Origin: Prevotella sp.
Lineage (GTDB): Bacteria; Bacteroidota; Bacteroidia; Bacteroidales; Bacteroidaceae
Assembly (NCBI GenBank): GCA_017554385.1
Contig: JAFZIL010000060.1
Location: 1 to 39,710 of the forward strand
DNA: 39,710 nucleotides
Reading direction: 5' to 3'
The first letter of the stretch is position 1. Each line of letters starts with the position of its first letter. Positions 1 to 39,710 of the stretch are shown piece by piece. The notes beneath the pieces are model-generated. The model did not search any database. It was given only the letters and a program-made list of their open reading frames with translations, and had not been told where the DNA came from. The position numbers were made by a program, and so were the translations under genes.

Positions 1-98
1 AAGTGAAGAGTGAAAAGTGAAGAGTGAAAAGTGAAGAGTGAAAAGTGAAGAGTGAAAAGTGAAGAGTGAAAAGTGAAGAGTGAAAAGTGAAGAGTGAA
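1..98. repeat. Heptanucleotide tandem repeat (14 units)
   Basis: Seven perfect copies of the 14-mer AAGTGAAGAGTGAA, i.e. two alternating 7-mers (AAGTGAA, GAGTGAA). It begins at the window edge, so its full length is unknown. The plus strand carries TGA in the repeat and the minus strand is stop-free. It is followed by ATTTGCTACCGC (101-112), a 12-mer found again behind a weaker heptad tract at 34189-34200. Confidence 0.95.
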
Positions 99-119
99 GA
101 ATTTGCTACCGCATTTTAA

Positions 120-536
120 ATGAAGAATGAGAATATGAAGAAAAAACTATTCAGTCTTACAGGCATGACCGTGCTGCTCTTTGCTGCCGTCATGTTCCAG
201 AGTGCGAAGCCCGACGAGGTGATGACCAAGGAAGACGGTATGACCGTTGTCAACACCACGACCCTCAGCAAGGACGTCATCGGTTATATGGACGCCACCC
301 CGCTGAAGATCTACATCAAGAAGGACAAGATCGAGAAGGTGGAGGCACTCAAGAATCAGGAGACACCGAAGTATTTCCTGCGTGTGAAGAAGCAGCTGCT
401 CGACAAGTGGAACGGCATGAAGGTCAACGATGCCCTGAAGGCCAACGTCGACGGTGTCACGGGTGCCACGATGTCGTCGGATGCTGTGAAGGAAAACATC
501 CGTCTCGGCCTTGAGTATTACAAGAAGCACAAGTAA
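120..536 (+). CDS. Small membrane-anchored FMN-binding domain protein
   Basis: A 138-residue protein with a hydrophobic N-terminal helix (about residues 10-26) and an extracytoplasmic domain ending in DGVTGATMSS (111-120), the motif of FMN-binding domains of the RnfG/NqrC type. In that family the Thr of the GAT motif (here T117) can carry covalent FMN attached by ApbE. The likely role is periplasmic electron transfer; the partner is not in the window. It is far shorter than RnfG or NqrC, so it is essentially a stand-alone FMN_bind domain. The start could be ATG 120 or ATG 135; the second leaves a neater lysine-rich n-region. Upstream lies only repeat DNA, downstream a strong terminator. The family call is fairly sure, the role is inferred. 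Confidence 0.85.
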   Translation: MKNENMKKKLFSLTGMTVLLFAAVMFQSAKPDEVMTKEDGMTVVNTTTLSKDVIGYMDATPLKIYIKKDKIEKVEALKNQETPKYFLRVKKQLLDKWNGMKVNDALKANVDGVTGATMSSDAVKENIRLGLEYYKKHK

Positions 537-547
537 CTTCAGAAGTT

Positions 548-577
548 CTTGCCTTGCAAGCGACCAAAGGTCGAGCG
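548..577. repeat. 30-base double-hairpin element, intergenic copy
   Basis: Two adjacent perfect small hairpins: CTTGC-CTT-GCAAG then CGACC-AAA-GGTCG, followed by AGCG. The same element (AGA in the second loop) occurs at 25614-25643, 25665-25694 and 27085-27114, all inside the large regulator gene. Confidence 0.85.
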
Positions 578-594
578 AGAAGAAGTTATAAGTC

Positions 595-630
595 AAAAGA
601 CCAGCACTCGGGAGCGAGTGCTGGTCTTTT
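595..630. terminator. Bidirectional intrinsic terminator
   Basis: A perfect 16-bp stem (595-610 with 615-630) with loop GGAG. It starts with AAAA and ends with TTTT, followed by more T-rich sequence, so it can work on both strands. It lies between the convergent FMN-binding and SusD genes. Confidence 0.85.
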
Positions 631-648
631 GCTTTTTGTGGAGATCTG

Positions 649-684
649 AAAAAAAAGATGCCGCGCCCCACGGCGCAGCATCTT
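649..684 (-). terminator. Terminator for the susC/susD operon
   Basis: A 13-bp stem with one mismatch (655-667 with 672-684, loop CCAC). On the minus strand it is followed by a run of T (complement of the A run 649-656). It lies 60 bases past the SusD stop. Confidence 0.75.
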
Positions 685-745
685 CAAAATACCAAAACAA
701 TTTATAATTATAACTAACTACTGATAGATTCAATACGTTTGAGGC

Positions 746-2551
746 TTACCAGCCAGGATTCTGCGTGATGCTGGGGTTCTGGTCCATCACTGAGATGGGG
801 TAGGGGAAGAGGCGGCACTTCTCTGTGAAGCCAACCTCGAATCCTGCATCCTTTGCCTCGTGGGTGTGTACGATGTAGAAGCGGCTGTTAGCCTCTGAGC
901 CATGCTCCCAAACCACGTTCTCGTCGGTCGACTTCACAGGACGGAACAGCTTGTCGAAGAGGTGAGGCACTGCCGAACCCTGCTTCTGCAGACGGGCGAT
1001 GCAAGCCTGGTCGTAAGCACTGTTGTCGAGCTTGCTCCAACGTAGGATATCCTGGAAGCGGCAGCCCTCGAACCACAGCTCATAGCTCTTCTCTTCCTTC
1101 AGCACGTCGAGTGTAGCAGCAGCGCTGATGGTCTTCGAACCTGCACGGCTCTGAATCATGTTGATGTAGGTCAGGGCAGTACCTGGGTCGCCAGTACGGA
1201 GGCAGCACTCTGCATAGTTGAGCAGTACCTCGGCATAGCGCATGACTATGATGTTGTTGAGACGGCCATTGTCGCCATACATGCCACCATCGTTACAGTC
1301 GCTGGCACGGAGAATGTGCTTGAAGCCGAGATAGAACGACTGACCATAGAGACCCTGACCGATATCGGAGATACCAATCTCGGTAGAAGCCTTCTTCTCT
1401 TCGAGCGACATGTTGTTGAGATTGTCATCAGCATATTTCATGCCCTCGATGCCGGAAGTCTGATAGACAGCGTCGTCGATGTGCATCATCGTTGCCTTGA
1501 AACGCTTGGAGTCACCGTCGTTTTCGTGGAAGGCTATGCCATACCACTCAGGAATACCGATGGAACCCCATCCGTCGATACCGCAGTACTTGTTGGCAGG
1601 ATTCACCTTGAAGTTACCGGCACGCCAGTTGAAGCAGTTGGCTTCCATCCAAGTAGAGTGGACACCTACGCCCGTCCACCAGTCGGCAGCAGGATTGTAC
1701 TCGAGGTTGCACTCGAAAATCTTCTCAGGGCAACCATCGCCCTCTACATGGAAGAGGTTAGCGAAATCATCGCCCGAGACCAGTGCATACTTGCCAGAGT
1801 CTATGACTTTCTTCAGGGCGGTCTTGGCACCGGCGAAATCGCCAGCGAACATCAAAGCCTTACCTGCGAGAGCGTTGGCAAAGCCCTTTGTCACGCGGTA
1901 TGCACCCTTCTTGTCGGCAGTGTTTGCACGCTCTGTCAAGTCGGCTTCGGCCTCCTGACACTCCTTGGCCACCCACTCATAGTACTCCTGTTGGGTCTTC
2001 TCGCCGTTGGGCACCAGAACGTCGGCATCGATGGGATGCTCAACGAAAGGCGGCTGGCCCCAGTAGCATGCAAGCAGGAAGTAGTTATAGGCACGAAGCA
2101 CCCTGGCCTCGGCAATGGCCTGCTTCTGGAACTTGGTTTTTGCATCCTTGAAGTTGTCAATCAGGAGGTTAGCCTTGTAGATGGGGAAGTAGAGGAACCT
2201 GTAGTGATAGTCGATGGCCTCAGGTGTGTGCTTGTAACGGAACTCGTCGACCGATCCGCCAAACTCATGGTCACCATAGTTACCACCACCGTAGTTCACA
2301 TCGTCGCCAGCGTGGTTGGCCATCACCTTTGCAGGAGTATAGATGCCAGGTCCATCACCGTTTCCACGACTCTCTGTGTAGAGTGTAAAGCTTTCGTAGG
2401 TGGCTGCTAGTGCAGCTTCGCAGTCAGCGTCGTTTTCGTAGAATGAGGGAATATCGGTAGCACCTTTCTGTTCGATGTCGAGTTGATCCTCACATGATGT
2501 CAATGCGACGCCCGAAACCAGCGCAAGCATTGGGATGATTATCTTTTTCAT
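746..2551 (-). CDS. SusD/RagB-family glycan-binding lipoprotein
   Basis: A 601-residue outer-membrane lipoprotein. The signal peptide ends in a lipobox, LTSC, with the lipidated Cys at residue 20. The N-terminal half has the SusD helical (TPR-like) pattern, including the conserved stretch ARVLRAYNYFLLACYWG, and the C-terminal part has RYAEVLLNYAECCLRTGDP and LWFEGCRFQDILRW, all hallmarks of the RagB/SusD family. SusD proteins sit on the cell surface as a lid on their SusC transporter and capture oligosaccharides. It lies 52 bases downstream of SusC on the same strand, so it is the second gene of that operon. The sugar bound cannot be read from the sequence; rhamnogalacturonan fragments are inferred from the neighbours. 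The call is very sure. Confidence 0.97.
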   Translation of the reverse strand: MKKIIIPMLALVSGVALTSCEDQLDIEQKGATDIPSFYENDADCEAALAATYESFTLYTESRGNGDGPGIYTPAKVMANHAGDDVNYGGGNYGDHEFGGSVDEFRYKHTPEAIDYHYRFLYFPIYKANLLIDNFKDAKTKFQKQAIAEARVLRAYNYFLLACYWGQPPFVEHPIDADVLVPNGEKTQQEYYEWVAKECQEAEADLTERANTADKKGAYRVTKGFANALAGKALMFAGDFAGAKTALKKVIDSGKYALVSGDDFANLFHVEGDGCPEKIFECNLEYNPAADWWTGVGVHSTWMEANCFNWRAGNFKVNPANKYCGIDGWGSIGIPEWYGIAFHENDGDSKRFKATMMHIDDAVYQTSGIEGMKYADDNLNNMSLEEKKASTEIGISDIGQGLYGQSFYLGFKHILRASDCNDGGMYGDNGRLNNIIVMRYAEVLLNYAECCLRTGDPGTALTYINMIQSRAGSKTISAAATLDVLKEEKSYELWFEGCRFQDILRWSKLDNSAYDQACIARLQKQGSAVPHLFDKLFRPVKSTDENVVWEHGSEANSRFYIVHTHEAKDAGFEVGFTEKCRLFPYPISVMDQNPSITQNPGW

Positions 2552-2603
2552 ATTCTTTTTCGTTTTTCTGTTATCAATTATCTATCTTCAATCCTCAATC
2601 AAT

Positions 2604-5600
2604 TTAGAATGTAACATTCAAACCGAAGACAACCTTCTTAGAGGTGGGATAGGTACCATTGTCGAAGCCACGGGCCGAAACGGTTTCAGTAACCTTGAGC
2701 GAGGAGCAGGCCTCGGGATCGGCACCAGGATAGTTGGTAATGGTGAAGAAATCGTCGAGCGATACAGAGACACGGAGGTTGTTGATGAACACCTTCTTCG
2801 TCAGCTCAGCGGGAATGGTATAACCCAGCTGAATCTGCTTGAACTTGAAGTAGTTGCCACTGAACACGGCAGCGTCAGAGCTGAAGAACGTCCAGTCGGT
2901 AGCCACGGTCTTCATGTCAGGATACTTGCTGTTGTCGCCTGCCTGGCGCCAAGAGTCCTTCCAGTAGGTGTTGATACCGTTGATTTGCGAACGGTCGGCC
3001 GAAACCATCAGGTTGTAGATCTTGCTGCCAGCCGAACCAGTACCGAACACGGTGAAGTCGAAGCCTTTGTACTCAAGGTTCAGGGTGATACCATAGGTGA
3101 ACGAAGGAATGGCCGATCCCAGATCCTGCTGGTCGTCCTCTGTGGGAGCACCAGTAATGTTACCATCCTTGTCATAGTACTGAGCCTTACCAGTTGCTGG
3201 GTCTACACCTGCATATTTCCATCCACGGAAGTACCAGATCTCATGTCCCGGCTCGAAGTAGGGAGCCAGCTTGTTGTTGAAGCCGCTGATGCCGTCGCCC
3301 TTCATACGAGGCAGGGCCGAGTTCAGCTTCTGCACCTCGTTTTTCAGGGTCGAGAAGTTGGTGTTGACGCCATACTTCAGGTCGCCGATATGGTCGCGCC
3401 ATCCGATTTCAACGTCAATACCGGTGTTGAGCACCTCACCCGAGTTGACCGTTGCAGAGCCGAAACCGAGCTCAGGCAGCGGAGTGATGGGAATCAGGAG
3501 GTCCTTCGTGGTTTTGCGATACCAGTCGAAGCCTACCGACAGACGGTTGCTGAGGAAGCGTGCGTCGAGACCGAAGTCGAGCTGCTCAGAGGTCTCCCAA
3601 GTCAGGTTGGGGTTAGAAATCTTGTTGGGAGCTGCACCTGTGATGGTAGCATCACCGAAACTGTAGTAACCACCTATGCTGATGGTGGGCAGATACTGGT
3701 AGTCTCTGAGTATATTGACGTTACCATTGCGACCCCATGATCCGCGGAGCTTCAGGAAGGATACAAGGTCTTCGCTAACAGCGTCCTTGAAGAACTTCTC
3801 GTTGCTAAGCACCCAACCTGCAGAGATTGAGGGGAAGGTACCCCAGCGGTTCGAGTCAGAGAGTTTCGACGAGTCGAAAGCATCACGACGGATATTGAAC
3901 TGCAGGAAGTAACGACCGTCATAGTTGTAGCTGATACGTCCGAAATAGGAGAGCTCAGTATTATCAGTGGGTGCGAGATATCCGTTCTTCTTCAGGTGGG
4001 CAATACCATTGTCGTTCAGGTATTCCATGTAGCGATAGTTGGGAGCTGCATCACCCTTCAGGATCTGCTTAGTATCTGAAGATGTGATAGCGGTGTTGTC
4101 CGTATGAGTCTTTGCAAACGACATACCGGCCATAGCACCGATGCTGTGCTTACCAAATTCTTTGTTGAAGTTCACGAAGTTCTCCCACTGGTAGTAGAGA
4201 CCAGCATTGGTAGCAGCAGAGATAGAATAGCTGCTGCTCTGAGCCATTGTCGACAGCCACCAAGGCTGGCTATAGTCATGACTGTTGCTCTGAGAGATAC
4301 GATAGCCGAGACGTGAGGTGTAGGTCAGCCAGCTGACGGGACTGAAGTCGGCAGACAGCGTACCACGTACGGTGATACCCTCGCTCTTACCGTTCTGACG
4401 GTCGCGCATGGCCAGGGGGTTACCCGTTGCATCCTCAATATACTTTGAGGTGCCATACCAGATGGGGTTGGCGTCGGTATAGCCGGGAGCAGTCATCACA
4501 TTGCCGTGATTGGCCAGGTCGGGATCGATCCAGCGGTTCTTCATATTCTTACCCATGTCGTCGAGACTGTAGACGTAGGCCGGGGTGAGCGGGTCGATAG
4601 AGCAGACGGAGTTGAGGAACGACTGATAGCCACCAGCCACTTCCTTTTTCTCCCATTTCTCGACGGAGGTGTTGCTGGTCACTTTCAACCAGTTATAAAT
4701 CTGATAGTCGGCATTCACCTGTGCAGTGAAGCGCTTGTAGACGTCCTTGTTGCCCTTGACAATACCGTCGTTGTCGACGATGCCGAGGCCCGCAAGGAAG
4801 TGGCCCTTCTGGTTACCACCCTGCACGGTGATGTTGTGCTGCATGCTCCAGCTGGTATCGAATACCTCGTCGTACCAGTCGGTGTCAAGTGTCTTGCCAC
4901 CGTAGGCATTGGCCTTCACCATCTCGTCGGTGAGGTTGCCGATGTACTTCTGATACTCAATGTAGTCGGCAGCATTGAACAGGTCGGCCTTCTTACCAAG
5001 CGACTGGCTGGCAGCCTTCAGGCTATATGACACCTGAGCCTTGCCTCCGCTCTCTGCACCGCTCTTCGTGGTGATCAGCACGACACCGTTACCTGCCTGT
5101 GCACCATAGATGGCAGCCGAGGCAGCGTCTTTCAGAATCTCCATCGACTCAATCATCGTGGGGTCGAGGTACTGGATGTTGTCGACTTTCAGACCGTCGA
5201 CGATGAGCAGCGGGCTCAGGTTACCGGAGTTCGACGAATAACCACGCACGCGAATCTCGGCAGCCGTACCAGGCGAACCGCTATTAATAATCTGTACGCC
5301 CGTAACCTTACCTTGCAGAGCCGAACCGGCATCAGTCGTGCTCAGGTTCTTGATGGCATCGCCATTGATAGAAGCAACGGCGCCCGAGAGGTCGCTCTTC
5401 TTCTGGACACCATAACCGATGACCACCACGTCGTCAAGACGGTTGGCATCTTCCTGCATCACGATAAGGAGGTTGTCGCGGCCACCAATGTTCACTCGCT
5501 GAGTGATGTAGCCGATGTACGAGATCATCAGTTGACCATTCTGGTTGGCATTAACGCTGAATTTACCGTTTACGTCAGTAACGGCTCCTCCTTTCGTTCC

Positions 5601-5750
5601 CACCACTTTCACCGATGCACCGATAACGGGTTCACCGGCCTGGTCCTTCACCGTTCCTTTGACGATGCTCTGAGCCAATGCTCCAAGAGGGAGCAAACAG
5701 AGCAGGAACAAAAGTGCTAATGGCTTTCGTAACGATTTGAATTTACTCAT
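2604..5750 (-). CDS. SusC/RagA-family TonB-dependent outer-membrane transporter
   Basis: A 1048-residue protein with a signal peptide (about 1-26, ending GALA|Q), a carboxypeptidase-D-regulatory-like Ig fold (about 28-100, VKGTVKDQAGEPVIGASV), a TonB-box-like DDVVVIGYG (106-114), a plug domain (about 115-235, with VLITTKSG near its end) and a 22-strand barrel ending in aromatic VTF. The length is normal for the family. It imports oligosaccharides through the outer membrane using TonB energy, with the SusD protein as lid. It is the first gene of the operon; the 52-base gap to SusD holds a degenerate 7-base-period stretch (about 2573-2600). Regulation is probably by the HTCS-type regulators at 24.9-31.4 kb; candidate operators lie just upstream (5811-5944). 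The call is very sure; the substrate is inferred. Confidence 0.98.
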   Translation of the reverse strand: MSKFKSLRKPLALLFLLCLLPLGALAQSIVKGTVKDQAGEPVIGASVKVVGTKGGAVTDVNGKFSVNANQNGQLMISYIGYITQRVNIGGRDNLLIVMQEDANRLDDVVVIGYGVQKKSDLSGAVASINGDAIKNLSTTDAGSALQGKVTGVQIINSGSPGTAAEIRVRGYSSNSGNLSPLLIVDGLKVDNIQYLDPTMIESMEILKDAASAAIYGAQAGNGVVLITTKSGAESGGKAQVSYSLKAASQSLGKKADLFNAADYIEYQKYIGNLTDEMVKANAYGGKTLDTDWYDEVFDTSWSMQHNITVQGGNQKGHFLAGLGIVDNDGIVKGNKDVYKRFTAQVNADYQIYNWLKVTSNTSVEKWEKKEVAGGYQSFLNSVCSIDPLTPAYVYSLDDMGKNMKNRWIDPDLANHGNVMTAPGYTDANPIWYGTSKYIEDATGNPLAMRDRQNGKSEGITVRGTLSADFSPVSWLTYTSRLGYRISQSNSHDYSQPWWLSTMAQSSSYSISAATNAGLYYQWENFVNFNKEFGKHSIGAMAGMSFAKTHTDNTAITSSDTKQILKGDAAPNYRYMEYLNDNGIAHLKKNGYLAPTDNTELSYFGRISYNYDGRYFLQFNIRRDAFDSSKLSDSNRWGTFPSISAGWVLSNEKFFKDAVSEDLVSFLKLRGSWGRNGNVNILRDYQYLPTISIGGYYSFGDATITGAAPNKISNPNLTWETSEQLDFGLDARFLSNRLSVGFDWYRKTTKDLLIPITPLPELGFGSATVNSGEVLNTGIDVEIGWRDHIGDLKYGVNTNFSTLKNEVQKLNSALPRMKGDGISGFNNKLAPYFEPGHEIWYFRGWKYAGVDPATGKAQYYDKDGNITGAPTEDDQQDLGSAIPSFTYGITLNLEYKGFDFTVFGTGSAGSKIYNLMVSADRSQINGINTYWKDSWRQAGDNSKYPDMKTVATDWTFFSSDAAVFSGNYFKFKQIQLGYTIPAELTKKVFINNLRVSVSLDDFFTITNYPGADPEACSSLKVTETVSARGFDNGTYPTSKKVVFGLNVTF

Positions 5751-5810
5751 ACTTTTAGTTTTTTAGATAAATGGTTATTATTTGGTAGGTTAATTGTTAT
5801 ATCGAAACGA

Positions 5811-5855
5811 CGGCTGTTGATTAATACACGGCTGTTGATTAATATATGTTGATTA
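5811..5855. promoter_or_regulatory. Direct repeats upstream of susC, candidate operator
   Basis: CGGCTGTTGATTAATA occurs twice exactly (5811-5826, 5829-5844; 18-base spacing) and its core TGTTGATTA a third time at 5847-5855. They lie 60-105 bases before the SusC start. Direct repeats are what an AraC-type HTCS DNA-binding domain could read, but binding is inferred only. Confidence 0.45.
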
Positions 5856-5910
5856 TGGTTGACATCTTTTTATTAAAGGTGGTTAATCAAGGTTACATTC
5901 GTATGTCCGA

Positions 5911-5944
5911 AATTTGTCGCGAAATTAGTTGAAATCGTTTCAAC
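5911..5944. promoter_or_regulatory. Two adjacent palindromes, candidate operator
   Basis: AATTT-GTCGCG-AAATT (5911-5926) is followed after one base by GTTGAAA-TCG-TTTCAAC (5928-5944), a perfect 7-bp inverted repeat. They are placed in the divergent promoter region. No regulator can be assigned. Confidence 0.35.
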
Positions 5945-6152
5945 ACCTTTGTTCTTATGTCGCATTTGTTTTTCCGTAGGTTGCAAGGTGGTGGTGGTTG
6001 CACTTTTCTATTTGTTGTGATACAAACGAAAAAAGATAATATACAAAAGGAATCATCGCCGGTAGGCTTATGCTGATGTCCCAAATCTAAAAATTGTACA
6101 AATCTACCAGCATTCGTATCATTGTCAATCATTCCGTTGCCCATTCCCGCAC

Positions 6153-6160
6153 TACCTTTG
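6153..6160 (+). promoter_or_regulatory. Promoter -7 box for the 6203 gene
   Basis: TACCTTTG fits the Bacteroidetes -7 consensus TAnnTTTG and lies 42 bases before the start codon. No good TTTG -33 box is seen at about 20 bases upstream. Confidence 0.4.
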
Positions 6161-6202
6161 CCAACGAAAATTAACTGATTCTCAAAATAACAAAAAACTG
6201 CA

Positions 6203-7756
6203 ATGTCAAAAACTACTTTTATCAAAACAATAATCCTCGCAGCAGGGATGCACTTTGTTGGGAGTGCTGTGTGGGCGCAGACAACCCGTACTTGGAATTT
6301 TACTGACAACACCAAGTGGAGCACTATTGCTGCCAGTGAGAATTCTGTATATTATGCAACAGATGGAAGTGTTTCGGATGCTACCGCATTTGATGCCTCA
6401 ACATCTATATGTATGCAAGCAACAAATGGTTTCACTTATTTTACAGACCATTATGATTTTGGTGGCCATTCTACGTCGACAGGATCAGGAAGTCCTGACA
6501 AAGACTATATGAGCATTGTGGTGCCAGCAGAATACACTTTGACGATAAATGGTGGCTTGGTCTATAGCAACACTCAAAGTAATGCTTTAAATATAATGGT
6601 TGGTGGTGTAATAAAAGTTGGCTATGGTTCAACCGATTATACAGACCTCGTATATGCAAATCATACGGGTTCCGCCGTTACAGCTTATATTTATACTCCA
6701 TCTGTAAATACCGGAAGACGCATAAATATTAAAACTATTACACTAACCAGTGGAATAGAAACGCAGACTGCTATAACTGGCAATACTTCATGGGACTTTA
6801 CCAAAAGGAATTATACCGCAAATTATGATGGTACAATAATCGATAATATCTATTTGGGTAATGGTGTTCAGCAAGTAAGCAATTCGTCTATAAGGTTTGG
6901 AGGCACTGGAAATCCATCAGCAAGTAATGATTATACCGTACAGATAAAGATTCCAGCAAATCAGGCTATAGGTTTGCTATTCAATATGGGCGGTTCAAAT
7001 GGTAGGAAGTCATATTTAACTGATGGAACAAGTACTTTGTGTGAAATTAATGCAGGGAATGGCAGCAAAGATGTAACCGTAAGTCTTGTCCCTTCAGTGA
7101 ATGAACGTACACTTTATTTCTATAATAGTAATTACCATAGTGATTATGGTTGGATTAAATATCTTTACGTTTACACCAAACAGACAGTAAGCATAGGCAG
7201 CACTGGCTGGGCTACGCTCTACACGCCTTGTGCTCTTGACTTCTCAGGAACAGGCCTTACTGCATACACAGCAACCTGTTCAGAGGCCACGGTGACGCTG
7301 ACGGAGGTTAGTAATGTACCTGCAGGTACAGGTGTGGTGTTGAAAGGAACTCCTAATACTTCTTACGACATACCTGTGACTGGAAGTTCCTCAACGGAAA
7401 AAGGACATCTGACAGGTGCTTTCCTGACAGCGACTGCTTACAATGCATTTACTGATCCTGAATACACCATCTATGTACTAACTCCCGTAAACGATGGAGC
7501 TGGTGTTCAGTTCAATCCTGTAACCAGTGGTTCGATCGCTGCAGGAAAGGCATTCTTGAAGATTAATGGTGGTGCTTCGGCTCTTTCTCGTCCTCTGAAT
7601 GTTGTGTTTGCTAATGAGACAACCTCTATAAGTGAAAAGGGAATGGTGAAGGCTGAAAATGCTACCACTCATTATTACGACCTACAGGGCCGCCGTGTGG
7701 CCCAGCCTATAAAGGGACTGTATATAGTAAATGGTAAAAAGGTAATCATCAAATAA
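6203..7756 (+). CDS. Secreted surface protein with type IX secretion-like C-terminal tail
   Basis: A 517-residue protein with a signal peptide (1-25, ending AVWA|Q). The N-terminal two thirds are beta-rich, with two TW(N/D)FT blocks (TRTWNFTD near 29, TSWDFTKR near 196) that look like two related beta-sandwich modules. Residues about 330-475 form a second module (TGWATLYTP, LTAYTATC, VPAGTGVVLKG, SGSIAAGKAFL) repeated almost motif for motif in the protein at 31976-34288. The end, YYDLQGRRV then KGLYIVNGKKV, resembles type IX secretion tails. No catalytic motif was recognised, so binding or adhesion is possible. Base composition looks more AT-rich than the enzymes around it. It is followed 19 bases later by a tiny acidic protein. 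Surface location is inferred from the tail. Confidence 0.85.
   Translation: MSKTTFIKTIILAAGMHFVGSAVWAQTTRTWNFTDNTKWSTIAASENSVYYATDGSVSDATAFDASTSICMQATNGFTYFTDHYDFGGHSTSTGSGSPDKDYMSIVVPAEYTLTINGGLVYSNTQSNALNIMVGGVIKVGYGSTDYTDLVYANHTGSAVTAYIYTPSVNTGRRINIKTITLTSGIETQTAITGNTSWDFTKRNYTANYDGTIIDNIYLGNGVQQVSNSSIRFGGTGNPSASNDYTVQIKIPANQAIGLLFNMGGSNGRKSYLTDGTSTLCEINAGNGSKDVTVSLVPSVNERTLYFYNSNYHSDYGWIKYLYVYTKQTVSIGSTGWATLYTPCALDFSGTGLTAYTATCSEATVTLTEVSNVPAGTGVVLKGTPNTSYDIPVTGSSSTEKGHLTGAFLTATAYNAFTDPEYTIYVLTPVNDGAGVQFNPVTSGSIAAGKAFLKINGGASALSRPLNVVFANETTSISEKGMVKAENATTHYYDLQGRRVAQPIKGLYIVNGKKVIIK
7632..7659. repeat. Degenerate heptads at the C-terminal-tail junction
   Basis: Four in-frame 7-mers (GTGAAAA, GGGAATG, GTGAAGG, CTGAAAA) encode the linker between the last beta module and the secretion tail, followed by TGCTACC. 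The same construction occurs at 34161-34200. Confidence 0.5.
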
Positions 7757-7775
7757 ACATAGGAGGAAATAGAAT

Positions 7776-7940
7776 ATGAAAAAGACATATATCAAGCCCA
7801 CAACGAGTCTGTTCGAGATTAAAGGAAAGCAGGCATTGCTACAAGCTTCTTATAATAAAAGTCTCGGTACGACTGGCGTTGATGGAAGTGCTGCTCTTTC
7901 CCGTGGCGGCGATGACTTCTGGGACGATGATGAGGAATAA
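7776..7940 (+). CDS. Small acidic-tailed protein (MKKxYxxP family), 54 aa
   Basis: ATG 7776 to TAA 7940 encodes 54 residues beginning MKKTYIKP and ending ALSRGGDDFWDDDEE. It has a clear Shine-Dalgarno-like AGGAGG (7761-7766) nine bases before the ATG, which is unusual in this phylum, and a terminator 50 bases downstream. It resembles the 58-residue protein at 34352-34528 (MKKIYQNP, VDG, SSALSRGGFWEDD) and, more loosely, the 66-residue protein at 12321-12521. All three directly follow a large secreted tail protein. There is no signal peptide or Cys. The basic start, variable middle and acidic Trp-containing end suggest a binding or precursor peptide, but the function is unknown. That it is a real gene is supported by the conserved pattern and the ribosome site. 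Confidence 0.75.
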   Translation: MKKTYIKPTTSLFEIKGKQALLQASYNKSLGTTGVDGSAALSRGGDDFWDDDEE

Positions 7941-7991
7941 TCATAAATGAGTAGTTTTAGTTATAGTATTGTTAGTGACTTTTTTATCGTA

Positions 7992-8033
7992 GTGCGACAG
8001 TGTCCGAGATGGATTCTGTCGCACCTTTTTTTT
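7992..8033 (+). terminator. Intrinsic terminator
   Basis: The stem GTGCGACAG (7992-8000) pairs with CTGTCGCAC (8016-8024), followed by eight T. It ends the 6203-7940 transcription unit. Confidence 0.85.
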
Positions 8034-8115
8034 GTGACCGTCGCAAAAGAGGGAGAATTGTACTCTATTACAAGAAAACGAACGAAATGACAGGGTAAAA
8101 AGACTCCAATTGATG

Positions 8116-8123
8116 TATTTTTG
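8116..8123 (+). promoter_or_regulatory. Promoter -7 box for the esterase gene
   Basis: TATTTTTG fits TAnnTTTG and is followed 31 bases later by ATG 8155. The -33 region is not a good match. Confidence 0.45.
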
Positions 8124-8154
8124 TGGTCAGAACAAACAAATATAACGAAAAGAC

Positions 8155-11100
8155 ATGAAAAAACTATTAACCATTGTCATTGGTCTGATGCTTGTCACTA
8201 CCGCATCGGCCGGAACGAAAGCCCTGTTCCTGACAGGCGGACAGTCGAACACCGACGGACGACTCTATGCCACTACGCTGCCCGCTTACCTACAGTCAGC
8301 CAATACTAACTGTTTAGTGTCGTATCATGCGGCTTACTCGGAGTCGCGTTTGGGAAAGTTCTATGCCTATTATCCTACCAGTGAGGGAATCGGCCAGCCT
8401 GGGCGATGGGCCTACGATGCCGTCGCCTATTATTATATAGCACAGGCGCTGCAGGAGACGTTCTATGTAGCGAAGACCAGCTATGGTGGTACGAGCATCC
8501 ATCCGGGCGTGAGCAACTCTGGTGGAACGGTGAACGGTGCTCCCTTCATTGACGGCTATGGCAGTGGCTACCACTGGAGTGCAGACCCCACTTTCCTGGC
8601 AGCAACGGCTATTGCCGGCACAAACTTTGTAAAGAACGAGACTACGTATACGGGTCAGTCGATGCTGTTGGCGTGGATTGCCAATATCGATGCGGCCATC
8701 GATGCCATCACTGCTCAGGGCGACACCCCCGACATCAAGGCGATCATCTGGCATCAGGGCGAGAGCGACCGCAATGCCGGTGGCTACTACGAGAACCTGA
8801 AGGCAATGGTGAAATATGTACGCGACCATCTGGTAGAGAAGACTGGCGAGTCGAAGTATGCCTCGCTGCCTTTCTTCTGCGGCACCATCCCCCATGCCTC
8901 GTCGCTCTACAGTTCGGCAGTGGAGAAGGCCTTCTTTACTTTAGAGGACGAGGATGCCAACTTCCATGCTGTAGATCTGCGCGACCTGACGATGCTTAGT
9001 GATACCAAGCACTTCGATGCCCCATCGGCAGAGCTCTTCGGCAAGCGCCTGTATAACCGCATGGTGGACGAGCATGTCATCACTGGTGACAAGCTCGACG
9101 TGGAATATGCACAGGTAGATTATTCCGACTTCGGTACCGATGAGTTCGTGGGTGAGACAAAGACCTGGGATTTCAATGGCTATACCAGTGACCTTGTTAC
9201 GAGCACTACGATTCAGGACAATCTCTATCTCCACTCTAACGGCATGAACTCGCGTAGATTTCTGTCGCAGTCGCCTGTGGTGAGCAGCGTGACTTTTGCT
9301 GATGGTACTGAGGTCAGCGTAAGCCGTGTGCTGACATCCAACAATGGTGGTGCCTACCAGTGGAGTCCCTCTGACATCGTTGATACGTATAATGCATCAA
9401 AAAGATTCACATTGACCATAGCCGCCAACGTTCTGTATCCAGGGCGCTTCAGTGTGATGATGAGCGTTCCAAGTGCAACGACGGAAGTTCCTCAAACAGC
9501 CAAGCTTATCTTTAACGGAAAGGTAGTAAAAGAGTTGGCCTTTACGAGCAATGCCCCGCAGGAACTCTATTTCGATGCTCCGGCTGCCGGTACCATCTAT
9601 ATGTATTCTGGAAGTCAGTTCTCGCTCTATGCCGTTCGCTACGTGCCTACCGTTGACCGCACCGGCCAGCGCACCGTGACCACCGATGCCGATGGCTATG
9701 CACCGTTCGGTAATATCACGGGGGCCAATCTCGGACTGCCCTCAGGGCTGACGGCATGGGCTGTGGTTCCTTCTGCAGAGAGCAACGAGAAGGTGGATAT
9801 GAACCAGCTCTTGGGCGTGGACAAGGGCACGGCAGCTCTGCTGCAGGGCGCTCCCAGCACCCAATATGTGCTGCCTTTTGCCTGGACGGCTCAGGAGTAT
9901 GAGGGTGAGAATGACATGACTGCCCAACAGACTACCGGTGAGATAGAAGAGACCTCAGGCGAGGATTTCATTAACTACATCTTCGCCAACAAGCAGTTTA
10001 CCAAGGCCTCAAGTCCCGTCAGCGTGGCTGCTGGCTCTGCCTACCTCAGCATCAGCAATGGTGCTGCCCATTGTGACAATAGCACGCTGACCTTCGATGA
10101 GCCTGAGGCAGATGCAGAGACCGACTGCGGACGAGACTTCGGAGCTGAGGTTGTGGTTAGCGAAGCCAGGACGTGGACGCTGGAAAGCATGACGGTGCCA
10201 ACTTATCAGGATACGGAGGCAGTGGAGTATAACGGATTGTATAGCAAGGCACAGGGCGGTTCTAACAATCGTTCCTGGAAGACAGGAACAGCCAACGTCA
10301 GCACCTCTTTCTCTGACGGCACGGAAGTAACCGCCACACGCTACTACACGCTCAACAACGATGCGGGTAGCAGCTCAACATCGGGTACGGCCACCGCTGC
10401 CAAGGCAGGAATGTACGACTACTTTGCCATCAACGCCCTCTATCCCGGCACGTTCTATGCGCTCATATCCTCGGGTGGTGATGCAGAAAAGACGCATAGC
10501 ATCTATTTCAATGGCACCTCAGTTGCCACCAAGACCACGACTTCAACGACGGTAGAGGAGCTGAAATACACGGCAACCGAAGCTGGCACGTTCGTCTATC
10601 ATTCTGGCTTGAGCGGCAGCCGCGTCTATGCCTTCCGTTTCGTCCCCACTACCGACAACACGGCTCTGCGTCAGGCCACGATGAACGCAGAGGGCTATGC
10701 CACGTTTACGAATATCGCGCTGGCACCGCTGACGCTGCCCGATGGCTTGGAGGCCTACGCCTTGTTGCCCGGAGATATCGATGATGACGTGACAAAGAAG
10801 GTGGAGGCAACCGTCATCGGTAAAGGTGAGGCCGTGCTGCTGAAGGGTAGTGCGGGCGAGACCTACACCATGACTATCGATAACACGCAGACCTCGGACG
10901 TAGATGGCGAGAACCTGTTGAAGCCCGTGCTGGCATGGAACAAGCCTTTGGCTAACAACACCGAGACAGGCAACGCCCAGTATATACTCAATGGCGATGT
11001 CTTCACCAAGGCCGACGGCACTACTAAGGTCTATCAGAAGGGGGCCATCCTCAGTGTGCCTACAGCAAACGTGATGGCAAACTACGGGACGGTGAAGCTG

Positions 11101-12291
11101 ACACCGGAGGGTATAGGCTTCGACAAAATCGAAGCCCACACTCTTTTCGGAAATGATGAGGTAGTGACGCAGGAGACTATCTGGCTCACGGGCGACATGA
11201 CGACGCCCGGTAGCGATGGCGTAGTGCAGCAGTTGAACGGTCTCTATGGTCGCGGACAAAAGGATTCCAAGAACCGTTCGTTCTTCAAGGCAAGTGGAAA
11301 TGGCTCTGCCACCTTCAGTGACGGTACAGCTGTCAATTGGACAAGTCACCTCTATATTAATTATGACTACAACAGCAGTTGGACGCTGAATGCTTCAACT
11401 ACTGCCAACACCACCACTTGTGGTGATTATCTGGCTGCCAATATCGCTGTGCCTGGCACGTTCTATGTGCTGTTCAGCAGTAAGGATGCAAGCCAAGAGC
11501 GCACCCTCGACCTCTACTATGAGGGCACAAAGTCTGCTTCTGCCACCTCAACGGGTTCTGGCGACATCAAGGAGATTAAATACGAGGTAGCTGAGGCTGG
11601 TACCTTGGTTCTCGACTGCCGCAACACCTGTCGCGTCTATGCCCTGCGCTTCGTGCCTGCCAATGCTGGTGTCTATAACCGCGTGACCGCTATCGGCTGG
11701 GGCTCTATGTCGCTGCCTTATCCCGCAGTGGTGCCCGATGGCACTTGTGTCTACTATGTCTCCGACTATGAAGACGGCACAGAGACCGGTACGCTGACGC
11801 TGACGAAGGTAGATGCCGGTGGCGTGATCCCCGCCAAGCAGGGTTTCCTGTTTAACGGTGGGCAGGGCCTCTACCGTTTCGAGAAGTCGATGACACCGGG
11901 TTCATGGACAGGTAACATGCTCGTGGGTACTGCCGATGCAGCGATGACTGGTTACGACCATACCAATGCTGCCGATCCCATCTACGTGCTGGCCTCGCTT
12001 GATGCTAATACCGTAGGTTTCAAGAAGTTCACGGGCACCAGCATCGCCCGGTATAAGGCTTATCTACAGCTTGGCACCATGCCCACGGCTCGTGCCTTCC
12101 GCATCAGCATCGATGAGATGGTGGATGGTGGAGGGTTGATGGTGGATGGTGGATGGTTGATGGTGGATAGTGGAAGGTTGATGGTGGATGGTGGAGGATT
12201 GAAGACATACTATAACCTGAGTGGTCAACGTGTCAATGCGAATCATAAGGGTATCGTGATCAAGAACGGCAGGATGGTATTTGTGAAGTAA
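8155..12291 (+). CDS. Large secreted SASA/CE6-like carbohydrate esterase with three beta modules
   Basis: A 1378-residue protein with a signal peptide (1-19). Residues about 22-305 form an SGNH-type esterase of the SASA (sialate O-acetylesterase / CE6) family: GGQSN with nucleophile S31, WHQGESD (199-205) and the D283-x-x-H286 pair in SDTKHFD. It should remove acetyl groups from glycans; pectin acetyl is likely from the context. Three related beta-rich modules of about 330 residues follow, starting near residues 337 (TWDF), 673 (TWTL) and 1008 (TIWL), each with a GTFYxLxSS-like strand and an RVYAxRFVP strand; binding or spacer roles are inferred. Near the end a four-fold heptapeptide (MVDGGGL and variants) precedes the tail YYNLSGQRV...KNGRMVFVK, resembling a type IX secretion signal. 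A tiny acidic protein gene follows. Confidence 0.88.
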   Translation: MKKLLTIVIGLMLVTTASAGTKALFLTGGQSNTDGRLYATTLPAYLQSANTNCLVSYHAAYSESRLGKFYAYYPTSEGIGQPGRWAYDAVAYYYIAQALQETFYVAKTSYGGTSIHPGVSNSGGTVNGAPFIDGYGSGYHWSADPTFLAATAIAGTNFVKNETTYTGQSMLLAWIANIDAAIDAITAQGDTPDIKAIIWHQGESDRNAGGYYENLKAMVKYVRDHLVEKTGESKYASLPFFCGTIPHASSLYSSAVEKAFFTLEDEDANFHAVDLRDLTMLSDTKHFDAPSAELFGKRLYNRMVDEHVITGDKLDVEYAQVDYSDFGTDEFVGETKTWDFNGYTSDLVTSTTIQDNLYLHSNGMNSRRFLSQSPVVSSVTFADGTEVSVSRVLTSNNGGAYQWSPSDIVDTYNASKRFTLTIAANVLYPGRFSVMMSVPSATTEVPQTAKLIFNGKVVKELAFTSNAPQELYFDAPAAGTIYMYSGSQFSLYAVRYVPTVDRTGQRTVTTDADGYAPFGNITGANLGLPSGLTAWAVVPSAESNEKVDMNQLLGVDKGTAALLQGAPSTQYVLPFAWTAQEYEGENDMTAQQTTGEIEETSGEDFINYIFANKQFTKASSPVSVAAGSAYLSISNGAAHCDNSTLTFDEPEADAETDCGRDFGAEVVVSEARTWTLESMTVPTYQDTEAVEYNGLYSKAQGGSNNRSWKTGTANVSTSFSDGTEVTATRYYTLNNDAGSSSTSGTATAAKAGMYDYFAINALYPGTFYALISSGGDAEKTHSIYFNGTSVATKTTTSTTVEELKYTATEAGTFVYHSGLSGSRVYAFRFVPTTDNTALRQATMNAEGYATFTNIALAPLTLPDGLEAYALLPGDIDDDVTKKVEATVIGKGEAVLLKGSAGETYTMTIDNTQTSDVDGENLLKPVLAWNKPLANNTETGNAQYILNGDVFTKADGTTKVYQKGAILSVPTANVMANYGTVKLTPEGIGFDKIEAHTLFGNDEVVTQETIWLTGDMTTPGSDGVVQQLNGLYGRGQKDSKNRSFFKASGNGSATFSDGTAVNWTSHLYINYDYNSSWTLNASTTANTTTCGDYLAANIAVPGTFYVLFSSKDASQERTLDLYYEGTKSASATSTGSGDIKEIKYEVAEAGTLVLDCRNTCRVYALRFVPANAGVYNRVTAIGWGSMSLPYPAVVPDGTCVYYVSDYEDGTETGTLTLTKVDAGGVIPAKQGFLFNGGQGLYRFEKSMTPGSWTGNMLVGTADAAMTGYDHTNAADPIYVLASLDANTVGFKKFTGTSIARYKAYLQLGTMPTARAFRISIDEMVDGGGLMVDGGWLMVDSGRLMVDGGGLKTYYNLSGQRVNANHKGIVIKNGRMVFVK
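12118..12201. repeat. In-frame heptad array, 12 units in 21-base super-repeats
   Basis: Twelve 7-mers (ATGGTGG, ATGGTGG, AGGGTTG and variants) form four 21-base units encoding MVDGGGL, MVDGGWL, MVDSGRL, MVDGGGL just before the secretion tail. A related GGTGGA tract occurs at 28612-28660 and at the right window edge. Confidence 0.9.
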
Positions 12292-12321
12292 CGAAAACGA
12301 AAACGAAGACGAAAACGAAAA
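12292..12321. repeat. Hexamer repeat before the small acidic gene
   Basis: Five CGAAAA-type 6-mers (one CGAAGA) fill the whole gap between the esterase stop codon and ATG 12321; the last A belongs to the start codon. It is purine-only apart from C and may act as an unstructured leader. It is the only clear tandem repeat here with a 6-base period. Confidence 0.8.
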
Positions 12322-12521
12322 TGAAAAAGAGATATATTGAGCCTGCAGTGCTTATAACGTATGTAGAGCCACTGCGAATGACATGCTCGAGTGTCCTCGG
12401 TGTTACGGGTACCGGCAACATGGACACCGAGGTCAGTGACGAGGAGACCGATGAGTATCTGACACGTCGCAATTACAACCTATGGGATGAAGAGGATGAA
12501 GAGGAAGAAGAATATTGGTAA
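12321..12521 (+). CDS. Small acidic-tailed protein (MKKxYxxP family, divergent), 66 aa
   Basis: It begins MKKRYIEPAV, shared in pattern with the small proteins at 7776 and 34352, and ends LWDEEDEEEEEYW, a stronger acidic tail with the same Trp after a basic/aromatic patch (TRRNYNLW). It starts 29 bases after the stop of the esterase gene, a repeat of the big-secreted/tiny-acidic order seen elsewhere in the window. Its last 35 bases overlap the start of the deacetylase-rhamnosidase fusion in another frame, so the two may be translationally coupled. There are no membrane segments; the single Cys is in the middle. Function is unknown. Family membership is weaker than for the other two because the ALSRGG stretch is replaced. 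Confidence 0.7.
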   Translation: MKKRYIEPAVLITYVEPLRMTCSSVLGVTGTGNMDTEVSDEETDEYLTRRNYNLWDEEDEEEEEYW

Positions 12522-15500
12522 TCGAATAATCATACTGCTTGCCGCTGTATGTTGTCAGGTAAGTGCTCAGCAGGTCAGTGTCGCGCCGTATTACGGTGGA
12601 CGGCAGGCCGCGTTGAGCCTGACGTTTGATGACGGTCTCGAAGACCAGTACACACTGGCTTTTCCCCAGCTGAAGGCACGGGGACTGAAAGCGACCTTTG
12701 CCGTCATCGGCTCGAAGGTAGGTGGTGTCATGCGCTCCAAGCAGGACCGTCACGACGGCATCGATGGCACACCCTGCATGACGTGGGCAATGCTGCGTGA
12801 GATGTCCTCCGAGGGAATGGAGATAACTAACCACGGCTGGCAGCACCAGAACGTCACCCGACTCAGTGGTGAGGCTTTGCGCTATGAAGTGCAACACAAC
12901 GACAGCGTCATCTTTCAACAGACAGGACAGTTCCCGCGAACCTTTTTCTATCCCGGCAACAACAAGAGCGAAGAGACCATCGCTTTCTGCGAGCAGGGCC
13001 GGGTGGGCAGTCGCACCTATCAGGTGAGCATTGGTTCGAAGCGTAACAGCGCATGGCTCCGCCAATGGGTTGACGGACTTATCGAACAAGGTCAATGGGG
13101 TGTCGGTATGACCCACGGTATAGCCCGTGGCTACGACCATTTTGGCGATCCTCAAGTGCTGTGGACTTTCTATGACTATCTGGTAGAGAAACAGGACGAG
13201 TTGTGGGTGGCACCGTTCTCTGAAGTCTCTGCATACGTGAAGGAGCGTGACAATGTGCACCTGACAGTAGAGAAGACGCCCGTTGGCATCTGTATCACCC
13301 CAATCATCACGCTCGATCGCCAATTGTTTTCGCAACCGCTCACACTGGTCATTGACAGTCAAGATGTGTTGTCGGTCACGCAGGGTGGACAATCACCCAT
13401 CCCCGTCTTTCATCATCAGGGAAAAACGCTGTTCGATATCGATCCATTCGGAGATTGCGTACAGGTTGTTCTTTCGGCACAGGCCCAGACAGAACGCCCC
13501 ACGATGGGCTGGAGTTCATGGAACACATATCGTGTAAACATCTCTGACTCGCTCATCATGCGGCAGGCTGATGCGATGGTGATGAAGGGACTGAGAAAGG
13601 CTGGCTATCAATATGTGAACATCGATGACGGCTATTTCGGAGGTCGCGACAAGACATCGGGACGGTTGCTCATTCATCCGAGGCGCTTCCCTAACGGACT
13701 GAAACCCGTGGTGGACCATATCCACCGCTTGGGTCTGAAAGCAGGCATCTATAGCGATGCAGGGCGCAATACATGCGGCAGTATATACGATGCTGACACT
13801 ATCGGCGTGGGTGTTGGACTCTACGGGCACGACCAGCAGGACTGCGACCTGTTCTTCCGTGAACTGGGCTTCGATTTCATCAAGGTGGACTACTGCGGCG
13901 GACGGCCCCATCCCAAGGGCGACACCCTCTCTCTCGACGAACATACCCGTTATACGGAGATTGCCGAGGCTATTCGTAAGACGGGACGAAAAGATGTGCG
14001 ACTGAATGTCTGCCGATGGGACTATCCTGGTACATGGGTCTCAGATGTGGCCTCTTCCTGGCGTATGTCACAGGACATCCGTCCCAAGTGGGAGTCGGTG
14101 AAGAACATCATCCAGCAGAACCTCTACCTCTCGGCCTACGCCGGCGGCGGTCACTACAACGACATGGACATGCTGGAGGTGGGACGCGGCATGAGTCAGG
14201 AGGAAGACCATACTCACTTCGCTGTGTGGTGCATGATGTCATCGCCCTTGCTCATCGGTTGCGACCTGATGAAGATAAAGCCAGAGACCTTGAACCTGCT
14301 GACCGACCCGCAGCTGATAGCCATCAACCAAGACCCTCTTGGCCTGCAGGCCTACGTAGCCAAACGTCAGGGCGACTGCTACGTATTAGTCAAGGATGTC
14401 AAGAAACTGAACGATACAGAGCGTGCCGTCGCTTTTGTCAATCTATCGGACGAGGAGCAGACGATAAACCTTGACTTGCGAGACATTGACTTGGTAGGCG
14501 ATGCCTTGTCGGCAGCGATGCCTCCGCATGCTACTCGCATCTTTGTGGTCAAGGGCAAGCAGCGCTTACAACGTCGGATATACGAGGCCGAGACGGCTTT
14601 CCTTACAAGCTACCAGGAACTCAAGAATAACCAAGCCTACCTGACGGCTATCTATGAAGAAGACGTCCGTTGTAGTGGTGGCGTGAAGGCATCGTGGTTG
14701 GGTGGACGTGCAGATAACGACATGCGTTGGCGTGATGTCTATGTCGACAAGGCGGGGCGCTACTGCCTGCGTCTTAATTGTCTGACGGATGAATCGCGTA
14801 CTATGTATATTGATGTCAACGGCAGAACCGTTGACTCGCTGTCCTTCCACGTGAATGGCGAGCAGACCGTCTTTGCAGACCTGCTGGCAGGATGCAACGA
14901 GGTGCGCCTGTGGAATGCCGAGGGGCGTATGCCCGATGTGGATTATATGATTGTCGATGACCATCCTGTGGCCTTTGGCAGACTAACTGTTGAGGGACGC
15001 GTAGAGCCATTAGGCCTTGATGACCTTCACCCCCGTTTCGGCTGGCAACTCGTGTCGGGCGAAAACGATGTACGCCAGACTGGGTATCGCATCATCGTCT
15101 CTTCATTCCCAAATGACCAAATCATCTGGGACAGTGGTGAGATGCAGAGTGATAGTTCACAGTGGGTGGCCTACAAAGGTTCTGCATTACAGCCCAATAA
15201 AGATTATTACTGGCAAGTACGTGTGACCACCAATAAAGGGATTTCTGACTGGAGTCGTGTGCAGAAATGGAGTATGGGGCTTCTTGATGCTGGTAACTGG
15301 AAGGGCGACTGGATCGGTCTTGACTCGCTGACCGATGATGTGAAGTTGGAGCGTCACAGTCGTATTGCTGCCCGTCATCTTCGCAAGGACTTCCAGATAA
15401 GCAAACCGCTGAAGCGTGCTACGGCTCATGTCTGTGGTCTGGGTTATTATATTTTGAATATCAATGGTCAGCGCATAGGCGACTATCTCCTTGCACCTGC

Positions 15501-17622
15501 CCCTACCCAATACGATAAGGCTGCCATCTACGACACCTACGATGTAACCTCTTACATCTTACCTCATACATCATACATCGAAGCTACCCTCGCCGGCGGT
15601 TACTTCTTTCCTCCGACGCAGAACTACCAGACGAACGTGCGTTCGGCATACGGCATGCCGAAGCTACTGCTGAACCTTATCATCGAGTATGAGGACGGCA
15701 CCACCGAGACCATTGCTACCGACAGCACGTGGCAGGTAGCAGTCGACGGTCCTATCCGCTATGCCAACCTCTACGACGGTACGCTCATCGACTACCATAT
15801 GAAACCAACACAGTGGATGCCCGCACAGGTGGTTGAGGCACCCTGTCAGACACTCCGTGGCAATACGCTCGGCGGTGTGAAGGTATATGCTACGGAGCAG
15901 ATAAAAGGAATCGTGAAAGTCGATGAAGAGAAGTTTATCCTCGATTTCGGCACAAACAATACCGGGCGCGTCTATTTGCCAAAGGTGACCATTCCCGAAG
16001 GTGACACCATACGCATACGCTATGCCGAAACGCTGCAAATTGACGGGAAGAGTGTGTCTACTCCCCTCCCTATGGGGGAGGGGTCGGGGGTGAGGCTTTA
16101 CACCGCCAACCTTCGTCAGGCTCAGAACACCGACCTCTTCGTGGGTAACGGTTCTTCCGTTACCATAACCACTGAGTTCCTTTGGCACGGCTTCCGCTAT
16201 TTGGAAGTGACAGGCCTTAGTGAAAAGGATGCAAGACGTATCACCCGCCAGCTGATGACCGACGACCTACTCTCTACTGCATCTATCGATATGAACGAGG
16301 ACGATGGCATGATCAACAAGATTCTGGCTAATGCCCGTCGTGGCATCCTCTCCAACTACAAAGGCATCCCCATGGACTGTCCGCAGCGCGACGAGCGCAT
16401 GCCGTGGTTGGGCGACCGCACGATGGGCTGTTTCGGTGAGAGCTACCTTACGAACAACCACACCCTCTACGCCAAGTGGTTGCAGGACATCTGCGATGCC
16501 CAGCGTAAAGATGGCAGCATCAGCGATGTGTCGCCTGCCTACTGGAGGCTCTACAACGGTAATATCACATGGCCTGCAGCCCTGCCTTTCGGCTTAGAGA
16601 TGCTACGGTTGCAATATGGCGATGAGCGACCCATGCGTGAACATGCCGAGAACGTAAAGCGATTCCTACAGTTTGCCAAGCAGAAATCGGGTAAGGACGG
16701 ACTCATCACCTACGACCGCTATGGCGACTGGTGTGTGCCGCCAGCCTCGCTCGATGAAGTGCTCACGAAAGATAGTACCCGCATGACCGACGGTGCCCTC
16801 ATCTCCTCGTGCTATTACTATTATATCTGTAAGATGTTAGCCCACCCCCAGCCCCTCCCCAAGGGAGGGGAGAACGATGCTGCGTACTTCGCAGCTGAAG
16901 CTGAAAGGACGAAGGCTGCCATCAACCGCACGTTCCTACACGACGGCTGCTATGCCAACGGCACCGTCACCGCCAACCTCCTGCCCTTAGCTATGGACAT
17001 CATACCCGATAGTGTCCGCGAGGTAGTGAAGGAAACCTTCATAAGGAAGGTAACAACTCCCCTCTCCAGTCGGAGAGAGGCAAGGGGTGAGGCTTTCCAT
17101 ATCGACTGCGGTGTCATCGGCATTTCCTGGCTCATGCGCTATCTGTCGCGTGCCGGTCTGGGTGATATAGCCTATCAGATAGCTTCCACCAAGACCTATC
17201 CCGGATGGGGATATATGGTGGAGAACGGAGCTACCACCATCTGGGAGCTGTGGAACGGCAACACCGCCAATCCCTCGATGAACTCCGGCAACCATGTGAT
17301 GATGCTGGGCGACCTCATCCCCTGGGCTTTTGAGTGTCTGGCGGGCATCGCCCCCGACCCTGCTCGGCCCGGTTTCAAGCACGTCATCATGCGCCCCGAC
17401 TTCAGTATTGAGGCGCTCAACGGTGTCACCGCCACTTATCCCTCCATTTATGGTGATATCAAGAGTACGTGGAGCCGACAGGACGGAAAAGTGATTTGTA
17501 CGGTGACCATCCCTGCCAATACTACCGCCACTCTCTACCTGCCAGATGGAAAGAAGAAAGAAATAGGCTCTGGAACCTATCAATATGTAACAACTCTTTC
17601 TATGAACGGTATTAAGAAATGA
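12487..17622 (+). CDS. CE4-like deacetylase / GH27 / CBM-like / GH78 alpha-L-rhamnosidase fusion
   Basis: A 1711-residue secreted enzyme with a basic n-region and signal peptide (about 1-27). Domains in order: polysaccharide deacetylase (about 40-225; LTFDDG with D48/D49, NHGWQH with H116 and H120); GH27 (about 337-690; GWSSWN, YVNIDDGYF, nucleophile D468 in KVDYCGG, acid/base in NDMDMLEVG, D561); CBM6/35-like domain (about 695-830, YEAETAF, VYVDKAGRYCLRL); GH78 rhamnosidase (about 832-1711; acid E1303 in CPQRDERMPWLGD, base E1587 in TTIWELWNG). It should remove terminal rhamnose and alpha-galactose (or beta-arabinopyranose) from pectin. The CE4 substrate is unclear. The GH78 part carries three palindromic in-frame inserts and one heptad tract. 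The start overlaps the preceding small gene; ATG 12496 is an alternative. Confidence 0.92.
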   Translation: MKRMKRKKNIGNRIIILLAAVCCQVSAQQVSVAPYYGGRQAALSLTFDDGLEDQYTLAFPQLKARGLKATFAVIGSKVGGVMRSKQDRHDGIDGTPCMTWAMLREMSSEGMEITNHGWQHQNVTRLSGEALRYEVQHNDSVIFQQTGQFPRTFFYPGNNKSEETIAFCEQGRVGSRTYQVSIGSKRNSAWLRQWVDGLIEQGQWGVGMTHGIARGYDHFGDPQVLWTFYDYLVEKQDELWVAPFSEVSAYVKERDNVHLTVEKTPVGICITPIITLDRQLFSQPLTLVIDSQDVLSVTQGGQSPIPVFHHQGKTLFDIDPFGDCVQVVLSAQAQTERPTMGWSSWNTYRVNISDSLIMRQADAMVMKGLRKAGYQYVNIDDGYFGGRDKTSGRLLIHPRRFPNGLKPVVDHIHRLGLKAGIYSDAGRNTCGSIYDADTIGVGVGLYGHDQQDCDLFFRELGFDFIKVDYCGGRPHPKGDTLSLDEHTRYTEIAEAIRKTGRKDVRLNVCRWDYPGTWVSDVASSWRMSQDIRPKWESVKNIIQQNLYLSAYAGGGHYNDMDMLEVGRGMSQEEDHTHFAVWCMMSSPLLIGCDLMKIKPETLNLLTDPQLIAINQDPLGLQAYVAKRQGDCYVLVKDVKKLNDTERAVAFVNLSDEEQTINLDLRDIDLVGDALSAAMPPHATRIFVVKGKQRLQRRIYEAETAFLTSYQELKNNQAYLTAIYEEDVRCSGGVKASWLGGRADNDMRWRDVYVDKAGRYCLRLNCLTDESRTMYIDVNGRTVDSLSFHVNGEQTVFADLLAGCNEVRLWNAEGRMPDVDYMIVDDHPVAFGRLTVEGRVEPLGLDDLHPRFGWQLVSGENDVRQTGYRIIVSSFPNDQIIWDSGEMQSDSSQWVAYKGSALQPNKDYYWQVRVTTNKGISDWSRVQKWSMGLLDAGNWKGDWIGLDSLTDDVKLERHSRIAARHLRKDFQISKPLKRATAHVCGLGYYILNINGQRIGDYLLAPAPTQYDKAAIYDTYDVTSYILPHTSYIEATLAGGYFFPPTQNYQTNVRSAYGMPKLLLNLIIEYEDGTTETIATDSTWQVAVDGPIRYANLYDGTLIDYHMKPTQWMPAQVVEAPCQTLRGNTLGGVKVYATEQIKGIVKVDEEKFILDFGTNNTGRVYLPKVTIPEGDTIRIRYAETLQIDGKSVSTPLPMGEGSGVRLYTANLRQAQNTDLFVGNGSSVTITTEFLWHGFRYLEVTGLSEKDARRITRQLMTDDLLSTASIDMNEDDGMINKILANARRGILSNYKGIPMDCPQRDERMPWLGDRTMGCFGESYLTNNHTLYAKWLQDICDAQRKDGSISDVSPAYWRLYNGNITWPAALPFGLEMLRLQYGDERPMREHAENVKRFLQFAKQKSGKDGLITYDRYGDWCVPPASLDEVLTKDSTRMTDGALISSCYYYYICKMLAHPQPLPKGGENDAAYFAAEAERTKAAINRTFLHDGCYANGTVTANLLPLAMDIIPDSVREVVKETFIRKVTTPLSSRREARGEAFHIDCGVIGISWLMRYLSRAGLGDIAYQIASTKTYPGWGYMVENGATTIWELWNGNTANPSMNSGNHVMMLGDLIPWAFECLAGIAPDPARPGFKHVIMRPDFSIEALNGVTATYPSIYGDIKSTWSRQDGKVICTVTIPANTTATLYLPDGKKKEIGSGTYQYVTTLSMNGIKK
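15543..15577. repeat. In-frame heptads inside the GH78 module
   Basis: 7-mers TGTAACC, TCTTACA, TCTTACC, TCATACA, TCATACA encode VTSYILPHTSYI, where rhamnosidases normally have a short turn between a VTSYL strand and the ATLGNGYF-like strand. It has the same 7-base period as the other tracts but another sequence. Confidence 0.6.
16060..16099 (+). repeat. Palindromic insert 1 in the GH78 module, forward orientation
   Basis: Starts ACTCCCCTCCC, has an 8-bp stem (16063-16070 with 16076-16083), then TCGGGGGTGAGGCTTT. It encodes TPLPMGEGSGVRL between IDGK and YTANLR, where GH78 proteins normally run straight through (DGKLYTANLR). Confidence 0.85.
16839..16872 (-). repeat. Palindromic insert 2 in the GH78 module, reverse orientation
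   Basis: Reverse complement of the same element: stem 16852-16859 with 16863-16870, and its minus strand reads CTCCCCTCCC...GGGGGTGGGCT. It encodes HPQPLPKGGEN (residues 1453-1463) between KMLA and the DAAYFAAEAE helix. Confidence 0.8.
17056..17096 (+). repeat. Palindromic insert 3 in the GH78 module, forward orientation
   Basis: ACTCCCCTCTCC, loop, GGAGAGAGG, then CAAGGGGTGAGGCTTT, closely matching insert 1. It encodes TPLSSRREARGEAF just before HIDCGVIG, a conserved GH78 stretch. Confidence 0.8.
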
Positions 17623-17707
17623 ATTAGTTCCCAAAGAGAAAGACATCACCCCGTCGAGTGGGCATTGGCGCTTCCCAAACAGTTGGGACAAGGACAAGAT
17701 AGACGTA

Positions 17708-18277
17708 TTGGAGAAGTTCCTCGGCCACTGTCTTGACATCTGCAAGCAAGGGGCCTCGCCCATGAACATTGAGCATTATGCCATAGCCTGTGCCACCGCC
17801 CACATCAAGGAGACTATGCCCTTGCTGCAGCGGCTCTTTACCGAGTTGAGCTTCCCCACGATGATTCTCACTGACGGTGCGAAAGAGTTGAAACGGGTCA
17901 TGAACGACAGCAAGATACCCTTCTTCTGCCTGTATCCCAGTATGGACAAATACCTGCACGACAAGGAGGAACTCTCTCAACTGGACGAGGCCGACTGGGC
18001 AGCAATGGAAGATGACTATTCTGATGCTTATGATGATGACTCCATCTACGACTCATCGGAAACAGCCAAACGCTATACCGTCCGCATTGAGCTGACTGGA
18101 GGCCCTGAGCCAGTAGTACGTACGCTCCAAGTGCCATCGAACATGTATCTCACGCCCTTTACCGAACTGCTCATGCTCAGCTTTGGCCGTCAGGACGTAC
18201 CCGACCACTACGAGTACAGCGACGAAGACATGCGTTTTCTGCCCGATGCCGACGACCATGCGCAGACGTATCCGTGA
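17708..18277 (+). CDS. pRiA4b ORF-3-like protein, probably truncated or decaying
   Basis: The frame is open from 17606 to 18277 but has no ATG before 17762; TTG 17708 is a possible start. Protein-like sequence (HWRFPNSWDKDKIDVLEKFL) precedes any start, suggesting a lost 5' end. Residues about 123-165 (RYTVRIELTGGPEPVVRTLQVPS...LSFGR) resemble the core of plasmid pRiA4b ORF-3 family proteins, of unknown function, often found near transposons. An acidic stretch (DEADWAAMEDDYSDAYDDD) precedes it. The end looks early: in another frame the DNA continues with RRRIRDFEEENEDIM and a stop at 18308, compatible with a frameshift. It sits between the fusion enzyme and the transposase-like unit, a likely insertion hot spot. 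Only moderately sure that it is functional. Confidence 0.5.
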   Translation: MEKFLGHCLDICKQGASPMNIEHYAIACATAHIKETMPLLQRLFTELSFPTMILTDGAKELKRVMNDSKIPFFCLYPSMDKYLHDKEELSQLDEADWAAMEDDYSDAYDDDSIYDSSETAKRYTVRIELTGGPEPVVRTLQVPSNMYLTPFTELLMLSFGRQDVPDHYEYSDEDMRFLPDADDHAQTYP

Positions 18278-18308
18278 CTTCGAGGAGGAGAACGAAGATA
18301 TCATGTAG

Positions 18309-18716
18309 CTAATCAAACTTCAACCATCCACAGCCATACCTCCTTGAAACGGGCGGCATAGAGGGCGGTGGTCTTCATGTTAAAAAGATGTTTGACATTT
18401 GAGCGGACATTATTCGCCCTTTCCGTTTCGCACCGCTTTAGATATAATTCCGTGTATCATTTCGTGGCTAAATTCTTCTCCAATTTCTATTTTGCTATAC
18501 ATCTATACACTAAAATTGTCTGAAATATCAATGTATAAAGGTGTTCTGGATGTTTCCAACTATACATAAAACGTTGTGAAATAACGATAAATAAAGGATT
18601 ACGGACAATTTTTATGTAGAGATAGAGAAAAATTCATGAAGAGCCACGAAAATTGTACTTCGAGAGCAAGTGGCGCAGTCAGGGGATGGTCTATCTGATA
18701 GTTGAGCGGTAAGTGT
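18309..18716. other. AT-rich stretch without recognisable gene
   Basis: About 400 bases with no supportable gene. It holds short TATACAT/ATGTATA inverted motifs (around 18495 and 18531) and scattered stop codons. It precedes the left repeat of the transposase-like unit. Confidence 0.6.
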
Positions 18717-18846
18717 TTTGCGGATAAAATCCGCAAATAATAGGACGGAACGGGCGGTGCAAAAAAAGGACGGAACGGGCGGTGCAAATAAAAGGACGGA
18801 ACGGTCGGTTGTTTCGCAAACTTTTTGTACCTTTGCAGCAAACTTA
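18717..18846 (+). repeat. Left flanking repeat of the Y1-transposase-like unit
   Basis: Begins with a perfect hairpin TTTGCGGAT-AAA-ATCCGCAAA (18717-18737), then three tandem units of about 25 bases (core AAAGGACGGAACGGGCGGTG), then GGTTGTTTCGCAAACTTTTT and a promoter-like TACCTTTGCAGCAAAC. The same order recurs after the gene (19960-20117). A one-mismatch inverted copy of the core (GTTCCGTTCTTTT, 18853-18865) follows. Confidence 0.9.
18828..18835 (+). promoter_or_regulatory. Promoter -7 box inside the left repeat
   Basis: TACCTTTG matches TAnnTTTG and lies 95 bases before the transposase-like gene. The -33 region reads TTGT rather than TTTG and is closer than usual. Confidence 0.45.
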
Positions 18847-18930
18847 GTATAAGTTCCGTTCTTTTACGGAAATTCTATTTCCGCTATCAAATCGACAATA
18901 CGTAGATACCCCCCACCAAAGCAGTGACCC

Positions 18931-19983
18931 ATGACCAATAATGACCGCCCACTTCCACAGCACGAAACCTTCACCTGGCTGGAACCCGGTGCATGGCGTA
19001 AGCCTTGTATCGTACATGTGACGATGGTGGCCAATGGTCGGCAGACCCTGTTTGGCAATCTCGCGCACAATGGCGACAAGGCCACGGTAGAGAAGACACC
19101 CATCGGGTGGGCACTTGTCCATCAGCAGCAGCGCATGCTGGAACTCTGTCCGGAAGTGAAGATCCTTGCCGACAAAGTGATGCCCGACCATCATCACATA
19201 GTGCTACAGGTGCAGCGAACGATGCCCCGTAGTATTAAAGAGGTGTTACGCGGGTATATGCAGGGATGCAAGGCTGAGGCACGCAAGTTGGGCTTTATGG
19301 ACAATCTATACGATGCGCCGCCCTACTACCGTGTCCTCACGCACAAAGGTCAGCTACACGCCATGATAGAATATGTCTATGCGAATGCCGAGCGGGCTTG
19401 GCAACGCAAGCAGCATCCTGACCTCTTTCGGATGCACAGGGATACTGTGCTCTGTGAGCTGCCGTTTACCTCAATGGGCAACCATTTCCTGTTGGATTGG
19501 CCTGACCGCCAGTTGGTTGAGATGTCACGTAGTGCTGACAGCGCTTCTATCGAGGGACGGCTGAAAGAAGTGTTGGCAGCTGCCCATAATGGTGCGGTGA
19601 CCTATACGGCTGCCATCAGCAATGGTGAGCGGATTATTGCACGGACTGTTCGTGAGCAGGGCTTCCCTTTGGTGGTGCTGTTGGCAGACGGTTTTCCTGC
19701 CGAGGGGTCTCCCCACGAGCGTTTTTACAAACCGGGAGGAGTATATTTCGAAGCCTGTTCAAAGGGTCGTCTTCTGTTGATGGAGCCTAAAGAGAGTGCT
19801 TACGAGCATCCCACTATCACCAATATGGTGGAAGATGCCCTCCGCAAAAAGGCGGAAACCAGGCACTACGCCTATACTGCGGTGCCCCACGATTCTAAGC
19901 GCTACCGTTTCGTGGCGCTGAACGAGATAGGACGGTTGCTTGTTACGCAAGGAAATGGTTTTGCGGATGGAATCCGCAAATAA
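18931..19983 (+). CDS. Y1 (HUH) transposase-like protein with DprA/LOG-like C-terminal half
   Basis: A 350-residue intact protein. Residues about 15-165 match the Y1/REP-associated transposase pattern: PCIVHVTMVANGRQTLFGN, an HUH site in MPDHHHIVLQ (H87-H88-H89), and the tyrosine helix YVYANAERAW (Y148), equivalent to YIxNNPVRA of RAYT proteins. The family nicks single-stranded DNA at hairpins and moves IS200/605 elements or REP palindromes. Residues about 215-340 (TAAISNGERIIARTVREQG, PLVVLLADGF, GGVYFEACSKGRLLLMEP) resemble a Rossmann-like DprA/LOG fold; this is from memory of Bacteroidales relatives and is less sure. The last codons (FADGIRK) are the hairpin of the right flanking repeat. 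Both sides carry palindrome-array repeats, as expected for a self-contained REP-like unit. Confidence 0.85.
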   Translation: MTNNDRPLPQHETFTWLEPGAWRKPCIVHVTMVANGRQTLFGNLAHNGDKATVEKTPIGWALVHQQQRMLELCPEVKILADKVMPDHHHIVLQVQRTMPRSIKEVLRGYMQGCKAEARKLGFMDNLYDAPPYYRVLTHKGQLHAMIEYVYANAERAWQRKQHPDLFRMHRDTVLCELPFTSMGNHFLLDWPDRQLVEMSRSADSASIEGRLKEVLAAAHNGAVTYTAAISNGERIIARTVREQGFPLVVLLADGFPAEGSPHERFYKPGGVYFEACSKGRLLLMEPKESAYEHPTITNMVEDALRKKAETRHYAYTAVPHDSKRYRFVALNEIGRLLVTQGNGFADGIRK

Positions 19984-20117
19984 AAGGACGGAACGAAAAA
20001 GGACGGAACGAGCGGTGCAAAAAAAGGACGGAACGAAAAAGGACGGAACTGGCGGTGAAAAAAAAGGACGGGACAGGCGGTTGTTTCGCAAACTTTTTGT
20101 AACTTTGCAGCAAACTA
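19960..20117 (+). repeat. Right flanking repeat of the Y1-transposase-like unit
   Basis: Hairpin TTTGCGGAT-GGA-ATCCGCAAA (19960-19980) overlaps the end of the gene, then tandem GGACGGAAC units (five copies, two of them followed by GCGGTG), then GGTTGTTTCGCAAACTTTTT and TAACTTTGCAGCAAAC. It matches 18717-18846 in order and mostly in sequence; the array has extra half-units. Confidence 0.9.
20100..20107 (+). promoter_or_regulatory. Promoter -7 box inside the right repeat
   Basis: TAACTTTG matches TAnnTTTG and lies 83 bases before the protease start. It is the equivalent of 18828-18835 in the left repeat, so the protease may be read from a repeat-borne promoter. Confidence 0.45.
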
Positions 20118-20190
20118 TTCGATATAACGAATACAAACAGGAATAATAACCGGACGAGAGACATTATTCAATAACTAAAACCAAACGAGT

Positions 20191-22395
20191 ATGAGAAGAT
20201 TTACGCTATTCCTCATCATCCTGATGGGAGTGACCGCAGGAGCGGGCGCTCAAGTAAACAAGACGGCTGCACGCATCCCCGCCGAGACGCAGCTCTATCT
20301 GCAGAAGCTCGAAACGAGCAAGATGCCAGAGGCCCGGAAGGAGGCCCGGCTCTTCGTGTCCTGTACCTCTGACGCCACCGCCAAGGCAGTGGCAGAGCGT
20401 GTGAAGGCATTAGGTGCCAAGCCGCAGGGTACGGTAGGCCGCTATGTGATGGTCAGCACGCCCGTCGTCCTGGTTGAACAGATTGCAGCCCTCGAAGGCG
20501 TGACCTATGTCAGCAAGGGTCCCGAGGTGAGTCTGAAAACCAACATCTCGCGCCAGGTGACTGGCGTCGACAAGGTGCATGCAGGAACGGCTCCGCTGCC
20601 GCAGGCCTTCACAGGCAAGGGCGTCGTGGTGGGCATCCTCGACACTGGCTTTGACTTCACCCATCCTGTCTTCAAGGATGCCGATGGCAACCTGCGCATC
20701 AAGGCCGTCTATTGTGCCGCCATGACACCCAAGGAAGGTGATGCACCCGTGGTGACCCTCGACGAGACCGAGCTGGCTGGCGTGGCCACTACCGATGCGG
20801 AGAATATCATCGCCATGGAGACCGACAATATCGCTCAATCGCACGGCACGCACTGCGCTGCTACGGCTGCCGCTACCCACTGGAACGGCTTTGGCGGCAT
20901 GGCTCCCGAGGCCGACATTGTGCTCTGTCCCTTCAGCAAGACGGATAAAGAGGTGCAAGATGTGGACAACAGAGCCTACTACATCATGCAAAGCATACAG
21001 TATGTACGCGACTATGCCCTGCGCCAGGGTAAGCCATTCGTTATCAGCATGAGCATGAACCAGCAGGACGGACCGCACGACGGCACGAGCGTTGTGTCGT
21101 CGATGTTAGATCGGATGGTTACCGAAGGCAATAACATCGTGCTGGCATCGAGCAACGAGGGTGGCGACGCCTGTTACGTCAACCACCAGTATGCTGCCAA
21201 CGACACGCTGCACACCATTATCGACGGTAACGTCCAGGCCTACGCCTACACGCGCGAGCCTGGTGAGATCAGCCTGCAGATAGGTCTTTTCAACCTTCAG
21301 ACCCTTCAGGAGGAGCCCTGGCGTTCGAAGCCGTTGCGGAGTACTGACGGCAACTTGAGCATCGACTTTGATTTCACCAATGGCCAGACCGTCACAAAAG
21401 GCAACGTCCCTGCCGACGTGATTGAGGACCTCAGGGAAAAACTCTCTGAGCTGGGGAGCAGCAATGTGGCGCTCTCCGTCGAAAGGCTGGAGGATGGACG
21501 TACCACGGCAAAGCTGGGAAGCATGCAGGTAACTACCAAACTGTATGTTCTTCACATTGCCTGTCCTGAAGGTAGCGTCGTAGACCTGTGGGGCGACAAC
21601 AGAACCAACTTTGCTGCTCTTGGCGATTATTACACCAAAGGCAGCAGTAGCGTTTCCTTGGGTGACTGGGGTACGGGCGGTAACATCATCACCGTCGGCT
21701 CATGGGCTGCCAAGACATCGTTCACCAACATCAATGGAGAAGAGCAGGCCGGCGTTTTTGATGAGAAACTGGGCCGGTACTCGGAATTCAGCAGCTATGG
21801 CATAGACATAAAAGGCCATCATCATCCCTTCATCTCAACCCCTGGCAGCCTGATCGTCTCGGCATCTAATCATTACGATGAAACATATAGTCTGGAAAAC
21901 AGTACCGACGTTGTGGCTGCCGATGATAACGGCTATACATGGGTGTCCATGAGCGGCACGTCGATGGCAACGCCCACCGCTGCCGGCATCATAGCCCTCT
22001 GGCTGCAAGCCAAGCCCACGCTGACCTACGAGGAGATCAAGGAGGCAATGGCCGAGACTGCCAATACCGACGAGTGGACCGAGGACGATCCCATCCACTA
22101 TGGTCACGGCAAGCTCGATGCCTATAAGGGTCTGCTCCGCGTCCTCGGTATCACCACGTCCATACCCTCGCTCAGCCAGCACCAGCCCAAGGGCGTCACC
22201 TTCCGTCTGAACGGTAACCTGCTGACCATCGATGGTGCTGCCGACGGTACGCCCGTCCGCATCTACACCACCGACGGACGCCTCGTCGGCTCCTCAGCCA
22301 TCAGTGGCGGTGCTGTCAGTCTGCCCTCAACAGCGACAGCTGGCGTCTACGCCGTTCAGGTAGGCACGCTGGGTTCGACCCTTATCAGGAAATAG
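20191..22395 (+). CDS. Secreted subtilisin-family (S8) serine protease with C-terminal secretion tail
   Basis: A 734-residue protein with a signal peptide (1-20, ending AGAGA|Q) and a propeptide-like region to about residue 120 that contains VERVKALGAK-type I9-like sequence. The S8 catalytic triad is visible: D151 in VGILDTGFDFTHP, H218 in SHGTHCAATAAA and S591 in MSGTSMATPTAAG. A long insertion of about 200 residues separates the His and Ser motifs, as in Bacteroidales surface subtilisins. The end (VRIYTTDGRLV...GVYAVQVGTLGSTLIRK) is a type IX secretion-like tail. It probably works outside or on the cell surface, on proteins; no specific link with pectin is seen. It stands alone behind the transposase-like unit and is closed by a long hairpin. 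Confidence 0.95.
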   Translation: MRRFTLFLIILMGVTAGAGAQVNKTAARIPAETQLYLQKLETSKMPEARKEARLFVSCTSDATAKAVAERVKALGAKPQGTVGRYVMVSTPVVLVEQIAALEGVTYVSKGPEVSLKTNISRQVTGVDKVHAGTAPLPQAFTGKGVVVGILDTGFDFTHPVFKDADGNLRIKAVYCAAMTPKEGDAPVVTLDETELAGVATTDAENIIAMETDNIAQSHGTHCAATAAATHWNGFGGMAPEADIVLCPFSKTDKEVQDVDNRAYYIMQSIQYVRDYALRQGKPFVISMSMNQQDGPHDGTSVVSSMLDRMVTEGNNIVLASSNEGGDACYVNHQYAANDTLHTIIDGNVQAYAYTREPGEISLQIGLFNLQTLQEEPWRSKPLRSTDGNLSIDFDFTNGQTVTKGNVPADVIEDLREKLSELGSSNVALSVERLEDGRTTAKLGSMQVTTKLYVLHIACPEGSVVDLWGDNRTNFAALGDYYTKGSSSVSLGDWGTGGNIITVGSWAAKTSFTNINGEEQAGVFDEKLGRYSEFSSYGIDIKGHHHPFISTPGSLIVSASNHYDETYSLENSTDVVAADDNGYTWVSMSGTSMATPTAAGIIALWLQAKPTLTYEEIKEAMAETANTDEWTEDDPIHYGHGKLDAYKGLLRVLGITTSIPSLSQHQPKGVTFRLNGNLLTIDGAADGTPVRIYTTDGRLVGSSAISGGAVSLPSTATAGVYAVQVGTLGSTLIRK

Positions 22396-22405
22396 CATCC
22401 ATCTC

Positions 22406-22457
22406 CCAATCCCCTCCTTTCTTGCTGCCAGCGGGACGCAAGAAGGGAGGGGATTGG
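22406..22457. terminator. Long hairpin after the protease gene
   Basis: A stem of about 20 bp with one wobble (22406-22425 with 22438-22457), 12-base loop. The core CCCCTCC/GGAGGGG resembles the palindromes inserted in the GH78 module. There is no T run, so it may be a dispersed palindrome or 3' stabiliser rather than a classical terminator. Confidence 0.6.
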
Positions 22458-22519
22458 TTAAAAGTATGATTTTACCAATAATTGTACGAAACTACCATAA
22501 GCGAACACCGGGTTTCCCC

Positions 22520-22527
22520 TAATTTTG
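22520..22527 (+). promoter_or_regulatory. Promoter -7 box for the PL11 gene
   Basis: TAATTTTG fits TAnnTTTG and ends 32 bases before ATG 22560. It is followed by CAGCAG as in other promoters of this window. The -33 box is unclear. Confidence 0.5.
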
Positions 22528-22559
22528 CAGCAGTTTAAAACCAAAACGTGCAAAAAAAC

Positions 22560-24908
22560 ATGAAACAATCAAGGTTCGCTCTTCTCATTTCGTTGATTAT
22601 TGTATCTCTACATGCCTCGGCCCAGTTGTCGTCCCAGCAGCTGGAGAATCGTGCCTTGTGGGGCTCTATCGCTATAGCTCCGAGTTCAGGCAACATCAAC
22701 CTGGGCGACTATCAGCAGGCCAATAACAAGGTGTTGCTCACGTGGCGCATGCTGCCCGGTGACGACGAGAACACCGCCTTCAACCTGTGGCGCTCGATGG
22801 GCGAGACTGGGGTGTGGACCTGCGTGAACGACCCGTTGAAGTCCGGCAAGAAGGGCATCAAGGCTACCAACTACCAGCATGCAGCGATGTCGAACATCAC
22901 AGGCGACGTGCACTACCGCCTGACCTATGCCGACGAGAACGTGACGGGAGCCAACATGAACTGCGATGACTACATTGCCGAATACACCATGTCGATGGAG
23001 CAGGCCAAGAGTAAGGTACCGTATGTCTCCATTCCGTTGCAGTCGACCGACGACTGCTCGGACTATCCCCAGTACCTGAAGTATCAGGCCAACGACTGCT
23101 CCGTGGCCGACCTTGATGGCGACGGCCAGATGGAGGTGGTGGTGAAGCGACTGCTTACCGTCTACAATGATGCCGGTGAGGTCACGGGTAGCAGCGAGGC
23201 AGCCGGCGGCAGCGACGTTCGTGCCCGACACATCATCGTATGGGATGCCTATAAGCTCGATGGCACCATGCTGTGGCGCGTGAAATCGGGACCGAACATC
23301 ATCCCTGGCAACAGCTCGAGCGTGATGTTGGGCGACCTTGATGGTGACGGCTGTGCCGAGTTCGTGCTGAAGACCGGTGAGGGTACCGTCTTCGGTGACG
23401 GCACTGAGATGGGCGATACCGACGGCGATGGCATCACCGACTATCGCAAGAATTGGAATGGCGGTCATTATACGGGCGACTTTGCCGGAAAATACGGCGG
23501 TCCGGAGTATTTCTCCGTTGTCGACGGAAAGACGGGGCGCGAGCTGGCTCGTGCCAACTTCATTGCCCGTGGTCCCGAAGGGCAGACACCCGAACAGTGG
23601 GTGGCCAACTGGAGTACGAACAGCAACTCCTGGGGCGACGGCTACTGGAAGCGCGCCAACTCGCTGCGCATGGGACTGGCCTGCTTCACTGGCAAGGGCA
23701 TGCAGGTGTTCCTCGGACGTGGCGTCTATGCACGCACCGTGGTTGAGGGCTGGGACTATACACCCGGCACCCCCGACAGTCAGTGGGGACTCGAAGGAAC
23801 GCTCACCCGTCTGTGGAAGTTCGACTCGGGCATCACTTCCGGTCACTGGTCTCTCGTCGATGGTGAATGGAAGAAGGACGGTGCCAAGAACAAGGACGGC
23901 AAGGCCAACTCGGCCTACTCTGGTCAGGGCAACCATGCCTTCAACGTAGCCGACCTCGACGGCGACGGACTCGACGAGGTAATGTACGGTTCGTGCGCCT
24001 TCGACAACGACGGCACCGGCCTCTGGTCTACCGGCCTCGGTCATGGCGATGCCAACCATGTGGGGGTGTTCCAGAAAGACTACGACGGACTGCAGGTGTA
24101 TCACTGCCTGGAAGGTGGTGTCACCGAGGTGGCCCTCCACGATGCCAAAACGGGTGCCGTGATCTGGGACATCCGCGCTGCCACTGCCGGTGACCAGGGT
24201 CGCTGCATGGTGGCCGACGTAGACCCCAAGTCGCCTGGTTGCGAGTTCTGGAAGTACGGCAACGAGCTGTTCAACCAGAACGGCAAAGCCCTCTATAATA
24301 GCGCCGGTACGGGGCGTGCTGAAGAGAGCTCGTGCAACGCCGGCATCTGGTTCGACGGCTACCTGAACCGTCAAATGATCGATGGAGGTATCATCAACAG
24401 CTACAGCCACGGACGTACGTTCACGATGTACCGCTATGATATGTCGTTCAACAACTCCACGAAGTCAAATCCCGGCTGGTACGGTGATATGCTTGGCGAC
24501 TGGCGCGAGGAGGTGATCGTGCCCAGCTCCGACAAGCTGACCGACATCAAGATTTTTTCTACTTGGTATCCTACCGAGCACCGCATTCCCTGGCTGATGA
24601 CCGACCATACCTATTATATGCAGGCCATCCATGAGAACGTAGGCTACAACCAGCCGACGAACGTGGGCTACTACTTAGGAAGCGACTATGCCAGCGATGC
24701 CGAGATATGGGCTGCCGCAGCTAAAGTGGAGGCCGACCGTCTGACCGCCCTTGGGCAGACGCTCACAGACATCAGCGATGTTACAGCAGAAGGCCAACGG
24801 CTAACAACCAACAGTCAACAGCAATACTACACGCTGAATGGTCAGAAGGTCACCACACCGCATCGCGGCATCTATATCCGTAACGGCAAAAAGATCATAG
24901 TAAAGTGA
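22560..24908 (+). CDS. Family 11 polysaccharide lyase, rhamnogalacturonan lyase
   Basis: Read from ATG 22560 it gives 782 residues with a clean signal peptide (MKQSRFALLISLIIVSLHASA|Q, cut after 21); GTG 22548 is less likely. The body matches PL11 enzymes (YesW/YesX type): fibronectin-like start (VLLTWRMLPGDDENTAFNLW), then an eight-bladed propeller with calcium loops DLDGDGQ (184), DLDGDGC (259), DLDGDGL (465) and late motifs GNHAFNVAD, WYGDMLGDWREEV and STWYPTEHRIPWLM. These enzymes split the rhamnose-galacturonate bond of rhamnogalacturonan-I by beta-elimination, so this gene is the best evidence for the substrate of the region. A short heptad tract precedes the tail YYTLNGQKV...YIRNGKKIIVK, a likely type IX secretion signal. 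Only 12 bases separate it from the convergent regulator. Confidence 0.95.
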   Translation: MKQSRFALLISLIIVSLHASAQLSSQQLENRALWGSIAIAPSSGNINLGDYQQANNKVLLTWRMLPGDDENTAFNLWRSMGETGVWTCVNDPLKSGKKGIKATNYQHAAMSNITGDVHYRLTYADENVTGANMNCDDYIAEYTMSMEQAKSKVPYVSIPLQSTDDCSDYPQYLKYQANDCSVADLDGDGQMEVVVKRLLTVYNDAGEVTGSSEAAGGSDVRARHIIVWDAYKLDGTMLWRVKSGPNIIPGNSSSVMLGDLDGDGCAEFVLKTGEGTVFGDGTEMGDTDGDGITDYRKNWNGGHYTGDFAGKYGGPEYFSVVDGKTGRELARANFIARGPEGQTPEQWVANWSTNSNSWGDGYWKRANSLRMGLACFTGKGMQVFLGRGVYARTVVEGWDYTPGTPDSQWGLEGTLTRLWKFDSGITSGHWSLVDGEWKKDGAKNKDGKANSAYSGQGNHAFNVADLDGDGLDEVMYGSCAFDNDGTGLWSTGLGHGDANHVGVFQKDYDGLQVYHCLEGGVTEVALHDAKTGAVIWDIRAATAGDQGRCMVADVDPKSPGCEFWKYGNELFNQNGKALYNSAGTGRAEESSCNAGIWFDGYLNRQMIDGGIINSYSHGRTFTMYRYDMSFNNSTKSNPGWYGDMLGDWREEVIVPSSDKLTDIKIFSTWYPTEHRIPWLMTDHTYYMQAIHENVGYNQPTNVGYYLGSDYASDAEIWAAAAKVEADRLTALGQTLTDISDVTAEGQRLTTNSQQQYYTLNGQKVTTPHRGIYIRNGKKIIVK
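24793..24827. repeat. In-frame degenerate heptads before the secretion tail of PL11
   Basis: 7-mers GCCAACG, GCTAACA, ACCAACA, GTCAACA, GCAATAC encode the linker GQRLTTNSQQQY between the enzyme and its C-terminal tail. Confidence 0.5.
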
Positions 24909-24920
24909 TAAACTGTGGCC

Positions 24921-27900
24921 TTACGTAACAGGTTTGGTGTATTTACTTGGCGTGACGCCATACTGAGCCTTGAAGCACTTGTTGAAATAGGAGGGATCCT
25001 GAATGCCTACCTGATAACTAACCTCAGAAACCGTGAGTTCGCCGTCGGCCAGCAGGTCGGCGGCTTTTTTCATGCGTGCCTGCATGAGATACTTGTTGGG
25101 CGAGAGTCCCGTGAGCTCCTTCACACGTCCATAGAACTTGGTGCGCCCCATGGTCATCAGTTGCGAGAGCTGATCGACGTTGAAGTCCTCGTCACGCATG
25201 TGCTGTGCCACGAACATAGCCAGCCGGTCGAGGAACAACTTGTCGGCCTGGGACTTGATGAGGTTTGAGGTTTGAGGGTTGAGGTTTGAGGATTGAGGGT
25301 TGAGGTTTGAGGTTTGAGGTTTGAGATTTGAGGTTTGAGGATTGAGGTTTGAGGTTTCTTGTTCACTTGACAGTTTCCATTTGATGAGCTGCATGGAGCG
25401 GGCCACGAGCAGACGCCAGTTGCAGGGTTTCACCATATAGTCATCTGCACCGGCCTCATAGGCTCGTATCTGATGGGTTTCGTCATCGAGTGCGGTGAGC
25501 ATGATGACGGGCAGTGCAGCGGTAGCGGGCTGTGATTTCAGTCGCTTCACAATCTCGTAGCCATCCATGTCGGGCAGCATCACGTCACTGATGATGAGAG
25601 AGGGTTGAGGGTTCTTGCCTTGCAAGCGACCAGAGGTCGAGCGGAGGGTGGAGGGTTGAGGGTTCTTGCCTTGCAAGCGACCAGAGGTCGAGCGGAAGGT
25701 GGCTCTCTCTGTGATGCCTTCGTAGGCCTGCCGTCCGTTGCTGTAGCAGGTGACGTGGAAATAGACGCCCATCTCGGTGCGTATCTGCTCCATCATGTCG
25801 GGGTCATCCTCAATGATGGCAATGTTGATGTCGTTGAGAGGGGACGGGGGGAGATTTGAGGTTTGAGATTTGAGATTTGAGGTTTGAGGCTTGAGGTGTG
25901 AGGTGTGAGGTGTGAGGGATTCGCTCAGCTCGTCGGCGCTGTAGGCGTCGGCATCGACAGGAAGGTTGAAGGTGAAGGTCGAAGGGGTGGTGTCGGTAGG
26001 CTGCGCATAGCTGAGGGAACCGTGGTGCACCTCGGCCATCTTCTTGGCAGTATAGAGTCCGATGCCCATACCGCCCTGACTGGCCAGTCCCTGCATAAAG
26101 GGCTTGAACAGAGCTTCTTGCCGTTCAGGGCTAATGCCCGTGCCGGAGTCGGATACCTCGATGGAGATGGTGGAGGGTTGAGGGTTGAGGGAGCCCTTTC
26201 TTATTCTTACCTGTACGCTGCCGCCCTCTGGCGTATACTTGATGGCGTTCGACAGGAGGTTATAGAAGACGGTTTCAATAATCTCGCTATCGAAGTAGGT
26301 CTGGTATTCACGTGCAAAGGGAGTGAACGTCAGCTGAATGCTCTTCTGTTGTGCCAAGGACCAGAAGTCCTGGTAGATGTTCTTTACGAAGCCCACGATG
26401 TCGGCCTGTCCCAGGTGCAGTTGCAGGTTGCCCGTGGTGACCTTGCGGAACTCCATGAACTGGTTGACGAGCCGTAGCATGCGCTGTGTGCCGCGCTGTG
26501 CCGTCTGCAGGGTGGCTCTGTCGCCTTGCAGCTTGTCGACAGCGCCCTTGATGATGGCCAAGGGCGTGCGGAACTCATGGGTGATATTGGTGAACAGCTG
26601 TACGCGGAACTCGGTGAGCTGTCGCTCGAGCTTCATCTGCTGGTGCAGGTCGAACTTCTCCTTCCAGTTGCGATACAGATACCAGCCTATCAGGGTCGCT
26701 AACAGCAGATAGATGATCCATGCCCACCACCGCAGGTACCAGGGATGCAGGATGGTGACGGCATACGAGATCTCTTCCTGCCATTCACCGTCGTTGTTCT
26801 GTGAGCGCAGGTGGAATACGTATCTGCCAGGCTTTAGGTCGCGATAGTCGGCCTGATGATTGGTGGTTGGTGCCTGCCAGCTGTTCTCTGCTCCCTCTAA
26901 GTAGTATTGGTAAAGCGTTTGTGACGAGGCGTCGTATCTGAAGTCAGAGAAATGGAACGCCAGTGAGTTTTCGTCGTGACTCAGTTCATGCACGTCGGGC
27001 CGTCCCTGTTCCAGGAGCGACAGGCCGTTGACATGCAGGTCGGTGATGGAGGGAGTTTGGTTTGAGGTTTGAGATTTGAGGTTTCTTGCCTTGCAAGCGA
27101 CCAGAGGTCGAGCGGAGGTTTGAGATTTGAGGTTTGAGGTTTGAGATTTGAGGTTTGAGGTTTCAGGTTTCATGTTTGAGGATGCGATAAACAGACCGCT
27201 GAGGGTGCCGATGAGGATGGCGCCGTCGGCTGTCTGCAGGGCGCATCTCTCAGTAGCCACCTCGTTCTGTCCGAACGTCCTTACCAAAAGGGTTTGCGGA
27301 CGTATACAGGCAATGCCGCCCTCGGTGCCTGCCCATACGTAGCCTCGCTGATCGCAAAGCAGGCTGTAGACATTGTTGTTGGGCAGTCCCTCTCGTATGG
27401 TGATGCGCTCGATGGCAGGCTTGTCGCCATTGGCAGGGAAGCGGCATTTCATCACACCGCTGCCCGAGGCACCTACCAGCAGCGTGGAGTCGGCACCAAG
27501 GCATATCGTAAAAATCTCGTTGTGGGGGAAGAGACCGTTGGCCCGGTTGTAGCAGCGGAAGTCCTTCTCGGTGATGTCAGCTTTCCGGCTGTCGGTGCAA
27601 TAGATGCCGTTATTGGTGCCCACCCACAGGCGTCCGTTGTTGTCGACAACAATTGACTTGATGCGGCTCTTGTTCATCTCTTCTGCGAGATATTGCCTGA
27701 ACTGCAGATGGTCTATGTCGCCGGCATTGGCTACGAACAGTCCGCCGTTCTGTGTGCCTATCCAGATGCGTCCCTTCGGGTCTTGACAGATAGTGGTGAT
27801 ATGGTTTACGGTCAGTGCTCCTTTTCCACTGCCCTGCTGGATGTGTCGGCCCTCCACGTAGATGCCCTCCTTGTCAGTACCCGTCCAGAGGCGTCCCTGA

Positions 27901-29333
27901 CGGTCGAAGTACAGGGCGGTGATCCTGGCCGTCAACGAGGCCTGTTTCTCAAGGTGCCTCTTTGCGGGGCTATAGCGGTAGAGTCCACCCCAGCGCGTAC
28001 CGATGACGATGGTGCTGTCGGCAGGATGGCTTGCCAGCGCGCTGATGGCGTTTGCCCAGTCGCCCTGATGTGAGGGTTCAGGCAGCAGCAGCCTGTTACC
28101 GTCGGCTTGTTTCGTCAGACAGTAGGCGCCAGCACCCTCAGAGCCTATCCAGATGTTGTCCTGATAGTCGCAGATGGCATAGGTCAGGTAGTTGGTATTA
28201 AACAGCGCCTTCTCGTCGTTGGCAGTAAAATGGGCCAGCTCTTCGCTCCCCGGCTTCCATACGAAGAGTCCGTTGCCGTAGGTGGCAATAAAGAAGCGCC
28301 CCGCATTGTCGGCTGCGATATGGAACTTACGTCCCTTGTTGCTGGAGAAGTGGGCGTTGGGTATCAGCAACAGCGACTGCATGGCTCCCTGTGGAGGGAA
28401 GATCCACAGGTGCCCGCTCTCGTTGGCAATGAAGTGATAGCCGTTGCACTCGCCCTGGTTCAGTCCGTTGGTGATGGCCAGCGTCGTGGTCTTCCCGTTT
28501 CTGGTGTCTACGGCGTATGTGCCGTCGGCAGTGAAGATCATCATCTGCTTTTGCCATACGAAACAGGTGTTCACCTTCGCAGGAGCAGGAATCCGGGCTA
28601 TCGTCCTCCCTCCACCTTCCACCTTCCACCTTCCACCCTCCACCATCCACCTTCCACCTACTACCTCTCCCTTTTGCGTCAGAAAAAAGGTACCCTCACC
28701 GTCGGTAGCGGCAGCAATGATTTTCTCGTTGGGCAAGAGGATGGCGGTCTCTCCGTTGGGCTGTAACACGCAGACACCTTTGTCGGTGGGCATCCATATA
28801 CGGTGGCTTTTGTCTTCCAGAATCATCAGCACCTCGTTAGATGGCAGCCGGTTGTTCTCCTTCCTGTAGTCGATCACCTGCCGGTTTTTCACCTGCCTCA
28901 CGCCGAACGACATACCGTAGAAGAACATGCCTTGCGATGACAGGAAGAACTTGTTCAGCTGACGTTCAGGCTCGTCGCTCCAGTTGACAAACCGTTTCTT
29001 CTGTAGGTCGTAGCAGGCATTGGTATAGATGGCGGTGCTCAGCCAGAGCAGTTGCTCGTCACTGTCGTAGACGATGCGGCCTATGCGTTCCACTTCGCCC
29101 TGTCCGTTGTCTATCGTGGTGTAGTTCACGATGGAGTAGCCGTCGTAACGGCTCAGGCCGTTGTTGGTGGCCATCCATACATAGCCCTCACGATCCTGAA
29201 GCAGTTCGTTGATGGTGTTGCCCGACAGTCCGTCGCGCGTAGAAATCTGGCGGCTGCTCAGTTGCAGCTGACTCGCGGCACATACGAATACCGTTTGCAG
29301 GCAGAGAATCAGGAGTAGTATAGGTCGTTTCAT
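24921..29333 (-). CDS. Hybrid two-component system regulator (HTCS)
   Basis: A 1470-residue one-protein sensor-regulator. Order: signal peptide (1-19), periplasmic two-component propeller repeats (about 25-760, with GNTINELLQDREGYVWMATN and many GRLWVGTNNG blades), Y_Y_Y domain (about 770-860), membrane helix (about 864-890), histidine kinase (H919 in NITHEFRTPL; SNAIKYTPEGG; GMGIGLYTAKKMAE), receiver (D1250 in ISDVMLPDMDG, later VKP) and AraC DNA-binding domain (about 1370-1470). HTCS proteins sense a glycan fragment in the periplasm and activate the adjacent utilisation genes. Five repeat tracts lie in frame, mostly at domain joints, making it longer than usual. It starts by ATGA overlap with the regulator upstream. 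The ligand is inferred to be a rhamnogalacturonan fragment. Confidence 0.96.
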   Translation of the reverse strand: MKRPILLLILCLQTVFVCAASQLQLSSRQISTRDGLSGNTINELLQDREGYVWMATNNGLSRYDGYSIVNYTTIDNGQGEVERIGRIVYDSDEQLLWLSTAIYTNACYDLQKKRFVNWSDEPERQLNKFFLSSQGMFFYGMSFGVRQVKNRQVIDYRKENNRLPSNEVLMILEDKSHRIWMPTDKGVCVLQPNGETAILLPNEKIIAAATDGEGTFFLTQKGEVVGGRWMVEGGRWKVEGGGRTIARIPAPAKVNTCFVWQKQMMIFTADGTYAVDTRNGKTTTLAITNGLNQGECNGYHFIANESGHLWIFPPQGAMQSLLLIPNAHFSSNKGRKFHIAADNAGRFFIATYGNGLFVWKPGSEELAHFTANDEKALFNTNYLTYAICDYQDNIWIGSEGAGAYCLTKQADGNRLLLPEPSHQGDWANAISALASHPADSTIVIGTRWGGLYRYSPAKRHLEKQASLTARITALYFDRQGRLWTGTDKEGIYVEGRHIQQGSGKGALTVNHITTICQDPKGRIWIGTQNGGLFVANAGDIDHLQFRQYLAEEMNKSRIKSIVVDNNGRLWVGTNNGIYCTDSRKADITEKDFRCYNRANGLFPHNEIFTICLGADSTLLVGASGSGVMKCRFPANGDKPAIERITIREGLPNNNVYSLLCDQRGYVWAGTEGGIACIRPQTLLVRTFGQNEVATERCALQTADGAILIGTLSGLFIASSNMKPETSNLKSQTSNLKSQTSARPLVACKARNLKSQTSNQTPSITDLHVNGLSLLEQGRPDVHELSHDENSLAFHFSDFRYDASSQTLYQYYLEGAENSWQAPTTNHQADYRDLKPGRYVFHLRSQNNDGEWQEEISYAVTILHPWYLRWWAWIIYLLLATLIGWYLYRNWKEKFDLHQQMKLERQLTEFRVQLFTNITHEFRTPLAIIKGAVDKLQGDRATLQTAQRGTQRMLRLVNQFMEFRKVTTGNLQLHLGQADIVGFVKNIYQDFWSLAQQKSIQLTFTPFAREYQTYFDSEIIETVFYNLLSNAIKYTPEGGSVQVRIRKGSLNPQPSTISIEVSDSGTGISPERQEALFKPFMQGLASQGGMGIGLYTAKKMAEVHHGSLSYAQPTDTTPSTFTFNLPVDADAYSADELSESLTPHTSHLKPQTSNLKSQTSNLPPSPLNDINIAIIEDDPDMMEQIRTEMGVYFHVTCYSNGRQAYEGITERATFRSTSGRLQGKNPQPSTLRSTSGRLQGKNPQPSLIISDVMLPDMDGYEIVKRLKSQPATAALPVIMLTALDDETHQIRAYEAGADDYMVKPCNWRLLVARSMQLIKWKLSSEQETSNLNPQTSNLKPQTSNLNPQSSNLNPQTSNLIKSQADKLFLDRLAMFVAQHMRDEDFNVDQLSQLMTMGRTKFYGRVKELTGLSPNKYLMQARMKKAADLLADGELTVSEVSYQVGIQDPSYFNKCFKAQYGVTPSKYTKPVT
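25260..25357. repeat. In-frame heptad array between receiver and AraC domains
   Basis: Fourteen consecutive 7-mers of the GAGGTTT type. On the coding (minus) strand they read CTCAAAC-like and give NLKPQTS repeats in any frame without stops; the other strand has TGA in each 21 bases. Confidence 0.95.
25614..25694. repeat. Tandem pair of double-hairpin elements in the receiver domain
   Basis: Copies at 25614-25643 and 25665-25694, 51 bases (17 codons) apart, each CTTGC-CTT-GCAAG / CGACC-AGA-GGTCG / AGCG. They encode twice RSTSGRLQGKNPQPS just before the SLIISDVMLPDMDG strand that holds the phosphorylated Asp. Confidence 0.9.
25851..25920. repeat. In-frame heptad array between kinase and receiver domains
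   Basis: About ten 7-mers (GAGATTT, GAGGTTT, GAGGCTT, GAGGTGT). Encodes SLTPHTSHLKPQTSNLK-like linker at the junction of the ATPase and receiver domains. Confidence 0.9.
27060..27184. repeat. Heptad array interrupted by a double-hairpin element
   Basis: Three GTTTGAG-type units, a double-hairpin copy (27085-27114), then ten further units ending GAGGATG. Encodes a linker between the propeller and Y_Y_Y domains. Confidence 0.9.
28612..28660. repeat. In-frame heptad array inside the propeller
   Basis: Seven 7-mers of the CCACCTT type; on the coding strand GGTGGA units giving VGGRWMVEGGRWKVEGGGR between two propeller strands. The same sequence type is at 12118-12201 and 39656-39710. Confidence 0.9.
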
Positions 29334-31429
29334 ATCTCTGGTTTGAGATTTCTGGTTTGAGGTTTGAGGTTTTTCTGCTGTTCGCGGTATTGCGAGGGGT
29401 TGATGCCGAACTTCTTCGCGAACGAGCGGCGGAAACTGCTGGGGTCGCTGAAGCCGCAGGCCATGTAGATCTCGCCGATAGGCGTTCCAGCCATGAGCTG
29501 TTGGGCGGCATAGTCCAGGCGGATGTCGCGCACGAACTCCATCACTGCCTTGCCCGTCTCGTTCTTCATCAGCTGGAACAGCTTCGTGCGGCTCATGGCC
29601 AGCTCCTGTGCCATCTGTTCGGCTGTGAAGTCGGCATCGGCAATATGTGCCTCGGCTATGGCAGTGGCCTTGAGGACAAAGGGGGAAAGGCTACGGGTAG
29701 GCGCGTCAGCGGGAATAAGGCTACGAGCGGGCGCGTCAGCGGGAATGGGCTCCACTTCCCTGACTTCTTCTGGCATCAAGGGAACTGGTTCTTGATTCTT
29801 CTTTCTCATATAATAATAGGTGGCACCGCAGCCTACGACGATCAGCAGGCCTATTAGCCAGTAGTACCACGTTGTTGAGCCAGATTCTTCACTCTTCACT
29901 CTTAACTCTTCACTTATTTCTTCCAGCCACAGCTGCGACGTGCCGCTGCGCAGTTGCTCATCGAGGCTGTCGGCCTGTAGGCAGTCGATGCCCATAGTGC
30001 CCCCGAAATAGAGAGTGCCCGTGCGGCTGTCGATGCAGGCCGAGCCGTCTAAGTACTCGTTATGCTCGGTATGCAGTATGGTTGACTGTCCTGTATAGAT
30101 GTTCACGCAGCAGAGTCCCTGCTCGTGGATGCACCACAGGAAGTCACGCCAGCAGAGCAGGTCCTTCACGATATGCCCGTCGGCAGCTGTGCTCACGGGC
30201 TGCACGCTCTGCTCGCTAACCTGTATCAGACCGTTGTCAGTGCCCACCCATGTCTGTCCCCTCGCATCGGTAACGATGGCGTGGGCAGCGTCCTCATACC
30301 ATTGGGTGATCTTGCCGTCGGCCCGACAGTATAGTCCTTTGGCCGTTGCTATCCACAGCCGGTTCTTGTCTACTGCTATCTTGCTGATGGTGGAGCCGGT
30401 GCTGTCTACCAGTTGGGCTTGGGGCTGCCGGTCGTCAGGCTTCAGCAGGTACACGCCTCGGTTGGTGCCTATCCACAGGTTTCCCTCTTTGTCCAAGCAG
30501 AGGCTATAGACGGCGACGGCCTTCTTTCCAGCTATCTTCATACGACTGAAGTCAGTAGCAGAGTTTTCCTTCATGTAGAGTCCGTCGTGGGTGCCAAGCC
30601 ACAGGCGCCCCTTTCCGTCCTCGACGATGGCACGCAGGCGGCGACCCTCGATGGAGTCGGTCATGGGATAGTCCACGTGGGTGGTCTGGCGCGAGCCCTT
30701 TGGCAAGGCGAGCAGTTGCTGGTCGCCAATGGCTATCCAGAGCGTGCCCTTGCTGTCCATGCAGGTTGCCCGCACCAACGGGTTCGGCTGGCATACCATT
30801 CGCCGGTAATGACTATGGCGTGTGTCGGCAAAGAACAGTCCGTTGTTGGCCGAGCCTGCCCAGAGAATGCCCTGACGGTCGAGCAGCAGCGAGTAGAACG
30901 TCTCGTCCTTCAGGCCTGCCTCGATGGCTGTCTGTCCGGTGTACGTGAACTGGTTTTCGGGCTTCAGCATGTCGGTCTGCAGTAGCTGGCGCTTTTTTAT
31001 CTCCCACACCCGCGACGAGCGAGGGTCGGCAAATGTTCGGTTCAGGGGTTGTACGGCCTGTTCGCGAAGGGAGTCGCTGAGGTCGCTGACGTTGTAGGTC
31101 ACGAAATGTTGCGATAGTGTGTCGTAACAGCTCACCTGCTGGTGGCGCTCGAAGCACTGCACCCACATCGTACCGTCCTTGGCAAGGTTGATGCGGTCGA
31201 CGCGCTTGTCGGGCAGTCCGTCGGAGGGAATAGCGGTGAACTGTCGTCCGTCGTAGCGCATTAGCCCTACGTGTGTCGCCACCCAGATATCTCCCTTTGC
31301 ATCCTGTGCCAGCGTGATGATGCTGTTATGTGGCAAACCGTCCTTCACCGTCAACTGGTGAAAGTGCAGCGTCTGCCCCTCCGTGACGAGGGCAACAAGC
31401 ACGAACAGGATGGTTAGTAATTTCTTCAT
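29330..31429 (-). CDS. Membrane propeller sensor fused to AraC regulator, no kinase
   Basis: Read from ATG 31429 it gives 699 residues with signal peptide MKKLLTILFVLVALVTEG (an upstream in-frame ATG would spoil it). Periplasmic two-component propeller blades (about 20-490; LPHNSIITLAQDAKGDIWVA, GNLWIGTNRGVYLL), one membrane helix (about 522-540, WYYWLIGLLIVVGCGATYYY), a cytoplasmic linker with a 30-base tandem repeat, and an AraC helix-turn-helix domain (about 595-690; FTAEQMAQELAMSRTKLFQLM, CGFSDPSSFRRSFAKKFG). Kinase, receiver and Y_Y_Y domains are absent, so signalling must pass directly through the membrane or by pairing with another protein. It overlaps the full HTCS gene by ATGA (29330-29333), so the two are made together. 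Its end is encoded by a heptad tract (NLKPQTRNLKPEI). Confidence 0.92.
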   Translation of the reverse strand: MKKLLTILFVLVALVTEGQTLHFHQLTVKDGLPHNSIITLAQDAKGDIWVATHVGLMRYDGRQFTAIPSDGLPDKRVDRINLAKDGTMWVQCFERHQQVSCYDTLSQHFVTYNVSDLSDSLREQAVQPLNRTFADPRSSRVWEIKKRQLLQTDMLKPENQFTYTGQTAIEAGLKDETFYSLLLDRQGILWAGSANNGLFFADTRHSHYRRMVCQPNPLVRATCMDSKGTLWIAIGDQQLLALPKGSRQTTHVDYPMTDSIEGRRLRAIVEDGKGRLWLGTHDGLYMKENSATDFSRMKIAGKKAVAVYSLCLDKEGNLWIGTNRGVYLLKPDDRQPQAQLVDSTGSTISKIAVDKNRLWIATAKGLYCRADGKITQWYEDAAHAIVTDARGQTWVGTDNGLIQVSEQSVQPVSTAADGHIVKDLLCWRDFLWCIHEQGLCCVNIYTGQSTILHTEHNEYLDGSACIDSRTGTLYFGGTMGIDCLQADSLDEQLRSGTSQLWLEEISEELRVKSEESGSTTWYYWLIGLLIVVGCGATYYYMRKKNQEPVPLMPEEVREVEPIPADAPARSLIPADAPTRSLSPFVLKATAIAEAHIADADFTAEQMAQELAMSRTKLFQLMKNETGKAVMEFVRDIRLDYAAQQLMAGTPIGEIYMACGFSDPSSFRRSFAKKFGINPSQYREQQKNLKPQTRNLKPEI
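29335..29369. repeat. Heptad tract at the C-terminus of the kinase-less regulator
   Basis: TCTCTGG, TTTGAGA, TTTCTGG, TTTGAGG, TTTGAGG encode the final residues of the regulator, two bases from the ATGA overlap with the HTCS gene. Confidence 0.75.
29687..29746. repeat. 30-base tandem repeat, two units
   Basis: Two copies of a 30-mer (29687-29716, 29717-29746; 27 of 30 bases alike by eye). On the coding strand it gives IPADAPTRSL and IPADAPARSL in the cytoplasmic linker between membrane helix and AraC domain. Confidence 0.85.
29887..29914. repeat. In-frame heptads outside the membrane helix
   Basis: CTTCACT, CTTCACT, CTTAACT, CTTCACT; on the coding strand SEELRVKSEES. It is the same sequence type as 1-98, but one unit has TTA where TGA would stop the frame. 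Confidence 0.8.
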
Positions 31430-31437
31430 TGGTGCTG

Positions 31438-31469
31438 CAAAAATAGAAAAAAATGATGAAAATAGCAAA
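31438..31469 (-). promoter_or_regulatory. Promoter of the two-regulator operon
   Basis: On the minus strand TTTG (31469-31466), 20 bases, TATTTTTG (31445-31438), a full match to the Bacteroidetes -33/-7 consensus. Only 8 bases lie between the box and ATG 31429, so the transcript would be nearly leaderless. Confidence 0.7.
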
Positions 31470-31584
31470 CTTTTTGGATAGTTTTTGTACGAAAAGTCCT
31501 ATTTTGTACGCAATGTCCTGCGATTAGGCACCTGCTGTCTGATTAAATGAACGTCTCGTTTTAGCCTCTTTCAACATTAATGCG

Positions 31585-31592
31585 TAAATTTG
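31585..31592 (+). promoter_or_regulatory. Promoter -7 box for the 31629 unit
   Basis: TAAATTTG followed by CAAGCAG, 36 bases before ATG 31629. The expected -33 TTTG is not a clean match. Confidence 0.4.
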
Positions 31593-31628
31593 CAAGCAGA
31601 AAAATGAAACTCCTAAAACTACAAAAAG

Positions 31629-31928
31629 ATGAATCAAACGTTCTATTTCAACGCAAGAATGACGCATACCTTTCTTAAGTATGCGGAGAACGCCCACATT
31701 GGCAATCGTAAGGTGCTTCTGTTGATTGAAAACCTGAGAAAGGGTCTTTCGGAAGAGGAGAAGCTGAAGGAACAAGGGCAGACGGACAAGTTGTATTCCA
31801 GCATCCGCAAGAACGTGAAGACTTGCAGTTGCATCATGCTCCACGTACAGTGTCTGGCCGACATCTCCGACAACCACGAGCCCTACGACCGCTTCATCAA
31901 CGACTGGAGCAACCTCATGGCATCTTGA
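31629..31928 (+). CDS. Small helical protein of unknown function
   Basis: A 99-residue protein without signal peptide or membrane helix. It is predicted to be mostly helical (MTHTFLKYAENAH, KVLLLIENLRKGLSEEEKLKEQG, CSCIMLHVQCLADISD) with a Cys-x-Cys. No family recognised. It is divergent from the regulator operon and 47 bases upstream of a secreted tail protein, so it may share its transcript. Coding is supported by a promoter-like box and by the stable open frame with reasonable composition; the function cannot be stated. Confidence 0.65.
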   Translation: MNQTFYFNARMTHTFLKYAENAHIGNRKVLLLIENLRKGLSEEEKLKEQGQTDKLYSSIRKNVKTCSCIMLHVQCLADISDNHEPYDRFINDWSNLMAS

Positions 31929-31975
31929 TCAACTACGATACAACAAACAACTTATTAACATATCTACTAAAACAA

Positions 31976-34288
31976 ATGAAAAAATTACTATTCAAAACTA
32001 TCCTACTCGCTGCCGCAATGGGAGTGGGGACGAGTAATGCGTGGGGAGATGGTATCAAACGAACACTAACTGCTCAGAACTACGAAAGCGCCACAAGTAC
32101 TGACTGGACATGCCCTAATGGTGGAATAACAATAAAGACAGGTGATGCTACCTATGGTACATATTCACAATGTTATCAAGGAGGAGGTAGTGGACACAGA
32201 ACATGTTATAGAACTGTTTCTTTTGGTTATGCTGCTGGAACAGGTTACACCACTTCCAAAAAAGCGACATTGGGATATGTTGTTGAATTTGACTGTCAGT
32301 TGACAACAGGTAATGCAAGTGGATCCGGCGGTTCTGTAGATCAGTTTTTTGTTCCAACCTCCGCAGCTATCATTTCCAACAATAATGAGTATACGGGTAG
32401 TGACTATGTGTTCTTTTTGTCACAAAAGAGAGGCAAAAATGTTGAAAAGACAGAATACTGGTATGTCAATGACCCATTGAATTCAACTGGTTCTACTGTT
32501 TCATTAAGTGAAAGCAAATGGTATCATATTAAACTTGTATGTACCGCGACCTCTGTTGATTACACAATCACAGACAACTCTACCACAAATGAAGTCCAAA
32601 CTGGTTCAAAGATCGTTGCCTCTCTTCCTTCGATTAAAGGAATATGGGCTTTACTTGGACGTGCTAACGGTAAACTGAATTTTGACAATCTGGATATCTA
32701 TGACTATATGGATACTGAAGATTTCACCATTCCAGCACCTACATTTGCATTTACCCGCGTAGATGGCGCCAACCGCATTTATTCCTTAACAAATAATTAC
32801 GGAACAGGAACTCTATATTATACCACTTCACCTGCTGCTGAGGCTCCTGCTGTAGGCAATGCCGCCTATACACCAACAAGCCTTACAAGCAAATCAGTAA
32901 CTTTTAGTGAAAGTGGAACATATTATGCTTATGTAATGCATGAGAATGGAACAAAGAGTTCTTCAGTATCTTCTCAGGTAGTAACTGCAGGTGCAATCAC
33001 TTTGGAAGAGCCTACTATTAAAGTCACAAATGTTGTTGCTAATGGCAGTTACTATTCACCACAATACACAATTGCTTGCAACAACTCTGCTCTTGAGGGC
33101 GCTCCAACAGCTACACTCACCGCAACATATAACGGCGAAGAAGTGGATATTAGTAGTGGTACATTCACTCCTAATACGATAGGAGAACTTATTGTGACCG
33201 CTACAGCAAGTGGATACACTAGTAGTACAAAAAGTTTGGATATTGACTATGCCCTGTTTTCTAAAATTCATGAATCTCCTGATTTTGGAACAATTGCTTT
33301 GAAAGATCTGAAACAGACATTTAGTGGAACTTGGACTATTGCAGATGGTACAACAAGATGGTCGAACTGGACAAGAGGAGAAGGAAAAAATGCGGATTTA
33401 AGTGATGCCAGTGGTACTGGTGACAATTATTACTATGCTACTGTAGATGGGAACTTTACGTATGATACTTGGTTATCTGTAACAAGAGGCAACAATTTGA
33501 AATATTTGGCTGGCTATGGATTTGGCACAAATGAGAAAGGGACTTCAGATGTTGTAAAGTGTAATATAACCGATGCAACGACAAATTCTATAGCCGCTTA
33601 TACACATTGCCAAAATTCTTCTTATACTACTGTTGTTCAAGACGCAACAACAACATATTCAAATCCACAAAGCAGAGCATTGAAGAAGGTTGTATATTAT
33701 GAGCCAATCAATCCATCGTTTTCCCAAACCATCACCGCCGCTGGTTGGGCAACCCTCTACACAGCATATCCTCTTGACTTCTCTGGCGTTGACGATCTGA
33801 CCGCCTACACAGCAACTTGCTATGGTTCTACCGTAACCCTGACCAAGGTGAATGATATTCCAGCGAATACGGGTGTGGTGCTGAAAGGAGCTGAAAACAC
33901 CTATAACATTCCTGTAATTGCCAGTTCAGAGACCGACAAGGGTGACTTGAAGGGTTCTGCAACCACCGCAACTGAATTCAATGCTGTCTCGGGCTATGAC
34001 CTTTACATGCTGGCAATGAACGGAAACGACGAGGCTCAGTTCACTAAGGTGACAAGTGGTTCGATTGCAGCAGGCAAGGCCTACCTGCAAGTAGAGCAAA
34101 GTGGTGACAGTAATGCTCGTTCACTCAGCGTGGTGTTTGCCGATGAGACAACCTCTATAAGTGAAAAGGGAATAGGGAATAGTGATAAATTTGCTACCGC
34201 TCATTATTATGACCTGCAGGGTCGCCGTGTGAATCAACCCACGAAAGGCTTGTACATCAAGAATGGTTGCAAAATCGTGATTAAATAA
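31976..34288 (+). CDS. Secreted multi-domain surface protein with type IX secretion-like tail
   Basis: Read from ATG 31976 it gives 770 residues with signal peptide MKKLLFKTILLAAAMGVGTSNA; a longer frame upstream overlaps the previous gene and is not used. N-terminal part (about 25-245) looks like a LamG/concanavalin-like fold (ATLGYVVEFDCQL, KWYHIKLVCTATSVDYTI, LNFDNLDIYDY). Then a chitobiase-C-like beta domain (YYTTSPAAEAP, SGTYYAYVMHENG), another Ig-like domain, and a final module (AGWATLYTAYPLDFSG, IPANTGVVLKG, SGSIAAGKAYLQV) shared with the protein at 6203. Tail YYDLQGRRV...GLYIKNGCKIVIK. No catalytic motif was seen; glycan binding at the surface is inferred. It looks AT-richer than the enzyme genes, like its paralogue. 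A tiny acidic protein follows 63 bases later. Confidence 0.88.
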   Translation: MKKLLFKTILLAAAMGVGTSNAWGDGIKRTLTAQNYESATSTDWTCPNGGITIKTGDATYGTYSQCYQGGGSGHRTCYRTVSFGYAAGTGYTTSKKATLGYVVEFDCQLTTGNASGSGGSVDQFFVPTSAAIISNNNEYTGSDYVFFLSQKRGKNVEKTEYWYVNDPLNSTGSTVSLSESKWYHIKLVCTATSVDYTITDNSTTNEVQTGSKIVASLPSIKGIWALLGRANGKLNFDNLDIYDYMDTEDFTIPAPTFAFTRVDGANRIYSLTNNYGTGTLYYTTSPAAEAPAVGNAAYTPTSLTSKSVTFSESGTYYAYVMHENGTKSSSVSSQVVTAGAITLEEPTIKVTNVVANGSYYSPQYTIACNNSALEGAPTATLTATYNGEEVDISSGTFTPNTIGELIVTATASGYTSSTKSLDIDYALFSKIHESPDFGTIALKDLKQTFSGTWTIADGTTRWSNWTRGEGKNADLSDASGTGDNYYYATVDGNFTYDTWLSVTRGNNLKYLAGYGFGTNEKGTSDVVKCNITDATTNSIAAYTHCQNSSYTTVVQDATTTYSNPQSRALKKVVYYEPINPSFSQTITAAGWATLYTAYPLDFSGVDDLTAYTATCYGSTVTLTKVNDIPANTGVVLKGAENTYNIPVIASSETDKGDLKGSATTATEFNAVSGYDLYMLAMNGNDEAQFTKVTSGSIAAGKAYLQVEQSGDSNARSLSVVFADETTSISEKGIGNSDKFATAHYYDLQGRRVNQPTKGLYIKNGCKIVIK
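34161..34200. repeat. Degenerate heptads plus ATTTGCTACCGC at tail junction
   Basis: GTGAAAA, GGGAATA, GGGAATA, GTGATAA then ATTTGCTACCGC (34189-34200), the same 12-mer that follows the 98-base tract at the left window edge (101-112). The preceding GAGACAACCTCTATAAGTG is identical to the paralogue at 7617-7635. Confidence 0.65.
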
Positions 34289-34351
34289 TATTCATGGAAA
34301 TTCGTGGGCAATTCGTGGTAATTCGTGTTAAATAAAGAAAGGAATAAAGCA

Positions 34352-34528
34352 ATGAAAAAGATATATCAGAATCCTAAAATAACAATTGTAAAAATTCAGG
34401 CAGCAAAGATTCTTGCAGGATCTGATCCTGAAGGTTTCAACGGAGGCCTCAATGTCGATGGAGGAGCCGGTAGCAGTGCCCTTAGCCGTGGTGGCTTCTG
34501 GGAAGACGACTCCGACGATGAGTGGTAG
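34352..34528 (+). CDS. Small acidic-tailed protein (MKKxYxxP family), 58 aa
   Basis: From ATG 34352 it reads MKKIYQNPKITIV, a Gly-rich middle (GGLNVDGGAG) and the end SSALSRGGFWEDDSDDEW. The last part matches the 54-residue protein at 7776 (SAALSRGGDDFWDDD) almost residue for residue while the middles differ. A GTG 27 bases upstream in frame is a less likely start. Like its relative it directly follows a secreted tail protein of the same build and precedes a terminator. There is no signal peptide, Cys or membrane segment. It is probably cytoplasmic unless exported by an unknown route. Function unknown; the repeated pairing suggests a role tied to the big protein, such as a partner peptide, or a peptide precursor. 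Confidence 0.78.
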   Translation: MKKIYQNPKITIVKIQAAKILAGSDPEGFNGGLNVDGGAGSSALSRGGFWEDDSDDEW

Positions 34529-34570
34529 TATTATGATTATAGTTTTAGTTAGTAATTTTTTCTGGTAAGG

Positions 34571-34610
34571 CCTAAGCCGCCGTCCGTGAGGATGGCGGTT
34601 AGGTGTTTTT
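34571..34610 (+). terminator. Intrinsic terminator
   Basis: CCTAAGCCGCCGTCC pairs with GGATGGCGGTTAGG (34590-34603) with one bulge and one wobble, loop GTGA, then TGTTTTT. It ends the 31629-34528 unit. Confidence 0.75.
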
Positions 34611-34657
34611 CGACCTGTACGATTGAAAAACCTTTATCAGAATCAGGCCTGTTTTGT

Positions 34658-34907
34658 AAGTGTGCCCCCTGTGTGCCCCCCCTTTCTGTCACGAAAGATA
34701 CTGTTAAGCACTGCCAAGTATGCTGTTTGACTCTCTTAGGAATACTGTTTCGCACCTCAAGGAATACTGTTTTGCACCTCAAGGAAGCATCTCTGTGACG
34801 GGGGTCACATAGGGGGGCACACAGGGGGCACACTTTTGGGCATGGTGTGCCCCCCGTAATTGCCTTTGTACAAAGGGGAATCAAGCAAAGGGGGGCGGGG
34901 GGCACAC
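34658..34907. repeat. Fold-back element with inner tandem repeats
   Basis: A perfect 24-base inverted repeat (34658-34681 and 34812-34835; built of GTGTGCCCCC blocks) encloses four tandem repeats of about 22 bases (two nearly identical, 34739-34760 and 34761-34782). A second, shorter inverted pair (34845-34855 and 34897-34907) of the same sequence surrounds the palindrome CCTTTGTACAAAGG (34863-34876). No gene in it. The stretch 34529-35044 holds this, a terminator and the next promoter. Confidence 0.8.
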
Positions 34908-34994
34908 TATTTTTCTGTTGGCTTGTAGCAAAACTATGGATAATAGTCGACAGGCTTCACTTTTTGATAAAAATGGAAGATTAGTGAAAAATGA

Positions 34995-35026
34995 TTTGCA
35001 TGATAGGAAGAAATAGAGTAATTTTG
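34995..35026 (+). promoter_or_regulatory. Promoter of the GH28 gene
   Basis: TTTG (34995-34998), 20 bases, TAATTTTG (35019-35026): a full match to the Bacteroidetes consensus, 18 bases before ATG 35045. Confidence 0.7.
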
Positions 35027-35044
35027 TAACAAATCTATTCGAGA

Positions 35045-36514
35045 ATGAAACAACTGTTTATTTTGTTATGTCTTGCTTGCAGTAGCTTCACATCAGCTGC
35101 AGGAGTTTTCAACGTGCGTGACTACGGAGCCAAAGGCGACGGTAAGACTCTCGACTCGCCCGCCATCAACGCTGCCATAGAAGAAGCGGTAAAAGAGGGT
35201 GGGGGACAGGTGCTGCTCCCTGCCGGGACCTATCTCAGCGGCAGCATCCGACTGAAGAGCAACATAGACCTGCACCTCTCGGCTGGATGTATCATCCTGG
35301 CTGCAGACCCGAAGGATTTCCCCAAGGAACAACGTGGCAGTCTCTACGATGAGAGTGAGTCGTTTGGCGGCTTTCCCGAATACCAGGATGGAGGACATAC
35401 CTATTTCCATAACTCGTTGATCTGGGCAGAGGGACAGACGAACGTATCGATCACCGGCCACGGGATGATCGACGGCAAGGGGCTGACGAAGAAGGATACG
35501 GAGAAGTCGGGTCAGTTACAGGGTGGCTCGATAGGCACGGGCGACAAGGCTATCGCGCTGAAGCTGTGCCGACAGGTGACCATCCGCGACATCACCATCT
35601 ACCGAGGGGGACACTTTGCCATCATCATGACGGGGTGCGACCTGAGCACTGTAGACAACGTGACCATCGACACGAACCGCGATGGCTTTGATATTGACTG
35701 CTGCAAGTATATGACTATCACGAACTGTAAGATCAACACGCCTCACGACGATGCGCTGGTGCTGAAGTCGAGCTACGCCTTGAAAAAGCCGGTGGTGTGT
35801 GAGCATATAGCCATCAGCAACTGCGTGATCACGGGCTACAAGCTGGGTACGCTCCTCGACGGCACCTATGAGCCGGAGCCGGTGAACTGGGTGTGCGGAC
35901 GCTTTAAATTAGGCACGGAGAGCAACGGGGGCTATAGGAACATTGCACTGACGAACTGCACGTTTATGTACTCCTCAGGACTGGCTTTCGAGGAGGTGGA
36001 CCAAGGGGCAATGGAAAATATCGTGGTGTCGAACATCACGATGAGCCACGTACACCACTATCCAATCTATATCACTACGGGTTGTCGTAATCGTGGGCCT
36101 AAGGAGGTGACGCACCGTAGTTCGGCACGCGACATACAGATATCGAACGTCGTGGCTGACGACTGCGACTCACTGTGCAGCATCATCGTCACAGGCATGA
36201 AGGACGAGCCGATACGCAATGTGTGGCTCTCGAACATCCGGCTACAGTTCAATGGAGGTGGTGCTAAGGAGCTGGTGAACAAGGACTATCGCGAGCAGGG
36301 AACGAACTACCCCGAACCGAAGTTTGCCGGACAGACACCTGCCTATGGTCTATATGCCCGTCATGTCGTGGGGCTGCATGTCAACGACGTCACCTTCAGT
36401 TACGAACGTCCCGACTACCGTCCTGCCATCGTCCTCGATGACGTGAAGGACGCAATCTTGAATAACATCGATGCTCCTACAGAAGAGGGAGTTCAACAAG
36501 TAGTAAAATTTTGA
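35045..36514 (+). CDS. GH28 family polygalacturonase-like glycosidase
   Basis: A 489-residue exported enzyme (signal peptide about 1-19; a Cys at 12 is too early for a convincing lipobox). It begins with the typical pectin-lyase-fold entry FNVRDYGAKGDGKTLDSPAINAAI and runs as a right-handed beta helix. GH28 features: the NTPHDDALVLKSS block with the two catalytic Asp, NRDGFDID before it and GRFKLGTES after it, in place of the family's GHG/RIK motifs. It should hydrolyse galacturonic-acid links, either in homogalacturonan or in rhamnogalacturonan; the exact bond cannot be read. It is a single-gene unit with its own promoter; its stop codon lies in a heptad tract shared with the convergent M48 gene. 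Confidence 0.93.
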   Translation: MKQLFILLCLACSSFTSAAGVFNVRDYGAKGDGKTLDSPAINAAIEEAVKEGGGQVLLPAGTYLSGSIRLKSNIDLHLSAGCIILAADPKDFPKEQRGSLYDESESFGGFPEYQDGGHTYFHNSLIWAEGQTNVSITGHGMIDGKGLTKKDTEKSGQLQGGSIGTGDKAIALKLCRQVTIRDITIYRGGHFAIIMTGCDLSTVDNVTIDTNRDGFDIDCCKYMTITNCKINTPHDDALVLKSSYALKKPVVCEHIAISNCVITGYKLGTLLDGTYEPEPVNWVCGRFKLGTESNGGYRNIALTNCTFMYSSGLAFEEVDQGAMENIVVSNITMSHVHHYPIYITTGCRNRGPKEVTHRSSARDIQISNVVADDCDSLCSIIVTGMKDEPIRNVWLSNIRLQFNGGGAKELVNKDYREQGTNYPEPKFAGQTPAYGLYARHVVGLHVNDVTFSYERPDYRPAIVLDDVKDAILNNIDAPTEEGVQQVVKF

Positions 36515-36547
36515 GTTATGAGCTATGAATTATGAGTTAGGAATTAT
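36513..36547. repeat. Stop-bearing heptad tract between convergent genes
   Basis: GAGTTAT, GAGCTAT, GAATTAT, GAGTTAG, GAATTAT. The GH28 stop (TGA 36512-36514) and the M48 stop (36544-36546 on the minus strand) both lie at its edges. The unit has stops on both strands. Confidence 0.85.
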
Positions 36548-37302
36548 TCCACGAAACCGTCGTTGACGGCCCGCTGGTAGATGCGCTCTATGCGTTCGTT
36601 GAAGTCGGGGTGGGAGGAGAAGGTCTTTAGGAGCGTGGACTGGCGCTTGGAGTGGTCGCCTGTCAGGATCTGCAGTTTCATAAACGACATGGCCATCGTC
36701 ATGGGGTTCTTGCCGCAGCGTTTCAGGAAGTCGTAGCCATAGTCGTCGGCCTCAATTTCGTTCTTGCGGGAGAATCCGGCAGAGAAGACGGCATAGCTGA
36801 TGTCGTCCATGTAGTAGCCGGAACGGTTGCGGCTGCTACCCTTGCCCTTCGTGGTTATTCTGTGGAGCATCTCGTTGCGCCACATCTTTTTTGTATGGCG
36901 TAGCGCCACATGGCCTATCTCATGGCCTAACACCCCGAGAAGCTCCTCGTCGGTCAGGATGTCCATGAGCATAGAGAATACCCTTATGCTGCCGTCGGGG
37001 AAGGAGAGGGCGTTGTAATCCTTGCAGTCGTAGACCTTGAAGTTCAGGGGAATGCCGTTGGCATTGGTCATGCCGGAAGTAATGCGTTGTAACCGCTTGG
37101 TATACGAGCTTTTCTCATCGCATACCTTGTTCTTTTTGTCCATGGTCTCTACGGCATCTCTCACGGCATCGGTCACTTCGTCGTCGGAGATGGATGAGTT
37201 GGACATCATTCTGGTAATGTCGTTGAGTGAACGACTTTGTTCTTCCTGGGCCTGTACGGGCTGCAGGAGTATTGCTGACAATGCAAGGAGGAGGTATTTC
37301 AT
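36544..37302 (-). CDS. M48-family zinc metalloprotease, exported
   Basis: A 252-residue protein with signal peptide (1-18, PVQA|Q). The M48 zinc site is clear: H127-E128-x-x-H131 in LGHEIGHVALRH and the third ligand E184 in NEIEADDYG, followed by the usual helical end. It has no four-helix membrane part like HtpX, so it is of the soluble periplasmic BepA/LoiP-like type that handles misfolded outer-membrane proteins; the substrate is not known. It lies 42 bases downstream of the Rel gene on the same strand, with only a heptad tract between, so it may be co-transcribed. The call is sure for the family. Confidence 0.94.
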   Translation of the reverse strand: MKYLLLALSAILLQPVQAQEEQSRSLNDITRMMSNSSISDDEVTDAVRDAVETMDKKNKVCDEKSSYTKRLQRITSGMTNANGIPLNFKVYDCKDYNALSFPDGSIRVFSMLMDILTDEELLGVLGHEIGHVALRHTKKMWRNEMLHRITTKGKGSSRNRSGYYMDDISYAVFSAGFSRKNEIEADDYGYDFLKRCGKNPMTMAMSFMKLQILTGDHSKRQSTLLKTFSSHPDFNERIERIYQRAVNDGFVE

Positions 37303-37337
37303 GAGTGAGGAGTTATGAGTGAGGAGTTATGAGTTAT
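37303..37337. repeat. Stop-bearing heptad tract before the M48 gene
   Basis: GAGTGAG, GAGTTAT, GAGTGAG, GAGTTAT, GAGTTAT, filling most of the 42-base gap between the Rel stop and the M48 start. Confidence 0.85.
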
Positions 37338-37344
37338 GAGGTGG

Positions 37345-39630
37345 CTACATGATGCGGGAAATCTCTTTTAGGCTTTCTACTTCCTTGAGGCTGTCCATGA
37401 TCTGGCTGAGGTCGTCGCAGTCGTGGACGCGAAGGTCGATGACACCGTCGAAGATGCCGTCTTCGGTAGTGAACATAATGCGGCGTATGTCAACGGAGAG
37501 CTGATTGGAGAGGACGCGGGTCACCTCGTTGACGAGACCACGGCGGTCGATGCCTCCCATGCGTATGGTGGCATTGAAGAAGCGCGTTTTCTGCATGTCC
37601 CACTTGGCATCAAGGATGCGGTTGCCGTAGCTGGCCTTGAGACGGTTGGCTACGGGACATGCCCGTTTGTGTATCTCTATCTGGTTCTTGTTGTTGATGA
37701 AGCCCAGCACGTCGTCGCCAGGTATGGGGTGGCAGCAGTCGGGGAATAGATACTGGGTGATGTTCTGGTCGGTGATGAAGATGGGCTTCTTCCGATTGAA
37801 CTTCTCAGGCACGATGAAGAGGTTGGCACTGTCGTCATCGTCTTGTCTTCTGGTTCTAACGAAGGGTACGTACTTGCGCCAGCCGCCTCCAGTGTTGGCG
37901 TTGTCTTTTTTCTTGTTCTTGCCTTTGAGCTCGTCGATGTCTTTCTCTCCGAGGATAATCTTCTTCTCGGCCACGGCCAGCATGAGGTCTTCCCGGCGTC
38001 GGATGTCGTGGAACTCGGCCAGACGGTCGAAGAGCATGGTAGACGGTTCGAACCCGTTGGCATGAAGGAAGTCGTTGAGCAGCTCTTCGCCCTTTTTCTG
38101 GGCTTCGCGGTTGTGTCGCCGCAGGTAGGCCTGGATCTTTGCCTTTGCCTTTGCCGTGGTGGCGAAGTTGATCCATGCCGGGTCGACGTGCATGGACTTG
38201 GACATGAGGATCTCTACCTGGTCTCCGCTCTGCAGCCGGTGGCTCATGGGCACGAGCTTGTGGTTGACCTTGGCTCCTATGCAGTGGGTGCCGAGGAAGG
38301 TGTGGATGGAGAAGGCGAAGTCGAGTGCAGTGGATCCTGAGGGCATGGTCTTGATCTCGCCTTTGGGCGTGAAGACGAATATCTCGGTAGCAAAGAGGTT
38401 GAGCTTGATGGCGTCGAGGAAGTCCATGGCGTCGGGCTGCGGGTCATCGAGAATCTCCTTAATGGTATGGAGCCACTCGTTGAGCTCGGTCTCGTCTTCG
38501 GTGTACTCGAGGTCGTCGGCATCGGCACCCGCCTTGTATTTCCAGTGGGCGGCAAAGCCCTGCTCGGCAATCTCGTTCATCCGGTCGGAACGTATCTGCA
38601 CTTCGATCCAGTGGCCCTGCTGTGACATAAGGGTGACGTGGAGTGCCTGGTAGCCGTTGGCCTTGGGATGGTTGACCCAGTCGCGCAACCGGTCTGGATG
38701 GCTGCGATAGATCTGGCTGAGCTCGACGTAGATGTTGAAGCATTCCTTGATCTCCTGATCACGGCTGGTAGGCGTGAAGATGATGCGGACGGCGAGGATG
38801 TCGTAGATCTCCTCGAAGCTGACGTGCTTGTTCTGCATCTTCGACCAGATGGAGTAGGGCGTTTTTACGCGCTCTTTGATCTCGTATTTCAGTCCCATGG
38901 CCTGCAGACGCTGCTCAATGGGAGCGGTGAAGAGGCCGAAGAGCTCATGGCGTTTCACCTGTGTGGCTGCAATCTTATTGACGATGCCGACGTACTCCTC
39001 GGGATGCTCGAAGCGGAAGCTCAGGTTCTCAAGCTCGCTCTTAATCTTGTAAAGACCCAGTCGGTGGGCCAGAGGCGCATAGATGTAGAGGGTCTCGCCT
39101 GCAATCTTGTATTGTTTGTTGGCAGGCTGCGAGTCGAGGGTGCGCATGTTGTGCAGGCGGTCGGCTATCTTGATGAGGATGACGCGGATGTCCTCGCTCA
39201 TGGTGAGCAGCAGCTTCTTGAAGTTCTCGGCCTGGGCAGATGCTTGTTCTCCGAAGATACCGCCGGAGATCTTGGTGAGGCCGTTGACGATCTGTGCGAT
39301 TTTCGCACCGAACATGTTCTCGATATCCTCAACGGTGTAGTCGGTGTCTTCGACCACGTCATGGAGCAGGGCAGAGCAGATGCTGGTGGAGCCGAGGCCA
39401 ATCTCGGAGCAGGCAATCTGGGCCACGGCGATGGGGTGCATGATATAGGGTTCTCCCGACAGGCGACGCACACCCTTGTGGGCTTGGCGGGCAAAGTTGA
39501 ATGCCTTGGTGATGATGTCTACCTTCTTGCGGTGGCGCGATGCAAGGTAGTCGTTGAGCAGTCGTTGGAAGGCGTCGTTGATGAGGATGTCATCTTCGGC
39601 TTCGCGTGTGATGTTGAGGTCGTCGTCCAT
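37345..39630 (-). CDS. rel: Bifunctional (p)ppGpp synthetase/hydrolase, Rel/SpoT family
   Basis: A 761-residue cytoplasmic protein with the full long-RSH layout: HD hydrolase (about 40-195; MHPIAVA with H65, ALLHDVVEDTD with H90-D91, KIADRLHNMRTL with D157), RelA/SpoT synthetase (about 245-365; PKANGYQALHVTL, EVQIRSDRMNEIAEQGFAAHWKYK), TGS (about 408-475; VFTPKGEIKTMPSGSTALDFA), helical/zinc-finger region and C-terminal ACT (about 685-761; RRGLVNEVTRVLS). It makes and breaks the stringent-response alarmone. Both active sites look intact, so bifunctional. It belongs to core chromosome rather than the pectin cluster. The start ATG 39630 is preceded by an AT-rich TATATATA stretch. Confidence 0.97.
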   Translation of the reverse strand: MDDDLNITREAEDDILINDAFQRLLNDYLASRHRKKVDIITKAFNFARQAHKGVRRLSGEPYIMHPIAVAQIACSEIGLGSTSICSALLHDVVEDTDYTVEDIENMFGAKIAQIVNGLTKISGGIFGEQASAQAENFKKLLLTMSEDIRVILIKIADRLHNMRTLDSQPANKQYKIAGETLYIYAPLAHRLGLYKIKSELENLSFRFEHPEEYVGIVNKIAATQVKRHELFGLFTAPIEQRLQAMGLKYEIKERVKTPYSIWSKMQNKHVSFEEIYDILAVRIIFTPTSRDQEIKECFNIYVELSQIYRSHPDRLRDWVNHPKANGYQALHVTLMSQQGHWIEVQIRSDRMNEIAEQGFAAHWKYKAGADADDLEYTEDETELNEWLHTIKEILDDPQPDAMDFLDAIKLNLFATEIFVFTPKGEIKTMPSGSTALDFAFSIHTFLGTHCIGAKVNHKLVPMSHRLQSGDQVEILMSKSMHVDPAWINFATTAKAKAKIQAYLRRHNREAQKKGEELLNDFLHANGFEPSTMLFDRLAEFHDIRRREDLMLAVAEKKIILGEKDIDELKGKNKKKDNANTGGGWRKYVPFVRTRRQDDDDSANLFIVPEKFNRKKPIFITDQNITQYLFPDCCHPIPGDDVLGFINNKNQIEIHKRACPVANRLKASYGNRILDAKWDMQKTRFFNATIRMGGIDRRGLVNEVTRVLSNQLSVDIRRIMFTTEDGIFDGVIDLRVHDCDDLSQIMDSLKEVESLKEISRIM

Positions 39631-39655
39631 ATATATATAAAGGTAATATAGTAAA

Positions 39656-39710
39656 AGGTGGAGGGTGGATGGTGGATGGTGGAGGGTGGAAGGTGGAGGG
39701 TGGAGGGTGG
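39656..39710. repeat. Heptad repeat at the right window edge
   Basis: Seven and most of an eighth 7-mer of the GGTGGAG type (AGGTGGA, GGGTGGA, TGGTGGA). It runs off the window. Same type as 12118-12201 and 28612-28660. Confidence 0.92.

Follow-up and report, generated by a model that had tools for sequence, protein, structure and literature searches.

Tiny acidic proteins encoded beside secreted cargo with an AYL module in Prevotella-type bacteria

The tiny proteins described here make up a large, apparently undescribed acidic family in Prevotella-type bacteria. Most of their genes lie right behind genes for large secreted proteins that carry a module of about 130 to 170 residues, which we label AYL, N-terminal to a short type IX secretion system (T9SS) signal. 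The AYL module is undescribed, whereas the short C-terminal signal behind it is of a published kind. Five features are shown at the level of sequence: the family itself, coding selection, pairing with the module, an operon-like layout, and coinheritance with the module. The pairing is real but not obligatory. Our best guess, held tentatively, is that the tiny protein would be a dedicated pre-export partner of the AYL module.

Results

Tiny proteins in the window and their family

The window is the whole 39,710-nt stretch of Prevotella sp. DNA that was analyzed (Table 1). The initial annotation described three small genes in it as starting MKKxYxxP and ending in an acidic, Trp-containing tail, and both hallmarks were seen in all three translated frames; the ALSRGG..FW plus D/E ascribed to two of them was also found (SAALSRGGDDFW and SSALSRGGFW). 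No other frame in the window fits MK[K/R]x[Y/F]..P, and the 3′ end of the second of the three overlaps the start of ORF 12487-17622. No Rfam element reached the gathering score in the window. Across the genome, the coding pattern gave 11 matches and the backwards-read pattern gave 0; nine of the 11 translate as family members, and two (C49 and C77) look like chance. A profile search of the source genome found 13 members.

Table 1. Features of the window
Feature	Coordinates	Strand	Remarks
Cargo 1, 517 aa	6203..7756	+	Signal-like start; no Pfam match
AYL module, cargo 1	7184..7576	+	Profile A4, E 1.2e-37 (contains sequence); independent profile, E 1.5e-31
Short T9SS C-terminal signal, cargo 1	7622..7753	+	Profile A3, E 1.1e-19 (A3 includes sequence)
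Tiny acidic protein 1, 54 aa	7776..7940	+	Translation, family profile match
Hairpin (-22.1 kcal/mol) and T-run behind tiny gene 1	7992..8033	+	Authors' fold; absent from tool scan
Cargo 2, 1378 aa	8155..12291	+	SASA-type esterase and three AYL modules
AYL copy 1, cargo 2 (residues 473-637)	9571..10065	+	
AYL copy 2, cargo 2 (residues 804-972)	10564..11070	+	
AYL copy 3, cargo 2 (residues 1137-1311)	11563..12087	+	
Short T9SS C-terminal signal, cargo 2	12178..12288	+	Profile A3 match
Tiny acidic protein 2, 66 aa	12321..12521	+	Translation, family profile match
Contrast gene, RGL11 lyase	22548..24908	+	Same short signal; no AYL match, no tiny gene
Cargo 3, 770 aa from first ATG	31976..34288	+	ORF listed from TTG 31823
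AYL module, cargo 3	33722..34102	+	Profile A4, E 1.2e-39 (contains sequence); independent profile, E 3.8e-34
Short T9SS C-terminal signal, cargo 3	34151..34285	+	Profile A3 match
Tiny acidic protein 3, 58 aa	34352..34528	+	Translation, family profile match
Terminator-like stem, 11 pairs, behind tiny gene 3	34575..34600	+	

Most members have 48 to 69 residues (5th to 95th percentile; about 57 is typical), a size at which they are, as had been suspected, easily overlooked in annotation. A conserved [LIM][AC]xS near residues 21 to 24 is followed by a variable middle. Most members lack a signal peptide and most lack a long hydrophobic stretch; only 8 of 163 had such a stretch beyond our cutoff. 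Neither Pfam nor NCBIfam searches gave a family or model for the tiny proteins beyond weak single-member matches, and sequence comparison with solved structures returned only two weak matches to MtrB (E 0.027 and 0.064), which were taken as chance. A phage origin was set aside, as tblastn of one member (P0003) against 50,697 phage records gave no match. Our literature search found no account of the family or of its pairing with secreted cargo.

Relatives proved common close by: of 201 genomes from the GTDB family to which the source genome belongs, 137 matched the profile, with hundreds of matches overall and up to 26 in a single genome. Phylum-wide, 2 of 296 genomes had the family, the source genome being one of the two. 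Substitution in the tiny frames is not neutral, and selection on them is purifying. Pooled dN/dS was 0.34 over 11 pairs, a value lowered because pairs were picked at at least 60% amino acid identity, and changes by codon position were 115/75/175. In each of three protein regions pN/pS was below 1, including the variable middle (0.55).

Position behind T9SS cargo genes

Each window gene sits directly behind a large secreted tail protein, as first noted, with gaps of 19, 29, and 63 nt. The N-terminal starts of these cargos are signal-like as judged by eye, their tails read GRRV/GQRV...KG..I..NG, and all match profile A3, which contains them, at E 4e-16 or better. The proposed excess behind tail genes was strong beyond the window: in a hand-picked, non-random sample of 60 tiny genes (about every third of the strongest profile matches), 49 lie behind a T9SS-type tail gene (profile from other loci, E<=1e-4), compared with only 12 of the 168 remaining genes of those regions at that threshold. 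Two more have a weaker tail match upstream and nine are exceptions. One exception is at a contig end (L149), one adjoins an upstream fimbrillin-like gene with a tail-profile match of 2e-4 (L117), and seven have no same-strand tail gene upstream (L101, L108, L129, L131, L135, L138, and L143). Further loci read by eye stand outside the pairing counts.

The T9SS machinery component SprA (TIGR04189) was over cutoff in 154 of the 201 GTDB-family genomes, the source genome among them, and 10 of the 137 tiny-gene genomes had no SprA match (e.g., G109, with 20 tiny genes). The full cargo 1 protein found no relative in the genome contig collection.

Pairing with the AYL module

In the source genome, a tiny gene lies within 450 nt of 12 of 16 AYL-positive tail genes and 0 of 78 AYL-negative ones (Fisher P = 4e-12), with an AYL profile that leans to the paired class because it was trained on cargos located via other species' tiny genes. 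This comparison used 94 of 95 tail genes with E<=1e-3 (C2:37005 was left out) and a tiny-gene profile holding nine members of the source genome; two of the 12 positives (C40 and C21) are weak variants. The partnership originally proposed was with the secreted tail proteins. They do lie upstream, but the tail is not the partner: the 78 AYL-negative genes rule it out as sole partner, and the module before it marks the paired genes.

Among the four AYL-positive genes with no tiny gene within 450 nt, one (C46) has a member about 440 nt away, and for three (C62:95234, C64:31989, and C62:54854) no member was found. Two AYL genes with weak tails fall outside the 94: C6, with a tiny gene, and C58, whose downstream sequence is unreadable.

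The converse comparison started from AYL modules elsewhere. A tiny gene is carried at 74 of 78 loci, these being the best of 412 relatives of five cargos found via tiny genes, partly repeating genomes already searched (L224 and L150 yield an identical tiny protein). One of the pairs is in the rumen strain Prevotella communis E15-14 (L238). In seven genomes deliberately chosen for having the module without a tiny-profile match, a tiny gene was present at 9 of 26 readable module genes. The module occurs in 144 of the 201 genomes, 18 of them with no tiny-gene match; reciprocally, 11 of the 137 tiny-gene genomes have no AYL match. Per-genome counts of the two, with AYL counted among at most 20 scored candidates per genome, correlate (Spearman 0.82 over 201 genomes, relatedness not removed; 0.73 within 155 genomes with a SprA match).

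When 56 members of the module with its tail were compared with Pfam, no family matched more than one of them, and sequence searches found no solved-structure relative of the module at E<=1. Alignment rows used were 24/30 for A4 (some trimmed), 56/83 for A5 (AYL module), 71/94 for A6 (tiny family), and 47/50 for A8.

Gene layout and coinheritance

Cargo and tiny gene look like a two-gene unit. The median gap between them is 43.5 nt. Terminator-like hairpins were found between the two genes at 0 of 74 loci, in stretches mostly shorter than the 150 nt scanned after the tiny gene, and within those 150 nt at 40 of 74, compared with 4 of 74 for shuffles of that stretch.

Tiny-protein similarity tracks module similarity, even beneath unrelated ectodomains. 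Over 151 pairs, none of 1,000 within-genome shuffles reached the observed correlation (r = 0.384 versus 0.306). Where C-module identity was at least 55% and the N parts had no detectable similarity, tiny-protein similarity was 0.371 against a background of 0.198 (43 comparisons, which share sequences and so are not independent, some N parts being cut by the locus end). In a divergent branch of the family, the tiny gene lies upstream of lipoprotein-like genes, the reverse of the order in T9SS cargo pairs.

Discussion

Under the explanation that we prefer, a single message would yield two proteins per cassette. One would be a large, Sec-exported, T9SS-sorted surface protein with the AYL module as its last mature domain. 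The other, the leaderless acidic protein of about 57 residues, would be dedicated to that module and most likely remain in the cytoplasm. With its gene downstream, it would be made right after the module exits the ribosome. It may bind the module, with the conserved MKKxYxxP..V.I....LAxS end and the aromatic/acidic opposite end, and thereby keep the cargo precursor export competent or gate its export. We infer the location, the direct binding, and the export role. In favor of this reading are the pairing with the module, the operon-like layout, the way tiny-protein similarity follows module similarity, the scarcity of long hydrophobic stretches, and pN/pS below 1 in all three regions. Counting against it are the small size with a variable middle, the module genes that have no tiny gene, the tiny genes that are not behind a tail gene, and the tiny-gene genomes that have no AYL or SprA match.

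The divergent branch beside lipoprotein-like genes suggests a step common to both routes, such as pre-export handling. A broader reading, of which we are a little less confident, is that YxxP...AxS mini-proteins could be undescribed leaderless pre-export partners across two Bacteroidaceae sorting routes, AYL/short-T9SS cargo, with the tiny gene downstream, and large lipoproteins, with it upstream, and that AYL module, signal, and mini-protein could form a portable 3′ cassette for many ectodomains.

A less probable alternative is that the tiny protein, leaderless or cut near LAxS, leaves the cell and acts outside it with the module, for instance as a subunit bound to the module or as a peptide signal that is released. 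In the mature cargo, AYL would be the final domain and would adjoin the site of attachment described for P. intermedia (PMC11969387), and the conserved [LIM][AC]xS ahead of the variable middle would fit such a cut. Against this, most tiny proteins lack both a signal peptide and a long hydrophobic stretch, no export route is known, and pN/pS in the middle is unlike that of a freely diversifying peptide.

Nearly as probable as this alternative is that the tiny protein is a regulatory microprotein that gives feedback on its own cargo gene, at the level of translation, mRNA stability, or expression. The operon-like layout, the small size and acidity, and the gene's downstream position in one branch and upstream position in the other are consistent with that role, but the tiny gene accompanies a protein module rather than whole cargos, and pairing follows module similarity.

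A RiPP-like precursor, with an MKKxYxxP leader, a variable core, and its enzyme encoded elsewhere, is improbable. The nearly invariant Y..P may resemble a lasso-leader motif, the middle is variable, and 1 of 71 tiny proteins had a weak lasso match (E 0.014); the other 70 had none. The lasso-type protease PF13471 was over cutoff in only 2 of 201 genomes, both with no tiny-gene match (it reached E<=0.001 in 11, nine of them below cutoff), and had no match in the source genome. Curated lasso precursor models gave 0 matches among the window tiny proteins; a lasso peptide reading is not supported. These searches covered the lasso-type protease and lasso precursor models and, for neighboring genes, the window. 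Amino acid sites evolve more slowly than silent sites, in the variable middle as elsewhere in the protein. Of the two designs originally put forward, the partner peptide fits the pairing, and the leader/core gained no support.

Chance or hitchhiking ORFs, which such small and variable genes might suggest, are ruled out for practical purposes by the reversed-pattern control, the hundreds of profile matches, the dN/dS value, and the codon-position bias, in keeping with the original claim. Each of the three refuting outcomes named at the outset (a lack of homologues in related genomes, no surplus behind tail genes, and neutral substitution) was checked, and none was observed.

Should export or display depend on the tiny protein, it would add a step to surface building in gut and rumen Bacteroidota, and cargo and tiny gene would offer a simple, testable two-gene unit. 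The pair recurs in Prevotella-type genomes.

Comparison with known systems

In polymorphic toxins, a C-terminal module and the small immunity gene that follows travel together under unrelated N parts. AYL and the tiny gene are alike in this joint travel; unlike the modules of the toxins, AYL is a conserved C-terminal module with a sorting signal behind it, and no hint of a toxin was seen. Type III secretion chaperones are small, acidic, cytoplasmic proteins encoded next to their cargo. The tiny proteins resemble them in being small and acidic, in gene placement, and, as proposed here, in a cytoplasmic location, but the chaperones are larger folded dimers that serve a different secretion machine; at about 57 residues with a variable middle, the tiny protein is smaller than the chaperones used for comparison. 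Pfam and NCBIfam searches with the tiny proteins gave no relation to these chaperones.

Short-signal T9SS cargo of Prevotella intermedia is cleaved at PT/GI, with glycan attachment (Ye et al. 2025, PMC11969387). The cargo tails here look like the signals presented there, in which PT/GI precedes a short terminal piece carrying motifs B, D, and E; cargo of that class has a signal peptide in front, and the starts of the window cargos are signal-like as judged by eye. Neither an AYL module nor a tiny gene behind the cargo was seen in that account, whose main text contains no instance of "downstream" or "small protein." T9SS cargo recognition is discussed in the cited accounts via the C-terminal signal; here, a second, unnamed module tells tiny-partnered cargo apart from unpartnered cargo.

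T9SS type B cargo and its cognate PorP/SprF, as presented in PMC10202324, are alike in that a cargo-specific partner is usually clustered with the cargo gene; PorP/SprF itself is a PorV-like beta-barrel of the outer membrane that serves cargo with a different type of signal. The tiny proteins (54 to 66 residues, no Pfam match) are too short for such a barrel. Unlike PorP/SprF, the partner proposed here would be an acidic protein of about 57 residues without a signal.

Tiny proteins form a conserved, restricted family

According to the initial annotation, three small genes in the window (tiny genes 1, 2 and 3; 7776-7940, 12321-12521 and 34352-34528; 54, 66 and 58 aa) each follow a large secreted tail protein, here called the cargo. 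Direct translation confirmed all three frames, with sequences as first described. The coding pattern for MKKxYxxP occurs 11 times in the whole assembly (3.06 Mb in 98 contigs, 81% complete), nine of these being family members by translation and two chance-like; the reversed-pattern control gave 0. A profile built from nine members (A1) found 13 members in this assembly and, at E<=0.01, matched 87 of 100 genomes of the genus, with a maximum of 26 per genome. A second profile, built from 34 members (A2), was used at E<=0.001 and detected tiny genes in 137 of 201 family genomes and 22 of 30 genera. Across a phylum sample it matched only 2 of 296 genomes, one being the genome studied here.

The 163 distinct members have a median length of 57 aa and a median net charge of -5 (first eight residues, +2; last fifteen, -4). 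Their consensus, MKKtYxxPxxxVVxIxxxxMLAxS, is followed by a variable middle and often by [S]R...W and D/E; W lies within the last 20 residues in 129. Eight of the 163 exceeded our hydrophobic-stretch cut-off. Pooled dN/dS was 0.34 (11 independent pairs, 597 codons), with 115, 75 and 175 changes at codon positions 1, 2 and 3 and pN/pS of 0.32 for residues 1 to 25, 0.55 for the middle and 0.45 for the last fifteen.

At 12487-12521, the acidic D/E end of tiny protein 2 shares its bases, read in another frame, with the K/R-rich beginning of the next ORF's signal-like N-terminus. This ORF (12487-17622) encodes a 1711-aa protein uniting polysaccharide deacetylase, alpha-galactosidase (melibiase) and alpha-L-rhamnosidase domains; RGL11 and GH28 genes lie in the same window. 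Also in the window, a hybrid regulator with a histidine kinase match (24921-29333) adjoins a second regulator (29330-31468), which combines propeller repeats with an AraC-type domain and lacks such a match.

The upstream partner is a module ahead of the secretion signal

For 49 of 60 sampled tiny genes, the gene directly upstream matched, at E<=1e-4, a profile of the tail derived from other loci, versus 12 of 168 other genes of the same regions. The remainder comprised two weaker tail matches and nine exceptions, including one that lies at the end of a contig. In appearance the tail resembles the short C-terminal T9SS signal of P. intermedia, for which PT/GI cleavage and glycan attachment have been demonstrated (PMC11969387). 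SprA is present in the genome studied here and matched in 155 of 201 family genomes. A strict T9SS link is opposed by the 10 of 137 tiny-gene genomes without a SprA match, among them one with 20 tiny genes (G109). At three loci (L135, L138 and L129) the tiny gene is not behind a secreted tail gene; two, in related genomes, sit behind what we take to be a copper-type ATPase gene, and one lies between genes presumably encoding Era-like and Der-like GTPases.

Immediately ahead of the signal, most upstream proteins have another module in common, which we call AYL (GWATLY...PANTGVLLKG...YVL...GFYK...KAYL; 132-171 profile positions). Judging from the sequences, the tiny gene goes with this module rather than with the tail signal as such. 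With default filters its profile matched 83 of 94 paired cargos, which is no independent count because 78 of those cargos trained it. No Pfam family matched more than one of 56 module-plus-tail sequences scanned. Cargo 2 (8155-12291) carries three AYL copies; a repeated VDGGGLMVDGGWLMVDSGRLMVDGGG linker (about 12100-12190) joins the last to the signal.

Since the genome studied here was left out of AYL training, it provides a fair test of pairing. AYL was present in 16 and absent from 78 of its 94 tail genes. A tiny gene lay within 450 nt of 12 of the 16 AYL-positive versus 0 of the 78 AYL-negative genes (p 4e-12), and a thirteenth AYL-positive cargo, on contig C46, has one some 440 nt behind. 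By eye, short AATTCGTGG/CACGAATGA-type repeats fill the space separating cargo from tiny gene at 34289-34351 (before tiny gene 3) and in locus L174 after 5343; on C46 they widen it to the length given.

The converse search, from AYL, covered the best 78 of 412 relatives, mostly Prevotella or Prevotellaceae and many from ruminants. A tiny gene stood behind the module in 74 of these 78 loci of other genomes, and one of the four without it was at a contig end. Per-genome counts of the two were correlated (Spearman 0.82, 201 genomes): they occurred together in 126 genomes and were both missing from 46, while 11 had the tiny gene alone and 18 the module alone. AYL is distributed just as narrowly as the tiny gene, with matches in 6 of 296 genomes of the phylum sample.

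Exceptions and a divergent branch

Seven genomes with the module but no A2 match were examined. Of their 30 module genes, 4 extended past the stretch available; of the 26 readable to the end, 9 had a tiny gene alongside, including three weak matches (E 0.02-0.2) that were accepted on their motif. The pairing is therefore strong, yet not universal. Seven of the nine came from genus g8 (11 module genes), whose tiny proteins take a divergent form, YEAPxVEVxEVxVEKGFAxS; in genera g12 and g21, only 2 of 15 module genes had one.

The main and divergent forms align over residues 1 to 25 (hhalign probability 90%, E 1.4e-6, 24% identity). At E<=0.01 the divergent profile matched 23 of 201 genomes, some matches being main-family members. 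In genome G248, where a SprA profile search found no match, 9 of 9 divergent tiny genes in one stretch of about 50 kb lie 39-89 nt upstream of a large protein (756-1104 aa) with a lipoprotein-like start. Further genomes contain similar pairs; some divergent copies instead stand behind a tail gene. Among seven lipoprotein-like neighbours scanned from four genomes, one had a fimbrillin-like Pfam match below the cut-off and six had none.

Operon-like layout and co-inheritance

The median gap between cargo and tiny gene was 43.5 nt. Terminator-like hairpins occurred between the genes in 0 of 74 cases and in the 150 nt following the tiny gene in 40 of 74, versus 4 of 74 for shuffles of the latter stretch. 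Two of the three tiny genes in the window are followed by one; tiny gene 2 runs into the following gene.

Coordinates of hairpins and divergent tiny genes
Feature	Position	Remark
Terminator-like hairpin behind tiny gene 1	7992-8033	our own fold only
Terminator-like hairpin behind tiny gene 3	34575-34600	own fold and tool scan
Nine divergent tiny genes, each before a different large lipoprotein-like gene	L361-L363, G248:C1 1794000-1851900	within about 50 kb

Similarities of module and tiny protein were correlated (r 0.384, 151 pairs). Shuffling tiny proteins among cargos within genomes left 0.306 (sd 0.018), and 0 of 1000 shuffles reached the observed value; most of the correlation thus lies between genomes and a smaller part within them. 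Where modules were at least 55% identical and N-part similarity was undetectable (43 comparisons), tiny-protein similarity was 0.371 versus a background of 0.198. The cargo N parts are diverse: 47 scanned included Big_2 (6), chitobiase C-terminal type (4), BspA-type LRR (2) and single lyase, esterase, glucosaminidase and peptidase domains. Cargo and tiny gene appear to be one unit, moving together. At one locus of the genome studied here (L019 6927-8234, G000:C18), the tiny gene is in frame with a secreted protein, presumably a DNA/RNA nuclease, in a 435-aa open frame.

Possible roles and known systems

We tentatively favor a dedicated partner of the AYL module: the tiny protein would be expressed straight after the module and act in the cytoplasm before export. 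The absence of a signal, the general lack of a long hydrophobic stretch and expression just after the module favor this role. Less likely alternatives are export of the tiny protein itself, as a partner or peptide, and a regulatory role. A lasso-type precursor is unlikely because the corresponding protease exceeded the cut-off in 2 of 201 genomes, neither with a tiny-gene match. For the cytoplasmic partner, the divergent lipoprotein branch suggests that the step common to both branches precedes T9SS.

The literature searched gave no description of the family or its pairing. In type B T9SS, cargo clusters with cognate PorP/SprF barrels (PMC10202324). This was the closest published design found, and the tiny family is not of such a kind.
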